64,000 nucleotides of DNA from Sulfurospirillum arcachonense DSM 9755 (GTDB taxonomy: Bacteria; Campylobacterota; Campylobacteria; Campylobacterales; Sulfurospirillaceae): contig NZ_JFBL01000004.1 in NCBI RefSeq assembly GCF_000597725.1, positions 62,001-126,000 of the forward strand. Reading direction: 5' to 3'. Below the pieces are notes generated by a model that was not told the origin of the DNA, did no database searches, and was given only the letters and a program-made list of their open reading frames with translations. Below are positions 1 to 64,000 of the stretch, one piece after another. How positions within the stretch are numbered: the first letter of the stretch is position 1; each line of letters opens with the position of its first letter. A program made the translations under genes and the position numbers.

Positions 1-741
1 TTAAAAGTTATTGAAGATAGTGCTTGTGGATTTGATGGTTGGATAGGAGATAATCACTCTGGTACATTTGCAGATGTAGGTTGTTTTTCATTTCATCCAA
101 GAAAATCAATATGTACTGGTGAAGGTGGTATGCTAATTACTAATGATGATAAAATTGCAAATAAAGTATCTCAACTAAAAGACCATGGTGCAAGTAAATC
201 TGATCTTCAAAGACATAAAGAAAAGGGTGGGTCACTACTTCCAGATTTTACCATGAGAGGGTACAACTATCGAATGACAGATATGCAAGGTGCTCTTGGT
301 GTTTGTCAAATGGATAAAAAAGAATATATTATGAATGGTAGAAGAGAAGTTGCTGTAAAGTATGATGAAGCACTAAAAGATATATCACAATTAGTAACTC
401 CGTATATCCCTGAGAACTATAAACATGGATATCAATCGTATGTTTGTATATTTACAGATGGGGAAGATATATCAAATCTAACAAAAGAACAAATAGATAG
501 ACTTAATATCAAAAGAAATATTTTTATGGAAAAACTAGAGGAAATGACAATAGCTACAAGGCAAGGTACTCATGCAGTTCATACTCTAGGGTATTATAAA
601 AATAAAAATAATTTTAAAGATGAAGATTTCCTTATGAGTTATGCAGCAGATAGACTTTCTATTGCATTGCCTCTTTATGCTGGTATGAGTGATGAAGAGT
701 TTGATTATGTTATCACAAATATAAAAGAGGCTTTAAAATAA
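1..741 (+). CDS. DegT/DnrJ/EryC1/StrS-family sugar aminotransferase (5' end outside window)
   Basis: PLP-dependent enzyme of the family that transaminates keto-sugars of nucleotide-activated sugars, giving amino sugars for surface or protein-linked glycans. The open frame runs into the window edge, so the N-terminal part (roughly 150 residues for a usual 370-400 residue enzyme) is missing and 246 residues are visible. The visible part holds the family's PLP-binding Asp in VIEDSACGFDG and the Schiff-base Lys in FHPRKSICTGEGG (about residue 35 of the fragment). The C-terminal substrate-binding region with GTHAVHTLGYY is also present. It ends one base before the next gene, an AsnB-like amidotransferase, so it is part of the same glycan operon. 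The exact sugar cannot be read from the sequence. Confidence 0.9.
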   Translation, partial: LKVIEDSACGFDGWIGDNHSGTFADVGCFSFHPRKSICTGEGGMLITNDDKIANKVSQLKDHGASKSDLQRHKEKGGSLLPDFTMRGYNYRMTDMQGALGVCQMDKKEYIMNGRREVAVKYDEALKDISQLVTPYIPENYKHGYQSYVCIFTDGEDISNLTKEQIDRLNIKRNIFMEKLEEMTIATRQGTHAVHTLGYYKNKNNFKDEDFLMSYAADRLSIALPLYAGMSDEEFDYVITNIKEALK

Positions 742-742
742 T

Positions 743-2743
743 ATGTGCGGAATAGTAGGAGCTTTATCACTTAATAAACCATCTATAAATGTTGATTATG
801 CTAAACCTATGGCAGATAAGATAGCTCATAGAGGTCCAGATGATGCAGGATATTTATGTTTTCATACGGGCTCTCGTCATAATATAAGAGTTTCTTTTTA
901 TCAAAATTTAACAGATGAAAAATTTAAAAATATAGATGATATGCTTCCTGCTATAGAATCATACTCAGCACAAAGAGAGTTACATTCACATGATTATGAC
1001 CTTTATATGGGCCATAGAAGATTATCAATTCTTGATGTTAGTTATGCTGGACATCAACCGATGTCAGACTTATCTAAAAATATTTGGATAGCTTACAATG
1101 GTGAGATATATAACTTTAAAGAGTTAAGAGTAGAACTAGAAAAACTAGGGCATAGATTTAAAAGTCATACAGATACAGAAGTAATCATATATGCTTATAT
1201 TGAGTGGGGAATAGAGTGTATCAAAAGATTTAATGGTATGTTTGCATTTTCTTTATATGATAACTTTCAAAAGAAGTTTTATCTTTGTCGTGATAGATAT
1301 GGTATAAAGCCAGTTTATTATCATATTACACAAGATAAAACTTTTATATATGCAAGTGAGATAAAGTCTATTTTGGAATATAAAGATTATAAAAGTGAAG
1401 TAGATAAAGAAGCACTTTTGGAATACTTTACATTTCAAAATATATTTACAAATAAAACACTTCATAAAGATATACAAATACTTGAAGCTGGACATTACTT
1501 TGAAATTGATTTATTGTCTAAAAAAATAGAAAAAAAACAATATTGGGATTTTGATTTTAGTGAGCCAGAAACTATAAAAGATGAAAGAGAATATATAGAA
1601 GAACTAGATAGACTTTTTACTCAAGCAGTTGAGCGACAACTTGTAGCAGATGTTCAAGTAGGAAGCTACTTAAGTGGTGGTATGGATAGTGGTAGCATAT
1701 CTGCAATTGCATCAAATCATTTTCAAAAGTCAAACGACTTTTTGAAAACTTTTACTGTAGGATTTGATTTATCAAGTGCAAGTGGGATGGAACTAAGCTT
1801 TGATGAGAGAGCAAAATCAGAATGTATATCTTATAAGTTTAAAACAGAACATTATGAGATGGTTTTAAAATCAGGTGATATGGAAAGATGCATGAATAAG
1901 TTTTCTTATCATCTTGAAGAACCAAGAGTAGGACAAAGTTATCCAAACTATTATGCGGCAAAACTTGCTAGTAAATTTGTAAAAGTAGTGCTTAGTGGTG
2001 CTGGTGGAGATGAACTTTTTGCTGGGTATCCTTGGCGATATTATAAAGCAGTAAACAATGATAGTTTTGATGACTATATAAATAAGTATTATAGCTTTTG
2101 GAAAAGACTTATACCAAATAAAAAGATACAAAATGTATTTTCTCCAATTATGGAAGAAGCAAAAAATGTATGGACAAGAGATATATTTGCAAATGTATTT
2201 AAAACTCCTATAAAAAATCAAACAGCAGAAGAGTATATAAACCATTCGCTATATTTTGAAGCAAAGACATTTTTACATGGGCTTCTAGTAGTAGATGATA
2301 AACTTTCTATGGCGCATAGTCTTGAGACAAGAGTTCCTTTTCTTGACAATGATTTAGTAGATTTCGCACAAAAAATACCTGCAAAATATAAACTAGGTGA
2401 TTTGCATAAAGTTATGAAGATGAATGAAAATGAAATAGGAAAAATGCAAAAGACCAATGACGGAAAAGTAATCTTGCGAAAAGCTATGAGTAAATATATA
2501 CCAGAAGATATTCATAAAGCTGTAAAACAAGGTTTTAGTTCTCCTGATCAAAGCTGGTTTAAGGGAGAAAGTATAGAGTTTGTAAAAGCAAAACTTTTAA
2601 ATAACGATGCAAACATATATAAATATATGGATAAAGATGCCGTTCAAAAACTTGTAAATGAACACTTAACAGGAAAAGAAAATAGAAGATTGTTTATTTG
2701 GAGTTTATTGAATTTTGAAGAATGGAGTAATATTTATGGATAA
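743..2743 (+). CDS. AsnB-type glutamine-dependent amidotransferase (glycan cluster copy 1)
   Basis: Homologue of glutamine-hydrolysing asparagine synthetase, 666 residues. The class II glutaminase domain starts with MCGIVG, so Cys2 becomes the catalytic N-terminal nucleophile after Met removal. The synthetase domain carries the ATP-pyrophosphatase loop SGGMDS at about residues 311-316. An oddity is about 40 extra residues between HRGPDD and GHRRLS in the glutaminase domain, which the two other copies in this window lack. AsnB-like proteins inside O-antigen loci (for example WbpS of Pseudomonas and homologues in Bordetella wbm) are proposed to convert uronic acids to uronamides. That role is more likely here than asparagine synthesis, since three copies sit among sugar genes. 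The next gene overlaps its end by 8 bases. Confidence 0.85.
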   Translation: MCGIVGALSLNKPSINVDYAKPMADKIAHRGPDDAGYLCFHTGSRHNIRVSFYQNLTDEKFKNIDDMLPAIESYSAQRELHSHDYDLYMGHRRLSILDVSYAGHQPMSDLSKNIWIAYNGEIYNFKELRVELEKLGHRFKSHTDTEVIIYAYIEWGIECIKRFNGMFAFSLYDNFQKKFYLCRDRYGIKPVYYHITQDKTFIYASEIKSILEYKDYKSEVDKEALLEYFTFQNIFTNKTLHKDIQILEAGHYFEIDLLSKKIEKKQYWDFDFSEPETIKDEREYIEELDRLFTQAVERQLVADVQVGSYLSGGMDSGSISAIASNHFQKSNDFLKTFTVGFDLSSASGMELSFDERAKSECISYKFKTEHYEMVLKSGDMERCMNKFSYHLEEPRVGQSYPNYYAAKLASKFVKVVLSGAGGDELFAGYPWRYYKAVNNDSFDDYINKYYSFWKRLIPNKKIQNVFSPIMEEAKNVWTRDIFANVFKTPIKNQTAEEYINHSLYFEAKTFLHGLLVVDDKLSMAHSLETRVPFLDNDLVDFAQKIPAKYKLGDLHKVMKMNENEIGKMQKTNDGKVILRKAMSKYIPEDIHKAVKQGFSSPDQSWFKGESIEFVKAKLLNNDANIYKYMDKDAVQKLVNEHLTGKENRRLFIWSLLNFEEWSNIYG

Positions 2744-3524
2744 ATTATCTTTTGCCTTTTTTGGTGCTACTAATTATAGTAAAGAATTATTACTTTTTTT
2801 AATAGAAAAAAGTTTTTTTCCTAAAGTAGTATTTTCTATACCTCAAGAGTTTAATATTTCATATAGTGATAAAAAAGTGAAAAATACTAACTATAGTAAT
2901 TTAAAAGAAATAGCTGATATATATAATATTCCTTACTATGAAATAGATTCAATAAATGGGAAAAAAACAAAAGATTATGAACCAATTATTAAAGAATTAA
3001 ATCTTGATTTAATATTAGTACTTGGTTGGTATTATATGTTACCTAAATCAACTAGAAAACTTAGTAAATATGGAGCATGGGGTATTCATGCTTCCTTATT
3101 GCCAAAATATGCAGGCGGAGCACCACTTAATTGGGCTATTATAAATGGTGAAAAAGAAACAGGAGTTACACTTTTTCATATGGAAGATGGTGTAGATGAT
3201 GGGGATATTATTGCCCAAAAATCTTTTACTATAGAGCATGAAGATACTATAAAAGAAGTGTATGACAAAGCAACTATAGCTTCAAAAGAAATTTTATTAG
3301 AAGTGCTATTTGAAGATATTAAAAATATAAAATTTATTCCACAAGATAAAAGTAAAATTGAAATTTTCCCTCAAAGAAAACCAGAAGATGGAAAAATTGA
3401 TTTGAGTAAATCTTCTATTGAATTATATGATTTTATTAGAGCTCAATCTGATCCATATCCTGGAGCTTTTATAGAAACAAGAGATGGTAAAAAATTAATT
3501 ATAGAAAAGGCAAGACTAGGATGA
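2736..3524 (+). CDS. Formyltransferase-fold protein, probable sugar N-formyltransferase
   Basis: Protein of 262 residues with the methionyl-tRNA/sugar formyltransferase fold, which uses N10-formyl-tetrahydrofolate to formylate an amino group. Signature residues are seen in GIHASLLPKYAGGAPLNWAI, then GVTLFHMEDGVDDGDII. The catalytic His (about 118) and Asp (about 154) are present. The usual Asn two residues before the His (N-x-H) is Gly here. The start was set at ATG 2736, preceded by GGAG and overlapping the upstream stop; an upstream TTG (2715) would add seven residues. Context among sugar genes argues for a nucleotide-sugar amine as substrate rather than initiator tRNA. The Asn change leaves its activity uncertain. 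Confidence 0.75.
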   Translation: MDKLSFAFFGATNYSKELLLFLIEKSFFPKVVFSIPQEFNISYSDKKVKNTNYSNLKEIADIYNIPYYEIDSINGKKTKDYEPIIKELNLDLILVLGWYYMLPKSTRKLSKYGAWGIHASLLPKYAGGAPLNWAIINGEKETGVTLFHMEDGVDDGDIIAQKSFTIEHEDTIKEVYDKATIASKEILLEVLFEDIKNIKFIPQDKSKIEIFPQRKPEDGKIDLSKSSIELYDFIRAQSDPYPGAFIETRDGKKLIIEKARLG

Positions 3525-4246
3525 ATTATTATATGGAAGATTTTACAGAATCTAATTATAAAAAAATATTAGAAAAAAATATTAATACTACTATTTTTTA
3601 TAATGAAATTCATTATAATGAAATATTTATCTTATGGAGACATGATATTGATTACTCAATTCATAGAGCATATACATTAGCATTAATTGAAAAGAAGTAT
3701 TCTATAAAAGCTACTTATTTTCTACAATTAAGCTCTTTTTTTTATAATATCTTTGAAGAAGAAATAAAAGAATTAATTATAAGAATATTATCTTTAGGTC
3801 ATCAAATAGGATTGCATTTTGATCCAACACAGTACAATATTCAATCGAAAGAAGATTTAGAAAAATATCTAAATTTTGAAAAAAAAATTTTAGAAAATCT
3901 ATTTCAAGTAGAAATAAAAGTTTTTTCTTTTCATAATCCAACTAAAGAAATATTAAAATATGATGATTTTAAATATTCAAGTATGATAAATACTTATGCT
4001 AAATATTTCAAAGAAAATGTAGAATATTGTAGTGATAGTAATGGATACTGGCGATATAAAAGGTTAGAAGATTTTTTAAATGAAAAACACACAAAAATTC
4101 AAGTCTTAACTCATCCTTCATGGTGGCAAAAAGAAATTATGAGCCCAAGGGATAGAATACAAAGATGTATAGATGGAAGGTCAAGAAATACAGCCAAAAA
4201 ATATGATGTATTATTAAATAAGTATGGGAGAGAAAATGTCAAGTAA
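3521..4246 (+). CDS. Polysaccharide deacetylase-like (NodB-fold) protein
   Basis: A 241-residue protein that starts by the four-base overlap ATGA with the preceding formyltransferase gene. It shows NodB-type metal-site features: LWRHDIDYS (the HD pair) near residue 40 and GHQIGLHFD near residue 100, where the second His would complete the metal site. A late THPSWW motif near residue 203 probably corresponds to the fourth NodB motif. No signal peptide or membrane segment is visible, so it should act in the cytoplasm on a sugar nucleotide or lipid-linked sugar. Deacetylation could expose an amine for the neighbouring formyl- or acetyltransferase, which is inference from gene order. The family is fairly clear, the substrate unknown. 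Confidence 0.7.
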   Translation: MNYYMEDFTESNYKKILEKNINTTIFYNEIHYNEIFILWRHDIDYSIHRAYTLALIEKKYSIKATYFLQLSSFFYNIFEEEIKELIIRILSLGHQIGLHFDPTQYNIQSKEDLEKYLNFEKKILENLFQVEIKVFSFHNPTKEILKYDDFKYSSMINTYAKYFKENVEYCSDSNGYWRYKRLEDFLNEKHTKIQVLTHPSWWQKEIMSPRDRIQRCIDGRSRNTAKKYDVLLNKYGRENVK

Positions 4247-4775
4247 GAATTTAGAAAATGAAAAAATATATTTATCTTCTATAGAAAATGAAAATGATAT
4301 ATCAAAAATGTATTATTGGATAAATAATAAAGAACTGGTGAATTTTAATTCATCTTTTTTCCCTGTTCATCTTAAAAATCATATTGAATGGTTTGAAAAT
4401 ATTAGAAAAGATAAATCAACTGTAATATTTGGAATTAGAAAAAAGGAAGATAATGAGTTAATTGGAACTTGTCAATTACATTCAATAAATCCTATTCATA
4501 AAAAGGCAGAACTGCAAATACGATTACAACTTGAAAGTTCTTCAAAAGGCTATGGAAAAGAAGCTTTGAAAATATTAATAGATTATGGTTTTAATGATTT
4601 GAATCTTAACAAAATTTATTTGAATGTCTTTGAAACTAATTCTAGAGCAATTTCTTTATATGAAAAAATGGGTTTTCAAAAAGAAGGAATTTTGAGAAGA
4701 GACATTTTTTTAAATGGAAAATATATAAATGTTTATGTAATGAGTATATTAACTGAGGAATGGAATATAAGATAA
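4236..4775 (+). CDS. GNAT-family N-acetyltransferase (RimJ/PseH-like)
   Basis: A 179-residue acetyl-CoA-dependent N-acetyltransferase. The acetyl-CoA pyrophosphate loop region reads SSSKGYGKEALKILIDYGF, followed by NLNKIYLNVFETNSRAISLYEKMGF and a late REGILRRD-like segment (KEGILRRDIFLNGKY), which is typical of RimJ/PseH-type enzymes. I chose ATG 4236 because GGGAGAGAA lies directly before it; an in-frame ATG at 4224 would add four residues. It overlaps the deacetylase-like gene by 11 bases. In glycan loci such enzymes acetylate amino-sugar nucleotides, so a role in decorating a 4-amino sugar is likely but not proven. Confidence 0.8.
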   Translation: MSSKNLENEKIYLSSIENENDISKMYYWINNKELVNFNSSFFPVHLKNHIEWFENIRKDKSTVIFGIRKKEDNELIGTCQLHSINPIHKKAELQIRLQLESSSKGYGKEALKILIDYGFNDLNLNKIYLNVFETNSRAISLYEKMGFQKEGILRRDIFLNGKYINVYVMSILTEEWNIR

Positions 4776-5446
4776 TGATTTGTGCAATACACCAACCCAA
4801 TTTTTTTCCATGGTTAGGATATTTTGATAAGATAAAAAGATCCGATAAGTTTGTCGTGCTAGATGATGTTCAGTACCAAAAAAAGGGAGGAACATGGTCA
4901 AATAGAGTAGCCATTAGTATTCAAGGCAAAAGCCAATATATAACAGCTCCTATAAATCGTCCTAGTGGTTTGTGGAATATCAATGAAACCACATTTCAAA
5001 ATATAAACTGGAGAGATAAAATAATTAAAACACTTCAAGCAAACTATTCTAAAGCTTCATATTTTAAAGAAAATAGAGATTTTATATTCGAATTAATTAA
5101 CTATAATGAAAACAATGTTAGTAAATATAATCTGAATGCTATAGTGGAAATTTGTAAGTATTTAAATATTGAAATTGAAAAAAAACTAGTAATATCTTCT
5201 GATTATAATTTTTTATCTTCTTCCAATGAGTTACTTATAGATTTAACAAAAGCTACTGGATGTGACACATATATGGCAGGTGGTGGTGCTAGTGATTATC
5301 AAGATATATCATTGTTTGAAAAAGAAGGATTGAATTTTATCTATCAAGACTTTGAACATCCTTTGTATGAACAATCTAATACAAAAGAATTTATAAAAGG
5401 GTTGAGTATTATAGACTATATATTTAATACAAATGAAAGCTTTTAA
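4775..5446 (+). CDS. WbqC-family protein
   Basis: A 223-residue WbqC-like protein, recognised from the opening ICAIHQPNFFPWLGYFDKI and the following FVVLDDVQYQKKGGTWSNR. This family recurs in O-antigen and capsule loci of many bacteria, and its biochemical role is not settled; a part in sugar-amine acylation or transfer has been suggested. The frame could start at ATG 4760, but the family begins close to the CAIHQPNF block. ATG 4775 forms a TAATG overlap with the upstream stop, so I prefer it. The gene is followed directly by a flippase gene whose ATG shares the final base of its stop codon. Confidence 0.75.
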   Translation: MICAIHQPNFFPWLGYFDKIKRSDKFVVLDDVQYQKKGGTWSNRVAISIQGKSQYITAPINRPSGLWNINETTFQNINWRDKIIKTLQANYSKASYFKENRDFIFELINYNENNVSKYNLNAIVEICKYLNIEIEKKLVISSDYNFLSSSNELLIDLTKATGCDTYMAGGGASDYQDISLFEKEGLNFIYQDFEHPLYEQSNTKEFIKGLSIIDYIFNTNESF

Positions 5447-6900
5447 TGATTAAAAATCATCTTAATAGATTATTAAAAGGTTCATTTGTATATGGGATAG
5501 GTGGTATTTTACAAAAGTTTATAGGATTATTTTTACTTCCTTTTTTTACTTCAGTTTTGACACCTGAAGAATATGGTGTTGTTGCATTGATAGGATTGCT
5601 CAGCGTTGGTTTGGTTAGTTTTTTTAATCTTGGAACAGGAAGTTCTATGGGAATTTTGTATTTTCAAGAAAAAGATGAAATTAAAAGAATTAGTGTAATA
5701 TGGTCAAATTTTCTACTTTTATCTTCTAATACAACAGTAATGTGTTCAATATTTATCTTTTTTTCTCAAGAAATTAGTACTTTAATATTTCAAACACACA
5801 TTTATAGTGAGTATATTAATTTGTCAATTATATCTTTAGGTATGACTGTAATATACAATCCTTTTTTAGATTATTTACGTATGGAGGGGATGGCTAAGAA
5901 ATATGTAATTATTACATTGATAAATACTTTAATTGCAATTGTTTTTAGTGTAGTTTTTGTACTTATTTGGAAGTGGGGTCTATTTGGATTTTTTTTGGCC
6001 TCTCTATGTAGCTCATTTGTAATGTTTTTATTTATATATATATTTATTATGAAAAAATTAAATTTTTATTTTAATTTAGAATTTATTAAGCCTTTAGTTA
6101 AGATAGGGTTTCCATCTATTTGGGGATTATTTGCTTTTTTAATTATTGATTATGCAGATAGACAAATGATAGAGAGATTTTTAGGATTAGTAGATTTGGG
6201 TATTTACTCCGTAGGATACTCTTTTGGTATGATGATGTTAATATTAGTAGGCGCTTTTGGAAGTGCATGGCCACCTTTTTTTATGTCTTTTATCAATAAA
6301 AAAGAAGAAGCAAAAGAAGTTTTTGGATATGTGCTGAATTATTATTTAATGTTTTTTGGTTTTATCGTTATTCTATTTTTTGTGGTTGCAAAACCTATTG
6401 TGGTTTTGATGACAGATAGTAAGTTTTATGATGCTTATACTATTGTTGGTCTTGTTGCATTAGCTTATATGTTAAAAGGGGTATATTTAATTTTATTGCC
6501 TGGGCTATATTTTGAAAAAAAATTAAAATATCAGTCTATGATTGAATGGGTAGCAGCAATATCTAATATAGGATTTAATTTATGGATGATTCCTTTATAT
6601 GGAATGATTGGTGCTGCTTATGCAACGCTTATTAGTTATTTTATATTGGTGTTATTGTCTTGGTATATAGGGCAAAAGTATTTAGATGTAAATTATAATT
6701 GGAAAAAGATATATATTTTAATATTGTTTTTTTCTATAAGTATATATTTAGCTTATGTGATAAGTATGTTGGATAATTTAGTTGTTGAAGTTTTTTTCTC
6801 TGCGCTTTTAATCTGCTTTTGTTTATTTGTCTTATATTTCTTCCTTGATACAGAAGAAAAGAATTTTTTAAAAATTAAATTAAGGAGAAGAAATTATTGA
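5446..6900 (+). CDS. Wzx-type lipid-linked oligosaccharide flippase
   Basis: Integral membrane protein of 484 residues made almost wholly of hydrophobic segments, about 12-14 by eye, of the polysaccharide-transport (Wzx/MATE-like) family. The N-terminus FVYGIGGILQKFIGLFLLPFFTSVLTPEEYG is the characteristic first-helix pattern, with the L-x-P-E-E/D-Y-G turn. It should move undecaprenyl-diphosphate-linked oligosaccharide from the cytoplasmic to the periplasmic face of the inner membrane. In the C. jejuni pgl pathway this step is done by the ABC transporter PglK, which is not seen here, so this protein is the candidate substitute. No Wzy polymerase or Wzz chain-length regulator is recognisable in the window, arguing for a short, non-polymerised glycan. 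Confidence 0.85.
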   Translation: MIKNHLNRLLKGSFVYGIGGILQKFIGLFLLPFFTSVLTPEEYGVVALIGLLSVGLVSFFNLGTGSSMGILYFQEKDEIKRISVIWSNFLLLSSNTTVMCSIFIFFSQEISTLIFQTHIYSEYINLSIISLGMTVIYNPFLDYLRMEGMAKKYVIITLINTLIAIVFSVVFVLIWKWGLFGFFLASLCSSFVMFLFIYIFIMKKLNFYFNLEFIKPLVKIGFPSIWGLFAFLIIDYADRQMIERFLGLVDLGIYSVGYSFGMMMLILVGAFGSAWPPFFMSFINKKEEAKEVFGYVLNYYLMFFGFIVILFFVVAKPIVVLMTDSKFYDAYTIVGLVALAYMLKGVYLILLPGLYFEKKLKYQSMIEWVAAISNIGFNLWMIPLYGMIGAAYATLISYFILVLLSWYIGQKYLDVNYNWKKIYILILFFSISIYLAYVISMLDNLVVEVFFSALLICFCLFVLYFFLDTEEKNFLKIKLRRRNY

Positions 6901-8018
6901 ATAAGTCTATTTTATTTGTTATACCTGATTATCATTGTAGTTTTTTTTATAGAGATGCTTTAAGAAAAAGAGGTTGGAAAGCTGACATTTATTTACCAAA
7001 TAATTATCCTAAAAAATTATTATATACTGATAATGTTATAATAATTAAGAATGTAGTTAAAATCTTTAAACCTTTTTATCATTTTTTTGTATTTTGTATT
7101 TGGTTATTTAAATATAAATATTTTTTTATATATGGAGGACATAGGTTATTACCATTGTTGCCAGTTTTTGTTGAAAATTTATTTGGAAAAAATTTTTATT
7201 TAGATTTATTTTTATTAAAATTTTTAAATAAAAAACTTATTTATTTACCTAGTGGATGTATAGATATAGATTTAAAAAAAGAAATTTCAAAAATTGACGA
7301 TGGAAATATATGTAATAATTGTGGGTGGGATGATAGTGTTTGTAAAGACGAAAGTAATATTAAAAAATTTAATATACTAAATAAATATTTTGATTTATTT
7401 TTGGGCTTCCCCGATATGGAATCAACACAGTATAAACAAATCACATATAAATATAAATCAATTGATTTATATTTATGGAAACCGGATATAAGAATTCCAG
7501 ATAAATTTAAATTACCCAAAACAAAAAATCTAAGAATCCTACATAGTTTTTTCAAAGAAAATAGAGAAAATAATGGGAAAAATATAAAGGGATCCCCTTT
7601 TATAGTTGATGCGATAGATATATTAAAAGAAGAAGGCTTTGAAGTGGAGTATTTTTATGTAATTGATGTAGAGTCTAAAAATATGAGATATTATCAAGCT
7701 CAAGCAGATATCGTAGTTGAACAGTTAATATATGGTTGGTGGGGCTCAACTGGTGTGGAAACTATGGCTTTAGGAAAACCTGTGATATGTTATCTTCGAG
7801 AGGATGCAAAAGATAATTTTTATAAAAATTTTCCAGAATATAATAGTTTACCAATTATTGAAGCAAATGTATTAAATATATATGAAGTACTTAAAAAAAC
7901 GGTTATGGATAACGAGTTTAGAGAAAAAAAAGCAAAAGAGTCAAGACTATTTGCGGAGAGTTTTTTTGATATAGAAAAAAATGTAATTGAATTTGAAAAA
8001 ATATTATTGGAGTTATAA
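6897..8018 (+). CDS. Glycosyltransferase-like protein (GT-B fold)
   Basis: A 373-residue protein starting at TTG 6897 behind a strong AAGGAGAAG, overlapping the flippase stop by four bases. The N-terminal half resembles a GT-B acceptor domain (KSILFVIPDYHCSFFYRDAL). The C-terminal part carries VEQLIYGWWGSTGVETMALGKPVICYLR, the nucleotide-sugar-binding block (family E-x7-E-like region and G-K-P-V) of GT4-type enzymes. A four-cysteine cluster (CIDID...CNNCGWDDSVC) lies between about residues 120 and 150 and may bind a metal, which is unusual for a glycosyltransferase. It presumably adds one sugar to the lipid-linked glycan; donor and linkage are unknown. Confidence 0.65.
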   Translation: MNKSILFVIPDYHCSFFYRDALRKRGWKADIYLPNNYPKKLLYTDNVIIIKNVVKIFKPFYHFFVFCIWLFKYKYFFIYGGHRLLPLLPVFVENLFGKNFYLDLFLLKFLNKKLIYLPSGCIDIDLKKEISKIDDGNICNNCGWDDSVCKDESNIKKFNILNKYFDLFLGFPDMESTQYKQITYKYKSIDLYLWKPDIRIPDKFKLPKTKNLRILHSFFKENRENNGKNIKGSPFIVDAIDILKEEGFEVEYFYVIDVESKNMRYYQAQADIVVEQLIYGWWGSTGVETMALGKPVICYLREDAKDNFYKNFPEYNSLPIIEANVLNIYEVLKKTVMDNEFREKKAKESRLFAESFFDIEKNVIEFEKILLEL

Positions 8019-8023
8019 GTAAA

Positions 8024-9277
8024 ATGAAAATATTGTTAATATACCACCAACACTTATATAAAAATGCATCAACAATTAGTGAACATGTAGAATCTTTCGA
8101 AAAATATATAAATCATAATGTATTGAAAACTAATACAGAATTAGGATTTCCAAAAAAATTATCCAATATAGAATTTGATGTTATTATTTTGCATTATTCA
8201 CTATTTGGCAGAGGGGCAATATATGAATTAAATGATAATTATGTTAATTATATAAAGAATTCAAAAGCTTATAAGGTTGCATTTTTTCAAGATGAGTATC
8301 ATTTTTGCCAAAAGAGGTTTTCATTTTTAAATGATTGTAAAATAGATAGTGTATATACACTGCTTGATCCAAAGTATTATGATGAGACTTATTATAAATA
8401 TACTAATGTAAAATCAGTTTATTTGACATTAACTGGATATGTAGATAAGAAGCATATTGATATAGGAAAATTTTTTTATAAACCATATAATGAAAGAACT
8501 ATAGATATAAGTTATAGAGCAAGAGAGTTGCCATATTATATGGGAAAAGAAGCACAAGAAAAAGTTGATATTGCAAAAGAGTTTATTAAAAGATTAGAAA
8601 AAAGAGATTTAAAAATAAATATTGATTATACAGAATCATCTAGACTTTATGGAGATGAATGGTACAAATTGATAGCAAATTCAAAAGTAGTTATTGGTGT
8701 AGAAGCAGGAGTATCAATATTTGATATAGATGGTAGGGCACAAGAAACTTATGAAAATTTTATAAAAAACAATCCAAAAGCTACAAAAGAAGAGATATTT
8801 AAAGTTTTAGAACCATGGGAAGGTAAAATGTACTATCGTACCATTAGTCCAAGAGTGTTCGAAGCTGCTTCTTTTAAGGTATTGCAAGTACTATTTGAAG
8901 GGGAATATCAAGGGATATTAAAACCAATGGTTCACTATATACCTCTTAAAAAAGATTTTTTAAATTTTGAGGAGGTATTAACAATGATAAAAGATGAAAC
9001 ATTAGTGAATAAAATCATAGATAATGCTTACAATGATTTGATACTATCAGGAAAATATTCATATCAAAGTTTTATAGAAGAGTTTGAAAAAACTTTACCT
9101 AGTGTTGAACAAAGTGTATGTGAGTATTCAAAAAATGAAATTTTATTGTTGATTAATAAAGATTTAAATTTTAGGTATCAACTAGCTAAATTGAAATCTT
9201 TTAGGTATAGGCAATTTATAGGAAGGAAATATCTTGTAAAAATAGTAAAATATGTATTAAAATTGGTAAGGAAATAA
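8024..9277 (+). CDS. Glycosyltransferase-like protein, paralogue of 14940-16157
   Basis: A 417-residue protein with a GT-B-like organisation. The C-terminal donor-binding region reads KVVIGVEAGVSIFDIDGRAQ and then TISPRVFEAASFKVLQVLFEGEYQGIL, followed by HYIPLKKDFLNFEEVL. This matches the family pattern in which a conserved S-x-R-x-F-E/D-A-A block precedes a proline- or lysine-rich D-F loop. The product of 14940-16157 has the same order (TIATEAGTYYL, SSRHFDAIGTKTSLLMLEGRYNDIL, HFIEIKKDYSN), so the two are paralogues and probably use related sugars. It is cytoplasmic or peripheral with no obvious membrane segment, and the final 30 residues are strongly basic, possibly for membrane contact. The donor is unknown. 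Confidence 0.65.
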   Translation: MKILLIYHQHLYKNASTISEHVESFEKYINHNVLKTNTELGFPKKLSNIEFDVIILHYSLFGRGAIYELNDNYVNYIKNSKAYKVAFFQDEYHFCQKRFSFLNDCKIDSVYTLLDPKYYDETYYKYTNVKSVYLTLTGYVDKKHIDIGKFFYKPYNERTIDISYRARELPYYMGKEAQEKVDIAKEFIKRLEKRDLKINIDYTESSRLYGDEWYKLIANSKVVIGVEAGVSIFDIDGRAQETYENFIKNNPKATKEEIFKVLEPWEGKMYYRTISPRVFEAASFKVLQVLFEGEYQGILKPMVHYIPLKKDFLNFEEVLTMIKDETLVNKIIDNAYNDLILSGKYSYQSFIEEFEKTLPSVEQSVCEYSKNEILLLINKDLNFRYQLAKLKSFRYRQFIGRKYLVKIVKYVLKLVRK

Positions 9278-9279
9278 CA

Positions 9280-10071
9280 ATGGAAGAAATATATAATGAA
9301 ACACGTGATTTTTGGAATACTAAACCATGTGGTTCATATATGTCAAGTTATAAAATATATTCTTATGAGTTTTTTCAAGATTTTGATACAAAATTTAGAC
9401 TTTTATATCCTTATTTTGATGAAATATTAGATGTTGAACAATACAGAGATAAAAAAGTGTTACTTATAGGCTTAGGAAGTGGTTATGAATTGGGACAAAT
9501 ATCACAAGTAACCAATAAGTTAGTTGCACTAGATCTTTCTAATGAAACAATTGAACTTGCAAATAAAAGAAAAGAAGTATTTAATTTAACTTTAAAAACA
9601 GTTTGTGCTTCTGCTACAGATATGCCTTTTGAAGATAATAGTTTTGATGCATTAGTTTCTATTGGTTGTTTACATCATATACCTGATATTGATTTGGTGG
9701 TAAATGAATTAAATAGAGTTTTAAAAAAAGGTGCTACATTAAATATAATGTTATATTATAAGTATTCTGTTAGAACATTATTTGGGATATACTTGAAGAG
9801 ATTATTTTTAAAAGAGTATAAAGGTTTAAACTATGAAGATTCTATTGCTACTGCGTATGATGGTGTGGGAAATCCTTACGCAAGACTTTACAGTAAAAAA
9901 GATGTAAAAAAAGTATTTAGGGGTTTCAAAGACTTTAGTTTTGAAATAGAAAATTTTGATAGCTCAGATTTACTACCTAGAATAGGTAGATTGCTTCCTC
10001 GTAATTTTTATTTGAAAACAATTGGAAAAATAATGGGATTAGATTTATATTTTAAAGCAATTAAAGAGTAA
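9280..10071 (+). CDS. Class I SAM-dependent methyltransferase
   Basis: A 263-residue methyltransferase. Motif I is KVLLIGLGSGYELGQIS near residues 63-79, motif II follows as LVALDLSNETIELANKR, and the later DMPFEDNSFDALVSIGCLHHIPD block matches the UbiE/Methyltransf_11 type. The Gly-rich loop reads GLGSGYE rather than the commoner GxGxG. It lies between a glycosyltransferase and an AsnB-like gene, separated by 2 and 9 bases, so it is probably co-expressed and may O- or N-methylate a sugar of the glycan. No membrane segments are visible. The precise target cannot be told from sequence. Confidence 0.8.
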   Translation: MEEIYNETRDFWNTKPCGSYMSSYKIYSYEFFQDFDTKFRLLYPYFDEILDVEQYRDKKVLLIGLGSGYELGQISQVTNKLVALDLSNETIELANKRKEVFNLTLKTVCASATDMPFEDNSFDALVSIGCLHHIPDIDLVVNELNRVLKKGATLNIMLYYKYSVRTLFGIYLKRLFLKEYKGLNYEDSIATAYDGVGNPYARLYSKKDVKKVFRGFKDFSFEIENFDSSDLLPRIGRLLPRNFYLKTIGKIMGLDLYFKAIKE

Positions 10072-10080
10072 AGGAATAGT

Positions 10081-11982
10081 ATGTGTGGAATAGTTGGAAT
10101 AGTTAATTTAAAAAGTCAAAAATATAAAAATTTGGAAAAACATCTTACTATAATGAATGAAATACAAGCTCATAGGGGACCTGATGGCGATGGGATTTGG
10201 GTAAATAGTCAAGAAACTATAGGTTTTGGACATAAAAGACTGAGTATTATAGATTTATCATCTGATGGGAAACAGCCTATGATAGATAAAGAATTATCTA
10301 TCACATTTAATGGTGAAATATATAATTATTTAGAATTAAAAGAAGAATTAAAAAATGATTATGATTTTAAAACGAACTCAGATACTGAAGTAATTTTAGC
10401 TTCTTATAGAAAATGGGGTAAAAAGTGTGTAAATCACTTTAGAGGGATGTTTGCTTTTGCAATTTGGGATGATAAAGAAAAAAAACTATTTTGTGCCAGA
10501 GATAGATTTGGAATAAAACCTTTTTATTATGCACAAATAGGAGATAACTTTTATTTTGCATCAGAAGCAAAATCACTATTACCTTTTTTTGAAAAGCTGG
10601 AAGTTGATAAAGAAGCATTAAAAGACTACTTGTATTTTCAATTTTATCTTGAGAATAAAACATTATTCAAAGGCATCAAGGAGCTGGGTGTAGCACATAC
10701 TCTAACAATAAAAAATAACAAAATAGATATAAAAAAATACTGGGAAGTTTATTATGATATAGATTTTGACCATTCAGCCTCTTATTTTGAGAAAAAATTA
10801 AAAGAGTTGATTGAAGAATCTGTGAAGTATCATGTAAGAAGTGATGTTCCTGTTGGAGCTTATGCAAGTGGTGGAGTAGATTCAAGTTTGATGGCTATTC
10901 TTGCTTCAAAAAGTGAAGAAAAAAAACTTCATGCATTTCATGGTAAGTTTTCTATTAGTAGTACATTTGATGAAAGTGTATATGCCCAAAGTATTTGTGA
11001 AGATAATAATATTAACTTATGTCAAATAGATATTAATAGTCAAGATTTTATTGATACTATACGAAAGATAACATATCATCTTGATAATCCAGTTGCTGGA
11101 CCTGGTTCATTTGCTCAATATATGACATCAAAACTTGCTTCACAAACTAGAAAAGTAGTTTTAGGTGGACAAGGTGGTGATGAGATATTTGGAGGATATA
11201 CGAGATATTTAGTTGCTTATTTTGAACAATGTATCAAAGGAGCAGTTGAAGGGACTTTAGATAATGGGAATTATGTAGTTACTTATGAATCAATTATTCC
11301 TAATTTGATCTCTTTAAAAAACTATAAACCGATGCTAAAACAGTTTTGGAGCGATGGATTGTTTGAAGAAATAGATAAAAGGTATTATAGTCTAATAAAT
11401 AGAGCACCAAATTTAGGTGATGAAATTTATTTGGATAAATTAGGTGACTATGATCCTTTTGAATCTTTTTCAAAATTATTTAATAGTGAAAATGTAGGTA
11501 AAGAATCTTATTTTGACAAGATGACTCACTTTGATTTTAAAACATTATTGCCTGCATTATTACAAGTTGAAGATAGAATGAGTATGGCTCATGGATTAGA
11601 AGCTAGAGTGCCTTTTTTAGACCATAAAATTGTTGAGTTTGCAGCAACTATTCCTGCAGATATAAAATTTAAAAACGGAACATTGAAAAAGTTGTTAGTA
11701 GAAAGTACAAAAGAATATTTACCAGAAAAGATTTTAAACAGAAAAGATAAGATGGGATTTCCTGTACCATTGAACCTATGGATGAAAGACGAATTAAAAG
11801 ATTTTATAATATCCATATTTGATAGTGGACCAGAGCGAGAGTTTTTTAATAAAGAGTTGATTAAAAATAGTGTACAATCCGAGGGACAATTCGGTAGAAA
11901 AGTTTGGGGATTTTTATCTTTAGAACTATGGTACCAAGAGTTTATTGATAAACATGAAGATTATAAAAATTTAATAAAATAG
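10081..11982 (+). CDS. AsnB-type glutamine-dependent amidotransferase (copy 2)
   Basis: A 633-residue two-domain enzyme: class II glutaminase starting MCGIVGIVNL (Cys2), then HRGPDGDG and GHKRLSIIDLS, and a synthetase domain with the pyrophosphatase loop SGGVDSS near residues 263-269. The late EDRMSMAHGLEARVPFLDH block is typical of AsnB. It has the standard length and no insertion, unlike copy 1. Position between a methyltransferase and paired epimerases suggests it amidates a uronic acid of the glycan (by analogy with WbpS-type proteins). A housekeeping asparagine synthetase cannot be excluded for one of the three copies. Confidence 0.85.
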   Translation: MCGIVGIVNLKSQKYKNLEKHLTIMNEIQAHRGPDGDGIWVNSQETIGFGHKRLSIIDLSSDGKQPMIDKELSITFNGEIYNYLELKEELKNDYDFKTNSDTEVILASYRKWGKKCVNHFRGMFAFAIWDDKEKKLFCARDRFGIKPFYYAQIGDNFYFASEAKSLLPFFEKLEVDKEALKDYLYFQFYLENKTLFKGIKELGVAHTLTIKNNKIDIKKYWEVYYDIDFDHSASYFEKKLKELIEESVKYHVRSDVPVGAYASGGVDSSLMAILASKSEEKKLHAFHGKFSISSTFDESVYAQSICEDNNINLCQIDINSQDFIDTIRKITYHLDNPVAGPGSFAQYMTSKLASQTRKVVLGGQGGDEIFGGYTRYLVAYFEQCIKGAVEGTLDNGNYVVTYESIIPNLISLKNYKPMLKQFWSDGLFEEIDKRYYSLINRAPNLGDEIYLDKLGDYDPFESFSKLFNSENVGKESYFDKMTHFDFKTLLPALLQVEDRMSMAHGLEARVPFLDHKIVEFAATIPADIKFKNGTLKKLLVESTKEYLPEKILNRKDKMGFPVPLNLWMKDELKDFIISIFDSGPEREFFNKELIKNSVQSEGQFGRKVWGFLSLELWYQEFIDKHEDYKNLIK

Positions 11983-11991
11983 GAGAAAATA

Positions 11992-12936
11992 GTGAAAGTT
12001 TTAATTACAGGTGGGTGTGGACAAATAGGGTCTCATGTAGCAGAGATGTTACTTGCAAGAGGTGATGAAGTTTTAGTTATTGATAATTTAGCAACAGGAA
12101 GAAGAGAACATTTAGTAGAACACAAAAATTTAAAAGTTGTAATCGATACTATCTCTGATAAAGAGTTGGTGGATTCTCTTATATCTGAATTTAGACCAGA
12201 TGCTATAGTTCATACAGCTGCATCTTATAAGGATCCAGATGATTGGTACAATGATACTTTGACAAACTGTGTTGGTGGTTCAAATATGATTCATGCAGCA
12301 AAAGAGTTTGGTGTTAAAAAATTTATTTATTTTCAAACTGCCTTATGTTATGGTGTAAAACCTTTAGAACAACCTATTACTTTAAGTCATCCAAAATTTC
12401 CTGCAAATAGTAGTTATGCGATAACAAAAACAGCAAATGAAGATTTTTTAGAAATTTCAGGTTTAGATTTTGTTACATTTAGACTTGCAAATGTGGTAGG
12501 ACCTAGAAATGTTAGTGGACCTCTTCCTATTTTTTATCAAAGACTTTCAGAAGGTAAAAAATGTTTTGTAACAAAAGCAAGAAGAGATTTCGTTTTTGTG
12601 GAAGATTTAGCAAAAGCGGTAGTAAGAGCTTGTGATGGTACTGGAAGTGGTGCTTATCATTTTTCATCAGGAAGTGATGTAGCAATTAAAGAGCTATATG
12701 ATGCAGTTGTAGAAGCAATGGGATTAGAAGAATATCCTGAGCCAGAAATTAAAGATCTTCACCCAGATGATGCTCCTTCAATTTTACTTGATCCATCAAG
12801 AACATTTGAAGATTTTGGAAAAATTGAATTTACTCCAATTAAAAAAACAGTAGAAGCAGCAGTTAAATATTTCAATGAACATGGTGTTTATGGTGGATTT
12901 ACTCATTTAAAAATGAATAAAGAGAACAAAAAATGA
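11992..12936 (+). CDS. NAD-dependent sugar epimerase/dehydratase (first of a tandem pair)
   Basis: A short-chain dehydrogenase/reductase (extended SDR) of 314 residues. The Rossmann motif GGCGQIGSH (GxxGxxG) sits near the N-terminus and acidic VIDNLATGRRE ends the second strand, favouring NAD(H). The catalytic Thr lies in FQTALCYG and the Tyr/Lys pair in YAITK. It starts at GTG 11992 behind AGGAGAAAAT. It is clearly homologous to the next gene (both have HTAASYKDP / HSAASYKDP and FQTALCYG), so the pair arose by duplication. Similar adjacent epimerase pairs (WbmF/WbmG) occur in the Bordetella O-antigen locus together with AsnB-like genes. Substrate is probably a UDP-sugar or UDP-uronic acid. 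Confidence 0.85.
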   Translation: MKVLITGGCGQIGSHVAEMLLARGDEVLVIDNLATGRREHLVEHKNLKVVIDTISDKELVDSLISEFRPDAIVHTAASYKDPDDWYNDTLTNCVGGSNMIHAAKEFGVKKFIYFQTALCYGVKPLEQPITLSHPKFPANSSYAITKTANEDFLEISGLDFVTFRLANVVGPRNVSGPLPIFYQRLSEGKKCFVTKARRDFVFVEDLAKAVVRACDGTGSGAYHFSSGSDVAIKELYDAVVEAMGLEEYPEPEIKDLHPDDAPSILLDPSRTFEDFGKIEFTPIKKTVEAAVKYFNEHGVYGGFTHLKMNKENKK

Positions 12937-13862
12937 GACTTTTAATTACAGGAGGAGCAGGTTGTTTAGGTACAAATCTTATAGAACACTGGCTTCCTAA
13001 TGGAAATGAAATATTTGTAATAGATAATTTTGCAACAGGTAAAAAAGAAGCTTTACCAAATGATATTAAGGGTTTAGAAGTTGTTGAAGGGGATATTTCT
13101 GATATAAACATATTAGAAAGTTGTTTTGAAAAATTTAGACCTACTCATGTTATTCATAGTGCTGCTTCTTATAAAGATCCATCTGATTGGGAAGAAGATA
13201 CAAAAACAAATGTATTAGGTACAATAAATGTAGTTAAACTTTGCCAAAAATTTGAAGTGAAGAGATTAGTAAATTTTCAAACAGCATTGTGTTATGGACG
13301 ACCAAAAAGTATTCCTATTTCTATTTCTCATGAAACAAAACCTTTTACAAGTTATGGAATTTCAAAAACAGCTGGGGAAGCTTTTTTATTAAACTCTGGA
13401 TTATCTGTTGTATCTTTACGATTAGCTAATATTTGTGGTCCAAGACTTGCAATTGGTCCTATTCCAACATTTTATAAAAGATTACAAGAAGATAAAAGTT
13501 GTTTTTGTAGTGATACAATTAGAGATTTTTTAGATATGAGTGATTTTTTATCATTGATGGATATTGTTATTGATGAAAATGCTCCAAGAGGAGTTTACAA
13601 TGTATCAACGGGAGAAGGGCATTCGATAAAAGATATTTTTGATGAAGTTGTAGATTATTTAAATTTAGAAAATATAGATGTTCCAATAGTGCCTGCAGGT
13701 GATGATGATGTACAAGCTGTAGTATTAGATTCTTCAGAGACAGAAAAAGTATTTAATTGGAAAGCAAAAGTATCTTTTAAAGATACAGTAAAAAATCAGT
13801 TAGATTGGTATGCAAAATATGGCATAAATGATATTTATAGTCATTTATCAACGCCTAAGTAA
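12933..13862 (+). CDS. NAD-dependent sugar epimerase/dehydratase (second of the pair)
   Basis: Extended SDR of 309 residues that overlaps the preceding gene by four bases (ATGA). It shows GGAGCLGTN for dinucleotide binding, VIDNFATGKKE after strand two, FQTALCYG with the catalytic Thr, and YGISK as the Tyr/Lys pair, then RLANICGPR and DFLDMSD. It shares these blocks with its upstream neighbour. Because both keep all catalytic residues, they probably carry out two different steps or act as a heterodimer on nucleotide sugars; that is inference. The following gene is a third SDR. Confidence 0.85.
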   Translation: MRLLITGGAGCLGTNLIEHWLPNGNEIFVIDNFATGKKEALPNDIKGLEVVEGDISDINILESCFEKFRPTHVIHSAASYKDPSDWEEDTKTNVLGTINVVKLCQKFEVKRLVNFQTALCYGRPKSIPISISHETKPFTSYGISKTAGEAFLLNSGLSVVSLRLANICGPRLAIGPIPTFYKRLQEDKSCFCSDTIRDFLDMSDFLSLMDIVIDENAPRGVYNVSTGEGHSIKDIFDEVVDYLNLENIDVPIVPAGDDDVQAVVLDSSETEKVFNWKAKVSFKDTVKNQLDWYAKYGINDIYSHLSTPK

Positions 13863-13877
13863 ATAAAAAGGTTATTA

Positions 13878-14933
13878 ATGAAATATGAAAATTTTGAAAA
13901 TAGTAAAGTTCTAGTTGTTGGTGGAGCAGGATTTGTTGGAGCAAATCTAGTAAAAAATATTTTAAATGAAACAAAAAATGTTTTAGTAGTAGTTGTTGAT
14001 AATTTAATGTCTTCAGAAAAAGAAAATTTACCAAATGATTTTAGGCTACAATTTTTAAAAGGTAGTATTGTAGATGATGAAATTTTAAAACATATTGATG
14101 ATAGTTTTGATTTTATTTTTCATCTTGCTACTTTTCATGGAAATCAAAGTTCAATTTTTGATCCTTTGAAAGATCATGAAAATAATACTTTAACTACTTT
14201 AAAACTTATGAATCATATTAAAGATTATAAAAATTTGAAAAAATTAGTTTATTCTGCTGCAGGATGTTCTTGTGCTGAAAAAACATTTGATAAAGCATGT
14301 GCTACAGATGAGGAAGCACCAATTTCATTGGTTCAAGATAGTCCATATTCAATGTCTAAGATATTTGGAGAATTTTATTCTGTTTACTTTTTTAGACAAC
14401 ATGGATTACCTACAGTAAGAGCACGATTCCAAAATGTATATGGACCAGGTGAAGTATTAGGAGCAGGAGAATGGAGAGGGACATATGCGACTGTTTGGAG
14501 GAATGTAACTCCTACTTTTATTTATAAAGCAATTAATAATGAAAAAATTCCTTTAGAAAATGAAGGTATTGCAACACGAGACTTTATATTTGTAGATGAT
14601 ATATGTAAGGGATTAATGTTATGTGCATTAAATGGAACTGAAGGAGATGTTTATAATTTAGGAAGTGGGCAAGAAACTACGATTGCTGAATTGGCAGAAA
14701 AAATAAAATTGTATTCAAAAAGTACTTCAGAAATTGAATATTTACCTAAAAGAAACTGGGATAATTCAGGAAAAAGATTTGCTTCTATCATTAAATCTAA
14801 ACAAGAGTTGGGATTTAAAGCAGTTATTAATATAGATGATGGCTTAAAAACAACAATTCACTGGACAAAAAATAATATAGACTTGATCAATGAAAATATT
14901 CAAAAACATTCTAGTCATATGGATAAAATATAA
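13878..14933 (+). CDS. NAD-dependent epimerase/dehydratase (UDP-glucuronate/GDP-mannose epimerase-like)
   Basis: Third SDR in a row, 351 residues. The N-terminus KVLVVGGAGFVGANLVKNIL carries GGAGFVG; the catalytic region has YSAAGCS and YSMSKIFGEFY; the substrate region shows RARFQNVYGPGEVLGAGEWRGT, longer than usual around the sugar-binding loop, then RDFIFVDDICKGL and YNLGSGQETTI. It is more distant from the two preceding genes than they are from each other. The GPGE and RDF blocks are typical of UDP-sugar 4-epimerases and decarboxylases. It belongs with the same operon (15-base gap) and probably makes a nucleotide sugar for the glycan. Confidence 0.8.
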   Translation: MKYENFENSKVLVVGGAGFVGANLVKNILNETKNVLVVVVDNLMSSEKENLPNDFRLQFLKGSIVDDEILKHIDDSFDFIFHLATFHGNQSSIFDPLKDHENNTLTTLKLMNHIKDYKNLKKLVYSAAGCSCAEKTFDKACATDEEAPISLVQDSPYSMSKIFGEFYSVYFFRQHGLPTVRARFQNVYGPGEVLGAGEWRGTYATVWRNVTPTFIYKAINNEKIPLENEGIATRDFIFVDDICKGLMLCALNGTEGDVYNLGSGQETTIAELAEKIKLYSKSTSEIEYLPKRNWDNSGKRFASIIKSKQELGFKAVINIDDGLKTTIHWTKNNIDLINENIQKHSSHMDKI

Positions 14934-14939
14934 ACTATT

Positions 14940-16157
14940 ATGAGGACATTAATTTTATATGCCAATTATTCTTCAACAGCATCATATTATGACGATTGGT
15001 ATGATGCTTTTGTTAATGATTCTTTTTTTAAAACCGAGTCATATGATATTTGTAATTTTTCAAAAGAGAAATTATTACAGCAAATAACTTCCTATGAATT
15101 AATTGTCTTATTGCACTCCACTAATGCAGACAATTTAATATATTTAAAGAATATACTTTACATATTAGAAAAAAGAAAAGGTTTTTTAGTTTCGTTTGTA
15201 GGAAATGAAGTTAATGTTCCCAATACTTATATGAAAGATAGGATTTCTATTTTAAAACAATTAGAACCCAATTATATATTTACTCAACTTTTAGCAAACA
15301 CAGGTACATGGTTATATGAAGACTGTATAAACTCGAAAGTAATATCAATACCTCATGCTTTAAATAATAAAGCTTTTTATCCCATCAAAAATCTTGCTAG
15401 CAGAAATATTGATTTAGGTGTTAGGTCATTTAAATATGATATACATTTGGGAGATAAAGAAAGAAATGATTTTTTTAATGTTATTAATAAAAATTCAAAA
15501 AAGTATAACTTGTTATGTAATATAAGTTGTGATCCAAATAAAAGATTTAATAGAATTCAGTGGGCAGATTTTTTAAATAACTGTAAAGGTACTATTGCAA
15601 CCGAAGCAGGAACTTATTATCTTGAAAAAGATGATAAAATGGTGATTGAAATACAAAAATTTCTTTCGGAAAAAAGAAAAGAAGAAGGTGGAATAACTAT
15701 AGAGAAAGATTCTTCAATATTTGACTTTTACCATTTTTTACCAAAAAAAATGAAAGAGTTTATCAAATATATTTACTATAAGTATTCTGATACATTAAAT
15801 ATTAAATATGAATATTTAATATCAGAAGAAGAAAAATTCAATGAAGTATATCTATATATTATTAAAAATTATGATAGATGTGAATTTTATTCTAAAGCCA
15901 TATCTTCAAGACATTTTGATGCTATTGGAACTAAAACTTCATTATTAATGTTAGAAGGACGGTATAATGATATATTAATTCCAAATGAACATTTTATTGA
16001 AATAAAAAAAGATTATTCAAATTTAGAGTCTCAATTAGAAAAATTTAAAGATATCTCATATATTGAAAACATGGCATCAGTCACATTGGAATATGTTTTA
16101 GATAGACATAGACATTTTCATAGAATTAATAAAATAAAATCTATTTTAGACATATAA
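14940..16157 (+). CDS. Glycosyltransferase-like protein, paralogue of 8024-9277
   Basis: A 405-residue protein with the same C-terminal block order as the product of 8024-9277 (EAGTYYL, then SSRHFDAIGTKTSLLMLEGR, then HFIEIKKDYSNL). The N-terminal acceptor domain is different (RTLILYANYSSTASYYDDWYDAF). About 40 residues of charged linker (KDDKMVIEIQKFLSEKRKEE) are present in the middle. No signal peptide or membrane helices are seen. It most likely adds a sugar to the lipid-linked glycan in the cytoplasm. The start ATG 14940 follows the previous stop by six bases with no clear ribosome binding site, so translation may be coupled. Confidence 0.6.
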   Translation: MRTLILYANYSSTASYYDDWYDAFVNDSFFKTESYDICNFSKEKLLQQITSYELIVLLHSTNADNLIYLKNILYILEKRKGFLVSFVGNEVNVPNTYMKDRISILKQLEPNYIFTQLLANTGTWLYEDCINSKVISIPHALNNKAFYPIKNLASRNIDLGVRSFKYDIHLGDKERNDFFNVINKNSKKYNLLCNISCDPNKRFNRIQWADFLNNCKGTIATEAGTYYLEKDDKMVIEIQKFLSEKRKEEGGITIEKDSSIFDFYHFLPKKMKEFIKYIYYKYSDTLNIKYEYLISEEEKFNEVYLYIIKNYDRCEFYSKAISSRHFDAIGTKTSLLMLEGRYNDILIPNEHFIEIKKDYSNLESQLEKFKDISYIENMASVTLEYVLDRHRHFHRINKIKSILDI

Positions 16158-17549
16158 ATGATTTTCAATAGCTACGAATTTATATTTGTATTTTTACCTT
16201 TTACCTTTTATGTATATTTTTATTTAAACTCAAAGCGATTAACGGAAGCAAGTAAATCATTTTTAGTATTTACTTCACTATTTTTTTATTCTTGGTGGAA
16301 TATACTATATTTACCTTTAATATTGTCATCCTTATTATTTAATTATGTTATAGGAAAATCATTAAATATAAAAAGTGAGCAAAAAAAGATTAATAAAAAG
16401 TCTATTTTAACTATAGGTATAGTGGCTAATTTATTCTTATTGGGTTATTTTAAATATTTTGATTTTTTTATATTTAATGTAAATTTTATTATGGGTTCTA
16501 ATATAACCTTTATAAAATTAGCTTTACCTCTTGCTATTTCATTTTTCACTTTTCAACAGATTGCTTATCTAGTTGACAGCTACAGGTTTGAGACTAAAGA
16601 GTATGATTTTTTAAATTACGCTTTATTTATAACTTTCTTTCCTCAACTCATTGCAGGACCTATTGTTCATCATAAAGAAATGATGCCTCAGTTTGCTTTG
16701 ATAAGAAATAAGGCTAAAAATTATAAAAATATAGCTTGTGGTTTATTTATATTTTCAATTGGTTTATTTAAAAAAGTTGTCATTGCTGATATTTTTGCTA
16801 TTTGGGCAACCACTGGATTTGATCACTCTATTAGCCTTACTTTACTTGAAGCTTGGGCAACATCGTTATCCTATACTTTTCAACTTTATTTTGATTTTAG
16901 TGGTTATACAGATATGGCAATAGGCACTGCTTTACTTTTTAATATTAATCTTCCTATAAACTTTAACTCTCCATACAAAGCAGGAAATATACAAGATTTT
17001 TGGAGAAGATGGCATATAACATTATCAAGATTTTTAAGAGATTATGTTTATATTCCTCTTGGTGGCAATAGAGCAGGAAAGTCTAGAGTTTATTATAATC
17101 TAATGGCAACATTTATACTTGGTGGTCTTTGGCACGGTGCTGGTTGGACTTTTATCTTTTGGGGTACACTTCATGGGATTGCTTTAGTTATTCATAGACT
17201 TTGGAAAAATTTTGGCTTTACCATGAACAAATATCTTTCTTGGTTTATAACTTTTAACTTTGTGAATATTGCTTGGGTTTTTTTTAGAGCTAATGGGTTG
17301 TCTGATGCGATTAAGGTTTTAAATGGAATGGTTGGAAAAAATGGAATAGATATGATAAATCCAATTTGGATTTTAGCCATTATATTGGGTTTTATTATTG
17401 TTTTTTTCTTTAGAAACTCAAATTACAATTTAGTTCGATTTGTATACAGTAAAATGATGATATTTTATGTTTCTTTTTTACTCGTATGCTCTTTTGTGGC
17501 AATGAGGCTTCTCGGAGGGCAAAGTGAATTTTTATACTTTAACTTCTAA
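16158..17549 (+). CDS. MBOAT-family membrane O-acyltransferase (AlgI/PatA-like)
   Basis: Polytopic membrane protein of 463 residues. The MBOAT core is visible as SYTFQLYFDFSGYTDMAIG, FWRRWHITLSRFLRDYVYIPLGG and FILGGLWHGAGWTFIFWGTLHG, in which the GGLWHG His is the invariant catalytic residue. The N-terminus MIFNSYEFIFVFLPFTFYVYF is typical of AlgI/PatA/DltB relatives. Such proteins bring acetyl groups across the inner membrane for O-acetylation of exported glycans. The next gene encodes an SGNH-hydrolase-like partner and overlaps by 26 bases, the arrangement seen in alginate- and peptidoglycan-acetylating pairs. Here it probably O-acetylates the Wzx-exported glycan. Confidence 0.9.
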   Translation: MIFNSYEFIFVFLPFTFYVYFYLNSKRLTEASKSFLVFTSLFFYSWWNILYLPLILSSLLFNYVIGKSLNIKSEQKKINKKSILTIGIVANLFLLGYFKYFDFFIFNVNFIMGSNITFIKLALPLAISFFTFQQIAYLVDSYRFETKEYDFLNYALFITFFPQLIAGPIVHHKEMMPQFALIRNKAKNYKNIACGLFIFSIGLFKKVVIADIFAIWATTGFDHSISLTLLEAWATSLSYTFQLYFDFSGYTDMAIGTALLFNINLPINFNSPYKAGNIQDFWRRWHITLSRFLRDYVYIPLGGNRAGKSRVYYNLMATFILGGLWHGAGWTFIFWGTLHGIALVIHRLWKNFGFTMNKYLSWFITFNFVNIAWVFFRANGLSDAIKVLNGMVGKNGIDMINPIWILAIILGFIIVFFFRNSNYNLVRFVYSKMMIFYVSFLLVCSFVAMRLLGGQSEFLYFNF

Positions 17550-18558
17550 TAAAATTAAAAAAAATATCTTTTTTACATTTATGCTTGTTATTTTTACTTT
17601 CTTCATGATAGATATATTTTTAGTTATGTATTCTGACTTAAGGACAACTAACAATAGTTTTATTGAAGAAAAAAGTTCAAAAATAAAGCATTTTACATTA
17701 AATAAAAAATTAAATAGAGATATTGTATTTATAGGTAGTAGTCGTACTATCTTTCATATATCGACCAAAATTTTTAAAGATTATGACTTGGATATATATA
17801 ATTTTGGTGTAAGTGGAAATTTTTTAGTAGATTATCCTACCTATGTAAAAAGGGCAATTGAGCAAAAGCCCAAAAATATTGTGATTAGTATACCAATAAA
17901 TACTTTATATAACGATATAACTGAAGTCAAAAATCCATTTTTAGAGGATATCTTTTTTTATAAGCATATATCTAATAAACAACTATTTTATAATTCTTTA
18001 TATTATTGGCTTAAAAATAGACATATATTTTTGAGCTATTCTTCTGCAATAGTGGTTAAATTTAAATTATTTTATGATAGCTTCGAACCTGAAAATAAGA
18101 AGAAAGTAGTGATACATGAAATTAGTAAAGTAAAATCTAAAGCTGAGCAATATGATTGTAAAGTTTTTAGAAGGCAAAAGATCAACAAAAATAAAATTAT
18201 ATTAAAATGTATTAACGGTGATGGAATTTTACTTGGTTCTAATATCAATAAAAAATCAGAATACAAAGAGAATTTAAAAAATATTAATAAAAAAACATTT
18301 AAGATACTTAAAGAGTTGGTAAAAATAATAAGTGAAAACAAAATTCATCCAATAATAGTTTTTGAACCAATAGCACATAATCACTATTTATATGAAAGTC
18401 GTCATGTCAAAGAATGGATGCAAAATATACATTATATAGATTTGACAAATTTTAGGATAGAAGACTTTTTTTGGGCTGATAATGGACATTTAAATATTGA
18501 AGGAAGAAAAATATATAGTGATTATTTAGCTAAGTATTTAAAAAATAAATTGAGATAA
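17524..18558 (+). CDS. SGNH-hydrolase-like periplasmic O-acetyltransferase partner
   Basis: A 344-residue protein with one N-terminal membrane segment (IFFTFMLVIFTFFMIDIFL, about residues 14-32), so the rest should face the periplasm. SGNH block I appears as DIVFIGSSRTIFHI (nucleophile Ser in GSSR) near residue 70, and the Asp/His of block V in FFWADNGHLNIEGRKIYSDYL near the C-terminus. It begins at GTG 17524 behind GGAGGGCAAA, within the end of the MBOAT gene. Pairing with MBOAT points to transfer of acetyl groups onto the glycan. It is the last gene before a 199-base gap. Confidence 0.75.
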   Translation: MNFYTLTSNKIKKNIFFTFMLVIFTFFMIDIFLVMYSDLRTTNNSFIEEKSSKIKHFTLNKKLNRDIVFIGSSRTIFHISTKIFKDYDLDIYNFGVSGNFLVDYPTYVKRAIEQKPKNIVISIPINTLYNDITEVKNPFLEDIFFYKHISNKQLFYNSLYYWLKNRHIFLSYSSAIVVKFKLFYDSFEPENKKKVVIHEISKVKSKAEQYDCKVFRRQKINKNKIILKCINGDGILLGSNINKKSEYKENLKNINKKTFKILKELVKIISENKIHPIIVFEPIAHNHYLYESRHVKEWMQNIHYIDLTNFRIEDFFWADNGHLNIEGRKIYSDYLAKYLKNKLR

Positions 18559-18757
18559 TTCCCTATTTTAATATATGAGTAATAAGAGAGGTGGAAAATT
18601 TTAACCTTAATATGATACATCACATGTTACTTTAGGAAAAGTAAGTTCTATTGAATATTTAAAAAAGTATAATTTAAGATTACTTACTCCATAAAAGTTA
18701 ATTAGGTTTAGAAAAATGATTATATTTTATGTATCAACTAAAAGCAAGAGAAAATAA
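18559..18757 (+). other. Intergenic gap with a possible decayed coding remnant
   Basis: This is the largest gap inside the glycan cluster. One frame from about 18612 reads YDTSHVTLGKVSSIEYLKKY before a stop, without a usable start and with stop codons just upstream. It looks like the tail of a lost gene, but I cannot name it. A weak promoter for the following AsnB-like gene could also lie here. No strong terminator hairpin is seen. Confidence 0.3.
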
Positions 18758-20656
18758 ATGTGTGGAATAATTGGATTTATAGATAAAAACAAAAGTATAG
18801 ATGTCTTAAATAATATGCTTCAAATACAATCATATCGAGGTCCGGATGACAGTGGAGTATATTTTGATGAAAAAAGTGGAGTTCACTTTGGACATAATAG
18901 ATTATCAATACAAGATTTAAGCTCTCATGGACATCAACCTTTTCTAAGCAACTGTGAAAATTATGTGATAGTCTTTAATGGAGAGGTTTATAACTTTAAA
19001 AGTTTAAGAAGTGAACTTGAAAGTTTAGGATATAAGTTTATCTCAAATAGTGATACAGAAGTGATACTTTATAGTTATAAAGAGTGGGATATAAAGTGTA
19101 TTGATAAGTTTATAGGTATGTTTGCTTTTGCTATTTTAGATAAGATTCAAGATAAACTAATAATAGTCAGAGATAGAGCTGGGGTTAAGCCTCTTTATTA
19201 TTATACAAATAAAAACCAATTTATGTTTTCATCTGAAATAAAATCATTTCATAAGCATCCTGCTTTTAAAAAAGAGCAAAATTTAGAAGCTCTACCTTAC
19301 TTTTTTCAGTTTGGATATATACCTGCTCCATATACGATATTTAAAAATTGTTTTAAACTAGAAGCTGGACATTACCTAGAATTGAAAATAGATAATTTTG
19401 AATTTGAAATTACAAAGTATTGGGATGTAAATAATTATTATTTACAAGAAAAAATTACAAAAAATGAAGATGAAATAATAGAAGACATTGAAAAAATACT
19501 TGATAATGCTATTGATTTACGAATGGTATCAGATGTGCCTGTAGGAGTGTTTTTAAGTGGTGGATATGATAGTTCTCTTGTAGCTTCTATACTTGCTAAA
19601 AAACAAGGTAAAAAAATCAATACTTTCACTATAGGTTTTGATGATGAAAAGTACAATGAAGCAAAACATGCAAAAAAAATAGCCGAATACTTAGGTACAA
19701 ATCACACTGAATACTATATGAAAAATAATGATATGCTAAATCTAGTTGAAAGCTTACCATTTTACTATGATGAGCCATTTGGCGATAGTTCCGCTCTTCC
19801 TACAATGATAGTATCAAAGTTAGCTAGACAAAGTGTGATTGTGGCCTTAAGCGCAGATGGTGGAGATGAGGCTTTTTGTGGATATAGCAAATACTTCTTT
19901 TTAAATAAATTTCAAAATATTTTTTCAAATAAATTAAAAAAAGCAGTTGTAAAAAATGGTTTAAATATATTTAGTGCACAAAGTATTGAATATATTAATG
20001 AAAAACTACCAAAAAAGCTAAAACAAACAAATATTAAAGATAAATATACAAAATTTCAAAGAGCTATTAAGAGTAGCAGTTTAGAAAAAATGTTTGAAAA
20101 TGCTAGTAGCTATGTGGATAAAAAAGAAATAGTAAGGTGCTTAAATGTAGCACAAAATCAAAAACTGTTTAAAAAATGGGAAAAAATAGGAAAAATAGAG
20201 CTTTTAAATCAGATGATGGCTATTGATTATAAATTATTTATGAATGATGATGTGCTTACAAAAGTAGATAGAGCAACTATGAGTGTAAGTTTAGAAGGAA
20301 GAGAACCTTTACTTGATCACCGAATTATAGAATATATGGCAAGAGTACCATTAAATATAAAGTATAAAAATAACCAAGGAAAATATTTACTTAGACAAGT
20401 GCTATATAAATATCTTCCAAAAGAGATGGTAGATAAACCAAAATCAGGGTTTCAAATACCACTTAATGAGTGGCTTAGAGGTGAATTAAAGCCTTTAGTA
20501 TTAAAGTATTTAGATAATAAAATACTTGATAAAAATATTTTTGTTACAGAAGAAATAAATATATTAAAGAAAAGGTTTTTTGAAGGCGAAGATATAGGCA
20601 CAACTATTTGGTTTATTTTAATGTATCAGATGTGGAAGGAAAAATGGCTTGACTAA
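18758..20656 (+). CDS. AsnB-type glutamine-dependent amidotransferase (copy 3)
   Basis: A 632-residue homologue of asparagine synthetase B: Cys2 in MCGIIGFID, YRGPDDSG, GHNRLSIQDLS, NGEVYNF and SDTEVILY in the glutaminase domain. The synthetase loop SGGYDSSL is near residues 267-274, and the later DVLTKVDRATMSVSLEGREPLLDH block is present. It is of normal length. It is the first gene after the 199-base gap and is translationally coupled to the glycosyltransferase after it. As with the other two copies, glycan uronamide formation is the favoured role, by analogy with AsnB-like proteins of O-antigen loci. Confidence 0.85.
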   Translation: MCGIIGFIDKNKSIDVLNNMLQIQSYRGPDDSGVYFDEKSGVHFGHNRLSIQDLSSHGHQPFLSNCENYVIVFNGEVYNFKSLRSELESLGYKFISNSDTEVILYSYKEWDIKCIDKFIGMFAFAILDKIQDKLIIVRDRAGVKPLYYYTNKNQFMFSSEIKSFHKHPAFKKEQNLEALPYFFQFGYIPAPYTIFKNCFKLEAGHYLELKIDNFEFEITKYWDVNNYYLQEKITKNEDEIIEDIEKILDNAIDLRMVSDVPVGVFLSGGYDSSLVASILAKKQGKKINTFTIGFDDEKYNEAKHAKKIAEYLGTNHTEYYMKNNDMLNLVESLPFYYDEPFGDSSALPTMIVSKLARQSVIVALSADGGDEAFCGYSKYFFLNKFQNIFSNKLKKAVVKNGLNIFSAQSIEYINEKLPKKLKQTNIKDKYTKFQRAIKSSSLEKMFENASSYVDKKEIVRCLNVAQNQKLFKKWEKIGKIELLNQMMAIDYKLFMNDDVLTKVDRATMSVSLEGREPLLDHRIIEYMARVPLNIKYKNNQGKYLLRQVLYKYLPKEMVDKPKSGFQIPLNEWLRGELKPLVLKYLDNKILDKNIFVTEEINILKKRFFEGEDIGTTIWFILMYQMWKEKWLD

Positions 20657-21785
20657 GAAAATTTTGTTTATAGTAAATGTAGATTGGTTTTTTATATCTC
20701 ATAGATTGCCTTTGGCAATAGAAGCTTTAAAAAAAGGTTATGAAGTTCATTTAGCTTGTGGTATAACTGACAAAAAAGAGTATTTAGAAAACTTAGGATT
20801 CAAAATACATTTACTAAATATCTCCAGAAGTGGTGCAGGAATAAAAAGTGAAATAAAAGTTTTTTTTGAAATACTTAAAGTATTAAAAGATAGTTCACCT
20901 GATATAGCTCATTTTGTGACTATAAAGCCTGTTCTTTATGGAGGAATAGCTTCGAGGTTTTTAAATATAGGTAAAAAAGTATTTTCTATATCTGGACTTG
21001 GATTCATATTTATAAAACAAGGTATAAAGGCTTCAATAGTAAGAATAGTAATAAAAAATCTGTATAGATTTGCACTTTGTGGAAGGAATTCTCATGTGAT
21101 AGTTCAAAATCCCGATGATAAAGCTGTTATAAACTCTATACTGAAAGTACCTATTACTTTGATAAGTGGCTCAGGAGTAGATTTGAGTCAATATAAATAT
21201 ATTGAAGAGAATAATGAGAATATACAAGTATCTATGGCTTGTAGGCTCTTAAAAGATAAAGGTGTATTTGAATACATTGAAGTTGCAAAAATATTTTCAC
21301 AGAGAGTGCATGACACAAGAAAACAAAAATTGCCAAATGTAGAATTTGAACTATATGGGGATATAGATATGCATAATCCTGCAAGTTTAACAAATGATGA
21401 TGTAAAAAAGATAAAAGAAGATAATTTTGTTAAAGTATATGGTTTTAGTAGTGACATAGAAAAAGTATTTAGTGATTCAAATATAGTAGTGCTTCCATCA
21501 TATAGAGAAGGCTTACCAAAAGTTCTTATAGAAGCAGCAGCTTGTGGTAGAGCTATTGTGACAACTGATGTACCAGGATGTAGAGATGCTATAAAGCCAG
21601 ATATTACAGGATTGCTTTGTAAAGTAAAAAATGCAGAGTCTTTAGTTAAAAATATAGAAAAGTTGATAGTAGATAACGACTTAAGAAATAGTATGGGAAA
21701 AGCTGGAAGAAAACTTGCTGAAAATGAGTTTGATATAAAGAAAGTAGTTGAAAAACATTTTGCAATATATGAAGGTGATTTATGA
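20649..21785 (+). CDS. GT4-family glycosyltransferase (PglA-like)
   Basis: A 378-residue GT-B retaining glycosyltransferase. The acceptor domain opens ILFIVNVDWFFISHRLPLA with GLGFIFIKQG further in. The donor domain holds VSMACRLLKDKGVFEYIEVAK and the E-x7-E block in LPSYREGLPKVLIEAAACGRAIVTTDVPGCRDAI. The overall pattern resembles PglA of the C. jejuni pgl pathway, which adds the second sugar to the undecaprenyl-linked first sugar. The start is TTG 20649 behind GGAAGGA, inside the end of the AsnB gene. It begins the block PglA-like, reductase, PglB, WbpL-like, PglF-like, so the second-sugar role is plausible, though sugar specificity is unknown. Confidence 0.8.
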   Translation: MTKKILFIVNVDWFFISHRLPLAIEALKKGYEVHLACGITDKKEYLENLGFKIHLLNISRSGAGIKSEIKVFFEILKVLKDSSPDIAHFVTIKPVLYGGIASRFLNIGKKVFSISGLGFIFIKQGIKASIVRIVIKNLYRFALCGRNSHVIVQNPDDKAVINSILKVPITLISGSGVDLSQYKYIEENNENIQVSMACRLLKDKGVFEYIEVAKIFSQRVHDTRKQKLPNVEFELYGDIDMHNPASLTNDDVKKIKEDNFVKVYGFSSDIEKVFSDSNIVVLPSYREGLPKVLIEAAACGRAIVTTDVPGCRDAIKPDITGLLCKVKNAESLVKNIEKLIVDNDLRNSMGKAGRKLAENEFDIKKVVEKHFAIYEGDL

Positions 21786-22651
21786 AAAGAATACTAATCA
21801 CAGGCTCAACAGGTTTTGTAGGAAGCTACTTCATAGATAAATACAAAGATAGATACGACATCCAAAAGTTTAGCTTTCTAAAAGATGATTTTAAATCTTT
21901 ACATGTAAAAGATATAGATGTGGTTTTTCATCTATCAGCTTTGGTTCACCAAATGGGTGGAGCAAGTTTAGAAGAGTACGAAAGGGTGAACATTGCTCAG
22001 ACGTTAGACCTAGCAAAAAAAGCAAAAGAGAGTGGTGTAAAACAGTTTGTTTTTATGAGTACAGTCAAAGTGTATGGGGAAGAAAATAATATAGTTTATA
22101 AAGAAACCTCTACATGTAAACCTCAAGATGAGTATGGTAAAAGCAAGCTAAAAGCAGAAATTGAGCTGTCTAAATTAGAAGATGAGAGTTTTAAAGTAGT
22201 TATCATAAGAACACCTATAGTATATGGATATGGAGTTAAAGCAAATATAAAAAGTCTTGTGCGTTTAGTAAAAAAAATTCCTATTCTTCCATTTGGTAAG
22301 ATACAAAACAAAAGAAGCATGGTTTATATAGGCAATCTTTGTTATATGATAGATGAAATTATAATACAACAAAAATCTGGTATTTTTTTAGCTAGTGATA
22401 ATAAACTTCTAAGTACTTCAAAGCTTTGTGAACTTATCGCGCAAAGTTTAGGCAAAAAAGTATATCTTTTTAAATTACCATTTTTTGAAAGTTTTTTAAA
22501 GTATATAAAGCCATCATTTCATAAAAGATTGTATGGAGATTTGCAAGTTGATAATACTCAAACCAAAGAGATGTTAAACTTACAAAATCTATATACTACA
22601 GAAAAGGGTATTTTATATATGATTCAAGGTGAAAAAAATGATAAGCAATAA
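21782..22651 (+). CDS. NAD-dependent 4-keto-sugar reductase/epimerase (WbpV/WreQ-like)
   Basis: A 289-residue extended SDR with GSTGFVGSY at the N-terminus, FHLSALVHQMGG, the catalytic Ser/Thr in FMSTVKVYGE, and the Tyr/Lys pair in YGKSK. RSMVYIGNL is typical of the WbpV/WreQ group. In Pseudomonas and Rhizobium these act with a WbpM/WreV-type 4,6-dehydratase and a WbpL/WreU-type transferase, making UDP-N-acetylfucosamine or -quinovosamine and loading it on undecaprenyl phosphate. Both partners are nearby (24755-25705 and 25702-27432). It overlaps the preceding gene by four bases. The exact stereochemistry of the product cannot be read from sequence. Confidence 0.75.
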   Translation: MKRILITGSTGFVGSYFIDKYKDRYDIQKFSFLKDDFKSLHVKDIDVVFHLSALVHQMGGASLEEYERVNIAQTLDLAKKAKESGVKQFVFMSTVKVYGEENNIVYKETSTCKPQDEYGKSKLKAEIELSKLEDESFKVVIIRTPIVYGYGVKANIKSLVRLVKKIPILPFGKIQNKRSMVYIGNLCYMIDEIIIQQKSGIFLASDNKLLSTSKLCELIAQSLGKKVYLFKLPFFESFLKYIKPSFHKRLYGDLQVDNTQTKEMLNLQNLYTTEKGILYMIQGEKNDKQ

Positions 22652-24758
22652 ACAAACAATTTTTTATATACTTATAGCATTTACATTTAGTGTTGCTATA
22701 AGACTTATCTGGGTTTATCAATTTAGTGATTATGATGCTTTTATGTGGAATAATCAATTTATGATAAATACCAATGATGGTTACTACTGGGCAGAAGGAG
22801 CTAGAGATATACTTAATTGGGATTTTAGTGAGTTTGCACGTTCTCCAGTTAATACAGCAGGTTCTCAGCTAACAGCTTTTTTTGCTTATATACTGCCTTT
22901 CTCTTTTGAAACAATTATACTTTATATGCCAGTTATTTTAAGCTCACTTATTGTTATCCCTATGATTTTGATAGCTCAGAGTCTAAAAAGGGTAGAGTTT
23001 GGCTTTGTTGCAGCTCTTTTGGCGAGTATAGCTTGGAGTTATTATAATCGTACTATGATAGGTTATTTTGATACTGATATGTTAAATATAGTCTTTCCAA
23101 CTTTTCTTTTATGGTCACTTATCTTAGCAATAAAAACTCATGAAGAGAAGTACTTACTTTTTACAGCATTAGAGATAGTAGCTTATAGATGGTGGTATCC
23201 TCAGAGTTACTCTTTAGAATTTGCATTTTTTGGATTGATACTGTTTTATGTTCTAGTGTTTGAGAGAAAAAACCTTTACATGTACAAGTTACTATCTATT
23301 ATGCTTTTTGCTATGATGGGTTTACCTGGTGTTGTAAGATTTATTACCGTTATAGGAGTATACCTTTTATATAAAAATAAAAAGATTGATTCATACATAT
23401 ATTATCTTTTCGGATTTGCTTTTTTACTTTTTATGTTTACCGGCGGATTTTCTCCTATCTGGGCGCAATTAAAAGGATATGTTTTTAAAGATACTGTTAA
23501 AGTTATGGGAGAAGATTTGCAACTTCATTTTTTCTCAGTCATGCAAACAGTAAGAGAAGCAGGAAAGATTCCATTCGAGACTTTTGCAAATCGTATAAGT
23601 GGACATACTATCACATTTATATTGTCTATAATAGGTTATATTCTATTGGTTTTTAGGCGTAGGGTTATACTTTTAGGACTTCCTATGATTGGCCTTGGAT
23701 TTTTAGCTTATGTAGGAGGACTTAGGTTCACGATATATGCTGTTCCTATGATGGCTTTTGGTATTTCTTATCTTATCTTTACATGTAGTGATTATCTTAA
23801 GAAATTTTTGGCAAATGAACAGAGTAGTTTTTATATAAGAACTTTGTTTATCGTAGTTTGTACCTTAGCGGTTTTATATCCAAATCTTATTCATATAATT
23901 AATTATAAAGTTCCAACTGTGATGAACAAACAAGAAGTTACTGTTTTAGATAAATTAAAAAATATAGCAAATAGAGAAGATTATGTAGTTGCTTGGTGGG
24001 ACTACGGATACCCTATTCGCTACTATAGTAATGTTGATACTCTTATTGATGGTGGAAAGCACAGTGGATCAGTAAACTTCCCAGTCAGTTATATGCTTAC
24101 AAATTCACAACAAAGTTCAGCAAAGTTAGCTAGACTAGATGTAGAATATACTGAGCAAAGATTTTTGATGGAGATAAATAATCAAGATAGAAATCGTACA
24201 AATATAGCTAATATGACTTTAGATAATGGTTTTCAAGATGCAAATGATTTTTTGATTTCTTTATCTACAAATATAAAATTACCTAAAAAAACTAGAGACA
24301 TATATTTTTACCTCCCATTTCGTATGCTTGGTATTTTTCCAACAGTAGCAAAATTTAGCGATATAGATTTGATGAGTGGAAAAATGAAGAGAAGACCTTT
24401 TATATATCAAACAAATAGGTTTAAAGACTCTAAAGAGGTTTTAAATTTAGATCGTGGAATTTTGTTTAATAAAAAAAGTGGAATATTACAAATTGGAAAT
24501 CAAGAAGTTCCAGTAAAAGAGTTTTTAATAACGGCTTATGATAAAAATAAAAAATTGATTAGACAAAGACAAAGCATACATAAGGATGGTAATTTATATT
24601 TGGTATATATGCGTTCATATAATACTTTTTTAGTTTTAGATGAAGATATGATTAATTCTACTTATATACAACTTTTTGTATTTGAAAATTATGACAAAAA
24701 TTTGTTTGAACCAGTTATCTTAGATCCTAGTGCGAAAGTTTATAAGTTAAAAATATGA
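22638..24758 (+). CDS. pglB: PglB-type oligosaccharyltransferase (STT3 family)
   Basis: Membrane enzyme of 706 residues that transfers a preassembled oligosaccharide from undecaprenyl diphosphate to Asn in periplasmic protein sequons. About 12-13 membrane helices occupy the first 420 residues. The first external loop has INTNDGYYWAEGARD (metal-binding Asp), a later loop has YFDTDMLN, and the periplasmic domain carries the STT3 signature WWDYG (residues 453-457) followed by GYPIRYYSNVDTLIDGGKHSG. I chose ATG 22638 with AAGG upstream; a GTG at 22629 would add three residues. It is flanked by the initiating-sugar genes and followed by the C. jejuni-like chromosomal order, so this is the local pgl locus. 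Confidence 0.93.
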   Translation: MISNKQTIFYILIAFTFSVAIRLIWVYQFSDYDAFMWNNQFMINTNDGYYWAEGARDILNWDFSEFARSPVNTAGSQLTAFFAYILPFSFETIILYMPVILSSLIVIPMILIAQSLKRVEFGFVAALLASIAWSYYNRTMIGYFDTDMLNIVFPTFLLWSLILAIKTHEEKYLLFTALEIVAYRWWYPQSYSLEFAFFGLILFYVLVFERKNLYMYKLLSIMLFAMMGLPGVVRFITVIGVYLLYKNKKIDSYIYYLFGFAFLLFMFTGGFSPIWAQLKGYVFKDTVKVMGEDLQLHFFSVMQTVREAGKIPFETFANRISGHTITFILSIIGYILLVFRRRVILLGLPMIGLGFLAYVGGLRFTIYAVPMMAFGISYLIFTCSDYLKKFLANEQSSFYIRTLFIVVCTLAVLYPNLIHIINYKVPTVMNKQEVTVLDKLKNIANREDYVVAWWDYGYPIRYYSNVDTLIDGGKHSGSVNFPVSYMLTNSQQSSAKLARLDVEYTEQRFLMEINNQDRNRTNIANMTLDNGFQDANDFLISLSTNIKLPKKTRDIYFYLPFRMLGIFPTVAKFSDIDLMSGKMKRRPFIYQTNRFKDSKEVLNLDRGILFNKKSGILQIGNQEVPVKEFLITAYDKNKKLIRQRQSIHKDGNLYLVYMRSYNTFLVLDEDMINSTYIQLFVFENYDKNLFEPVILDPSAKVYKLKI

Positions 24759-25705
24759 TTTATTTTTTACTTTTTTTGAGCTCTTTAGGTTTAACGTATA
24801 TGATAAAAAACTATGCTATAAAAAAATCACTTTTAGCAGAAGTAAATGAGCGGAGTTCTCACAGTGTTCCAACTCCTCATGGTGGTGGTATTGCTTTAGC
24901 TATTACTTGGTTTGTAGGGCTCGTTTATCTTTACATGTACGAGATGATAAATCAAGATATATTTTATGCTCTTTTGGTTGGTGTAGTAATCTCTGTAGTG
25001 AGCTTTTTTGATGATATTTTTGATCTTAGTGCTAAGTTTAGAATTTTAGTTCAGGTTTTTGTAGCTTGTTTAGGTTTGTATTTTTTAGGTGGGTTAAACA
25101 GTGTATTGTTTATTGAAAATCAAATAGTAACAAATCTTTTTGCAATTTTACTCGTTATTTGGTTTATTAACCTTTATAATTTTTTAGATGGTATAGACGG
25201 CTATGCCGGTAGTGAAGCTATTTTTCTTGGGGTTGCTGGTTTTATATTGTTTCAAAGTAACTTATTTTTAGTCCTGATTGCTTCAGTAGCAGGTTTTCTA
25301 GTTTGGAATTGGCACAAAGCAAAAATATTTATGGGAGATGTAGGTAGCACACTTTTGGGTTACAATATTGCTATATTTACTATTTATTACTCAAATCAAG
25401 AGCCAACTAACTTATGGATATGGATTATGCTTTTTGGACTTTTTTGGTTTGATGCAACACTAACACTTTTTAGAAGATATAAAAACAAAGAAAAACTAAG
25501 TCAAGCTCATAAAAAACATGCTTATCAAAGATTAACTCAAAGTGGTTGGTCTCATAGTAAAGTGGTTATTTATTCTATTATTGTGAATATTGTTTTATTT
25601 TGTTTAGTATTTTTTATTTCAAATATTATTTTGGCTTTTTTAATATCACTTATAGTATTATATTTTGTTGTAAAATTTATTGATAGGAAGAAAATTTTTA
25701 TATGA
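24755..25705 (+). CDS. WbpL/WecA-like polyprenyl-phosphate sugar-1-phosphate transferase
   Basis: A 316-residue polytopic enzyme of the MraY/WecA family that transfers a sugar 1-phosphate from a UDP-sugar to undecaprenyl phosphate, the first committed step of glycan assembly. Signatures are ERSSHSVPTPHGGGIALAI, the Asp pair in FFDDIFDLSAKFR, NLYNFLDGIDGYAG, AKIFMGDVGSTLLGY and the late AHKKHAYQRL. C. jejuni uses the small monotopic PglC for this step; a polytopic WbpL-type protein next to pglB is a different solution. It overlaps both neighbours by four bases (ATGA), so the three are tightly coupled. Confidence 0.88.
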   Translation: MIYFLLFLSSLGLTYMIKNYAIKKSLLAEVNERSSHSVPTPHGGGIALAITWFVGLVYLYMYEMINQDIFYALLVGVVISVVSFFDDIFDLSAKFRILVQVFVACLGLYFLGGLNSVLFIENQIVTNLFAILLVIWFINLYNFLDGIDGYAGSEAIFLGVAGFILFQSNLFLVLIASVAGFLVWNWHKAKIFMGDVGSTLLGYNIAIFTIYYSNQEPTNLWIWIMLFGLFWFDATLTLFRRYKNKEKLSQAHKKHAYQRLTQSGWSHSKVVIYSIIVNIVLFCLVFFISNIILAFLISLIVLYFVVKFIDRKKIFI

Positions 25706-27432
25706 ATATTAATTTAGATAAGAGAGTTTTAAATTTACTAGTTATTATATTTTTAACGTTTTTAACATTTACTTGGACTTTTTGGGTTTTTCATAAAGAA
25801 ATAAAAGTTGATGTTATATTAGTTGTTATTTTAATTCGTATTTTTGCTTCGATTTTACTTTTTAAAGATTATTCTTTATCTTGGAGTAAAGCCACACAAA
25901 AGACTTTTATTATAAAGAGTTTTGTTTATGTTGGAGCTTTTTGTATTTATATGCCTTTTTATCATGGAGAAGTGAGAATAGCACTTTTTCTTTCAGAACT
26001 TTTTTTCTACTTGTTTATTATAAATTTTTCAATGTATATGTATTATCTTTATATAAATAGAAGTAAAGTAAAAAAGAGTAAAAGTTTAGTTATTTATGGA
26101 GCAGGACGTGCAGGGTTGAAACTAGAAGAAGAGTATCGCAACTCTGCATATAAAATTAAGTATTTTGTCGATGATGATAAATCTTTACATAAAAGAAGTA
26201 TAGATGGAATTCAGATTATTGCCAAAAAGGAATTAAAAGAAAAAATAGATGATAAATATGATTTACTTATCATTGCAATGCCCTCAGCAGAACAAAGACG
26301 TATAAATGTTATTTATGAGAGACTAAATAGTTATTTTGAAGATATACGTATACTTCCTTCTATGGATAAAATTTTAGATGATAAATCATTTGTTTCTCAG
26401 TTAAAAAATATTGGCGTTGAAGATTTACTTGCTCGGCATCCAAAGGACTTAGATAAAGATGTTATATCAAAATTTTTAAAAAATAAAAAAGTACTTGTAA
26501 CAGGTGCTGGTGGTAGCATAGGTAGTGAAATAAGTAGGCAGTGTTTAAAGTATGAAGTCAAAGAATTAACACTTTTAGATCATAGTGAATTTAATCTTTA
26601 CTCAATTACTGAAGAGTTAAATGCACCTATGGTAAAATCAGTTATGCATAGTGTTTTAAATTATAAAGCATTAGAAAAAACTATTTTTACATGTAAACCA
26701 GATATTATCCTTCATGCAGCTGCTTACAAGCATGTTCCTTTGGTTGAAGAAAATATAGAAGAGGGTATTCAAAATAATGTTGTAGGCACTAAAAACTGCA
26801 TAGATTTAGCTATAAAATATAATGTTACAAAGTTTATATTAATATCAACAGATAAAGCAGTTAGACCAACAAATGTTATGGGAACAACGAAACGTATTTG
26901 TGAACTTTATGCTGGTAATGTAGATGCAAAAAATACAGAGATTGCCTCTGTGCGTTTTGGTAATGTATTGGGAAGTAGTGGTTCTGTTATACCAAAATTT
27001 AAAGACCAAATAGAAAGAGGTGGACCAGTTACTGTAACACATCCTGATATTACACGTTATTTTATGCTTATACCTGAAGCATGTGAGCTTGTTCTTCAGA
27101 CAGGAGCTATTGCAAAAGGTAAAGAAATATTTATATTAGATATGGGTGAACCTATCAAAATAGTTGATTTAGCGCATAAAATGATAGAATTATCAGGTAA
27201 AAAAGATATTCAAGTGGAGTTCTCTGGGCTTCGACCAGGTGAAAAACTTTATGAAGAATTACTTATAAATGATAGTGATGAAAAAACACAGTATGAGTCT
27301 ATCACGGTGGCTAGAAATACAGATTATAATATTGATGATTTAAATGAAGATATAAAAGAACTTCTTACATGTAAAGATAAATTAACACAACTTAAAAAAA
27401 TTGTTCCAGAATTTGATCATAATAAAGGTTGA
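25702..27432 (+). CDS. pglF: PglF/WbpM-type UDP-GlcNAc 4,6-dehydratase
   Basis: A 576-residue membrane-anchored nucleotide-sugar dehydratase. Four N-terminal membrane segments are followed by a first Rossmann-like region (VIYGAGRAGLKLEEEYR) and the catalytic SDR domain. That domain has GAGGSIGSEISRQ from about residue 268, HAAAYKHVPLVEEN, and STDKAVRPTNVMGTTKR, the Met-x3-Lys variant that replaces Tyr-x3-Lys in this subfamily. It makes UDP-4-keto-6-deoxy-GlcNAc, the precursor of QuiNAc, FucNAc or bacillosamine. Neighbouring WbpV-like and WbpL-like genes suggest that its product is reduced and loaded onto undecaprenyl phosphate. No PglD acetyltransferase or PglE aminotransferase adjoins it, so bacillosamine is less likely. 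Confidence 0.88.
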   Translation: MNINLDKRVLNLLVIIFLTFLTFTWTFWVFHKEIKVDVILVVILIRIFASILLFKDYSLSWSKATQKTFIIKSFVYVGAFCIYMPFYHGEVRIALFLSELFFYLFIINFSMYMYYLYINRSKVKKSKSLVIYGAGRAGLKLEEEYRNSAYKIKYFVDDDKSLHKRSIDGIQIIAKKELKEKIDDKYDLLIIAMPSAEQRRINVIYERLNSYFEDIRILPSMDKILDDKSFVSQLKNIGVEDLLARHPKDLDKDVISKFLKNKKVLVTGAGGSIGSEISRQCLKYEVKELTLLDHSEFNLYSITEELNAPMVKSVMHSVLNYKALEKTIFTCKPDIILHAAAYKHVPLVEENIEEGIQNNVVGTKNCIDLAIKYNVTKFILISTDKAVRPTNVMGTTKRICELYAGNVDAKNTEIASVRFGNVLGSSGSVIPKFKDQIERGGPVTVTHPDITRYFMLIPEACELVLQTGAIAKGKEIFILDMGEPIKIVDLAHKMIELSGKKDIQVEFSGLRPGEKLYEELLINDSDEKTQYESITVARNTDYNIDDLNEDIKELLTCKDKLTQLKKIVPEFDHNKG

Positions 27433-27502
27433 ATAAAAACTATACACTAAAATTAATCTTTTTTAGATAAAATGCCATATATTTAATAAAGAAGGTACTT
27501 TA

Positions 27503-28423
27503 ATGGTAGTTCGTGAAATACAACAGTTTTCAGAAGTTAGGCCAAGAGCAAGAGCTTATTTTTGTTATCTTTTTACCAGAAATATGCCTAATCGTTTGCC
27601 TAGTCCAGATTTAAAGACAATAGAAAATTCACTTGATAAAATAGTAAATGAAGTAGATAGTTTTGAAGCATTGTATGTTCTTGATGCAAGTGGAAAACAA
27701 GTTACTGAAAATTTAACGAATAAACAAGAGTACAAAGGTGGATTAGGAACCAATAGAAGTAATAAATCTTATTTTTATCGCGCAGTTCGTCAAAAAAGAT
27801 GTGTACTGACTGATCCATATCCTTCTATTTTAACCAATTCATTGACAGTTACAGCGGCATATCCTATTTATGACGATAAATCAGATTTAAAATATGTAGC
27901 GTGTATGGATATCTCTTTAGTAGATGTTTTAAAGATAGCTCATCCATCTTCACTTCAAGGCGTATTTGATAATTTTATAAAGTTTGCATATAGTACATTT
28001 TCATTGGCTCTTTTATTAGTAGCATTTTTACTTTTTTACAATGGTTTAGCAAGTCTTATTTCTCATGGATTTGTAAGTGCAATTGAAAATATAGAAATGA
28101 TGTTTAAATCAACAATTCTTTTGACACTAGCATTAGCCATATTTGATTTGGTAAAAACCATATTTGAAGAAGAAGTTTTAGGACGGCATAAACGAGATCA
28201 TACCACAGGTATTCATAAGACCATGGTTCGGTTTTTAGGCTCAATCATTATAGCCTTAGCAATAGAAGCATTGATGTTAGTATTTAAATTTGCTATTACA
28301 GATCCTACTCATATAGTTTCTGCTGTTTATCTTATAGGTGGGGTGTCAGTTCTTTTAGTGGCACTTGCTTTTTACGTAAAATCTGTATCACAAAAGGAAG
28401 AAGACGATGATAGCTCTAATTGA
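27503..28423 (+). CDS. pglG: PglG-like membrane protein with a PDC/Cache-type sensor domain
   Basis: A 306-residue protein. Residues about 35-150 form a PDC/Cache-like fold (ALYVLDASGKQVTEN, NRSNKSYFYRAVRQKRCVLTDPYPS, LTVTAAYPIYDD, YVACMDISL). Four hydrophobic segments follow. There is no classical first membrane helix before the sensor region. Lying directly after a pglF homologue and before cheY (with hisHA in between) it matches the position I recall for pglG (Cj1119c) of C. jejuni, whose function is not established. A plausible promoter with a TAAAAT -10 lies at about 27467. Its role in glycosylation is not shown by the sequence; sensing a small ligand is inference from the fold. Confidence 0.65.
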   Translation: MVVREIQQFSEVRPRARAYFCYLFTRNMPNRLPSPDLKTIENSLDKIVNEVDSFEALYVLDASGKQVTENLTNKQEYKGGLGTNRSNKSYFYRAVRQKRCVLTDPYPSILTNSLTVTAAYPIYDDKSDLKYVACMDISLVDVLKIAHPSSLQGVFDNFIKFAYSTFSLALLLVAFLLFYNGLASLISHGFVSAIENIEMMFKSTILLTLALAIFDLVKTIFEEEVLGRHKRDHTTGIHKTMVRFLGSIIIALAIEALMLVFKFAITDPTHIVSAVYLIGGVSVLLVALAFYVKSVSQKEEDDDSSN

Positions 28424-29018
28424 TTACAATATGGGCAATTTGAGAAGTGTTATAAATTTATTTGAGAAAATAAATACAAAAATAGAAGTTATAAAAGACC
28501 CTGATCAATTAAAAAATTTTGATAAAGTTATATTGCCTGGTGTTGGTGCATATAAAGATGCCATGGAAAATTTGAACAGCAATGGTATGAAAGAATCAAT
28601 ACTTGAGTTCTCTAAGAGCGGTAAACCCCTTCTTGGCATTTGCTTAGGTATGCAACTTTTACTTGATAGTAGTGAAGAGTTTGGTTTTACCCAAGGTTTA
28701 GGACTTATCCCTGGAATTGTAAAAGAGTTTGATAAATCAAAATTTGATCATAAATTAAAAGTTCCTCATATGGGCTGGAATGAGCTTTTTGTGGAGCGTG
28801 ATTCAAAACTTTTTGAAGGAATGAGTAAGGAGATTTATCTCTATTTTGTACACAGTTTTCATGCTACATGTAAAGATGAATATGTTATTGGAAAAACATT
28901 TTATGGTTATGACTTTGCGAGTGCTATAGAAAAAGACAATATTTATGGTGTACAACCTCATCCTGAAAAGTCACATGATAATGGATTGAAAATTTTACAA
29001 AATTTTACAAAAATATAA
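28407..29018 (+). CDS. hisH: Imidazole glycerol phosphate synthase glutaminase subunit HisH
   Basis: A 203-residue class I glutamine amidotransferase. It provides ammonia to HisF for making imidazole glycerol phosphate and AICAR in histidine synthesis. Key parts are [14 protein letters not shown] at the N-terminus, [11 protein letters not shown], the nucleophile Cys in [11 protein letters not shown], and the His/Glu of the triad in VQPHPEKS near the C-terminus. It overlaps the pglG-like gene by 17 bases and is followed by hisA after 8 bases. Some HisH paralogues serve nonulosonic-acid or flagellin modification, but adjacency to hisA supports the histidine pathway. No hisF is in the window. 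Confidence 0.92.
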
Positions 29019-29026
29019 GGATAAAA

Positions 29027-29743
29027 GTGGATATTTTACCAGCAATAGATTTAAAAGATGGCCTTGCAGTTAGATTAACTCATGGGCTTATGGATACAGC
29101 TAAGATTTATTCAAATGAACCTTGGCAAGTAGCAAAACAGTTTGAAGATATGGGTTCAAAATGGCTTCATTTAGTAGATTTAAATGGGGCTTTTGCAGGA
29201 GAGCCAAAAAATATTGATCAGATAGAAAAAATTCGCCAAAATTGTAATTTAAAGTTAGAACTTGGTGGTGGAATTCGTGATGAAGATACAATAAGACGAT
29301 ATTGTGATTTAGGGATACAAAGAGTTATTTTAGGCTCAATTGCACTTAAAAATCCAGAGTTTGTCAAAAAAATGTGTAAATCTTACTCTATTGTAGTAGG
29401 TATTGACGCTATAGACGGTTATGTTGCAGTTGAAGGGTGGGCCCAAAAATCCACTATGAAAGCAACTGATTTGGCAAAAGATTTTGCAAATGCTGGAGTT
29501 GATGCTATAATATGTACAGATGTAGGAAAAGATGGGACACTTAGTGGTGTCAATGTTGATTTTACATTAGAAATTGCAAGAGCATCTGGAGTTGATACAA
29601 TTGCAAGTGGTGGAGTAAAGGATATGAATGATATTCAACTTTTGTTAGACACAAAAGAAGTATCAGGAGTAATAGTTGGTAAAGCCTATTATGAAGGTAC
29701 ACTCGATTTAATGGATGCATTTAAACTAGTGAATACTAATTGA
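29027..29743 (+). CDS. hisA: ProFAR isomerase HisA
   Basis: A 238-residue (beta/alpha)8 barrel enzyme converting N'-ProFAR to PRFAR in histidine synthesis. The catalytic Asp is in [15 protein letters not shown] and the second Asp in [15 protein letters not shown]; the phosphate-binding loops are ELGGGIRD and [11 protein letters not shown]. It starts at GTG 29027 with AAGG eight bases upstream. It follows hisH closely and is the last gene of this block; the next gene (cheY) has its own 67-base upstream gap. Size and motifs are normal for the family. Confidence 0.95.
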
Positions 29744-29810
29744 AGTTAAAGTAATTTCAAAGTAAATTTAGCTAAAATGTAGTCAAAATAACTTGTTAAA
29801 AGGAGTGACA

Positions 29811-30176
29811 TTGAGATTGCTAGTAGTAGATGATAGCTCGACAATGCGCCGCATAATTAAAAATACATTAGCAAGGTTGGACTATAAAGACGTATTAGAA
29901 GCAGAACATGGTGTGCAAGCGTGGCAGATTATGTGTGAAAATGATGATATTGATGTTCTTATTACCGACTGGAATATGCCAGAGATGAATGGGCTTGAGT
30001 TAGTAAAAAAAGTAAGAGCTGAAAAAAAGTATGAAGATATGCCTATTATTATGGTTACGACTGAAGGCGGTAAAGCTGAAGTAATTGTTGCTTTGAAAGC
30101 TGGAGTTAACAACTACATAGTAAAACCTTTTACACCTGCTGTTTTAAAAGAAAAATTAGAGGATGTTTTAGGTTAA
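29811..30176 (+). CDS. cheY: Chemotaxis response regulator CheY
   Basis: A 121-residue single-domain response regulator. It has the acidic pair in LLVVDDSSTMRR, the phospho-acceptor Asp in VLITDWNMPEMNG (near residue 51), the Thr in IIMVTTEGG and the Lys in YIVKPFTP. It controls flagellar motor switching after phosphorylation by CheA. The start is TTG 29811 directly after AGGAGTGACA; in-frame upstream codons exist but lack a ribosome binding site. Order cheY-prmA-ftsH is conserved in Campylobacter. A -10-like TAAAAT lies at about 29773, consistent with its own promoter. Confidence 0.93.
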   Translation: MRLLVVDDSSTMRRIIKNTLARLDYKDVLEAEHGVQAWQIMCENDDIDVLITDWNMPEMNGLELVKKVRAEKKYEDMPIIMVTTEGGKAEVIVALKAGVNNYIVKPFTPAVLKEKLEDVLG

Positions 30177-30182
30177 TCATAT

Positions 30183-31007
30183 ATGAAGAAGACCTATTAC
30201 GAATTACAAATCACCCCAATCGGCGAATACGACCGTTTCGCCGATTTTATCCTAACATTAACAAATGAAGCTATAGAAGAGTGCGATGGTGTAATAATCG
30301 TGCGTAGTGAAGATGACTTAGATACTATTGAATTTGGTGTAAAAGTTTTTGCTGAAAGTCTTGCAGCTTCTTTAAATCAAGATATTAGCGTTACAACAAA
30401 ACTAGAAGAAAAGCCAAATATTGATTGGATAAGTAGTTATCAAAATTCTGTACAACCTATAGTAGTTGGAAAATTTTACATACATCCTAGTTGGATAGAA
30501 CCTAAAAAAGATAAGTTAAATATTTTAATTGATCCTGCACTTTCATTTGGTTCAGGTCATCATGAGACTACTTATGGATGTCTTGTGATGTTACAAAAAT
30601 ATTTACAAAAAAATGATAAAGTTCTTGATGTTGGATGTGGTAGTGGAATTTTATCTATAGCTAGTTCAAAACTTGAAGCTGTTGTTGATTTGTGTGATAC
30701 TGATGAATTAGCAGTAAAGAGTGCAAAAGAAAACTTTAAATTAAATAAAGAAAGATTTCATTCTTCTTGGCTAGGTTCAGTTCAAAAATCTGAAGCTCAG
30801 TATGATGTCGTTATAGCAAATATTATAGCTGATGTTCTTATTATGTTAGCTTCAGATTTAATTAATACAACAAAAAAAGAGGGTATATTGATACTCTCAG
30901 GAATATTAGATAAGTATATAGATAGAGTAGAAAAAAGATATAGTTCTTTAGAAGTTTTAGAAAAATATAAAAAAGATGAGTGGTATACACTTGTACTTAA
31001 AAGGTAA
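30183..31007 (+). CDS. prmA: Ribosomal protein L11 methyltransferase PrmA
   Basis: A 274-residue SAM-dependent methyltransferase that trimethylates ribosomal protein L11. It has the family's DPALSFGSGHHETTYGCL block (residues about 118-135), motif I KVLDVGCGSGILSIAS, and the N/D-PPY-like catalytic region as VVIANIIADVLIMLASDL. The N-terminal substrate-recognition domain is shorter than in enterobacteria, as is usual in this phylum. It lies six bases after cheY and three bases before ftsH. The first 70 bases are visibly richer in G and C than the rest of the gene, a minor oddity. Confidence 0.9.
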   Translation: MKKTYYELQITPIGEYDRFADFILTLTNEAIEECDGVIIVRSEDDLDTIEFGVKVFAESLAASLNQDISVTTKLEEKPNIDWISSYQNSVQPIVVGKFYIHPSWIEPKKDKLNILIDPALSFGSGHHETTYGCLVMLQKYLQKNDKVLDVGCGSGILSIASSKLEAVVDLCDTDELAVKSAKENFKLNKERFHSSWLGSVQKSEAQYDVVIANIIADVLIMLASDLINTTKKEGILILSGILDKYIDRVEKRYSSLEVLEKYKKDEWYTLVLKR

Positions 31008-31010
31008 TAA

Positions 31011-32993
31011 ATGAACCAAAACAACGATAATAGAGACAATAAAAACAATAAAAATAATAATTTTTTTAACCAAAATCCACTTTTAGTTTTTGCGATATTT
31101 TCTATCGTAATTATTATGATATTTAAAAGCTTTTTAGCAACAGATGATGGTTTTGGTGGAGATAATATACTTGGAAACTCAAAAGCAGTTACAAAAAATA
31201 TTAATTATTATGATTTTAAAGAATTAGTGAAAAAGAATCAAGTCACTTATGTAGCTATAGGACAAACTATACTAAGAGCCATTTCTGAAAATGGTGTTTC
31301 TAAAACAGTTTATATAGTAAAAAAAGTAGGGGAAGACAATACTCTTATTCCTCTTTTAGATGAGAAAAAAATTCCTTATGGTGGATATAATGAAACAAAT
31401 GTGTTTACAGAGATACTTTTTTCATGGGTAATTCCTATTTTTATATTTTTTGGTATATGGATGCTTCTTGCTAATCGTATGCAAAAAAATATGGGTGGTG
31501 GAATCCTTGGAATGGGAAATAGTAAAAAACTTGTAAACTCAGAAAAACCAGATGTTACTTTTGATGATGTTGCTGGTGTGGAAGAATCAAAAGAAGAAGT
31601 AAAAGAGATAGTAGATTTTTTGAAAAATCCAGATCGTTATTTAAATCTTGGAGCAAAAATTCCAAAAGGTGTTCTTTTAGTAGGTCCTCCAGGTACTGGT
31701 AAAACACTTCTTGCAAAAGCAGTTGCTGGTGAAGCTAGTGTTCCTTTCTTTTCAGTTTCAGGATCATCTTTTATAGAGATGTTTGTTGGTGTTGGTGCAA
31801 GTCGTGTAAGAGACCTTTTTGAAAATGCAAAAAAAGAAGCTCCTGCTATTGTTTTTATTGACGAAATCGATGCTATTGGTAAAAGCCGTGCAGCAAATGG
31901 ACAAATGGGTGGAAATGATGAGAGAGAACAAACACTAAATCAACTTCTTGCAGAAATGGATGGATTTAGCTCAGACAAGTCTCCTGTCATTGTACTTGCT
32001 GCTACAAATAGACCAGAAGTTCTTGATGCGGCACTTTTAAGACCAGGACGTTTTGATAGACAAGTATTAGTAGATAAGCCAGATTTTCAGGGTAGACGTG
32101 ACATTTTAAAGGTTCATGTTAATGGTATTAAACTTTCAAAAGATATTGATTTAGAAGAGATTGCTAGACTGACTGCTGGGCTTGCTGGGGCAGATTTGGC
32201 AAATATTATCAACGAAGCTGCTTTACTTGGTGGAAGAAAAAACAAATCTCATGTGGAACAAGTAGATATGGTTGAAGCAGTAGAACGTGCAATTGCTGGA
32301 CTTGAAAAGAAAAGCAGACGTATAAATCCTGAAGAAAAAAGAATAGTAGCTTACCATGAAAGTGGACATGCTCTTATAGCTGAAACTACAAAAGGTGCAA
32401 AAAGTGTATCTAAAGTTTCTATTATTCCAAGAGGATTAGCAGCACTTGGATATACACTAAATACTCCTGAAGAAAATAAATTTTTAGCTCAAAGACATGA
32501 ACTTGTAGCAGAAGTTGATGTTTTATTGGGTGGTCGTGCGGCTGAAGAAGTTTTTATAGGTGAAATAAGTACTGGTGCAGGAAATGATTTAGAGCGTGCA
32601 ACAGATATTATTAAATCTATGGTTGGTATGTATGGCATGAGTGAAGTTGCTGGACTAATGGTTCTTACTAAACAAAGAAATACATTCTTAGCAGGTGGCA
32701 CATCTAATGAGTATAGTGAAAAAATGGCAGAAAATCTTGATGCCTATGTAAAAAATATGCTTCAAGAAAGATATGATGTTGTTCTTAATACATTAAATCA
32801 ATATAAAGATTGTATTGAAAATATAGTCCTTACTTTAAAAGAATATGAGACTATAGATGGTGATAAGTTGCGTGAAATTATACACGCGTATGAAGATGAA
32901 CATAATATAGTATCTATAGTAAGAAACAACAAACAAATGTCTAATCCAAAAAAAGATACTCCAAAAGATGAAGAAATAGACAATGAAAAATAA
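31011..32993 (+). CDS. ftsH: ATP-dependent zinc metalloprotease FtsH
   Basis: A 660-residue membrane-bound AAA protease that degrades misfolded membrane proteins and regulatory substrates. The N-terminus is Asn-rich, followed by one membrane segment (about 28-45), a periplasmic region, and a second segment (about 138-155). The AAA domain shows Walker A GPPGTGKT from residue 225, Walker [12 protein letters not shown] and the second region of homology [19 protein letters not shown]. The protease domain has the zinc motif HESGH near residue 448 and the third ligand region in [12 protein letters not shown]. It overlaps the next gene by 11 bases. Confidence 0.96.
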
Positions 32994-33639
32994 TACATCA
33001 ACACAGGTAATAGCAAAAGAAGGATGGAAATATATATTATTTGTATTTTGTCTTTTTGTTGTATCTGTGTGGTTTGATGTTTTTTCATGGGTCTTTTTTG
33101 TACTTTTAGTCTTTACAGGATTTTTATTTAGGAACCCAGAAAGGCTTCCTGCTGAAGATGATGATATGGCAGTACTTTCTCCATGTGATGGAACAATAAC
33201 TAATATTTCAAAATTCTTATACACTGATGGGAAAGAATATATAAAAGTAGAGATACAAAAAACTCTTACAGAAGTATCAATTTTGAGAGCTCCTACGGTT
33301 ATGAATATAAAAGAGTGTCAAAGAAGACATGGTCTTTTTCTAGCAGCTAGTTCAAACTTAAGTAAAGAGTTAGGTGAAAAAGTTACCCTTACATGTAAAA
33401 GTAGTTATAGTGAACTTTTTATGAATATAAATGCTGGTAGATTTGCTAGAAAAATTGAGCTATTTAAAACTGTTGGACCATTGAAATCAGCGCAAAGATT
33501 TGGTATTTTGGTTGAAGGTAATGTTGAATTATATTTAGCCTTGGATACAAGAATTAAAGTGGCAGTTGGAGATGAAGTAAAAGCTGGAGAGAGTGTATTA
33601 GGATACTTTGCACATAAAGGAAATATAAGTGAAAACTAA
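32983..33639 (+). CDS. Phosphatidylserine decarboxylase-related protein
   Basis: A 218-residue protein with two short N-terminal membrane segments (YILFVFCLFVVSVWFDVFSWVFFVLLVF) and the psd-like core LSPCDGTITNI, KVEIQKTLTEVSILRAPTVMN, INAGRFARKIELF and the C-terminal SAQRFGILVEGNVELYLALD. True short-form decarboxylases cleave themselves at Gly-Ser in an RFGS-like motif to make the pyruvoyl cofactor. In my alignment by eye the matching position reads Gly-Asn, so the pyruvoyl-forming Ser seems absent. It sits between ftsH and pssA as in Campylobacter. The neighbour pssA makes phosphatidylserine, so a lipid role is likely but decarboxylase activity is doubtful. Confidence 0.75.
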   Translation: MKNNTSTQVIAKEGWKYILFVFCLFVVSVWFDVFSWVFFVLLVFTGFLFRNPERLPAEDDDMAVLSPCDGTITNISKFLYTDGKEYIKVEIQKTLTEVSILRAPTVMNIKECQRRHGLFLAASSNLSKELGEKVTLTCKSSYSELFMNINAGRFARKIELFKTVGPLKSAQRFGILVEGNVELYLALDTRIKVAVGDEVKAGESVLGYFAHKGNISEN

Positions 33640-34360
33640 TAGTGAAGGTAAGTTACAACTTATGTATATTTTTCCAAATCTTTTTACAGCAGCTAGCGCT
33701 TTTTTGGGGATGATTGGAATTATTGCTTCTTCAAATGGGCAATTTGAGAAAGCAGCAATTTATATTTTACTTTCGTTAGTATTTGATGGTTTAGATGGAA
33801 GAGTAGCAAGACTTACAAACACAACAAGTAAATTTGGTGCAGAGTTTGATTCATTGGCAGATGTTATAGCATTTGGAGCAGCTCCTTCAATGCTTTTTTA
33901 CTTTAGTATAGGGCATCAATTTGGAAAACTAGGAGCACTTTTTTGTGCTATGTATGTAGTTTTTGGTGCTATTAGGCTTGCTAGATTTAATGTTATGAGT
34001 ATTTCAACAGAGCCATCAGTATTTATTGGTATTCCAATTCCTGGAGCAGCTGTAGTATTGACTATGTGGATATTGACTTATCTTGAGTACCCAGTAATGC
34101 AAGGTTATGAAATTTTAATGTTATTGTCATTAGGAGTATTGTCTTTTCTTATGGTCAGTAACATTCGGTATCCAAGTTTTAAAAAAATTGATTTAAAAAA
34201 AGCAAATTTAATAAAAGTGCTAATAGCACTTATATTAGTGTTTTCATTGCTTTATTTATTTCCTATTGAGAGTACAACACTTCTTATAACAGCTTATCTT
34301 TTATATGGACTTTTAAGAGGTGTATATACTTTTATAGTTGCAAAACGAAAAAAAATCTAG
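33629..34360 (+). CDS. pssA: CDP-diacylglycerol-serine O-phosphatidyltransferase PssA
   Basis: A 243-residue membrane enzyme that makes phosphatidylserine from CDP-diacylglycerol and L-serine. The CDP-alcohol phosphotransferase signature is complete: DGLDGRVARLTNTTSKFGAEFDSLAD (Dx2DGx2ARx7-8Gx3Dx3D). About six to eight hydrophobic segments follow. It starts at GTG 33629 and overlaps the psd-related gene by 11 bases. It is the last gene of the cheY-to-pssA run; a promoter and leader for leuA follow. Confidence 0.93.
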   Translation: MKTNSEGKLQLMYIFPNLFTAASAFLGMIGIIASSNGQFEKAAIYILLSLVFDGLDGRVARLTNTTSKFGAEFDSLADVIAFGAAPSMLFYFSIGHQFGKLGALFCAMYVVFGAIRLARFNVMSISTEPSVFIGIPIPGAAVVLTMWILTYLEYPVMQGYEILMLLSLGVLSFLMVSNIRYPSFKKIDLKKANLIKVLIALILVFSLLYLFPIESTTLLITAYLLYGLLRGVYTFIVAKRKKI

Positions 34361-34366
34361 TATAAT
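34361..34366 (+). promoter_or_regulatory. Probable -10 element (TATAAT) for the leuA leader transcript
   Basis: A perfect TATAAT begins one base after the pssA stop codon, about 260 bases upstream of leuA and about 100 bases upstream of the leader peptide start. Campylobacterota promoters often depend on the -10 box with a poorly conserved -35, so no -35 is claimed. Transcription from here would give the long 5' leader expected for attenuation. Confidence 0.5.
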
Positions 34367-34468
34367 TAACAAAATTAAATTACAGAAGTCACACTTCGTG
34401 CTTCAGTGATTGAAGATAGTATGGATTTTATTCATATTATCTGAGAAATTAAATAAAAAGGAGACGTC

Positions 34469-34546
34469 ATGACATATGTACATGTAAAAAATATTTCAAC
34501 AAAAAAGAGAAATAACGTTCTCCTTCTCTTCCTCCTCAGCCTCTAA
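34469..34546 (+). CDS. Leucine-rich leader peptide of leuA (leuL-like)
   Basis: A 25-codon reading frame with AAAAAGGAGACGTC directly before its ATG, ending 83 bases upstream of leuA. The C-terminal stretch reads VLLLFLLSL: six leucines in eight codons, using CTC five times and CTT once, while the surrounding AT-rich genes mostly use TTA. This is the structure of an attenuation peptide, in which ribosomes stall at scarce-leucine codons. The Leu-codon tract near 34514-34524 can pair, with one bulged base, with the peptide's own AAGGAGACGT ribosome site near 34457-34467, and it contains a CCTCCT that mimics an anti-Shine-Dalgarno. I saw no clear intrinsic terminator between the peptide and leuA, so the downstream mechanism is open. 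Confidence 0.8.
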   Translation: MTYVHVKNISTKKRNNVLLLFLLSL

Positions 34547-34629
34547 AATTTAATATAACCCATAATGAATTAGCGTAGCTTTTAGTATTGATCTAAAGGC
34601 ATTATAGTGATAATAATAAGGATAATTCC

Positions 34630-36189
34630 ATGAACACACAAAATATAAAAATATTTGATACAACATTAAGAGATGGTGAGCAAAGCCCTGGTGCTTCAAT
34701 GAATACAGAAGAAAAAATACAATTAGCTTTACAATTAGAAAAACTTGGAGTAGATATAATTGAAGCTGGATTTGCAGCAGCTAGTCCTGGTGATTTTGAT
34801 GCAATTTCAAGAATTGCCGCGCAAGTAAAAAATGCAACAGTTTGTTCTTTAGCTCGCGCATTAGATAGAGATATAAAAGCAGCAGGTGAAGCTGTAGCAC
34901 AAGCTAAAATGAAAAGAATTCATACTTTTATTGCTACAAGTCCAATTCACATGGAATATAAGCTAAAAATGACACCAGAACAAGTTATAAAAAAAGCAGT
35001 AGACGCAGTAACATATGCAAAAACATTTTGTGATGATGTAGAGTTTAGTTGTGAAGACGCAGGTAGAAGTGATATAGTTTTTATGAAAGAGATATTGGAT
35101 GCTGTGATAAATGCAGGGGCCACAACTTTAAATATTCCTGATACGGTAGGTTATAGAATGCCAAGTGAAATGGGAGCTATTATAAAATCTTTACATGAAA
35201 GTGTAGGTGATCGTGCTATTCTTTCTGTTCATAATCATAATGATTTAGGATTAGCAACGGCTAGCTCGATTGAGTGTATATTAAATGGTGCGAGACAAGT
35301 AGAGTGTACTATCAATGGACTTGGAGAGCGTGCAGGAAATGCAGCTTTAGAAGAGGTTGTAATGGCTCTTCGTACACGTCATGATATATTTGGTGATTAT
35401 GATACAAATATCAATATAAAAGAGTTATATCCAACAAGTAGATTGGTTTCTAGCATTACAGGTATTGAGCCACAACCAAATAAAGCTATTGTTGGGAAAA
35501 ATGCTTTTGCTCATGAAAGTGGTATTCATCAAGATGGTGTTTTAAAACATATGGAAACATATGAAATTATGAAAGCTACAGATATAGGTTTAGATAAAAA
35601 CTCTATTGTTTTAGGCAAACATTCAGGTCGTCATGCGTTTAAAGATAAACTTGAGAAATTAGGTTTTAGTTTAAAAGATGAAGAGATAAATGAAGCATTT
35701 GATAGATTTAAAATTTTAGCTGATGCGAAAAAAGAGATTTTTGATGATGATATTAGAGCATTAATTTCAGCAGAGATCACAAAAATCAATGAAGTATTTA
35801 AGTTAGTAACTTTACAATTAAGTGATTGTAACCCTGGTGGTGTTGCAAACGCAGCTGTTACGATTGCGTATGATGGTAAAGAAGTAACTGACGCGGCTAT
35901 TGGAAATGGTACTATGGATGCAGTGTTTAAAGTGATTGATAGAGTTTGTAATGTCAATGGAGAACTAAGAGATTATCAAGTTGACGCTGTTACTGAAGGT
36001 AAAGATGCGCTTGCAAGAGTTATCGTTAAAGTTGCCTTTGAAGATGATAAACCAGCTATTATGGGACATGGTTTGAGTGTAGATACTATGCTAGCAACAG
36101 CAAAAGCTTATATAGGGGCTTTAAATAGTTATATGTCTATGAAAGATGGTTTAAGAAGTAGTAGTAATAAAACTGGGGCAAATATTTAA
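34630..36189 (+). CDS. leuA: 2-isopropylmalate synthase LeuA
   Basis: A 519-residue enzyme condensing acetyl-CoA with 2-ketoisovalerate, the first step of leucine synthesis. The catalytic barrel opens with [19 protein letters not shown] and carries [13 protein letters not shown] (metal-binding His pair), [15 protein letters not shown] and [12 protein letters not shown]. The C-terminal regulatory (LeuA dimer) domain follows from about residue 390 and would bind leucine for feedback inhibition. It has an AAGGA ribosome site and sits behind a leucine-rich leader peptide, so both attenuation and feedback inhibition are expected. It stands alone, with no leuBCD next to it. Confidence 0.95.
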
Positions 36190-36197
36190 TTTTTTAA

Positions 36198-36221
36198 GTA
36201 GGCCAAATTTAATTGGTCTAC
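36198..36221. terminator. Hairpin between convergent leuA and the TPR gene
   Basis: An inverted repeat with nine-base arms (GTAGGCCAA and TTGGTCTAC, one G-U pair) around a six-base AT loop lies just after the leuA stop and overlaps the stop codon of the minus-strand TPR gene. The flanking T-runs are weak on both sides, but the position between convergent genes supports a shared terminator. Confidence 0.55.
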
Positions 36222-38521
36222 CTAGTTATTTTAAAGGCAAAATATTTAGATTCAAAGTTACTATCATCTATTTTATTATATTGGATAGTAGCTCCTTCCC
36301 AGTTTTCTATTTCTTGATACAACAATCCTAATCCATATCTTGCTTCAAGATTTTTTGGATTAGTTAGTTTAGATAATTCTAAAAGTGCAACAGCATTTTC
36401 TACATGATGAGCTCCTATACTTGCTACTGCAGCTAAAAAGATTGTTTCACTATCAGTCTTTTTTAATTCATCAATAAGTTGGTTATAAAGTACATAAGCT
36501 TCTTCAAAATTATGAGTGTAGATGTTGGTATAGGCTAAAGTTTGTACAATCGCAGCAACATCTGTTTTTTCTAATTCCATCTTTTTTATAAGACGATTTC
36601 TCTCATGATATAAAAGTCCTCCAATTTGAAGAAGTTTAATATAAGATTCTTTTACTATTCTTGGACCATAATAAAAAGAGTTATAATCTAAATCTAGTTT
36701 TTTGAAGTCTATTTGTATGCCTTTTGCATATTTTTTTATATCTGTTTTTTTATGTTTAACATTAAAGTTGATAATATTTGCCATAATATCTCTTGGAAGA
36801 ACAGATTTGAGTAGAGTAGCTTTTTGTCTATAGGCTTTTTCGTTAAAAATCTTTTGCGCAATAATAGTGTCAAAAATGAGATTAAGTGGAGTTTTTTCCT
36901 TTTTATGTTCTAACCATCTTGTTAAAGAGAGTTGGTTGTTTTCTGTTAAGTGGACTAATGAAATAAAAAGGTTAGATTTTTCCAATTGATCTTCACTCGT
37001 TATACTTGCTTTTACATCTTCTTTTAATTTTTCTATATCAGTTCTTATGAGTTTACCACACATAATCGCAAATGCTCCAGCGGTATAATTATTGTTGTCT
37101 AAGTGATAACTTTTAGCAAAATGTTTATATGCTTTTGAAAAATCACCAATTTGTGCATATGTCAGAGCTAGATTGTAGTGAAGAATAGAGTGTTTTGGAT
37201 ATGTATCTATCATCTTTAAAAAGATTTGATTTGCTTGTTCTGTATGATGGTTAAGTGCTTTTTTTATCCCTGAGCTAATTGAAATATTGACTTTTGACAT
37301 AGTAGAGCTCTGTTTGAGATAAGATAAAGCAGGACCTATCTCATCTATAAAAACATTCATACTCCCTTTTCTTATAAAATTGATAGTCTGTTTTGCATTA
37401 AAAACTTTAAAAGGAGCAAAATAAAATAGTAGACTATATGTTCTTTTATCATCAAAAAATAGTGCTTTATCAAACTCTTCTTGTGCAATATTTACATTAA
37501 ATAAAGAGTCTTTTAGAGTTACTCTTATAGGGTATATTTTTGTAGCTTTTTCATTATATTGTTTATAGAGTTCATTCATTATTTTTGCACTATTTGGAAG
37601 TTCACCTAGTTTATTATAAACAAGGGCAAGAGCTGTTTTTACATGTAAAGGATGTTCAGTGTTTCCATTGGCTGCTAGAAGGTATTTTTTCGCAGCTTTA
37701 AACTCTCCAATCCTAGCATATAAAAGTCCCAAAGTAAAAGCGTCATTAGTTTTTGCACTTTTTTCTAATCTATTGATTGCTTGAGTATTTATATTAATTG
37801 AAGAGAGAATTTTTGAAGCAAGATAATCCTGTTCATAATTATAGTAGCTTGAACTAGCATGTGAAAGAGCTGCTAAAGATTCGTAATAATAACCCTTATA
37901 ATAGTTAATTAATCCAACATAGTATGAGTATAAAGGAGCATTACTTTCCATAGGGAGATATGTGTATGCTAAATCAATATAATATTTAAATAAATTTTGC
38001 TTACCTAAGTGGAGTGCACAAACTGCTGCATTAATAGCACTTACACATCTTTGTTCTTCGTTGTCAATTGCTTTTTTAAATGAATCAAGAGATTCTTTAT
38101 AAGCTTTTTCCTTGAGCTTTGCAACACCTATATTGTAGTAAGATATCGCTTCATTGAAAGTCGAAATTCTTTTGTATACGGTTAAGGCTTCTTTTTTGTT
38201 TCCACGTTCATATAAAATATTTGCTTTTTTTATCATATTTTCTAAATTAGAAGGTGAAAATTGGTCAAATTCATTTTTTTTGTGTAGTTTTTCTGCAAGT
38301 TTTGTTGTATTGACATCTAGTACTTTTGGCTCTTTAGCAGTATTTAAAGAGATAATAACAGTTATAATAATTATAAAAAGAATAAGAAAAACAACACCAC
38401 CAATGATAAAAAGTTTTTTCTTTTGATCTATAGGTTGTTTTGTTTGCTCACTCTTTTCTTGTTTGGGTTCAAGAGTTTCGTCTTCACCTGCTTCAAGGAT
38501 TATTATCTCTTCTTCAGCCAT
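36218..38521 (-). CDS. Membrane-anchored tetratricopeptide (TPR) repeat protein
   Basis: A 767-residue protein with an acidic cytoplasmic N-terminus, one membrane helix (KLFIIGGVVFLILFIIIITVIISL, about residues 36-59), and a long, presumably periplasmic region built of TPR-like helices. Recognisable units include ALTVYKRISTFNEAISYYNIGVAKLKEKAYKE, HYNLALTYAQIGDFSKAYKHFAKSYHLD and ARYGLGLLYQEIENWEGATIQYNKI. TPRs are scaffolds for protein contacts. Its start overlaps the serS stop by one base, so it is the last gene of the der-aroK-trpS-serS operon. I cannot assign a partner; large TPR proteins of this kind next to serS are seen in relatives, as I recall. Confidence 0.8.
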   Translation of the reverse strand: MAEEEIIILEAGEDETLEPKQEKSEQTKQPIDQKKKLFIIGGVVFLILFIIIITVIISLNTAKEPKVLDVNTTKLAEKLHKKNEFDQFSPSNLENMIKKANILYERGNKKEALTVYKRISTFNEAISYYNIGVAKLKEKAYKESLDSFKKAIDNEEQRCVSAINAAVCALHLGKQNLFKYYIDLAYTYLPMESNAPLYSYYVGLINYYKGYYYESLAALSHASSSYYNYEQDYLASKILSSININTQAINRLEKSAKTNDAFTLGLLYARIGEFKAAKKYLLAANGNTEHPLHVKTALALVYNKLGELPNSAKIMNELYKQYNEKATKIYPIRVTLKDSLFNVNIAQEEFDKALFFDDKRTYSLLFYFAPFKVFNAKQTINFIRKGSMNVFIDEIGPALSYLKQSSTMSKVNISISSGIKKALNHHTEQANQIFLKMIDTYPKHSILHYNLALTYAQIGDFSKAYKHFAKSYHLDNNNYTAGAFAIMCGKLIRTDIEKLKEDVKASITSEDQLEKSNLFISLVHLTENNQLSLTRWLEHKKEKTPLNLIFDTIIAQKIFNEKAYRQKATLLKSVLPRDIMANIINFNVKHKKTDIKKYAKGIQIDFKKLDLDYNSFYYGPRIVKESYIKLLQIGGLLYHERNRLIKKMELEKTDVAAIVQTLAYTNIYTHNFEEAYVLYNQLIDELKKTDSETIFLAAVASIGAHHVENAVALLELSKLTNPKNLEARYGLGLLYQEIENWEGATIQYNKIDDSNFESKYFAFKITR

Positions 38522-39759
38522 TACATGTAAGCCTTAAGTACTTCAGGAATTCTAATAGTTCCATCTTCGTTTTGGTAGTTCTCCATAATTGCTATAAGAG
38601 CTCTACCCACAGCCAATGATGAGCCGTTTAGTGTATGAACAAGTTTGTTTTTCTTGCCATCTTTATATCTTATTTTTGCTCTTCGTGCTTGGAAATCCAT
38701 AGTATTTGAGATTGAGCTTATCTCTCTATATCTGTTTTGTCCAGGGAACCATACTTCTAAATCGATTGTTTTTGCAGCACTAAAACCAAGGTCGCCTCCA
38801 CAAAGCATAACCTTTCTGTGAGCAAGTCCTAAAGAAGTCAGTAAGTCACTAGCACAATCTACCATTTGATTAAAAACATCTTCACTCTGCTCAGGTTTCG
38901 TAATCGATACTAACTCTACTTTTGAGAATTGGTGTTGTCTTATCATCCCTCTAGTATCTCGTCCAGCACTTCCTGCTTCTTTTCTAAAACATTCGCTATA
39001 ACACGTCATTTTTATAGGGAGTTCATTTTCGTTGAGTATTTCATCTCTAAAAAGATTTGTAACAGGAACTTCTGCTGTTGGGATTAAAAAGAGGTCTTCA
39101 CCATCAATTTTAAATAAATCATCCTCAAATTTTGGAAGTTGTCCTGTCCCAGTAAGTGTTTCACGGTTTGCTATGTAAGGTACACAAACTTCACTAAAAC
39201 CACGTTTTGCATTAAAGTCTAACATGTAGTTTATCAATGCACGGCTTAGTTTTGCTCCATCACCTCGAAGAGCAGTAAATCTACTTTTAGCAAGTTTTAC
39301 ACCTCTTTCAAAATCTAACCAACCATTATCCAAATCCCAATGTTCTTTTGCTTCAAAATCAAATGTGGGAGGAGTAAGAATAAGCCCTAATTCTACATTT
39401 TCATTTTCATCTTCACCCTCAGGAACACTCTCATCAGGAATATTTGGAATTTCGCTTGCAATACTACTTAATTTTTCTTCTAAATCTTTTACAAGAGAGT
39501 TAAGTTCTGCTACTTTTGTTTTATTTTCAGAGAGTTCTGCTTTAAGAGCATTGATATCTTTTCCCTCTTTTGCATAAACTCCAAAAAGTTTACTCTTAGC
39601 ATTTTGTTCAGCTTGTAACTCTTCTAATACTTTTTTCTCTTTTTTTAGTTCAAGTGAGATACTTCTTAGAGTATCAAGAACTTCTTCTTTGACTTTTTTC
39701 TTTCTTAGTTTTTCACAAATTGTTTCAAAATCATTTTGTAGTAATTTTATATCTAACAT
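38521..39759 (-). CDS. serS: Seryl-tRNA synthetase SerS
   Basis: A 412-residue class II aminoacyl-tRNA synthetase. The N-terminal antiparallel coiled-coil arm (residues about 25-100, [18 protein letters not shown]) grips tRNA-Ser. The catalytic core shows motif 2 in [32 protein letters not shown] and motif 3 in [20 protein letters not shown]. It is the fourth gene in the minus-strand run starting with der, 12 bases after trpS. Length and motifs are normal. Confidence 0.96.
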
Positions 39760-39771
39760 CTGTATTTTTCC

Positions 39772-40740
39772 TTAACGATAAATGCCAACGGCATCTCTAA
39801 TAATTTCCATTTTTTTCTTTGCAATAGTACTTGCTTTTGCAGCACCTGCGTCAAGTATATCGTACACTTCTTGAGTATTATTTAGATAGTGTTCTCTTTT
39901 TTCTCTAGCTTCTTTAAAGTACTCCCAAATCAACTCTTTAAGATACATTTTAAAGTGACCGTGACCTTCGCCACCTTTTTCGTATCTTTTTTGTAAGTCT
40001 AGCAAACCATCATTGTCTAAAAATAGTTTAGCTAAAGCATATACGTTACAGTCTTTCCACTCTTTAGGATCTTCTAGTGGAGTTGAGTCAGTCTCTATTT
40101 TCCCTACAGTTTTTTTCAACTGTTTTTCTGTTTGAAAAATATCTATTGTATTGCCATAACTTTTACTCATCTTCGCACCATCAAGTCCAGGGATAGTTTG
40201 AAGCTCTTGGGCTACTTTATACTCAGGGATAGTAAAAATATCTCCATGATCGTTATTAAATTTTATAGCGATATCACGAGTTATCTCCACGTGCTGGATT
40301 TGGTCTTTTCCAACAGGTATAACTTCAGCATCATAAAGAAGTATGTCAGCTGCCATAAGTACAGGATAAGAAAAAAGAGAGTGATTAGCAGCGATACCTT
40401 TTGCTACTTTGTCTTTATAACTATGAGCACGCTCAAGTAGTCCCATAGGAGTATAACCTGAAAGTATCCAGTAAAGCTCAAGTACCTCTTTTACATCAGA
40501 CTGTGCATAAACAGTCGCTTTGTTTGGGTCGATGCCCAATGATAAAAAGTTAATAGCAGCGTCAAGAGTGTTTTCTCTTAAAGCTTTTCCATCTTTTAGT
40601 GAAGTAAGTGCATGGTAGTTTGGTATAAAGATAAAAAGATCACTACTATCTTGTAAATCTTTCATCTGCTTGATAGCACCAAAATAGTTTCCTAAATGTA
40701 AGGCACCTGAAGGTTGTATTCCTGTTAAAACACGTGTCAT
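39772..40740 (-). CDS. trpS: Tryptophanyl-tRNA synthetase TrpS
   Basis: A 322-residue class I aminoacyl-tRNA synthetase. The HIGH-type motif appears as GALHLGNYFGAI near residue 12 and the KMSKS loop as DGAKMSKSYGN near residue 195. AHSYKDK and QIQHVEITRDIA mark the tryptophan and dimer regions. Its start overlaps aroK by four bases, so the two are translationally coupled. Standard bacterial length. Confidence 0.96.
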   Translation of the reverse strand: MTRVLTGIQPSGALHLGNYFGAIKQMKDLQDSSDLFIFIPNYHALTSLKDGKALRENTLDAAINFLSLGIDPNKATVYAQSDVKEVLELYWILSGYTPMGLLERAHSYKDKVAKGIAANHSLFSYPVLMAADILLYDAEVIPVGKDQIQHVEITRDIAIKFNNDHGDIFTIPEYKVAQELQTIPGLDGAKMSKSYGNTIDIFQTEKQLKKTVGKIETDSTPLEDPKEWKDCNVYALAKLFLDNDGLLDLQKRYEKGGEGHGHFKMYLKELIWEYFKEAREKREHYLNNTQEVYDILDAGAAKASTIAKKKMEIIRDAVGIYR

Positions 40741-41246
40741 TTAATTTCCTGTAATATATTTTTGATTATTTCGTCTATGCTTTTGTTTTCTACATTTATG
40801 ATTATGTCAGCTTTTTCTTTGTAAAGAGGATCTCTTTCATCAAAAAGAGCTTTTGCTTTGTTCATGTCACTTAAAAGTGGACGTTTTGCTAGTTTTTTCT
40901 CACTATTGGCAGAAGATTTTATTCTCTCTAAGATACCTTCAAAACTTGATTTGAGGTATATCACTTTTCCAATTTTATGGAGATTTTTTACTTTATAAAA
41001 ACCACCACCTGTTGAGATGAGGGTGTTTTTTACGCTTTTTTCTAACCACTTTGCAGTTTTTTTCTCTAAGGCTCGAAAGTACTCTTCACCCTCAGCTTCA
41101 AAGATAGCTTTGACTTTTCGGTTTTCCATACTCTCTATCAAGTCATCACAATCAACCCCAACTAGACCAGTCTCTTTCATGAGAGCTCTTGCAATTGTAC
41201 CCTTACCAACACCCATAAAACCTATAAGAACTAAGTTTTTACTCAT
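40737..41246 (-). CDS. aroK: Shikimate kinase AroK
   Basis: A 169-residue P-loop kinase that phosphorylates shikimate at the 3-hydroxyl in the chorismate pathway. Walker A reads GFMGVGKGTIA near residue 9, followed by the shikimate-binding DCDDLIE, the FRALEKK block with its Arg, ISTGGGF, and the LID region LAKRPLL. It overlaps der by four bases upstream and trpS by four downstream. Gly replaces the usual Ser/Thr directly after the P-loop Lys (GKGT), which also occurs in some family members. Confidence 0.93.
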   Translation of the reverse strand: MSKNLVLIGFMGVGKGTIARALMKETGLVGVDCDDLIESMENRKVKAIFEAEGEEYFRALEKKTAKWLEKSVKNTLISTGGGFYKVKNLHKIGKVIYLKSSFEGILERIKSSANSEKKLAKRPLLSDMNKAKALFDERDPLYKEKADIIINVENKSIDEIIKNILQEIK

Positions 41247-42640
41247 ATGTCTAAACTTTCATCTCTTTCACCTTTTTTTCTTGCATAAAGTAAAATAGGG
41301 CTACCTTCAAGCTCAAACTTTTCTCTTAGTTTGTTCATAAGGTATCTTTTATAACTAAAGTGAAGTGCCTTTGGTCTGTTCATTACTAAAACTATACGAG
41401 GTGGTTTTACATCGTATTGGGTTGCAAAGTAGATTTTCACTTCTTTAGTTTGATCTGCTGGCATGTGATGTCTTATCGTCGCTTCTTTAAATACTTCATT
41501 GAGTTTTGAAGTAGAAATTCTTTGAGAATAGTTTTTGTAAACTTCTAAAATCAAATCTTTTATCTTGTAAACTCTTTTTTTGTTTAAAGCAGAAACGGTG
41601 ATAACAGGAGCATATGCTAAAAATTTAAATCTATATCTAAGTTCATCAAGAGTTTTTTCATAACTCTCACATTTTTTGTCCCATTTGTTTAAAACTATGA
41701 TAGTTGCTAAGTTGTTTTTATCTGCAAGGTTTGCTATACGCTCATCAAGTTCACGAAATGGTTCACTTCCATCAAGAACTAAAAGGGCAATGTCCGCACC
41801 TTCAAGCATCTCATTTGTACGCATAAGAGCAAATTTTTCTATGCCTTCTATTTTTCCACGACGTCTTAAACCAGCAGTATCTACGAAGTTCAATCTTTTG
41901 TCTTCATAGTCAATGTATTCATCAACAGGGTCAATGGTAGTTCCAGCAACACTACTAACAACAGCTCTTTCTTCTCCTACTAATGCATTTAAAAGTGAAC
42001 TTTTCCCAACATTTGTACGTCCAATAATCCCTATGTTGATTTGGTTTGACTCTTCTTCTTCGATTTTCTCATCAATATCATGCGCTAAGATAGATTCTAA
42101 ATCAATATTTTCATCATCATCTTCTTCTATTTCAAGTTCTAAATTTTCTTCAAGCTCAGGTAAAAATCCATCAATCCAATTTAAAAGTGCAGTAACCCCA
42201 CGGTTGTGAGAAACTGAGATAGGAAACACATTTTGGGCTCCAAACTCGTCAAACTCCCAAGCTCTTTCTATTTCTTTGTCATTGTCTATTTTGTTAATAA
42301 CTAAGGCGATTGGTTTTTTGTAACCTTGAAGTGAATAAAATATCTTTCTCTCTTCTTCACTTGGAAGCATTTTCCCATCTACCATCATGATGATAATGTC
42401 GGCTCTTACTGCCGCTTCCATTGATTTTTCTCTTACATTTTCAAAGAGCTCATTTGAGCTGTCAAGTCCACCAGTATCGAGGATAGTACAAGGTTTTTCA
42501 CCTATGAGTACCTCATGGTCACGAACATCACGAGTCGTACCACTAAAATCAGAAGTGATAGCAATACGCTTTTTTGCTATCCTGTTAAATAAAGAACTCT
42601 TACCAACATTTGGTAATCCTATAAATGCTATAGTTTTCAT
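41243..42640 (-). CDS. der: Ribosome-assembly GTPase Der (EngA)
   Basis: A 465-residue GTPase with two consecutive G domains and a KH-like C-terminus. The first G domain has GLPNVGKSSLFN, DTGGL and NKID; the second has GRTNVGKSSLLN, DTAGLRRRGKIEG and NKWD. The linker of about 30 acidic residues (EEDDDENIDLESIL) is typical. Der acts in assembly of the large ribosomal subunit. It is the first gene of a five-gene minus-strand operon; its start lies about 220 bases from the divergent sodN gene, and the region between must hold both promoters. One copy of the TTACATGTAA palindrome lies about 20 bases upstream of its start. Confidence 0.96.
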   Translation of the reverse strand: MKTIAFIGLPNVGKSSLFNRIAKKRIAITSDFSGTTRDVRDHEVLIGEKPCTILDTGGLDSSNELFENVREKSMEAAVRADIIIMMVDGKMLPSEEERKIFYSLQGYKKPIALVINKIDNDKEIERAWEFDEFGAQNVFPISVSHNRGVTALLNWIDGFLPELEENLELEIEEDDDENIDLESILAHDIDEKIEEEESNQINIGIIGRTNVGKSSLLNALVGEERAVVSSVAGTTIDPVDEYIDYEDKRLNFVDTAGLRRRGKIEGIEKFALMRTNEMLEGADIALLVLDGSEPFRELDERIANLADKNNLATIIVLNKWDKKCESYEKTLDELRYRFKFLAYAPVITVSALNKKRVYKIKDLILEVYKNYSQRISTSKLNEVFKEATIRHHMPADQTKEVKIYFATQYDVKPPRIVLVMNRPKALHFSYKRYLMNKLREKFELEGSPILLYARKKGERDESLDI

Positions 42641-42823
42641 AACTGCCTTTTTAAATCTCTTTACATGTAATAAATAATTTGTACTTTTAATATAAGAGTG
42701 TATTTTTTGTATCTATTATAGCACTAATTTGCTGTATCTTTAATGAGAGAAGATTTAGGGAAAAAAAAGGGTGAAGTTTTTAAAAGATAACTAAATTTTG
42801 TCAATTTTGCACAAGTTTTATTT

Positions 42824-42832
42824 TGCTATGAT
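42824..42832 (+). promoter_or_regulatory. Extended -10 promoter of sodN
   Basis: TGCTATGAT (TGn plus a TATAAT-like box) lies about 32 bases before the sodN start codon, giving a leader of roughly 25 bases with GAAAGGA as ribosome site. An extended -10 without a clear -35 fits the promoter style of this phylum. The rest of the 220-base der-sodN gap shows no other strong motif, apart from a TTACATGTAA copy at 42661. Confidence 0.45.
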
Positions 42833-42863
42833 AAAATATTACTAAATTTTGAAAGGATTTTTA

Positions 42864-43340
42864 ATGAAATCATTGTTAAATGTATTTAAACCTGAAGTTG
42901 CACATGCTCATTGTGATGTGCCTTGTGGTATCTATGATCCTATCGTAGCTCAAATAGCAGCTTTAAGTGTTGTTCGTATGGTCGATCAAATGCTTGCACT
43001 TCCTAAGAGTGATGATGTTAGTTATTTTAACACAATGGCACGTTATGTAACTGTTAAAGAGAGTGAAGCTATAAAATGTAAAGAAGAAATCCGTATTATT
43101 TGGGGAGATTTTATTAAAGGTCCACAATTAGAAAAATACCCAGAACTCCATACCATTGTACACAATATCATGGTGCTTGGAGGTGCTGCAAAACAACACG
43201 TTTCTCGTGAAAAAGCGATGGCTTTTCTAGCTGAAGTAAATAAGTTTGCAGAAATCTTTTGGGCACTAAAAGGTGTGGAAACAAAAGTAGCAAAAAGCCC
43301 ATACTTTCCAAATGAAGATGTAGTTTATCCTGTTGTATGA
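42864..43340 (+). CDS. sodN: Nickel-containing superoxide dismutase SodN
   Basis: A 158-residue NiSOD precursor. Residues 1-15 (MKSLLNVFKPEVAHA) are the propeptide; cleavage would expose HCDVPCGIYDP, the nickel hook, in which His1, Cys2 and Cys6 of the mature protein bind nickel. The rest forms the four-helix bundle (AALSVVRMVDQML, VKESEAIKCKEEIRIIW, HNIMVLGGAAKQHVS). It removes superoxide in the cytoplasm. I start at ATG 42864 behind GAAAGGA; an upstream in-frame codon (42849) lacks a good site. The next gene overlaps by four bases and encodes the predicted processing protease. NiSOD is best known from Streptomyces, cyanobacteria and marine bacteria and is unusual in this phylum as I know it. 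Confidence 0.95.
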   Translation: MKSLLNVFKPEVAHAHCDVPCGIYDPIVAQIAALSVVRMVDQMLALPKSDDVSYFNTMARYVTVKESEAIKCKEEIRIIWGDFIKGPQLEKYPELHTIVHNIMVLGGAAKQHVSREKAMAFLAEVNKFAEIFWALKGVETKVAKSPYFPNEDVVYPVV

Positions 43341-43630
43341 TAAAGCTTTTTCGCATTGTCGGCGACTCACTTTACCCTTTGTATAAAGAGGGTGATTTAG
43401 TCGTTGGCATTCGAGTAAAATTTGGTTTACATGTAAAGCCAAAAGATATCGTCACCTTTACTCGTAAAGGAGTAGGGGTGATGATAAAACAAGTACGCTC
43501 CATAGAAAACTCCCAAGTCTTTGTAGTAGGCACAACACCCCATAGTGTAGATAGCAGAGTGTTTGGCACTATACCCCTTGAAGAAATCTCTTATAAAATA
43601 CTTTTTAGGGTTCCAAAATTTTCTTATTAA
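43337..43630 (+). CDS. sodX: NiSOD maturation protease SodX (S26/S24-like)
   Basis: A 97-residue signal-peptidase-like protein. The nucleophile Ser is in RIVGDSLYPLYKEGDLVVG and the general-base Lys in GVGVMIKQVRSIE, the Ser/Lys dyad of the S24/S26 families; the last block TTPHSVDSRVFGTIPLEEI is also typical. No membrane anchor is present, so it should act in the cytoplasm, on the SodN propeptide. It overlaps sodN by four bases (ATGA), the conserved sodN-sodX arrangement. One TTACATGTAA palindrome is embedded in the coding region, read as LHVK. Confidence 0.88.
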   Translation: MIKLFRIVGDSLYPLYKEGDLVVGIRVKFGLHVKPKDIVTFTRKGVGVMIKQVRSIENSQVFVVGTTPHSVDSRVFGTIPLEEISYKILFRVPKFSY

Positions 43631-43873
43631 GCATAGGGATGGATTCGAATAAATAATATACTTTTTGAAAAGCAAATTTTTAATTATTAACAAGACACAA
43701 CATAAGCCGAGTTAAGCTAATACTTTAACTACGACTATTACGCATAAAATATGACAATTTCATTATTCATAAATGTGTTTACTGTCTCGTTACGGACACA
43801 GTTTTTTATGTAAAATCTATTTTCCATTAACGTACTTTTTTCTATATTTTATTATAAAGATAAAATACTAATT
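43631..43873. other. Intergenic boundary between sodNX and the defence-like operon
   Basis: No credible gene is seen in these 243 bases. They contain a GGATTCGAAT near 43641, weakly like a tRNA T-arm, then two hairpin-forming stretches: GTTAAG...CTTTAAC near 43712 and ACTGT...ACAGT with a T-run at 43781-43807. The last 60 bases are very AT-rich and probably hold the promoter of the next operon. The hairpins could belong to a small RNA or to a decayed element marking an insertion boundary. Confidence 0.35.
43781..43807 (+). terminator. Terminator-like hairpin with T-run
   Basis: ACTGT pairs with ACAGT around an inner two-base-pair extension and a GTTACG loop, followed by six T residues. It lies about 150 bases after sodX, too far for a simple sodX terminator, so it may end a small RNA or protect the downstream operon from read-through. 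Confidence 0.4.
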
Positions 43874-45370
43874 ATGTTAATATGTAAAATGACTATGAAC
43901 ACAACACAATCAAATAAAACAATAAATAATCTTGCTATAGAATTGTTAGAATACTACTATTTAAATGATCCTAGATCATTATGTGTAGCTTTTAGTGGTG
44001 GTAAAGATAGTACAGCAGTAGTCTATTTGGTTTGTAAGATGCTTTTACAACTAAGAGAAAAAAATATAGATTTAGATAAAAAGATCTATGTTATAAATTC
44101 CAATACTTTAGCAGAACTTCCACCTCTTTTAGATCATTTAGAAAAAGCACTTGACAGTGTTAGATCATATGCTTTAAAACATGATCTACCTATAATCGTA
44201 GAAGAAGTTTTTCCTGAACAAAAAGATACTTTAAATGTTCAATTTCTTGGTGTAGGTATGCCACCACCATCAAATACTTTTAGATGGTGTACTGATAAAC
44301 TAAAAGTAAATCCAATAGATAAAAAAATTAAAGAAATTTTTCCAGATGGCAAATTTATATCTGTAATAGGTACAAGAAGAGATGAAAGTTTTAGTAGATC
44401 AACAAGAATAGAAAAGTTATCTGTGAAAGGAACAAATCTAAAGATCAATGATAGATATCCAAATGCTAGTAATCTTATGCCTATTGAAGATTGGACAACA
44501 AAAGATGTTTGGGAGTATCTTTTTAAACAAACAAATGATTTAGTAAATGTTGATTTTCTTTGGCAACTATATAGTGATGCAAGTGGTAAAAATGCTAGTG
44601 AATGTTCTTTCGTTGCCGCAGGTGGTAAAAATATAGATGATGGTAAGTTAGGCTGTGGTGTATCTCGCTTTGGCTGTTGGCAATGTTATATGGTTCGTGA
44701 TACAGATAAAAGCCTTGATGGACTTATGAAGAGTGGTTATAACAACGTAGAACTATATAAAGAGTATAGAGATTGGTTTTGGAATCTTACTCAACAAGGT
44801 TGGGAGAAAACAAGAGATGTTTATAACCATAGAACACAAGTAAAAGATTTATATAATAAAGGTGGAAAAGATAATCCTAAATTTGGAATGACAATGCCTA
44901 AGGGTTTAAAACTTCAATTAAGAAAAAAATCATTTAAGCAACTACTAGACTTGCAGGACAGATTGAGTGAAAAAATTATAACTGTACAAGAAATTATATT
45001 AATTCAGAAAAGATGGTTAGATGAAGGAGATATTGAACTAACAGCGTTTAAATATGCTAGAAAACATAATATAAACATAGAACTTACTAATGCAATTAAG
45101 GACTTAAAAGGTAAATCTAAACTCGCAAAAATTTATTATAAAAATAATCTTTTAAAAAAAAATTTTTCTAAAGATTTTTCGATTCTAACATTAAAACGTT
45201 TTGCAGTTCAATATAATATAAATAAAGAAAAAATCACAAATAAGTTCTTTCCTTCAAAAGATGAAGAAAAACATATAAGAAAAGAATGGAAAAATGCAAA
45301 ACGAATAGATACAAAAAAAGTATTTATAAAATTATATGATTTTCTTTGTTATAATCAAAATAAAATATAA
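43874..45370 (+). CDS. DndC-like PAPS-reductase-family protein (defence-like operon gene 1)
   Basis: A 498-residue protein of the phosphoadenosine-phosphosulfate-reductase/ATP-pyrophosphatase superfamily. The PP-loop is SGGKDS at residues 41-46 (SLCVAFSGGKDSTAVVYLV). Four cysteines at about 139 (FRWCTDK), 261, 268 and 271 (GCGVSRFGCWQC) are placed like the 4Fe-4S ligands of DndC, the sulfur-transfer enzyme of DNA phosphorothioation. The C-terminal 150 residues are Lys-rich and unrecognised. Start codons at 43874, 43889 and 43895 are all possible without a clear ribosome site. No dndA/B/D/E or sspBCD gene is adjacent, so a classical phosphorothioation system is not present here. It leads an operon with a DUF262 protein and an ATPase; DNA modification or nucleotide-based defence is inference. 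Confidence 0.8.
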   Translation: MLICKMTMNTTQSNKTINNLAIELLEYYYLNDPRSLCVAFSGGKDSTAVVYLVCKMLLQLREKNIDLDKKIYVINSNTLAELPPLLDHLEKALDSVRSYALKHDLPIIVEEVFPEQKDTLNVQFLGVGMPPPSNTFRWCTDKLKVNPIDKKIKEIFPDGKFISVIGTRRDESFSRSTRIEKLSVKGTNLKINDRYPNASNLMPIEDWTTKDVWEYLFKQTNDLVNVDFLWQLYSDASGKNASECSFVAAGGKNIDDGKLGCGVSRFGCWQCYMVRDTDKSLDGLMKSGYNNVELYKEYRDWFWNLTQQGWEKTRDVYNHRTQVKDLYNKGGKDNPKFGMTMPKGLKLQLRKKSFKQLLDLQDRLSEKIITVQEIILIQKRWLDEGDIELTAFKYARKHNINIELTNAIKDLKGKSKLAKIYYKNNLLKKNFSKDFSILTLKRFAVQYNINKEKITNKFFPSKDEEKHIRKEWKNAKRIDTKKVFIKLYDFLCYNQNKI

Positions 45371-45379
45371 AGGCTATAT

Positions 45380-46813
45380 ATGCTGTTAAGTCCTGAATAT
45401 GAAAATAAGTTTAATGAAGCTAGTACACTTAAGGCAAAAGCTATTGTATTATATGGTCGAAATCTTGGTACGCTTATGGCAGAAAGTTTAAATAAGTTAG
45501 ATATAGAATTAAATTATAAAGATGAGATTTTGTCTGAATTTAGTGATATAAAAGAATTTTATGATAGATTTTTAAAAAATTGTGAAAAATTTAATGTAAA
45601 AAGTTTAGATGAACAATCACAAGTTATCTCAGATTTTTTACTAAAAAAAATACCTTTAGAATGGGTACAGGAAGATTGTGGATTTAATAATGCAAATTCA
45701 TTGGAAGAGGAAGAGGAAGAAGTAGTTAGTGATGGATATGATATTAATTCTATTGATATTAGACCTACAAATCTAACAATTCATCAAGTTTACCAAAAAC
45801 ATCAATATAAAGAGATAGATTTAAATCCAGATTTTCAGAGAAATGAAGTATGGAGTAGACAACAAAAAAGCCTACTTATTGAATCAATCCTTATACGTAT
45901 TCCCATACCTGCTTTTTATATAGATGCACGAAATCCAAGAAAATGGAATGTAATTGATGGGCTTCAAAGATTAAGTACTATAATTAATTTTATTAAAGGT
46001 ACGTTTGCCTTATCAAAATCACCAACTGGTAAAAAACAATTGGAATATTTAACAGAATTAGAAGGTAAAAAATATATGGAGTTGGATCGTAAATATCAAA
46101 GAAGAATAGAAGAATATACACTTTTGTTTAATATGGTATATCCAGGAACTTCAAATAAAGTTGCTTTTAATATATTTACTAGAATTAATACTTTGGGAAC
46201 CAATTTAAGTGCACAAGAAATTAGACATGCTATGAATGATGGCACATCTACTAGACTATTGGGAAGATTATCTAAAGATGAAGATTTTATTAAAGCAATT
46301 TCAGAAAAGAATTATAAGTCAATGGAAAAAAGAATGGCTGATAGGGCTTTGATATTAAGATATTTAGCATTTAAATTATTTGGATATGAGAATTATTTAA
46401 AAAATGATATGAATGATTTTTTAGATAAGGCTATGAAAAAGTTAAATAAAATTAATGATAGAGATGAGAATGAAAAGTTAAAATTAGATAAAATTACTCA
46501 AAAATTCAATGAAAATATGAAAAAATCATATATCATTTTTAATGATAAATCATTTAGAAAGTTTTTTAGTTTAAATGAAAAGAAAAAATGGCCTATTAGT
46601 TTACCTTTATTTGAAACTGTAAATTGTGCATTAGACAATTATACTGTAGAAGAAATTGAAAAATATAAAAACGAAATTTTTGATAGTTTTTTTGAATTAT
46701 TTAAAAATGATGATTTTATTGAATGGATATCAAAGGCAACTAATAATACTGATCATGTAAAATGGAGATTTGAAGCAGTAAATAAAATTTTCAAAGAGAC
46801 AATAGGACATTAA
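45380..46813 (+). CDS. DUF262 (ParB/Srx-like, GmrSD-related) protein (defence-like operon gene 2)
   Basis: A 477-residue protein. The first 115 residues are a helical extension ending in a run of seven Glu within a short acidic stretch (SLEEEEEEVV). The DUF262 domain follows: LTIHQVYQKHQYKEIDLNPDFQRNEVWSRQQKSLLIESILI, then the signature IDGLQRLSTIINF (Asp193 to Arg197, here DGLQR where DGQQR is usual) and FNIFTRINTLGTNLSAQEIRHAM. DUF262 domains have NTP-dependent nuclease activity in the GmrSD restriction system and recur in defence islands. The extension could be a partner-binding region. Nine bases separate it from gene 1, and the next gene starts on the base after its stop. Confidence 0.82.
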   Translation: MLLSPEYENKFNEASTLKAKAIVLYGRNLGTLMAESLNKLDIELNYKDEILSEFSDIKEFYDRFLKNCEKFNVKSLDEQSQVISDFLLKKIPLEWVQEDCGFNNANSLEEEEEEVVSDGYDINSIDIRPTNLTIHQVYQKHQYKEIDLNPDFQRNEVWSRQQKSLLIESILIRIPIPAFYIDARNPRKWNVIDGLQRLSTIINFIKGTFALSKSPTGKKQLEYLTELEGKKYMELDRKYQRRIEEYTLLFNMVYPGTSNKVAFNIFTRINTLGTNLSAQEIRHAMNDGTSTRLLGRLSKDEDFIKAISEKNYKSMEKRMADRALILRYLAFKLFGYENYLKNDMNDFLDKAMKKLNKINDRDENEKLKLDKITQKFNENMKKSYIIFNDKSFRKFFSLNEKKKWPISLPLFETVNCALDNYTVEEIEKYKNEIFDSFFELFKNDDFIEWISKATNNTDHVKWRFEAVNKIFKETIGH

Positions 46814-47965
46814 ATGAAAAAATTAGCTATTAAGAACTTTAAATGTTTTGAAGATACAGAAGTTGAGTTTAAAAACTTGACAATTCTTGCTGGAGCAAAT
46901 GGAGCAGGAAAATCTACAGTAATTCAAGTTCTATTATTACTGAAACAATCTTATGATATTCATAGTGTTAGTTTAGATAATATGAAGTATTTATATTTAA
47001 ATGACTACTATTGTGAATTAGGAACAGTAGGAGAAGTTTTATATGCAGGTTTTGAAGACGATACAATGTCTTTTAGTTTTTATAATGATGATAATGCAAC
47101 TAGGGAACTTTTATGTAAAGGACAAACCAAAGGTAATAAATTAAATATTATAAAATCAATTCCAAATGAAATAGAAAGATCTATGAAAACAACTACTAGT
47201 TTTTTATATAACTTTGACTTTATCAGTGCTGATAGATTTGGGCCGAAAAATTATCATCATGCAGATGGAAATTTTTCAGAAATGAAAGTTGGAAAATTTG
47301 GAGAGTATACAAGTATTATTTTAAATAAAGAAATAAATAATGGAACATTTGTTGAAGCATTAAATAATACATTGTCTTTTATATTTGGAAATATTGAAAT
47401 AGAACCAAAGTCAATTGATGAAGCAAATATATTTATGTATAAAATCAGAAATACAAAAGACACTAATCTAGGGTTTAAAACACCTGTTAATATGCCTTAT
47501 GGAGTTAGCTATGTTTTACCTATTATAGTTAGCTGTTTAAGTAGGTTACATAAAAAAGAAGTATTAGATGAGACAGATACTATCATTATTGAAGAACCTG
47601 AGAGTCATTTACATCATGAAGTAGAATTAAATAGTAATATTGGAACAATTTTAATAGAAAATCCTGAAGCTCATTTACATCCATCAGCACAATCAAGATT
47701 AGGGATATTTTTATCAGAAATGGCAAATGCAGGTTTAAAAATTATTCTGGAGACACATAGTGATCATATAATTAATGGTATAAGAATAGCTATAAAAAAG
47801 AAAACAATAGATAATAATAATGTACTTTTTAATTTCTTTGAACAAGGCGAAAAATTAGGCCAAAATACTATACGAGAAATTAATATAGATAAAAATGGTA
47901 ATTTAAGTGAATGGCCAAAAGGATTTTTTGATCAATATGAAAATGATTTAATGGATTTAATGTAA
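46814..47965 (+). CDS. AAA/ABC-type ATPase, DUF3696-like (defence-like operon gene 3)
   Basis: A 383-residue SMC/RecF-like ATPase. The N-terminus KLAIKNFKCFEDTEVEFKNL leads to Walker A GANGAGKST (residues about 27-35). The C-terminal half has the Walker B/signature region and ETHSDHIINGIRIAI (switch His), the pattern of OLD/DUF3696-type defence ATPases. An oddity: the Walker B block occurs twice, as IIIEEPESHLHHE near residue 258 and ILIENPEAHLHPSAQS near 280, 22 residues apart, as if this segment had been tandemly duplicated and diverged. It shares its last base with the next start (TAATG). It is probably the energy or signalling component of the operon. Confidence 0.82.
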   Translation: MKKLAIKNFKCFEDTEVEFKNLTILAGANGAGKSTVIQVLLLLKQSYDIHSVSLDNMKYLYLNDYYCELGTVGEVLYAGFEDDTMSFSFYNDDNATRELLCKGQTKGNKLNIIKSIPNEIERSMKTTTSFLYNFDFISADRFGPKNYHHADGNFSEMKVGKFGEYTSIILNKEINNGTFVEALNNTLSFIFGNIEIEPKSIDEANIFMYKIRNTKDTNLGFKTPVNMPYGVSYVLPIIVSCLSRLHKKEVLDETDTIIIEEPESHLHHEVELNSNIGTILIENPEAHLHPSAQSRLGIFLSEMANAGLKIILETHSDHIINGIRIAIKKKTIDNNNVLFNFFEQGEKLGQNTIREINIDKNGNLSEWPKGFFDQYENDLMDLM

Positions 47966-48912
47966 TGTATTTATTTATTAATCATTATGCTTTTGATCAG
48001 CCAAATGAAGAAATAAGTAAAAAAGATGTAATTGAGGCTTTAGATAACTTAGGAAAATTATTTATAAATTTAAAAAAACAGAATATTGACTTAATAATTA
48101 ATCAAAATTTATCAAACGTAAGAGTTTTAGGTGATTCATTATATAAATACATTAAAAATCTTGATTCTAATACAAGGTTATCATTAATTTCTTTATTGGC
48201 AAAAATAAAGCCTTTTTGTAGTGATACAGATACTTCTTTTGAGAAAGATGAAATACTTGCATTTGATAATTGTAAAGAAAAAGTTGATCAAACTGATATT
48301 TGTTATACATTTTTATCATGTGCTTTGTATTATTTAAGTCCTATATTAACGATTAATAATATATGTAGTAAAAAACAATTTTTAAATGAAGAAATAAATA
48401 TTTCTTGTGATAGTAAAGAATATATATTGTCTAATTTTCATTTAGTACCTTATTCTGAAACAATAAAAAAACTATATATATATCAAAAAGAAAAAAAGTT
48501 AAATGAATTAAATAAAATAGATAATTGGTTTGAATATAAAGATTTTGTAAATAAAAACTTCTCTTACTGTAAAATAACTGATCATTGTCTTGAATCGTTA
48601 AAAGATAGATATTCTTATACAAATAGTTATTCTAAAGATTTTAGAAATAAAGTTCAAAGGCTTAATGATTTTGTAGATAAAAATGGTGGAAATCCATTAG
48701 CTATTGATTTTAAAGAAATAAGTCAAAAACATTATTCTCCAGAATCTTCAACAAGAATTGATGATCTTAAAAGAAGTCATTCTGGTATAAAAAACTTTTT
48801 AGGAAAAAGAGTAAATCTTAATTGGCATACATGGATTCAAAAAGATGACAGAGTTTATTTTGAAAGAGAAATAGATCATATTTGCTTTGTTCATTATGAA
48901 AAAAAAGTTTAA
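47965..48912 (+). CDS. Unknown protein (defence-like operon gene 4)
   Basis: A 315-residue soluble protein that I do not recognise. The N-terminal 180 residues are mostly helical and start MYLFINHYAFDQPNEEI. The second half has FSYCKITDHCLESLKDRYSY and a C-terminal domain of about 75 residues, GNPLAIDFKEISQKHYSPESS...SGIKNFLGKRVNLNWHTWIQ, ending in DRVYFEREIDHICFVHYEKKV. The late His-Cys-His (DHICFVHYE) and earlier DHC residues could form a catalytic or metal site. It overlaps the ATPase gene by one base and is followed by a hairpin, so it closes the operon. In similar operons the last gene is often the effector, which is only a guess here. Confidence 0.6.
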   Translation: MYLFINHYAFDQPNEEISKKDVIEALDNLGKLFINLKKQNIDLIINQNLSNVRVLGDSLYKYIKNLDSNTRLSLISLLAKIKPFCSDTDTSFEKDEILAFDNCKEKVDQTDICYTFLSCALYYLSPILTINNICSKKQFLNEEINISCDSKEYILSNFHLVPYSETIKKLYIYQKEKKLNELNKIDNWFEYKDFVNKNFSYCKITDHCLESLKDRYSYTNSYSKDFRNKVQRLNDFVDKNGGNPLAIDFKEISQKHYSPESSTRIDDLKRSHSGIKNFLGKRVNLNWHTWIQKDDRVYFEREIDHICFVHYEKKV

Positions 48913-48950
48913 TAAAAAATAAGAATTATTGCTAAAAATTTTCAAATACT

Positions 48951-48976
48951 AGTTTAAACATTAAACTTTTTAATTT
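48951..48976 (+). terminator. Intrinsic terminator after the defence-like operon
   Basis: A perfect seven-base inverted repeat (AGTTTAA/TTAAACT) with a three-base loop lies 39 bases after the last stop and is followed by TTTTTAATTT. It separates the operon from the convergent hipA gene. Confidence 0.6.
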
Positions 48977-48985
48977 AATAATTAT

Positions 48986-50143
48986 TTATAGTAAAACCAC
49001 AAACTTTTCTCTAAGTTTTTCCAAAAATTCCTTTACATGTAAGGATTTTTCGCTTTCTATTCTTTTTTCTATTTTTTCTTTGACGAGGTCAATTGCATTT
49101 AAGCATTCATCAAAAAGAGTATTTGCTTCTTTTGTACTCAAATCACAACTTTCCTTAGCAAATCGAATTAAAAATTTTCTACTCCACCACTTTTTACTTC
49201 CAAGAAGATAAAGAGCTGAGATGTCGTTTTTAATGTAAAGAGTTGTACAGACCACATCATAAGCTGGGGCTATTTTTATGTTGGTTATATCTTCGTAAAC
49301 TAAGCCAAAGTTTTTTAAATGGGCATCTCCATTTTGCAATAGATTATTTATCACTATCATTTTAAAGAAATTACAAAGAGAGTTTTTTTTGTGTTTAGGG
49401 CTGACAAATATTTTTATACTTTTAGCTATTTGTTCATAAGAGCCTTCGTATTTATCTTCTGCACTTTTTGCTTGGAGTACACACATATCTTCAAAACCAA
49501 TGTAGCTTCCATCTTCTTTTACATCAAATCTTTTCATAATAAAAAGCTGATTATCGTCAGAGATAAAAAACTCTGGTACTTCTATACCTGCAAGTTTTAC
49601 AACACTCATACAATAGTACTCATTTAGAGCCAAGTGTGGGTACTCTTCTCCCCATGACTTTACTATGTACTCTTGTAAAGGAATGGTAACTTTGTCTTTT
49701 ACTTTTGCTAAAACTTTTGGTTGCACCCCACTCAAAGCAGAATTAAGCGCAAACTTACTTACAAGTTCATCAAAGAGATGTTCACTCTCAGGATGGAGTA
49801 GATTTTCTAAACTAAGTGTTTTTTCTTGAGCGTTTGCATCTGATGCATAATTTACTCTTCCATTGATGCTACTTGCCATAAGTTTTAGTAAACCAAAATC
49901 ATCTGTTTTAGCTATCTTAGAAAAGTGTTTTTTTATGATAGAAAGAAGGTAGCCTTCAGGTAGGTGCATTTCAAATATGGGATGAAGTTTGTTGTTTACA
50001 TAACTCTTTGTGCGAACAGGCATACTCAAAGATACAAAACTCTCTTTATCATGAGTAGCATAATCAAATACATATTCACTATTTTCTAGAGTGAGAGTTC
50101 CTGCTTGTTCATTTGAAACTTTTACATGTAAACTATCTCTCAT
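48986..50143 (-). CDS. hipA: HipA-family serine/threonine kinase toxin
   Basis: A 385-residue HipA-like kinase; the E. coli protein phosphorylates glutamyl-tRNA synthetase and induces dormancy. The N-terminal subdomain begins DSLHVKVSNEQAGTL. LSGVQPKVLAKVKD is the ATP-binding region, FIMKRFD follows, and the catalytic loop is NGDAHLKNFGLV with its Asp near residue 273. The metal-binding Asp is in APAYDVV. It is slightly shorter than E. coli HipA (440). It is coded just after hipB, overlapping it by 11 bases, so it is a complete hipBA toxin-antitoxin module. Its codon use and repeated TTACATGTAA copies match the core genes, arguing against very recent transfer. Confidence 0.9.
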   Translation of the reverse strand: MRDSLHVKVSNEQAGTLTLENSEYVFDYATHDKESFVSLSMPVRTKSYVNNKLHPIFEMHLPEGYLLSIIKKHFSKIAKTDDFGLLKLMASSINGRVNYASDANAQEKTLSLENLLHPESEHLFDELVSKFALNSALSGVQPKVLAKVKDKVTIPLQEYIVKSWGEEYPHLALNEYYCMSVVKLAGIEVPEFFISDDNQLFIMKRFDVKEDGSYIGFEDMCVLQAKSAEDKYEGSYEQIAKSIKIFVSPKHKKNSLCNFFKMIVINNLLQNGDAHLKNFGLVYEDITNIKIAPAYDVVCTTLYIKNDISALYLLGSKKWWSRKFLIRFAKESCDLSTKEANTLFDECLNAIDLVKEKIEKRIESEKSLHVKEFLEKLREKFVVLL

Positions 50144-50375
50144 CTTTTAGTTCCTCAAAAGTTGGGAAAGGAGATTTTTCTTTACATGTAAGCTCAAAAC
50201 CAAGATAATCGATTATTTGCAATACTTTTTTGATTCCAACATCAGAGCTTGTTGCATTTTCAAGTGAGCTTATAGTTGCTCTTGATATATTTAAATCTTT
50301 AGCTAACTGCTCTTGTGTAATCTTTTTATCTTTTCTAAGTTTAGAGATGTATTTTCCAAAATCTTTTGTATCCAT
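50133..50375 (-). CDS. hipB: HipB-like XRE-family antitoxin
   Basis: An 80-residue helix-turn-helix protein: DFGKYISKLRKDKKITQEQLAKDLNISRATISSLENATSSDVGIKKVLQIIDYLGF is the XRE fold. As HipB does, it should bind and neutralise the kinase and repress its own operon. It is the first gene of the pair. The C-terminal tail (CKEKSPFPTFEELKDER) is the part that in HipB family members contacts the toxin. A repeated TATTTTGTACA lies upstream as a candidate operator. Confidence 0.88.
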   Translation of the reverse strand: MDTKDFGKYISKLRKDKKITQEQLAKDLNISRATISSLENATSSDVGIKKVLQIIDYLGFELTCKEKSPFPTFEELKDER

Positions 50376-50392
50376 AACTCTTCTTTGTATAG

Positions 50393-50443
50393 TATTTTGT
50401 ACATTTTATATAAAAAAGATATAAATGTCAAATATTTTGTACA
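50393..50443. promoter_or_regulatory. Candidate hipBA operator (repeated TATTTTGTACA)
   Basis: TATTTTGTACA occurs twice, at 50393-50403 and 50433-50443, exactly 40 bases apart, about four helical turns. The second copy extends into the 12-base palindrome TTTTGTACAAAA. They lie 18 and 58 bases upstream of the hipB start codon on the minus strand and would overlap its promoter. Autoregulation by HipB is expected, so these are the likely binding sites. Confidence 0.5.
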
Positions 50444-50445
50444 AA

Positions 50446-50467
50446 AAAGCCTTACATGTAAGGCTTT
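50446..50467 (-). terminator. copA terminator built on the TTACATGTAA palindrome
   Basis: A perfect 22-base palindrome with TTACATGTAA at its centre and AAAGCC/GGCTTT arms starts three bases after the copA stop. Reading the minus strand it is followed by a T-run, so it is a standard intrinsic terminator. The motif at the centre is the dispersed repeat of this window. Confidence 0.75.
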
Positions 50468-50470
50468 AAA

Positions 50471-52645
50471 TTAGAGCTTTGCAAACTTCAGTCTTAACGA
50501 ATTTAGAACAACACTCACAGAACTAAAGCTCATAGCAATTCCTGCGTACATTGGGCTTAGCATGACTCCTATGATTGGGTAGAGTACACCTGCTGCTAGT
50601 GGGATTCCTAGAGTATTGTAGAAAAATGCCCAAAAGAGGTTTTGTTTGATGGTTTTCATGGTTTTGACTGAGAGGTTGATACTTTTCATGACTGAGTTTA
50701 GTTCATTGTTCATGAGGATAATATCTCCTGCATCTTTGGTTATGTCTGAGCCGCTATTGAGTGCCACTCCAATGTCAGCTTGTTTTATAGAAACGCTGTC
50801 GTTTATGCCATCTCCTACAAACATGACTTTAGAATCATTTTGTAAGTCTTTGATGACTTTGTACTTTTCATCTGGTAAAACTTCTGCGTAAACGAGTTCA
50901 ATCCCTATTTTACTTGCGAGTGTTTTTGCTGTTGTTTCGTTGTCTCCTGTGAGTAAAATTGGTACGATGTTTTTCTTTTTCAAGTCAGTTATGAGTTGCT
51001 CTGCTCCCTCTTTTAAACTATCTTCTAAAGAGATAACTCCAACACAAACAGAGTCAATACTCGCTAGTACTGCACCATATCCTTGTTTTAAGATACCCTC
51101 AAAACTCTCCAATATTTGAGGAGATATAGAGATATTGTTTTTCTCTAAAAGAGTGAGATTTCCTACAAGGATTTTTTGATTTTCATAGTCTGCACTCACT
51201 CCAAGTCCTGCGAGGATTTGTAAGTCTTGTATGTTTTTGTCTAGTTTTATCTCTTTTTGTTTTGCATACTTGACTATGGCTTGGCTGATTGGGTGTTCGC
51301 TTTGAAGTTCAGTTGATGCAATGATGCTAAGGTATTGCTCATCGATAAACATATCTTTTACCGAGATTTCGCCTTTTGTAAGAGTTCCGGTTTTATCAAA
51401 AACAGCATATTTTATATCTTTGATGATTTCTAGGATTTCAGGATTTTTTATGAGGATACCTTCTCGCGCACCTTTTCCCACTGAACTCACTATTGCAATT
51501 GGAGTAGCAAGACCAAGCGCACAAGGACAAGAGATGATAAGAACAGAGATAGAAGCCAAGATAGCACTCAAAGTATCGCCAACGATAAAGAACCAAGCAA
51601 AAAACGTGATGATTGAGATAGCTATGACAGTAGGAACAAAGATATTTGCTACTTTGTCTGCAAATCTTGCAATAGGAAGTTTTTTGCTTCCCGCATCGTT
51701 TAACAAAGAGATGATTTTTGACAGTGTTGTATCGTGGCTTTGTTTTAAAACTTTTACTTTTAAAGTGCCTGTTTTGTTTATGGTTCCTGCTATGACTTCA
51801 TCGCCTATGGTTTTATAAACAGGCATTGGCTCACCTGTTATCATAGAAGTATCGATTTCAGCTTTTCCCTCGATGATAACCGCGTCAGTAGAGACTTTTT
51901 CACCTTGTTTTATCAGCACAATATCGTTTACATGTAAATCTTTTGCAAGGACTGATTTTATCTCTGCATTTTCATCTATGAGGTTGGCATTCAAAGGAGC
52001 CAAATCCATAAGGTTTTTCAAAAAATCAGTTGCTTTACCTTTACTTCTCTCTTCTAAAAGACGACCAAGAAGTATAAAAGTGATGATAACACTTGCTCCA
52101 TCGAAGTAGACAAAACGGAGGTGTTCAGGGAAGAGGTCTGGCAAAAGAACCACAAAAGCAGAGTAAAAGTAAGCGGCACTTGTTCCAAGGGCAACTAAAA
52201 CATTCATGTCATAGTTTTTATGACTAATAGCTTTAAAAGCAAGACTATAAAATCTTCCTCCAGGGTAAAATTGTACAATAGAAGCCAGAGCAAAGATAAT
52301 AAAAGGATTGATGTCTTTGATAGGGAAAAACATCAAAACAAACATACATGTAGTGATAAAAGCAGAGATTAAAAAGAGGTTTTTTAGTTTTATATAACTC
52401 TGTTTTTTTGCAAGTTCTAAAGCTTGTATATCTTCTTCTACACCATATCCTAGCTTTTTGATTTTTGTTATGAGCTGGTTTTTATCTAAAAGTTGGGTAT
52501 CTATAGTAAATTCCCCACTATTAGAAGTGAAGTTTACTTTAGAGTTATCTAAACCTTCCATTTTGTTTACTACTCGTTCTATTCCATTTGAACAGTTTAC
52601 ACAAGTCATGCCTGATATGTTTAGATTTATTTTTTCTTTTGACAT
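50471..52645 (-). CDS. copA: Copper-exporting P1B-type ATPase CopA
   Basis: A 724-residue heavy-metal ATPase. One N-terminal metal-binding domain has GMTCVNCSNGIERV (Cys at about 14 and 17), followed by eight membrane helices. The ion-pathway motif is CPC in ISCPCALGLATP (near 373), the phosphorylation site is DKTGTLTKG (Asp about 415), then HP in SEHPISQA, GDN and GDGIND. The last helices carry YNTLGIPLAAG and MSFSSVSVVLNSLRL, the YN/MxxSS signature of Cu(I)-specific pumps. It exports Cu(I) from the cytoplasm. It overlaps the arsR-type gene by 19 bases and forms one operon with it and a CopZ-like chaperone. Confidence 0.95.
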   Translation of the reverse strand: MSKEKINLNISGMTCVNCSNGIERVVNKMEGLDNSKVNFTSNSGEFTIDTQLLDKNQLITKIKKLGYGVEEDIQALELAKKQSYIKLKNLFLISAFITTCMFVLMFFPIKDINPFIIFALASIVQFYPGGRFYSLAFKAISHKNYDMNVLVALGTSAAYFYSAFVVLLPDLFPEHLRFVYFDGASVIITFILLGRLLEERSKGKATDFLKNLMDLAPLNANLIDENAEIKSVLAKDLHVNDIVLIKQGEKVSTDAVIIEGKAEIDTSMITGEPMPVYKTIGDEVIAGTINKTGTLKVKVLKQSHDTTLSKIISLLNDAGSKKLPIARFADKVANIFVPTVIAISIITFFAWFFIVGDTLSAILASISVLIISCPCALGLATPIAIVSSVGKGAREGILIKNPEILEIIKDIKYAVFDKTGTLTKGEISVKDMFIDEQYLSIIASTELQSEHPISQAIVKYAKQKEIKLDKNIQDLQILAGLGVSADYENQKILVGNLTLLEKNNISISPQILESFEGILKQGYGAVLASIDSVCVGVISLEDSLKEGAEQLITDLKKKNIVPILLTGDNETTAKTLASKIGIELVYAEVLPDEKYKVIKDLQNDSKVMFVGDGINDSVSIKQADIGVALNSGSDITKDAGDIILMNNELNSVMKSINLSVKTMKTIKQNLFWAFFYNTLGIPLAAGVLYPIIGVMLSPMYAGIAMSFSSVSVVLNSLRLKFAKL

Positions 52646-52989
52646 TGTACATTCTTTAATGCTATTTGTAAAAGGTCTTTTACATGAGGATTTATTATCC
52701 TGTAAAAGGACATTTTTTTATCTTTTTTGTAAGTAACTATGTTGTATTTTCTAAGAATTTTAAGTTGATGAGAAACGTGAGATTGAGGGAGTTCAAGTAG
52801 ATTAACCATCTCTCCCACACATATCTCATACTTTAAAAGAGCAAAAAGAATTTTTACTCTAGTAGGGTCACTCAAAGCCTTATATATGCATGTGATATCG
52901 ACTAATTCTTTTTCTTTTGGAAGTGTTTTTTTGATATCTGGTATGAAGCTTACATCTTCACAACAAGAGCGAATAAGATTTTCAGTCAT
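52627..52989 (-). CDS. ArsR/SmtB-family metal-responsive repressor
   Basis: A 120-residue winged-helix regulator: YKALSDPTRVKILFALLKYEICVGEMVNLLELPQSHVSHQLKILRKYNIV is the DNA-binding core. A Cys pair at the N-terminus (SCCEDVSF) and the Cys in ICVGEM could sense metal, as in CadC/BxmR-like members. Lying between a copZ-like gene and copA, it probably derepresses copper export. That is unusual because copA is more often controlled by CueR, CsoR or CopY; cadmium, zinc or silver sensing is possible. An inverted repeat upstream of the operon is its likely operator. Confidence 0.88.
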   Translation of the reverse strand: MTENLIRSCCEDVSFIPDIKKTLPKEKELVDITCIYKALSDPTRVKILFALLKYEICVGEMVNLLELPQSHVSHQLKILRKYNIVTYKKDKKMSFYRIINPHVKDLLQIALKNVQCQKKK

Positions 52990-53188
52990 CTAAAATATCA
53001 AATCCAATATCAGCCATCTCATTGATAAATCTAGCTTCTTTTTTCTCATCTGGTATTTCAACAGTAACTTCTTTTGGGCTTGTTTCTAGGTTTACTTCAA
53101 TCTCACCAAATTCATCTTCAAGTGAGTTTTTAATAAGGTTTGAACAGTTGATGCAGTTAATATTTTCTGCTTTAAACGTTTTTTTCAT
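52982..53188 (-). CDS. CopZ-like heavy-metal-associated (HMA) copper chaperone
   Basis: A 68-residue HMA-fold protein with the metal-binding loop INCINCSNLI (CxxC near residues 12-15), one residue off the usual GMTCxxC. It should carry Cu(I) to CopA and possibly to the ArsR-type regulator. It is the first gene of the copper operon; its end overlaps the regulator start by eight bases. The very acidic C-terminal half (EIPDEKKEARFINEMADIGFDILDD) is normal for the fold. Confidence 0.88.
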   Translation of the reverse strand: MKKTFKAENINCINCSNLIKNSLEDEFGEIEVNLETSPKEVTVEIPDEKKEARFINEMADIGFDILDD

Positions 53189-53216
53189 TGGGTGTTTCCT
53201 TTAATTTAGAATAAAA

Positions 53217-53238
53217 CATATGTAATAATTTACATATG
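53217..53238. promoter_or_regulatory. Candidate ArsR-type operator of the copper operon
   Basis: A perfect inverted repeat, CATATGTAA and TTACATATG separated by four bases, lies about 30 bases upstream of the copZ-like start. A third CATATG half-site follows at 53250. Spaced AT-rich inverted repeats upstream of the operon are where SmtB/ArsR repressors bind, so this is the likely site. Confidence 0.6.
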
Positions 53239-53286
53239 AAGATTTTATCATATGTTAAAGGAGAAGTCAAATCAAAAGTAAGAGGG

Positions 53287-53318
53287 AAGAAGAACCTTTA
53301 CATGTAAAGATTCTTCTT
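53287..53318 (-). terminator. mscS hairpin built on the TTACATGTAA palindrome
   Basis: Eight-base arms (AAGAAGAA/TTCTTCTT) enclose a 14-base palindrome containing TTACATGTAA, with one G-U pair between them, just after the mscS stop. The T-run after it is weak, so termination may be inefficient. Confidence 0.55.
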
Positions 53319-53323
53319 ATGTG

Positions 53324-54400
53324 TTAAATCATTTTATTTTCAGGTAGATTTTCAAAATAAATAGATTGACTTGGAAATGCAAAACTCGCATCATTTTGTT
53401 CTACTATTTTCATCATTTTAAGATTTATATCTTCTCTTACATTCAAATACTCTTTCCAAACAGTAGTTGTTGTGAAAAAATAACAAAAGACACTTAAAGA
53501 ACTGCCTTCAAATTCATCAAAATTCACCATAATACTATCTTGATGCACATCTTTATGATTTTTAAGTAAAGCTCTTAACTCTTCTAATATTTTTTCCATT
53601 TGAGTAGTTGTTGTAGAGTAAGTTAACCCTAGTCTCATCTTGATTCTTCTTTTGCCCATACGTGACCAGTTTGTAATAGCGGTATTTGCTATGACCGCAT
53701 TTGGAACATTGACTAAAGCTTGAGCAAATGTTCGGATTTTTGTAGAGCGGATGCCTATCTCTTCAACAGTTCCTTCAACATCAGGAGTAAGTACCCAATC
53801 ACCTATTCTAAATGGACGGTCAGTAAATATAACAAGTGATCCAAAAAGATTTGCTGCGGTGTCTTTTGCTGCAAGTGCAAGTGCCATACCTACAAGACCC
53901 AAAGATGCAACAAAAGCACTTACATTTATGCCCCACTCACTAAGTATGCTCATAGCTCCGATTATGATTATAATAATTCTAAAAGTTTTGATTATAAAGT
54001 TTTCTATATCGGCACTTAATTCTTTACCAAAATTAAGTGAAAATTTCTTTACGATGTTTGAAGATTTATCGAGGGCTTTATAAAAAATGAGAAAGATGAT
54101 AAAGATCATAAATGATTTAATCATTGAATTTAAAAAAGGTTCAATGCCTTCTATTTTTAACCACTCTTTTGCCATGTAAAAACCAAGTAGTATAAATGAG
54201 AGTTTTAGAGGGCTTTCTAATACTTCAAGCATATCATCATCAATAGTAGTTTTTGTTTTTTTGGTAAATCTTTTTAACATTTCCAAAATAGTTTTACTAA
54301 AGATAGTTTTTCCTAAAAACGATAAAGATATAATTACTATACTAATAATAATATCGATAACTTTTAAACCAAATATACCATATTCTAAATAAGCTTCCAT
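53324..54400 (-). CDS. MscS-family mechanosensitive channel
   Basis: A 358-residue channel with about four or five membrane helices. The pore-lining helix matches the MscS type: NVSAFVASLGLVGMALALAAKDTAANLFGSLVIF, followed by DRPFRIGDWVLTPDVEGTVEEIGIRSTKIRTF, the beta domain of the family. It opens under membrane tension to release solutes in osmotic downshift. The long open frame extends upstream to 54547, but that part looks non-coding (Cys/Tyr-rich); I start at 54400 (MEAYLEYG), which has AAGG seven bases upstream on the coding strand. It ends at a hairpin and is divergent to the next gene. Confidence 0.88.
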   Translation of the reverse strand: MEAYLEYGIFGLKVIDIIISIVIISLSFLGKTIFSKTILEMLKRFTKKTKTTIDDDMLEVLESPLKLSFILLGFYMAKEWLKIEGIEPFLNSMIKSFMIFIIFLIFYKALDKSSNIVKKFSLNFGKELSADIENFIIKTFRIIIIIIGAMSILSEWGINVSAFVASLGLVGMALALAAKDTAANLFGSLVIFTDRPFRIGDWVLTPDVEGTVEEIGIRSTKIRTFAQALVNVPNAVIANTAITNWSRMGKRRIKMRLGLTYSTTTTQMEKILEELRALLKNHKDVHQDSIMVNFDEFEGSSLSVFCYFFTTTTVWKEYLNVREDINLKMMKIVEQNDASFAFPSQSIYFENLPENKMI

Positions 54401-54481
54401 AAACAACCTTGTTTGTAAAGATAAACGAATTTTAACACAAATTTCTCTATAATAATATACATTACATGTAAAGGTTTCAAG

Positions 54482-55246
54482 ATGCGAATAATAATCATGA
54501 TATTTGCTATCTTTTCTTCTCTTTTTGCTACAGACATAAGTGCTCAATATAAAGTTACTTTTGGGATATTTGGAGAGATTGGTATAGCTAAAACAAATTT
54601 ACATGTAAATGATGATAATAGTTACAAAATAACAGTACATGCAAAATCAACAGGTCTAGCAAATGCTTTAAGCGGACAAAGAGAAGAGTGGTATGTAAGT
54701 GTAGGGAAGGTAGATAAAAAAGGTATATTGGTCCCTGATTATTATGAAAAAACAGTGCAAAGATATAGCCGAAAAGTCACTTTGAATGCAGATAGTTTGA
54801 TACTCAAAAAAGATATAAAAAAGTATATATTTTCACACGATACAAAAGAGTTAAAACTAGAGATAACAAGGTATAGAAATGACAAAGTAAGTCATGAAGT
54901 AAAAAAAGGGGATTATTATGCTCCTAATGATTTGTTATCGCTGTTTTTTAACTTTAAAAAGATGTTGCCAAGTTTGGTAGTTACAAAAGCTTCAAAGTTT
55001 TATGCTGTTGGAGCCAATAAAAAAGATGGTAGGATAGACATCCAGCCTTTAAAAAATGAAAAAAAGATAAAAAAAGAATTAGAGTGGAGAGATGGACATA
55101 TGATGAAGGTAGTTATAAATGATAAAATATTTGCAAGTAAAAAAGGAGAACTTTTAATCAATCTTCAAGATGATGGATTGTGCTTAGATGCTGTTTTAAA
55201 AGATGTTATTTTCTTTGGAGATATTAGAGGAACAAAAATTGATTAG
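54482..55246 (+). CDS. Exported protein, DUF3108-like
   Basis: A 254-residue protein with a short signal sequence (MRIIIMIFAIFSSLFA) and a beta-rich body: QYKVTFGIFGEIGIAKTNLHV, YKITVHAKSTGLANALSGQREEWYVS and YYEKTVQRYSRKVTLN. This pattern, in which an exported beta protein transforms a repeated Y-x-V/I-x-A-K/S strand, fits the DUF3108 family, a set of periplasmic or outer-membrane-facing proteins of unknown function. It is followed by a transporter gene that starts inside its end. I cannot suggest a specific job. Confidence 0.6.
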   Translation: MRIIIMIFAIFSSLFATDISAQYKVTFGIFGEIGIAKTNLHVNDDNSYKITVHAKSTGLANALSGQREEWYVSVGKVDKKGILVPDYYEKTVQRYSRKVTLNADSLILKKDIKKYIFSHDTKELKLEITRYRNDKVSHEVKKGDYYAPNDLLSLFFNFKKMLPSLVVTKASKFYAVGANKKDGRIDIQPLKNEKKIKKELEWRDGHMMKVVINDKIFASKKGELLINLQDDGLCLDAVLKDVIFFGDIRGTKID

Positions 55247-56114
55247 AGGTATTAATACTGGTGTAAAATATATGTTTTTTGCCTCATTTTGTTTTGCTAT
55301 TATGGGTGCATTTGCAAAAGAGCTTAGTGCTTATATGGATCCACTTGAAGTAGTGTTTTTTAGAAATGTTATAGGTGTAATTATAGTAGGTCTTTCTTTT
55401 TTAAAGATGCCTGTAAAACAAGTTGGTGGGAAACCTTTTTTACTTTTTTTCCGTGGATTTATGGGATTTATGGCTTTAGTAGCATTTTTTTATAACATAG
55501 CACATATCCCTTTAGCTGATGCGATGACTTTTTCAAGAACTTCTCCTATGTTTACAGCACTTCTTTCTTTTTGGTTTTTAAAAGAGAAACTTGTTTTTAA
55601 AGAACTAGTAGCACTTTTAGTTGGTTTTGCTGGAGTTGTTTTTATAATGAAACCAAATGGTCTTAGCCTTGATTTGACAGATGTTTTAGGACTTATCAGT
55701 GGTGTCGGTGCTGCTTTGGCTTATACAAGTGTAAAAGAGTTGAAAAAGTTTTATGATACTCGTATGATTGTATTGTCTTTTATGCTTACAGGGACTATTG
55801 GACCAATTTTACTTATAGTTTTTAATGATGCTTTAAATGTAGACTTTTTAAAAGCAACTTTTATAATGCCTGATTTAAAAATGTGGATTTTTATAGGTGG
55901 TTTAGGTTTAAGTGCAACTGTTGCACAAGTTTTTATGACAAAAGCCTATGGCTTTTCAAAAGCAGGTGTTGTGGGAGCTGTAAGTTACGCAAATATCATT
56001 TTCTCATTAGGGATTGGTTTAATGATGGGAGATGCTTTACCTGATGCCTTAGGTGCTTGTGGAATCGGCTTGGTTATACTTGGTGGTATTTTAGTAGCGA
56101 GAGCAAAAGATTAA
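55239..56114 (+). CDS. EamA/RhaT-family (DMT) membrane transporter
   Basis: A 291-residue protein with about ten membrane helices arranged as two EamA repeats: GVKYMFFASFCFAIMGAFAKELS with PLEVVFFRNVIGVIIVGLSF, and SGVGAALAYTSVKELKKFYDT with AGVVGAVSYANIIFSLGIGLMMGD. DMT-superfamily proteins export amino acids, nucleosides or other metabolites. I start at TTG 55239 with AGAGG upstream; the frame is open to 55203, but that overlaps the preceding gene further. Substrate is unknown. Confidence 0.82.
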   Translation: MIRGINTGVKYMFFASFCFAIMGAFAKELSAYMDPLEVVFFRNVIGVIIVGLSFLKMPVKQVGGKPFLLFFRGFMGFMALVAFFYNIAHIPLADAMTFSRTSPMFTALLSFWFLKEKLVFKELVALLVGFAGVVFIMKPNGLSLDLTDVLGLISGVGAALAYTSVKELKKFYDTRMIVLSFMLTGTIGPILLIVFNDALNVDFLKATFIMPDLKMWIFIGGLGLSATVAQVFMTKAYGFSKAGVVGAVSYANIIFSLGIGLMMGDALPDALGACGIGLVILGGILVARAKD

Positions 56115-56142
56115 CTTATTTACTCAATATTATGCGAGTATT

Positions 56143-56151
56143 TGATATAAT
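56143..56151 (+). promoter_or_regulatory. Extended -10 promoter of kdsA
   Basis: TGATATAAT (TGn plus a perfect TATAAT) lies 27 bases upstream of the kdsA start codon and outside any gene. The ribosome site GAGGA follows. Confidence 0.55.
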
Positions 56152-56178
56152 TAGAGCAATTTTAAATAGAGGATAGAT

Positions 56179-56976
56179 ATGATACTCATAGCAGGACCTT
56201 GTGTAATAGAAAGTAGAGAAAAACTGTTTTCAGTGGCAAAACAGTTGATGAAATACCATGAAGATGCAAATATAGATTTTTATTTTAAATCGAGTTTTGA
56301 TAAAGCAAATAGAACAAGTATAGATAGTTTTAGAGGACCAGGAATCGATGAGGGATTAAAGCTTCTTGATGAGGTGAGAAGTGAGTTTGGATATAAGCTT
56401 TTAACTGATATTCATGAACCAAATCAAGCCAGACAAGTGGGTGAAGTAGTAGATGTACTTCAAATACCAGCTTTTTTATGTCGTCAAACTGATTTGTTAG
56501 TCGAAGCTGCTAAAACAAAAGCCGTAGTAAATATCAAAAAAGGGCAGTTTTTAAATCCAGCAGATATGAGATACTCTGTAAAAAAAGTTTTAGAAACTCG
56601 TGGCATAAAAGAAGAGGGCAAAGAAGTAGCTAGAGAAAATGGCGTTTGGTTGACTGAGCGTGGAAGTACTTTTGGCTATGGAAATTTAGTAGTAGATATG
56701 AGAAGTTTTATGATAATGAGTGAATTTGCTCCTGTAGTTTTTGATGCAACTCACTCTGTACAGATGCCAGGAATGGCTGGTGGAAGTAGTGGAGGAAAAA
56801 GAGAGTTTGTAGCTCCTTTAGCACGTGGGGCAGCTGCGATTGGGGTGGATGGATTTTTCTTTGAAACTCATGATAACCCTTGTGAAGCACTTTGTGATGG
56901 ACCAAATATGTTAAGCCCAGAAGATTTAAGTAAAACAATAGAAGATATTAAAAAAATACAAAATAGTTTAAAATAA
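56179..56976 (+). CDS. kdsA: 3-deoxy-8-phosphooctulonate synthase KdsA
   Basis: A 265-residue barrel enzyme condensing arabinose 5-phosphate and phosphoenolpyruvate to KDO 8-phosphate for lipopolysaccharide inner core. Motifs: [11 protein letters not shown] at the N-terminus, [67 protein letters not shown] and [19 protein letters not shown]. It stands last in the recognisable core region before the cas9 remnant. Its presence confirms an outer membrane with LPS/LOS. Confidence 0.95.
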
Positions 56977-57029
56977 ATAATACTAAATATAGCATAATAT
57001 ACTTTTTATATTAAAAATAGAGGTATATT

Positions 57030-57457
57030 ATGTCAAAAAAAATTCTCTCTCTCGATTTAGGAATCACTTCCCTAGGCTATAGTGTTTTAGATGAAAAAGA
57101 AAATGATAGATATTTACTTTTAGATTATGGTGTCAATATGTTTGATGCTCCGTATGATAAAGAAGGTAATTCAAAAAAGCTTTTACACTCTAAAAGTATC
57201 TCAACTTCAAATCTTTATAATTTAAGAAAAAAACGTAAAAAAGAGTTAGCCAAGCTTTTTGAAGATTTTAAATTAGGTAAAAACAGTAGCTAGTATAATC
57301 TATGAGATAGAAACACAAAAAAACACCTACATTTAGAAATCATGATAATTACAACTATATGATACGAAGAGAGTATATACAAGAAGAGATAGAAAAAATT
57401 GTAAAAGTTCAAAAATAGTTTGGGCTTTTTGAAAATGGTTTTGATGTATCAAAATAA
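57030..57457 (+). pseudogene. cas9: Decayed cas9 remnant (type II CRISPR nuclease)
   Basis: The first segment (57030-57293, 87 codons) starts with KILSLDLGITSLGYSVLDE, the RuvC-I motif of Cas9 with catalytic Asp9, and ends in LYNLRKKRKKELAKLF, the Arg-rich bridge helix. A stop then interrupts it. Downstream in another frame (57335-57415) is FRNHDNYNYMIRREYIQEEIEK and the next residues IVKVQK, a stop, then FGLFENGFDVS. This lines up with the segment of C. jejuni Cas9 that lies about 180 residues into the protein. So about 100 codons are missing between the two pieces, with a frame change and in-frame stops, and the HNH domain and the other RuvC motifs are gone. No cas1, cas2, repeat array or tracrRNA is visible nearby. 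The gene cannot make an active nuclease. Confidence 0.85.
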
Positions 57458-57606
57458 GAGTAAGTTGCGATTATATAGAGGTTTATTGTTGTTTTTTTAC
57501 TCTAAGTATTTTTTTATGATAAAAGTTTTTTTAATATTTAATTTATATTAAATATTTTTTAGTATAGAATTTCACTTTTATTTAAAGTGCGTAATAAATA
57601 AGCGGA

Positions 57607-57795
57607 TTATTTTTTTGTGATTTTGGTGTTTATATCGAAAGTAATTTTAATTGATTCTACTTTTTGTATGAGTTTATCTTTTGGGTAAGTTTCAAGTATT
57701 GTATATATTATTTTTCTATGGTCATTTGAGTTTTTCCAACCTATGATAGTTGTATATGGAATACCAATAATTTTGCTTAATTCTTTTACGTTCAA
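57607..57795 (-). CDS. Small HTH-like protein upstream of the T4SS operon
   Basis: A 62-residue protein on the minus strand, divergent from the virB operon. The stretch NVKELSKIIGIPYTTIIGWKNSNDHRKIIYTIL looks like a helix-turn-helix of XRE/bacteriophage-repressor type. The start is TTG 57795 with GGAG just upstream on that strand; a TTG at 57810 would add five residues without a site. It is divergent from the virB operon across the gap that carries the tandem operator-like repeats, so it is a candidate regulator of transfer. It is too short for a secure family call. Confidence 0.5.
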   Translation of the reverse strand: MNVKELSKIIGIPYTTIIGWKNSNDHRKIIYTILETYPKDKLIQKVESIKITFDINTKITKK

Positions 57796-57874
57796 TCTAA
57801 CTCCAGTCAAATAATTTTCAACATTATATCACGTTAACCTCGACTTAAATTTTTATAATATATACAATAATCGT

Positions 57875-57950
57875 ATTTTAAAATGTGTGATTTCTTTTGC
57901 ATATTTTAAAATGTGTGATTTCTTTTGCATATTTTAAAAAATGTGCAATA
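57875..57950. repeat. 28-bp tandem repeat with palindromic core upstream of virB2
   Basis: The unit ATTTTAAAATGTGTGATTTC plus TTTTGCAT (28 bases) occurs twice in direct tandem (57875-57902 and 57903-57930), followed by a partial third copy. At the unit junctions TTGCATATTTTAAAATGTG forms a near-perfect inverted repeat centred on TTTTAAAA. The third copy (57925-57948) is a longer version, TTGCAT...GTGCAA. This is the arrangement of multiple operators or iterons for one DNA-binding protein. It lies between the divergent HTH gene and virB2, 25 bases before the virB2 ribosome site. Confidence 0.75.
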
Positions 57951-57976
57951 CAAATTACATTTTAAGGGGAACGTAA

Positions 57977-58237
57977 ATGAAAAATTTACTTTTTATTTTA
58001 TTAGGTTTAGGACTTGTGTGTACAAGTTCTTTTGCAGAAGGTATTACTGTTGTAGATAAAGCTGCCGAATTATTAGACTCGAACATCCTGAGAGGTGCTA
58101 CAACTTTAGCTTTATTTGTGGTTGGATTTGTTTACTTATTTGGAAATATGGAGAAAGGAAAAGGATTAATGATTTCTGTAATTGTTGGATTGGCAATTCT
58201 TTCATCTGCTTCATGGATATCAGGTCAATTAAACTAA
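57977..58237 (+). CDS. virB2: VirB2/TrbC-like pilin subunit
   Basis: An 86-residue precursor with a cleavable signal (KNLLFILLGLGLVCTSSFA) and two membrane helices (LRGATTLALFVVGFVYLFG and GLMISVIVGLAILSSASWI), the pattern of the VirB2/TrbC major pilin of type IV secretion systems. The AAGGGGAA ribosome site is strong. It is the first gene of the operon, directly downstream of the tandem repeats. Pilin sequences are poorly conserved, so the call rests on topology and the following virB3-B4. Confidence 0.75.
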   Translation: MKNLLFILLGLGLVCTSSFAEGITVVDKAAELLDSNILRGATTLALFVVGFVYLFGNMEKGKGLMISVIVGLAILSSASWISGQLN

Positions 58238-58238
58238 A

Positions 58239-58484
58239 ATGTTTCACTCACCTAATATAAGAGAACTAACAAAAAAAGAAAAATATAAAGGGATTACAAG
58301 AACATCTTGGTCCTTTATTATTTTGATTGGTCTAGCTCTTTGGTCTTGGTTATTTATATTTGTAATTCCAATTATAGCAATACTATATATTTTCTTTTAT
58401 GTACTCGAATATTTTGATGATGATATTATGGAAATAATACAAATTTCTTTGAAAAATAGGAGTACAAATGAATTTTTTTCTTAA
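58239..58484 (+). CDS. virB3: VirB3-like inner-membrane protein
   Basis: An 81-residue protein with one or two adjacent membrane helices (SWSFIILIGLALWSWLFIFVIPIIAILYIFFYVLEYF) and an N-terminal region FHSPNIRELTKKEKYKGITRT, fitting VirB3, which sits with the VirB4 ATPase in the T4SS inner-membrane complex. It starts two bases after virB2 and overlaps virB4 by 17 bases, matching the usual B2-B3-B4 order. Confidence 0.75.
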   Translation: MFHSPNIRELTKKEKYKGITRTSWSFIILIGLALWSWLFIFVIPIIAILYIFFYVLEYFDDDIMEIIQISLKNRSTNEFFS

Positions 58485-60747
58485 CCTTTTATATAAAGAA
58501 AAAATCTTACACTCTTTAATAGAAGAGAACAATATCATAGGTAAATATGATAATTATAATCTTGTAACAAGAGATCAAAATCTTGTTACAATCTTTTCTA
58601 TTGATGGCGTAAGTTATTCGGCATTTACACAAGAGGAAAGATATAAGTTTTTAGATTTAAGAAATACATTTTTTAAATCTATTGATCCAATGATTTCTGT
58701 ATCAGTTTTTCAAAAAAGAAGTAAATTAAAAATAGGTGCAGACTCACAATTAAAAAATCCCCATGCACAAGAAATATTATCAGTTTGGGAACAAGAAGTT
58801 GAGGGATTCCAAACAAGCTACTACATAGCTTTTGTAACAAAAAACAAAATAATAGGAAACTTCCTAGAGTCTAAAAAACAAAATATGACTTCTTCAAGAG
58901 GTCAAGCAGGAAACTTGGGATTTTTCAAGAACACTTTAGATGATCTTGCAACAAGTTTCCAAGAAATTTTAAATGAATATGGAATAACTAGACTAAATGG
59001 AGATGAGGCATTATCCTTTTATGCTAGTTATTGCAATATGGAAGAAACAATAACAACAGCTAAGACTGGAATTTTACGTGATCATTATATAAGTTCTAAT
59101 TTGGAATTTAAAAAAGACTACATGATACATGACAACGGACAAAAAAAGTACTCAAGATTTATCAGTATCAAAGAATATGACACAAACGAGATAAATTCAA
59201 AACTTACTCATAGACTTTTAGGTGAGTCTATTGAACTTATGTTTTGTGAACAGATAAACAACCTGTCAAAAGAAAAAGCATTAAAAAAACTTGATTATAA
59301 AATCAATCATGCAGAAGAGATCGCTCTTGAAGAATTAATTAATATGAGAGAACTAGTAAAAACTGATCGTCAAACTTTGCTTTACTACTCTTTATCTATT
59401 CTTATCACTAGCGATAGTTTAGATCAGTTAAATATGAAGAGTGCAAAAGTAAAATCAATACTTTCTGAATATGGTTTAATTGGAACTATAGAAAATATAA
59501 ATATGAAACCTTTATATTTTTCTTTTTTTCCAGGAAGAGACAATCTTAATGCTAGAAAAAGAATACAAACAAGTGAGAATATAAGTGTACTTAACTACTT
59601 TGAAAAAGATCTAATAGGTTTTCAAAAAAACTCTTTTGGATCAGGAGCTATAACAGTATTTCAAACATTAAGTGAATCACCATATTATTTTAACTTTCAC
59701 AACAGTTCTAAAGATAATGCTTTAGGTCATACTTTACTTATTGCTGACTCTGAAAGTGGTAAAACTACCCTAATGTCATTTCTAATGACAAACTTACTTA
59801 AATACAATATTAATATTTTAGCTCTTGATAAACTAAACGGTATGCACAACTTTTGTAAATATGTAGGCGGTAATTATGCAGACATAAACGAAAGTTTTAA
59901 ACTAAATCCTTTTAGCTTGAGCTATAACGAAGAGAACAAAAACTTTTTAATTCTTCTACTAACGCAAATGGCAGGTATTAAATCAGAAGAATTTGAAGAA
60001 ACTCAAGCCATAGATGAAGCCATAGATGAAGTTTATCAACATATTGAGGGGAATAAAACATTTTCAGACTTCCTTGATTGTTTAGAAAGAGTTAATGAAT
60101 TAGAAAATAGATTTTTAAAATACAAAAATGGAATATTTGATAATGAAGAGTGTTTTTTATCTTTTGATAATCAATTAACTACTTTAAATATGGACGCTAT
60201 CTTAAAAGATGAAAAATTAGCAGCTTTGGTTAGTTTTTATACTTTCTACAAACTAAAGAAAATAAGTCAAGAAAAAGGAAAAGGATTTTTCTGTTTTAAT
60301 GATGAGTTAAAAGACTCAATAGACAATCAAGAAACAGCTCATGCAATTTTAGAGTATATTCTTGAAGCAAGAAAGGCTAACGGAATATTTACAGCAGGTG
60401 TTCAGAATTTAGATTTTTTTGATAGTTTAAATAACAAAGCAAGTTTTCTTGATAATATGGCTCATTTTATTATCTTTCCTACTAAATCGCAAACTTCACT
60501 AAACAAGTTTAAAACAGAACTTGGATTAAGTGATAGCGAAATAACTTTTTTAAAAACTACAAATCCATCTGATCATAAAGTTTTATTAAAAAATCAAAAA
60601 ACTAAAGAGGCAATCTTTTTAGATATTTCACTAAGTAGACTTGGAAAATACCTAAATGTTTTTGACTCTGGATCTAACAAAGTAGCAGAGATGAAAAGAT
60701 TAATAAAAAATAGCGAAAATTGGAGAGAGGAATATTTAAATGTCTAA
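58468..60747 (+). CDS. virB4: VirB4-type T4SS ATPase
   Basis: A 759-residue ATPase that powers pilus assembly and substrate passage. The N-terminal half is the CagE/VirB4 domain. The P-loop is IADSESGKTTLMSFL at about residues 424-438 (Ala replaces the first Gly; A-x4-G-K-T is allowed), followed by ALDKLNGMHNFCKYVGG. The Walker B region is GFFCFNDELKDS near 605-616 with N-D-E where most VirB4 have I-D-E. LEARKANGIFTAGVQNLDFF then matches the TraC/VirB4 motif with the Gln. The length is usual. It is the most diagnostic gene of the operon. Confidence 0.93.
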   Translation: MNFFLNLLYKEKILHSLIEENNIIGKYDNYNLVTRDQNLVTIFSIDGVSYSAFTQEERYKFLDLRNTFFKSIDPMISVSVFQKRSKLKIGADSQLKNPHAQEILSVWEQEVEGFQTSYYIAFVTKNKIIGNFLESKKQNMTSSRGQAGNLGFFKNTLDDLATSFQEILNEYGITRLNGDEALSFYASYCNMEETITTAKTGILRDHYISSNLEFKKDYMIHDNGQKKYSRFISIKEYDTNEINSKLTHRLLGESIELMFCEQINNLSKEKALKKLDYKINHAEEIALEELINMRELVKTDRQTLLYYSLSILITSDSLDQLNMKSAKVKSILSEYGLIGTIENINMKPLYFSFFPGRDNLNARKRIQTSENISVLNYFEKDLIGFQKNSFGSGAITVFQTLSESPYYFNFHNSSKDNALGHTLLIADSESGKTTLMSFLMTNLLKYNINILALDKLNGMHNFCKYVGGNYADINESFKLNPFSLSYNEENKNFLILLLTQMAGIKSEEFEETQAIDEAIDEVYQHIEGNKTFSDFLDCLERVNELENRFLKYKNGIFDNEECFLSFDNQLTTLNMDAILKDEKLAALVSFYTFYKLKKISQEKGKGFFCFNDELKDSIDNQETAHAILEYILEARKANGIFTAGVQNLDFFDSLNNKASFLDNMAHFIIFPTKSQTSLNKFKTELGLSDSEITFLKTTNPSDHKVLLKNQKTKEAIFLDISLSRLGKYLNVFDSGSNKVAEMKRLIKNSENWREEYLNV

Positions 60748-60766
60748 CTTATATAAAGGAGAAAAA

Positions 60767-60913
60767 ATGAAAAAGTTGTTATTAATAATTGGTCTTATAT
60801 ATGCGTTGATGTTGAGCGGATGTGCTGATAAAAACCCAACAAATCCTGCATATAAAAATTTTAAAAAATCACCTTGTGCTTGTATGGAGCAAGGAGAAAT
60901 GAAAAATGTTTGA
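60767..60913 (+). CDS. Small VirB7-like lipoprotein
   Basis: A 48-residue protein with a lipoprotein signal: KKLLLIIGLIYALMLSGC, the lipobox LSGC placing the lipid-bearing Cys at residue 18. The mature part has a second pair (CAC) near the C-terminus. VirB7 is a short lipoprotein that stabilises VirB9 in the outer-membrane core complex; position just before virB8 and the size match. An AAGGAG site precedes it, and it overlaps virB8 by eight bases. Confidence 0.7.
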   Translation: MKKLLLIIGLIYALMLSGCADKNPTNPAYKNFKKSPCACMEQGEMKNV

Positions 60914-61547
60914 ACAAGTTAAAGATGCAATTTCATTGTATCTTTTGGAAAAAAACCTTACCAACATGCTCTTTAAAATTAATATGGTTCAAAGTGCAAT
61001 TATTTTTATATTAGTTATTTGCATAATCTCACTTTTCCCGTTAAAAGAAAAAGAGCCTTATTTTGTGAACTTTTCAAATGCTGATATGAATTTTATACAA
61101 GTTAGAAAAGCTAATGAAGAAATGCAAAATGACATAGCAGTTCAAGAGTCTTTGGTAAATAGTTATGTTTACATGAGAGAAACGAAAAACAATATAGATG
61201 ATCGTTTCAGAACTGAAAGAGTTAGATTACAAAGTACCTTTGGAGTATGGAAAGATTTTGGAAAGATTTTCAAAAATGAAAATTCAATTTATCAAAATAA
61301 AGAAATTACTAGAGAAATTAAATTACTCAACACTTCTTTTATTCCTAACAACCCCATAGCTCAAATTGATTTTCAAGCAACAACAAAACGTAACGGTGAA
61401 ATAATCAAAGTCGGTGATTATCGTGTAGTAGTTCAATTTCACTTTAAAAATGAAAAAATGAAATTTGAAGATATGAAAATCAACCCAACAACTTTTAAAG
61501 TCAATTCATATTCTTTAAGTGAAATCAGGACAAAGGATTATAAATGA
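60906..61547 (+). CDS. virB8: VirB8-like inner-membrane T4SS protein
   Basis: A 213-residue protein with a short cytoplasmic N-terminus, one membrane helix (MVQSAIIFILVICIISLFPL, about 24-43) and a periplasmic domain of the NTF2-like VirB8 fold (NSYVYMRETKNNIDDRFRTERVRLQSTFGVW, AQIDFQATTKRNGEIIKVGDYRVVVQFHF). VirB8 nucleates the periplasmic part of the secretion channel. Its end overlaps virB9 by four bases (ATGA). Confidence 0.85.
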   Translation: MFEQVKDAISLYLLEKNLTNMLFKINMVQSAIIFILVICIISLFPLKEKEPYFVNFSNADMNFIQVRKANEEMQNDIAVQESLVNSYVYMRETKNNIDDRFRTERVRLQSTFGVWKDFGKIFKNENSIYQNKEITREIKLLNTSFIPNNPIAQIDFQATTKRNGEIIKVGDYRVVVQFHFKNEKMKFEDMKINPTTFKVNSYSLSEIRTKDYK

Positions 61548-62512
61548 AAAAACTTTTAATACTTTTACTTCTCCCTTTTTTGGTATTAGCTAATGATAGT
61601 GTTTTTGAAGATGAAGGAAATAATCAAGCTTCAAGCAACAATAATTTTAATCAATATATAGATCCAATGATAAATTTAGAAAATTTACAAGATTCATTTA
61701 TTTATAAAGATAAGACAAAAAGCAGCATTAAAGAAAATGGTAATTCCGACAATATTTTAAATATAAAATACAAAGAAAACAAGACGTACAGAATTAGAAC
61801 TCGTAATGCTATGGAAACTTTACTTATTTTACATAATGATAAAGTAGCTTTTGCACTTGTTGGTGACCCTAAAGGTTTTCAAATAAAGAACCTAGGTCTA
61901 GGAAAATATGATTTATCTAATATGGTAAAAATTAAACCATTAATGATAGGTGTTGATACGTCACTTACAATTATCGGTGAGAGTGGTAATATTTACTCTT
62001 TTTATCTTTTTTCTACAGATCATAAAAACGAAGACAACCCTCATTTAGTTGTATTTGTAAGTGAAGAGTTAGAGCATATTCAAAAGCTGCAAATCACTAA
62101 TCTTGAAAAAGAGGATTTTGAAAAAGCTAGAAAAGCTAAAAAAGCTCAAGAGCAGAAGCTAAAAGAGAATATAGAAAACAATCCTAACTTCATAACTGTT
62201 GGTGAGGGAATAGAAAAAATTTCTATAGATAAAAGATATATCACTAGAGATTTTACACAAACAGGAGCAGAAGAACTAAAAGCTTATGACATATTCAGAG
62301 ATAACAAATGGACTTATTTCAAATATGATAAGGACGATGCAAACAAAAAGTTTCCTGTAATATTTCGGGTAGTTGATGGATACGATAATCCAGTTAATAC
62401 TCGTGTAGTAGGTGATTATATAATGGCTGAAACGATAGCAGACAAATTTACTTTACGTATAGGTGATAAATACGTTTGTGTTAGAAAAAAAGGTAAGAGT
62501 GATGAAAAATAA
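61544..62512 (+). CDS. virB9: VirB9-like outer-membrane core-complex protein
   Basis: A 322-residue protein with a signal sequence (KKLLILLLLPFLVLAN) and an acidic, Asn-rich N-terminus. The C-terminal VirB9 domain shows DIFRDNKWTYFKYDKDDANKKFPVIFRVVDGYDNPVNTRVVGDYIM, the conserved strand pattern that binds VirB7. A coiled-coil Lys/Glu-rich linker lies at about residues 180-210. It overlaps virB10 by 11 bases. Confidence 0.85.
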   Translation: MKKLLILLLLPFLVLANDSVFEDEGNNQASSNNNFNQYIDPMINLENLQDSFIYKDKTKSSIKENGNSDNILNIKYKENKTYRIRTRNAMETLLILHNDKVAFALVGDPKGFQIKNLGLGKYDLSNMVKIKPLMIGVDTSLTIIGESGNIYSFYLFSTDHKNEDNPHLVVFVSEELEHIQKLQITNLEKEDFEKARKAKKAQEQKLKENIENNPNFITVGEGIEKISIDKRYITRDFTQTGAEELKAYDIFRDNKWTYFKYDKDDANKKFPVIFRVVDGYDNPVNTRVVGDYIMAETIADKFTLRIGDKYVCVRKKGKSDEK

Positions 62513-63635
62513 AAAATTACTCAATTTCTTTGTAATAATTTCCATTCCTCTTTTAATGATAGGTAGTTTATTTCTATATGCCTATCTTAGTCTAGATGAA
62601 GAAAATAAAATAAATAACTTTCAATCAGAGAATAACACTAAATTTCCAGTTGATGCTTATATGTTGCTACCTGAAAAAAAACATGCTCCCTATAAAGAAA
62701 AAAAAGTGGAGAAAAAAGAAGAGAAAAAAGACATAAAAATGAAAATTGATACCATACAAGAAGATCTTAATAAAAAAAAAGAAATTTTTGATCTTAACAT
62801 ATTTGAAAGTCAAGAAGAGATTAAAACAAAGGAGCTTGAGAAACAAAGAAAAATTATTTTAGCTTCAAGAATTCAACGAACAGATGAAAACATGCCACCT
62901 AAAAACTCTTTTATTAAACCTAAAAAAGAAAAAGATTTTGGAGATGGAAAATTCAGTAATTATTCAACTCAAGATAACTCTTCATATCAAACAAAACTTT
63001 ATAGAACTATAACAGCCGATAAGATGATACCAGCAATTTTAACTAACTCTATTCATTCTACTTTATCGGGTAAAGTTGTAGCTCAAATTGAAGAAGATAT
63101 TTATTCTTCTATGGGAGACACTCTTTTAATTCCTAAAGGCTCAAAAGCAATAGGCTTTTATAAAAATGATAACAAAATAGGGGAAAATCGTTTCATGTTA
63201 ATGTGGCAACGAATTTTAACACCTTTTGGACATAACATACTTCTAACTAAAGCTCAAAGTGCAGATATTTTAGGTAATAGTGGAATAGTAGGAGTAATGG
63301 ATGAGCGATATTGGGAAAGATACGGTTTACCTCTATCTCTTTCAACTCTTTCTAACTCTGTACTTCTTTTATTAAGCAATGCAACAGGAAATGGTAGCGA
63401 TGGAAACAACAACAATACTCAAGTGATACTCAATAATTCTAGGGAAGATATAGGATATATAATGCGTAAAATCATTGATGAACAAACCACGATTAACCCA
63501 CTTATAACCGTTGATTCAGGCAGTAGAATTTTTATTAATCCAACAGTAGATATTTGGTTTCCAAAGCCTAAAAATGGTGAAATATTAGCTAAATATTTCC
63601 ATGAAAAACAAATACCCAAAAAAGGAGCAGAATAA
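62502..63635 (+). CDS. virB10: VirB10-like T4SS core protein
   Basis: A 377-residue protein with one membrane helix near the N-terminus (LLNFFVIISIPLLMIGSLFLYAYL), a Lys/Glu-rich (rather than the usual Pro-rich) linker over residues 60-140, and the TrbI/VirB10 beta-barrel domain: ITADKMIPAILTNSIHSTLSGKVVAQIEEDIYSSMGDTLLIPKGSKAIGFY, then RILTPFGHNILL and DERYWERYGLPL. It spans both membranes and transmits VirB4 energy to the outer-membrane pore. I start at ATG 62502; upstream in-frame codons overlap virB9 further. A run of nine A lies in the linker at about 62772. Confidence 0.88.
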   Translation: MKNKKLLNFFVIISIPLLMIGSLFLYAYLSLDEENKINNFQSENNTKFPVDAYMLLPEKKHAPYKEKKVEKKEEKKDIKMKIDTIQEDLNKKKEIFDLNIFESQEEIKTKELEKQRKIILASRIQRTDENMPPKNSFIKPKKEKDFGDGKFSNYSTQDNSSYQTKLYRTITADKMIPAILTNSIHSTLSGKVVAQIEEDIYSSMGDTLLIPKGSKAIGFYKNDNKIGENRFMLMWQRILTPFGHNILLTKAQSADILGNSGIVGVMDERYWERYGLPLSLSTLSNSVLLLLSNATGNGSDGNNNNTQVILNNSREDIGYIMRKIIDEQTTINPLITVDSGSRIFINPTVDIWFPKPKNGEILAKYFHEKQIPKKGAE

Positions 63636-64000
63636 ATGAAAAAATTAGTTTTACTATTAATCATTTTGATTACATTAGTTAATGCACAAGAGCAAGAAGC
63701 TAAAAAAGAGAGTGATAGTTTAAATGTCAAAACAGAACAAGACATTTTTTTTAAAAATGGTTTTGGTACAATTTATGCAAAACCTATGCTAAAAGATAAA
63801 CAATTACAAGAAAACATTAAACTTCAAGGTGAGTATAATGTTGAAAAAAACAAAAATGCAGTTATAAAATTTAATAAACTCCAATATAAAGGAAAGCTTT
63901 ATGACTTAAGCAATCCTTTTTCAAAAAAAGGTAGATTGAAAAAGCGTGACATAGTAATGAAAAAAGATAGTAATATCTTAGTTACTGGCGGTGATAAACA
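63636..64000 (+). CDS. Exported protein of the T4SS operon (3' end outside window)
   Basis: The visible 121 residues start with a signal sequence (KKLVLLLIILITLVNA) and continue with a charged body (EQEAKKESDSLNVKTEQDIFFKNGFG), then repeated KxL strands. It starts at ATG 63636, behind AAGGAG, one base after virB10. The order suggests a further core or pilus-associated component such as a VirB5-like or system-specific protein, but no family is recognisable from this part. Confidence 0.6.
   Translation, partial: MKKLVLLLIILITLVNAQEQEAKKESDSLNVKTEQDIFFKNGFGTIYAKPMLKDKQLQENIKLQGEYNVEKNKNAVIKFNKLQYKGKLYDLSNPFSKKGRLKKRDIVMKKDSNILVTGGDK

Follow-up and report, generated by a model that had tools for sequence, protein, structure and literature searches.

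A conserved palindrome with two or more dialects in Sulfurospirillaceae, a candidate DNA self-recognition sequence

Background

To our knowledge, genomic self marks that are both dense and of known role have been documented only in Neisseriaceae and Pasteurellaceae, and the cyanobacterial palindrome HIP1 is still unexplained. Known uptake sequences come with near-matches, the USS of Pasteurellaceae is asymmetric, and we know of no uptake sequence that is palindromic. Palindromes go unmentioned in a paper on Neisserial uptake sequences (PMC3630211). Campylobacter jejuni, which has related machinery, discriminates self DNA (PMC8468864). Here, we analyzed the dispersed palindrome TTACATGTAA, starting from a stretch of 64,000 nt of Sulfurospirillum arcachonense DSM 9755 (the window). 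No earlier description of this motif was found in the open-access literature, in agreement with the preliminary description of this DNA, whose author knew of no such motif in Campylobacterota.

Motif identity and abundance

The window holds 16 exact copies of TTACATGTAA spanning 21899–54608, the same count and span as in the preliminary description; dinucleotide-keeping shuffles average 0.32 copies and never exceed 2. A genome-wide count against expectation had been proposed as a check, a result near expectation being taken as refutation; the 2.66 Mb genome contains 567 copies versus 3 of the reversed control pattern, far above background, so this refutation did not materialize. The conserved unit is TACATGTA, embedded in the symmetric 14-bp palindromic consensus CTTTACATGTAAAG, whose half-sites behave independently of each other. 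It occurs 23 times in the window, always within 21900–54607, and seven sites previously regarded as near copies do exist, but are the remaining TACATGTA sites with their core intact. That copies lie in both orientations, as had been remarked, is true but uninformative, because this is trivially so for a palindrome. The outermost bases tolerate deviation, the centre does not; sites with one mismatch at any of the six inner positions stayed at background level in every motif-rich genome sampled, i.e., the near-match enrichment that is typical of uptake sequences, albeit not definitional, was not seen.

The density of TACATGTA is 0.45 per kb in the source genome, and motif-rich genomes carry one core per 1.6–2.3 kb. 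The 8-mer is enriched about 20–100-fold and the 10-mer hundreds-fold, with Markov observed/expected ratios from about 20-fold to several hundred-fold in genomes of 29–41% GC, a genome-wide excess of one short motif as large as would be expected of an uptake sequence. In a relative with 41% GC, 235 copies per 400 kb were counted (0.25–0.6 expected), spread evenly round the closed chromosome, and seven core sites were found within 14.6 kb at 47% GC.

Sites in the window and segments that lack them

The sites are given without strand unless one is named. The first, TTACATGTAA at 21899–21908, lies in an epimerase-family ORF (21782–22651) and is followed by CTACATGTAA with an intact TACATGTA core (22110–22119), a site common to the relative L062. 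A pglB/STT3-like ORF (22629–24758) contains TTACATGTAC at 23276–23285, identical in L062, and TTACATGTAG at 23779–23788; a further TTACATGTAC (24931–24940) falls within a glycosyltransferase-4 ORF (24755–25705). The polysaccharide-synthesis ORF 25702–27432 carries TTACATGTAA at 26687–26696 and 27365–27374, the latter identical in both relatives compared (L061 and L062), and CTACATGTAA at 28864–28873, in a glutamine-amidotransferase ORF (28407–29018), is common to L061. Three copies of TTACATGTAA are common to L061 and L062, namely those in the ORF directly downstream of ftsH (33389–33398), in a TPR ORF (36218–38521; site 37639–37648) and at the boundary between this TPR ORF and a serS-like ORF (38521–38530). 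Between a CDP-alcohol phosphatidyltransferase ORF and a leuA-like ORF, the intergenic GTACATGTAA (34478–34487) has a core also present in both relatives. The core of an intergenic TTACATGTAA (42661–42670), close to the start of an engA/der-like ORF (41243–42640), is common to L062. The final site ahead of a defence-like insert is TTACATGTAA at 43427–43436.

Beyond the insert, TTACATGTAA reappears close to the 3′ end of a hipA-like ORF (48986–50143) at 49033–49042, again within this ORF at 50122–50131, and in an HTH (hipB-like) ORF (50133–50375) at 50182–50191. Just past the stop of a P-type ATPase gene, on the minus strand, the intergenic 22-bp perfect palindrome AAAGCCTTACATGTAAGGCTTT (50446–50467) surrounds the site 50452–50461 and would fold into a 9-bp stem with a CATG loop followed by a U run, a terminator-like structure. 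The P-type ATPase ORF itself (50471–52645) holds TTACATGTAA at 51928–51937 and ATACATGTAG, with the TACATGTA core intact, at 52344–52353. The last three sites are all TTACATGTAA: an intergenic one 17 bp past the stop of a mechanosensitive-channel gene, within a longer imperfect inverted repeat (53298–53307), one in the mechanosensitive-channel ORF 53324–54547 (54462–54471), and one classed as intergenic although a 254-aa ORF (54482–55246) overlaps it (54599–54608).

Three segments of the window are devoid of TACATGTA, as had been noticed at the outset. These are a surface-glycan-type cluster at 1–21898 (GC 27%, with three asparagine synthases, a polysaccharide flippase, an epimerase and an MBOAT acyltransferase; 9.9 sites expected), the PAPS-reductase-like, GmrSD_N and AAA genes at 43437–49032 (GC 25.5%; 2.5 expected), and 54609–64000, which includes VirB4/CagE, CagX and TrbI type IV secretion genes (4.2 expected). 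Only the first is strong on its own, since at genome density the chance of finding zero sites is 5e−5 there, compared with 0.08 and 0.014 for the second and third; pooled over 36.9 kb of this window, zero sites were seen versus 16.7 expected. The statement that these are exactly the acquired-looking segments was slightly too neat, because the hipBA-type module (48986–50375) bears three sites and is an exception to the absence from accessory DNA. With this exception, and for this window, the core-DNA enrichment and absence from recent acquisitions that characterize uptake sequences were observed.

Site conservation and position

In pairwise comparisons, sites were retained more often than their surroundings (80% vs. 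30%, 73% vs. 18%, and 43% vs. 10%), the second of these at 76–80% identity, and their locations are shared between species. At codons for conserved amino acids, 257 of 288 were identical (174.5 expected), so conservation reaches synonymous positions. Across the genome, the motif is maintained at the DNA level, irrespective of the encoded protein, at hundreds to about 1,500 individual sites.

Gene positions were evaluated in 464 kb of genome. The preliminary description had placed sites in both coding and non-coding DNA, and indeed 161 of 204 lie inside genes, with no bias along gene length. Among intergenic sites, 19 were found in 6.3 kb of downstream and five in 9.4 kb of upstream DNA, which is the poorest intergenic class; the density directly downstream of stop codons is three-fold to six-fold above that of the remaining intergenic DNA. 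All four close site pairs are intergenic, and some intergenic copies fold into terminator-like hairpins. Intergenic copies near gene ends, including close or inverted pairs, are also a feature of uptake sequences, paired DUS copies at terminators having been reported for Neisseriaceae (PMC3630211).

Distribution and dialects

The motif belongs to the family Sulfurospirillaceae, with 900–1,500 copies in most species of its main genus and a range from hundreds to about 1,500 per Sulfurospirillum-type chromosome. It recurs patchily in two further families and stays at background level elsewhere in the phylum sample; TACATGTA was absent from the C. jejuni loci examined. Several relatives that seemed motif-poor carry a second form, CTACATGTAG, in up to 225 copies (225, 202 and 220 in G004, G218 and G274, where TTACATGTAA numbers 22, 15 and 15), and in the G218 sample the ±5 pair alone is switched. 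The mark thus has two or more dialects, distinguished by the symmetric ±5 base pair, and dialects among related taxa are likewise known from uptake sequences.

The motif is essentially absent from two close relatives with complete genomes, G042 and G083. Nothing prominent emerged as an alternative motif in 20–40 kb samples of five motif-poor genomes (G042, G318, G348, G021 and G233), or in 420 kb of G083. The 20–40 kb samples are underpowered, as 20 kb of G218 did not reveal even its known dialect. Near-misses in G083 (158 vs. 149 expected) give no sign of recent mass decay. Arrays of CTTTACATGTAAAG are present in some phages; no DNA-binding gene common to them was seen beside the arrays, and they were dropped as a pointer to a reader protein.

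Uptake machinery

ComEC was detected in 378 of 399 genomes and T2SSF in all 58 genomes tested, while the secretin/AAA/TPR/T2SSE/T2SSF operon is present wherever the contig reaches, at full length with few exceptions. The competence and uptake machinery expected alongside an uptake sequence is thus in place, but equally so in motif-less genomes: G042, G083, G318 and G348 have an operon and ComEC no less intact than those of motif-rich genomes, hence machinery presence fails to predict the motif. ComEC and T2SSF, being universal, were discarded as predictors, and a broken uptake operon in motif-less genomes was rejected, as there is no real gene loss in G083 or G143. In the open-access literature we found no account of natural transformation for Sulfurospirillum, and the search for a cognate receptor gene yielded no candidate.

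Discussion

We see an even chance that the 14-bp palindrome CTTTACATGTAAAG, with TTACATGTAA as its core, is a self-recognition (DNA uptake) sequence used by cts/ComEC transformation machinery. A little more tentatively, this may be a third, independently evolved uptake-sequence system, located in Campylobacterota and characterized by a palindrome, a symmetric receptor, all-or-none core specificity, at least two dialects, and repeated gain and loss across Sulfurospirillaceae and two other families. A putative dimeric or symmetric DNA receptor, together with a cts-type (MSHA-like) transformation pilus and ComEC, would bind marked fragments. Marked alleles would consequently be restored or spread in transformed cells by a molecular drive. 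Such a drive could accumulate sites in core genes and leave new islands unmarked until they had been exchanged many times, and a change in receptor specificity might move the whole genome to another dialect.

Of the mark types suggested initially, a self mark agrees with the excess, the accessory absence, the site conservation, the dialects and the post-gene siting, whereas methylation and a gradient-type organizing role fared worse. An abundant, dimeric nucleoid-organizing or chromosome-segregation protein that binds about a thousand sites would account for the symmetric site with independent halves, the even chromosomal spread and the strong per-site conservation, and absence from new islands is expected for it too. 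We consider it unlikely, given that it has no obvious need for close pairs or a preference for DNA past stop codons, that a core chromosomal function would not usually be patchy across families or switch dialects, and that the motif is essentially missing in complete close relatives. Nor is there a gradient along the replicon as in replication-axis motifs (KOPS, matS, Noc/SlmA type): density is even round the G187 and G130 samples, which lends no support to the gradient type of chromosome-organizing site. Somewhat less probable still is a site targeted by a (probably orphan) DNA methyltransferase, created and kept by methylation-linked mismatch correction or function, as proposed for HIP1. The motif is a dispersed, over-represented palindrome, varies at its ends and hardly at its centre, as has likewise been described for HIP1 (PMC4390886), and has alternative forms in relatives, as do the alternate HIPs. 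However, G000 lacks D12 and N6_N4 methyltransferases, the closed genome G130 lacks D12, N6_N4 and C5 and has only larger N6_Mtase proteins (504–659 aa), and G106, also closed, has two D12 enzymes, neither C5 nor N6_N4, and just a weak 238-aa N6_Mtase/Eco57I match. At the level of five Pfam families, these three motif-rich genomes therefore have no DNA-methyltransferase family in common, which disfavours a HIP1-like or methylation-based cause, including the methylated site suggested earlier; a restriction-modification site fits no better, the motif being over-represented rather than avoided.

The short length of the motif, its dispersal, its over-representation and its presence in core DNA but not in islands would suit a Chi-like recombination signal for AddAB/RecBCD-type repair, yet Chi sites lack symmetry and show modest enrichment, and a palindrome enriched about 20–100-fold (8-mer) or hundreds-fold (10-mer), with dialects inside one genus, makes this very improbable. 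Terminator-like hairpins at some intergenic copies and the phage CTTTACATGTAAAG arrays would suit a global transcription regulator operator or, mainly, a transcription terminator. Upstream concentration, as expected of operators, was not observed, and most copies can be neither, because they are mostly intragenic and upstream regions are poorest; as a general explanation this is already largely refuted and hardly credible. An artefact of composition or mutation in AT-rich DNA, which has the low GC of the window in its favour and nothing more, is refuted by the Markov excess, the sites at 47% GC and the DNA-level conservation, and retains practically no probability.

If the uptake-sequence reading is true, Campylobacterota would possess a new palindromic system with dialects. 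It would indicate what makes DNA acceptable to Sulfurospirillum, whose organohalide-respiring members are of interest for bioremediation, and would point out recent acquisitions in these genomes. A mark that is palindromic, forms dialects and is missing in some close relatives is also a clean comparative system for finding the reader and for testing how marks arise, switch and decay.

Comparison with known systems

Like the DUS of Neisseriaceae (PMC3630211), the motif is about 10–12 bp long, has hundreds to thousands of copies with a core-genome bias, lies in and between genes with pairs near gene ends, and forms dialects with single-base differences in close relatives; unlike DUS, it is perfectly palindromic, has independent half-sites, lacks near-match enrichment and had no ComP-like receptor found. 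It shares with the USS of Pasteurellaceae (PMC7811141) the nature of a dense, dispersed self mark with a strong core and weaker flanks, although here core and flanks are symmetric. HIP1 and the alternate HIPs of cyanobacteria (PMC4390886) are similarly dispersed palindromes with tolerant ends and alternative forms in relatives, but they are paired with a matching methyltransferase, whereas no such family is common to the three motif-rich genomes. Compared with the very short, CtsM-methylated RATTY of C. jejuni (PMC8468864), the motif is long, hugely over-represented and without an evident methyltransferase, yet it occurs in the same order and alongside homologous cts/ComEC machinery, and C. 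jejuni, too, discriminates self-DNA.

Copy number and shape of the motif

All 16 copies of the palindrome TTACATGTAA placed at 21899–54608 by the preliminary description were recovered there (0.32 expected in the window), and the excess it proposed to check extends genome-wide, with 567 copies in 2.66 Mb (42 contigs) of Sulfurospirillum arcachonense (G000) vs. 3 copies of the reversed pattern. The invariant unit in a 464-kb sample of G000 was the 8-bp core TACATGTA (204 sites vs. approximately 7–11 expected) and the consensus was symmetric (C-T-T-TACATGTA-A-A-G). The outer C/G was present on both sides of 28 sites, on one side of 59 and on neither side of 23; as the halves vary independently, the real motif is a dyad. 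Mismatch tolerance in the G000 sample was confined to this outer pair, one-mismatch variants of the inner six positions being at background (232 vs. about 236 expected). Genome G187 (41% GC; 1,496 TTACATGTAA) had the same consensus and sharp edge (near-misses: 90 vs. 96 expected), while G130, from another family, had the same edge with a weaker consensus. An exact word in excess without excess near-misses is what would be expected at equilibrium if the exact core alone were favored. A second, non-palindromic word, TAACTCTT/AAGAGTTA, was approximately 2.6-fold over-represented (154 vs. 59) in G000 contigs L001–L020 plus the window, as was CTCTTTGG to a similar degree in G187.

Taxonomic distribution and dialects

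The nearest FtsH matches were Sulfurospirillum records and, together with the S. diekertiae JPD-1 locus (9 TACATGTA in 21.9 kb), they identify family f1 as Sulfurospirillaceae; all Campylobacter and Helicobacter loci examined had zero TACATGTA. TTACATGTAA was counted across 399 genomes of the order, and a wider genome sample was added. Most genomes of genus g2 carried approximately 870–1,500 copies and a few 49–608, while among the 399 nearly every other family had 0–11, except for some f17 members (G106, G130, and G378; 340–367). The wider sample added another f17 genome (G521; 380) and a single one from f11 (G509; 1,059); the latter genome, which either gained the trait independently or retained it as an isolated survivor, is useful for identifying the reader gene. 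In g93, a different f11 genus, G505, G465, and G517 had 78, 9, and 1 copies. Outside Sulfurospirillaceae, the distribution is patchy.

The one-letter dialect form CTACATGTAG prevailed over TTACATGTAA in G004 (225 vs. 22), G218 (202 vs. 15), G274 (220 vs. 15), and G308 (186 vs. 23), both forms were used in G185 and G336, and little or none of either was found in G042 (7 TTACATGTAA, 1 CTACATGTAG) and G083 (49 and 2). The consensus in a 251-kb sample of G218 was C-T-C-TACATGTA-G-A-G, a difference confined to the ± 5 pair. The motif-less G083 contained several repeats around TACAGGCGGAACACT (L141–L160, L306), probably a mobile or CRISPR-type repeat.

Placement and conservation of sites

The core occurs in both coding and non-coding DNA, as originally proposed: 161 of the 204 sites in the 464 kb of G000 were inside genes, with no bias along the gene, and the rest were between genes, at approximately 3 times the in-gene density. 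Intergenic DNA ≤ 60 bp past a stop codon held 19 sites in 6.3 kb, compared with 5 in 9.4 kb ≤ 60 bp before a start (5.7-fold density; Fisher P = 2e−4). All four site pairs < 40 bp apart were intergenic, and the site at 50452 is the center of a 22-bp palindrome folding as a terminator-like hairpin. A set of operators is excluded as a general explanation by the in-gene majority and the stop-side siting, start-side intergenic DNA being the poorest in sites. Around the closed chromosomes of G187 and G130, sites were evenly spread.

Aligning orthologous copies of the ftsH region showed TACATGTA to be kept in 60 of 75 comparisons at 80–92% identity (control 8-mers 30%), 188 of 258 at 76–80% (18%), and 296 of 690 at 70–76% (10%); these comparisons share genomes and are non-independent, yet the difference is wide. 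At positions with a conserved amino acid, codons within sites were identical in 257 of 288 cases; the rate for the same codons outside sites predicts 174.5, so the constraint acts on DNA.

Islands and viral contigs

The reported absence of the motif from acquired-looking segments holds for the three taken together (1–21898, 43437–49032, and 54609–64000; 0 sites vs. 16.7 expected), while individually only the first is strong. They contain, respectively, a surface-glycan-type cluster, a PAPS-reductase-like/GmrSD/AAA group and T4SS genes, with 27, 25.5, and 28.7% GC (31.5% in the site-bearing part of the window). The low-GC, site-free group at 43874–48912 consists of four genes (PAPS-reductase-like, GmrSD_N, AAA/DUF3696, and an unassigned 315-aa protein) and is a candidate defense operon. 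A hipA/hipB-like toxin-antitoxin module (48986–50375) within the site-bearing backbone bears three sites and is thus apparently long resident.

The IMG/VR contig L245 (11.9 kb) carried seven TACATGTA (1396–6040), approximately the host density, and appears filamentous-phage-like from its translations (Zot-type ATPase, secretin, small coat-like protein, IS transposase); should the mark serve as an uptake signal, finding it on a phage of this kind would be striking. Nine unrelated-looking viral contigs with 29–57% GC (L187, L192, L196, L198, L200, L215, L244, L252, and L259) had (A)ACTTTACATGTAAAGT(T) in pairs or arrays, mostly approximately 50–330 bp apart between small genes, probably a phage regulatory element matching the same 14-mer by chance.

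Possible function and comparison with known systems

For an exact palindrome to be conserved at hundreds of places in a genome, it would suffice that a protein reads it and that selection or biased replacement favors it. From the sequence data, we consider the chances about even that the motif is maintained by DNA uptake, which would account for where the motif lies (core DNA, terminator side), for its dialects, and for its copy number. Such maintenance would require competence machinery: of 399 genomes, 378 had ComEC, T2SSF was present in each of the 58 examined for it, and there was a secretin/AAA/TPR/T2SSE-MshEN/T2SSF operon whose gene order parallels that of cts in C. jejuni. The cts genes have been listed (PMC8308473), and C. 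jejuni uptake requires a self mark, the CtsM-methylated RATTY (PMC8468864). However, motif-less genomes carry the same machinery, no receptor gene was found, and the palindromic shape and absent near-misses are unlike known uptake sequences.

Binding by a nucleoid-type protein seems an unlikely alternative to uptake, and a Chi-like signal highly improbable; together with uptake and HIP-like methylation, these leave some of the probability unassigned. HIP-like methylation, which we regard as doubtful, follows the HIP1 model of methylation-linked maintenance (PMC4390886) and predicts a shared methyltransferase. The suggestion of a methylated site was disfavored, as no methyltransferase family was common to the motif-rich G000, G130, and G106: G000 had no D12 or N6_N4, the closed G130 no D12, N6_N4, or C5, and the closed G106 no C5 or N6_N4, with one weak 238-aa match only for N6/Eco57I.

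The preliminary description knew of no such motif in Campylobacterota, which agrees with the open-access papers found (subscription papers and preprints being outside the search), none of which describes a bacterial genomic mark with the sequence TTACATGTAA or TACATGTA, or transformation in Sulfurospirillum. Judged by its sequence pattern, the motif behaves as a DUS/USS or HIP mark would and is a candidate member of these classes. It differs from HIP in that a defining feature of the latter, a matching methyltransferase, had no family common to the three motif-rich genomes tested, while the TTACATGTAA and CTACATGTAG forms mirror the DUS dialects of Neisseriaceae (PMC3630211), and the siting on the stop side and in intergenic pairs matches that reported for DUS.

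What the first reader, a model, noticed from the sequence alone, without database searches (positions are those of the whole stretch)
57030..57457. Fossil of a type II CRISPR system: a truncated, frameshifted cas9 next to kdsA
The RuvC-I motif with Asp9 and the bridge helix are intact in the first 87 codons, then a second Cas9-like segment appears in another frame with stops, leaving about 100 codons missing between them. There is no array, cas1 or cas2. So the host lost CRISPR at the place where a conjugation-type secretion operon now begins 500 bases on. Loss of CRISPR may have allowed the element to enter, or insertion may have destroyed it.
Basis: partly seen in the sequence, partly recalled or inferred. 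Interest (0 to 1): 0.62.

Follow-up and report, generated by a model that had tools for sequence, protein, structure and literature searches.

The report
Broken cas9 left beside a T4SS insert
A bacterium of the Campylobacter order once carried a CRISPR-Cas9 immune locus next to kdsA; only a broken stub of cas9 and probably the last CRISPR repeat remain, with a plasmid-type secretion operon now lying between them, an unusually clear but basically ordinary gene fossil.

Summary
The stub is a true Cas9 remnant of one type II-C clade: codons 1-85 (57030-57284), a gap of about 97 codons, then codons 182-240 (57280-57454) in other frames with a frameshift in an A-run and an in-frame TAG; the remaining ~890 codons are gone. 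Intact relatives (65-77% identical over the first piece) have cas1, cas2, a tracrRNA-like anti-repeat and arrays in several genomes. The window's genome (99.99% complete) has no Cas1 and no intact repeats. Five relatives run kdsA-ribH directly and a sixth kdsA-rssA-ribH, so everything from 56977 to 73559 is inserted. Beyond the window, at the far edge of that insert (73532-73554), a degenerate repeat, GTTTTAATACC-TTACAAAATAGC, lies on the cas9 strand. It is the best match in 121 kb, and of 8 exact GTTTTAATACC copies in the genome the only one that extends. So the T4SS block most likely sits inside the former CRISPR-Cas locus. The T4SS is collinear with an Aliarcobacter butzleri plasmid; no plasmid of 72,556 holds a Cas9 of this clade. 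Which came first, decay or insertion, cannot be told. Degenerate cas9 loci are well known in this order.

The parts
56179..56976 (+). kdsA, intact left neighbour; the insert starts directly after its stop codon
   Evidence: 82-89% identical orthologues in relatives, where kdsA is followed by ribH (five genomes) or rssA then ribH (one)
57030..57284 (+). cas9 remnant, piece A: codons 1-85 with start, RuvC-I Asp9 and bridge helix
   Evidence: TIGR01865 E 5.4e-10; 65-77% aa identity to intact Cas9 of relatives; 33 of 33 clade-invariant columns kept
57280..57321 (+). cas9 remnant, piece B: codons about 182-195 (KTVASIIYEIETQK), other frame, after loss of about 97 codons
   Evidence: tblastn with several relatives; 12/14 identical to L024, 9/14 to L020
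57317..57454 (+). cas9 remnant, piece C: codons about 195-240 in a third frame after a frameshift in an A-run, one in-frame TAG; homology then ends
   Evidence: tblastn E 1e-14 to 1e-18 with seven relatives; 22 of 22 clade-invariant columns kept
57455..57976 (.). stretch between cas9 remnant and virB2; holds a 67-aa ORF on the minus strand (57607-57810, no Pfam match) and a 28-nt unit twice in tandem (57874-57929)
   Evidence: no Cas9, Cas1 or Cas2 match; no Pfam family; direct repeat
57977..64000 (+). T4SS operon: virB2 57977, virB3 58239, virB4 58468, virB7-like 60740, virB8 60906, virB9 61544, virB10 62463, 742-aa gene from 63636; continues beyond the window to window coordinate 71711 (virB11, mobC, virD4, virB6), then zeta-like toxin genes to 73463, repeat remnant 73532-73554, rssA 73560
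   Evidence: Pfam; collinear 35-52% identity with A. butzleri plasmid AB-1119-LD; downstream contig read

Best explanation
An ordinary type II-C CRISPR-Cas locus (cas9-cas1-cas2-tracrRNA-array) once lay between kdsA and rssA. It is now dead: cas9 has lost codons 86-181 and everything after about 240, is frameshifted and has a stop, and cas1, cas2, tracrRNA and array are gone except for what is probably the distal terminal repeat. A 16-kb block with a pVir/Aliarcobacter-plasmid-type T4SS and a zeta-type toxin module now fills the space between the cas9 stub and that repeat, so it entered the locus or replaced its middle. The stub makes no working nuclease: at best an 87-residue RuvC-I/bridge-helix peptide. 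Shown: Cas9 identity, lesions, insert borders, absence of Cas1 and intact repeats of this clade. Inferred: that the array once lay here (from one degenerate repeat), and that the T4SS came as a separate event.
For: Cas9 profile hits and alignment with intact relatives. Relatives carry cas9-cas1-cas2-tracrRNA-array with repeat GTTTTAATACCCC.... Five relatives run kdsA-ribH with nothing between, and the sixth kdsA-rssA-ribH with 2 nt between the kdsA and rssA ORFs, so cas9 stub and T4SS are both inserted. At 73532-73554, on the cas9 strand and 5 nt before rssA, lies a repeat remnant matching 21 of 24 columns of the L025 repeat: best score in 121 kb (31 against 26), and of 8 exact GTTTTAATACC copies in the genome the only one that extends (31 against at most 24). 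Terminal repeats in L026 and L132 also degenerate in their 3' third. No Cas1, no exact repeat core. The T4SS is collinear with a plasmid that has no annotated cas9; no plasmid or viral contig searched encodes this Cas9.
Against: The repeat remnant is one 23-nt match noticed after the fact: 13 of 120 simulated contigs hold a score of 31 or more somewhere, so its weight rests on its place and strand. A 10-nt direct repeat (TACAAAATAG at 56957 and 73544) overlaps it and could instead be an integration scar. No sister strain of the species was available, and no related genome examined has a cas locus at this site.
Confidence: 0.76

Rival explanations
1. cas9 arrived as cargo of the T4SS element (as in CampyICE1, where an orphan type II-C cas9 precedes the conjugation genes) and decayed after integration next to kdsA.
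For: cas9 and T4SS are in the same insert, same strand, about 520 nt apart. CampyICE1 is a precedent in this order, with inactivated cas9 copies (PMC8743540).
Against: The closest T4SS carriers (A. butzleri plasmid; two copies in other genomes, L135 and L136) have other genes before virB2 and no cas9 there. No plasmid of 72,556 encodes this Cas9. Relatives of this Cas9 sit in cas9-cas1-cas2-array loci with varied neighbours. The repeat remnant lies at the far border, not beside cas9.
Confidence: 0.17
2. The T4SS block integrated site-specifically at the kdsA 3' end, leaving a 10-nt att-like repeat; the cas9 stub is unrelated debris.
For: TACAAAATAG at 56957-56966 and 73544-73553.
Against: No integrase gene was recognised in the insert; a 10-nt match between two AT-rich stretches of 100 and 160 nt is expected by chance at roughly 0.07 (own estimate); it would leave cas9 inside the element, which is the previous rival.
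Confidence: 0.05
3. The 87-residue Cas9 N-terminus is kept as a small protein with a new role.
For: Start codon and 85 codons are open and all 33 clade-invariant positions are kept; an Aliarcobacter MAG (L022) also keeps only a 5' part of cas9.
Against: Piece C, which cannot be translated together with piece A, also keeps 22 of 22 invariant positions, so retention can simply reflect youth of the lesions. A RuvC-I plus bridge-helix piece has no independent function known to me.
Confidence: 0.02

Closest known systems
Type II-C CRISPR-Cas (cas9-cas1-cas2-tracrRNA-array) of Campylobacterales
   Same: Cas9 remnant clusters with Cas9s of Sulfurimonas, Sulfurovum and Aliarcobacter records and of G042/G043/G090/G196; repeat remnant fits that clade's repeat
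   Different: nothing functional is left: no full cas9, no cas1, cas2, tracrRNA or array
CampyICE1 degenerated type II-C system and the orphan cas9 of C. coli (both described in PMC8743540)
   Same: cas9 without cas1/cas2 near conjugation genes; inactivated copies exist
   Different: T4SS here is pVir-like, the block is 16 kb without recognised integrase or relaxase, and CRISPR-Cas remnants bracket the T4SS; CampyICE1 is 70-129 kb with integrase and XerC genes
Aliarcobacter butzleri plasmid AB-1119-LD / C. jejuni pVir T4SS
   Same: virB2-virB3-virB4...virB7-virB8-virB9-virB10-742-aa gene-virB11-mobC-virD4 in the same order, 35-52% identity
   Different: chromosomal; virB6 lies at the end of the operon instead of after virB4; the plasmid gene upstream of virB2 (8625-10832) and ParB have no counterpart in the insert

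Membership tests
Cas9 (type II CRISPR nuclease) | RuvC-I motif with catalytic Asp and Arg-rich bridge helix | tested here: met
   piece A, TIGR01865 E 5.4e-10, alignment
Cas9 (type II CRISPR nuclease) | HNH domain and RuvC-II/III | tested here: not met
   no homology to any relative's Cas9 after codon 240; no other Cas9 in the genome. A RuvC_III family search was uninformative because its control did not ring
[quoted passage not shown]
   no Cas1 in genome, control positive; no Cas1/Cas2 piece in the insert
[quoted passage not shown]
   no array in window; no exact TTTAATACCCCT in genome, 25 one-mismatch sites against 27 for the reversed pattern; one degenerate repeat at 73532. Arrays with unrelated repeats elsewhere were not searched for
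CampyICE1-like element | integrase and XerC at the end, conserved 70-129 kb layout with a cas9 block | tested here: not met
   insert is 16.6 kb, no integrase matched; T4SS is VirB-type (layout from PMC8743540)
pVir/AB-1119-LD-type T4SS | collinear virB2-virD4 cluster | tested here: met
self-transmissible conjugative element | relaxase and oriT, integrase or replication genes | tested here: inconclusive
   no relaxase, integrase or ParB among the insert ORFs tested with Pfam; the rest of the genome was not searched for a relaxase in trans

The most novel reading that the evidence does not exclude
A conjugation-type element entered the CRISPR-Cas locus itself, destroying the immune system that could have excluded it, and the remnants of cas9 and of the terminal repeat mark both edges: a direct physical record of an invader replacing the immune locus.
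Probability: 0.3. Interest if true: 0.5.

Novelty: new member of a known kind. Interest (0 to 1): 0.3.

Why it matters
Loss of CRISPR-Cas and gain of mobile elements are usually linked only by statistics across genomes. Here the two lie nested at one site, with remnants on both sides, so strains of this species could show which came first. Otherwise it is one more decayed cas9 in an order where such decay is documented.

Tried and rejected
RuvC_III family search of the genome gave nothing, but the control also failed, so it proves nothing. Rfam on the window: no match. Spacers of L019, L025 and L026 against window, insert and plasmid: only chance-length matches. The 97 nt before rssA against phages and plasmids: no meaningful match, so no readable last spacer. 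The tandem 28-mer at 57874-57929 was considered as an array and rejected: no spacer between copies, no likeness to the clade's repeat. G273 was considered as another decayed cas9 and set aside because the gene runs into a contig end. Cas9 of this clade on plasmids or viral contigs: none. Naming the species was not possible; the order Campylobacterales follows from the relatives.

Full report
What is there. The 87-codon ORF at 57030-57293 is the start of a Cas9: NCBIfam TIGR01865 E = 5.4e-10, four PADLOC Cas9 models at 2.6e-5 to 1.7e-4, and solved Cas9s as best PDB hits. The genome search gives the same place as its only significant Cas9 match. Intact Cas9s of about 1,110-1,170 aa from Sulfurimonas and Aliarcobacter records and unnamed relatives (G042, G043, G090, G196) match the first piece at 65-77% identity.

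Lesions. Aligned to those relatives, the window holds codons 1-85 (57030-57284), then codons 182-195 in a second frame (57280-57321, KTVASIIYEIETQK), then codons 195-240 in a third frame (57317-57454), with the shift in a run of A and one in-frame TAG. About 97 codons are missing in the middle and about 890 at the end. The kept pieces match all 33 and 22 columns that are invariant in seven relatives, so the gene was probably under constraint until fairly recently. A tree of 143 usable columns puts the stub with the clade of those relatives, with moderate support.

Site. In G004, G005, G041, G042 and G043 kdsA is followed directly by ribH-nusB-pyrF; in G003 by a convergent patatin-like gene (rssA) and then ribH. 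In the window's genome kdsA ends at 56976, and rssA-ribH-nusB-pyrF resume at window coordinate 73560. Everything between, 16.6 kb, is inserted: the cas9 stub, a small ORF on the minus strand, a T4SS operon from 57977 to 71711, and a zeta-type toxin module to 73463.

The T4SS. Gene by gene it follows A. butzleri plasmid AB-1119-LD (35-52% identity over the well-matched genes), a 27.5-kb plasmid of a kind whose likeness to C. jejuni pVir is published (PMC3896396), except that virB6 lies at the end. VirB4 of this kind is in no other of 44 family genomes, and at E <= 1e-150 in 5 of 399 of the order, its own included. No relaxase, integrase or partition gene was recognised in the insert.

The other end of the CRISPR locus. 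The relatives' repeats are 36 nt, GTTTTAATACCCCTA(C/T)AA.... Five nt before the rssA end, on the cas9 strand, the insert ends in GTTTTAATACC-TTACAAAATAGC (73532-73554), matching 21 of 24 columns of the L025 repeat. It is the best local match in 121 kb of contig (31 against 26). Of 8 exact GTTTTAATACC copies in the genome it is the only one that extends (31 against at most 24). Terminal repeats in L026 and L132 likewise keep the first two thirds and lose the last. By chance a score of 31 or more occurs somewhere in 13 of 120 simulated contigs; at this place and strand it would be about 1 in 1,000 or rarer (own estimate, post hoc). The simplest reading is that the CRISPR-Cas locus spanned kdsA to rssA and the T4SS block sits within it.

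Absence of the rest. No Cas1 in the genome (working control), no clade-type repeat core, no Cas1/Cas2/Fic piece in the insert. Other CRISPR types without Cas1 and arrays with unrelated repeats were not excluded.

Order of events. Not decidable. The internal deletion, frameshift and stop show ordinary decay; the loss of the cas9 3' part through the array could be one replacement with the T4SS or an earlier deletion. The cargo rival has a precedent in CampyICE1, an element with an orphan type II-C cas9 and inactivated copies (PMC8743540), but no T4SS relative seen here carries this cas9.

Verdict. Observation confirmed; fossil reading right and strengthened; causal story open. Low-to-moderate interest.

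Noticed in passing
L020 7001-10390 (Aliarcobacter MAG JAGOIF010000056.1): An open 1,129-aa Cas9 with Asn in place of the RuvC-I Asp (SINLGITS), with no cas1/cas2 beside it, a tracrRNA-like anti-repeat and a single degenerate repeat downstream: possibly a natural nickase orphan or an early decay stage. Its G196 relative (75% identical) keeps Asp and has cas1-cas2 and a long array.
   Followed up: partly
L022 7995-8546 (Aliarcobacter MAG JAQVLW010000025.1): Same locus as L020 (99.88% over 7,476 nt) but cas9 breaks off at codon 157 into unrelated DNA; no Cas1 in that genome. Either a second truncated cas9 or a chimeric MAG contig.
   Followed up: partly
L019 11533-12288, L021 11365-12156, L134 (reverse) 8992-9354: A Fic-family gene (PF02661 in L019 and L021; a shorter ORF in L134, not tested with Pfam) lies between cas9 and cas1 in three related genomes.
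   Followed up: partly
L099 (genome of L020): The only Cas1 match in the genome of the orphan Cas9 lies in a 744-aa open frame on another contig, much longer than a plain Cas1; perhaps a fusion.
   Followed up: no
57874-57929: A 28-nt unit (TATTTTAAAATGTGTGATTTCTTTTGCA) twice in tandem just upstream of virB2; may be an operator of the T4SS operon.
   Followed up: no
57607-57810 (minus strand): 67-aa ORF resembling a small helix-turn-helix protein between the cas9 stub and virB2; no Pfam match.
   Followed up: no
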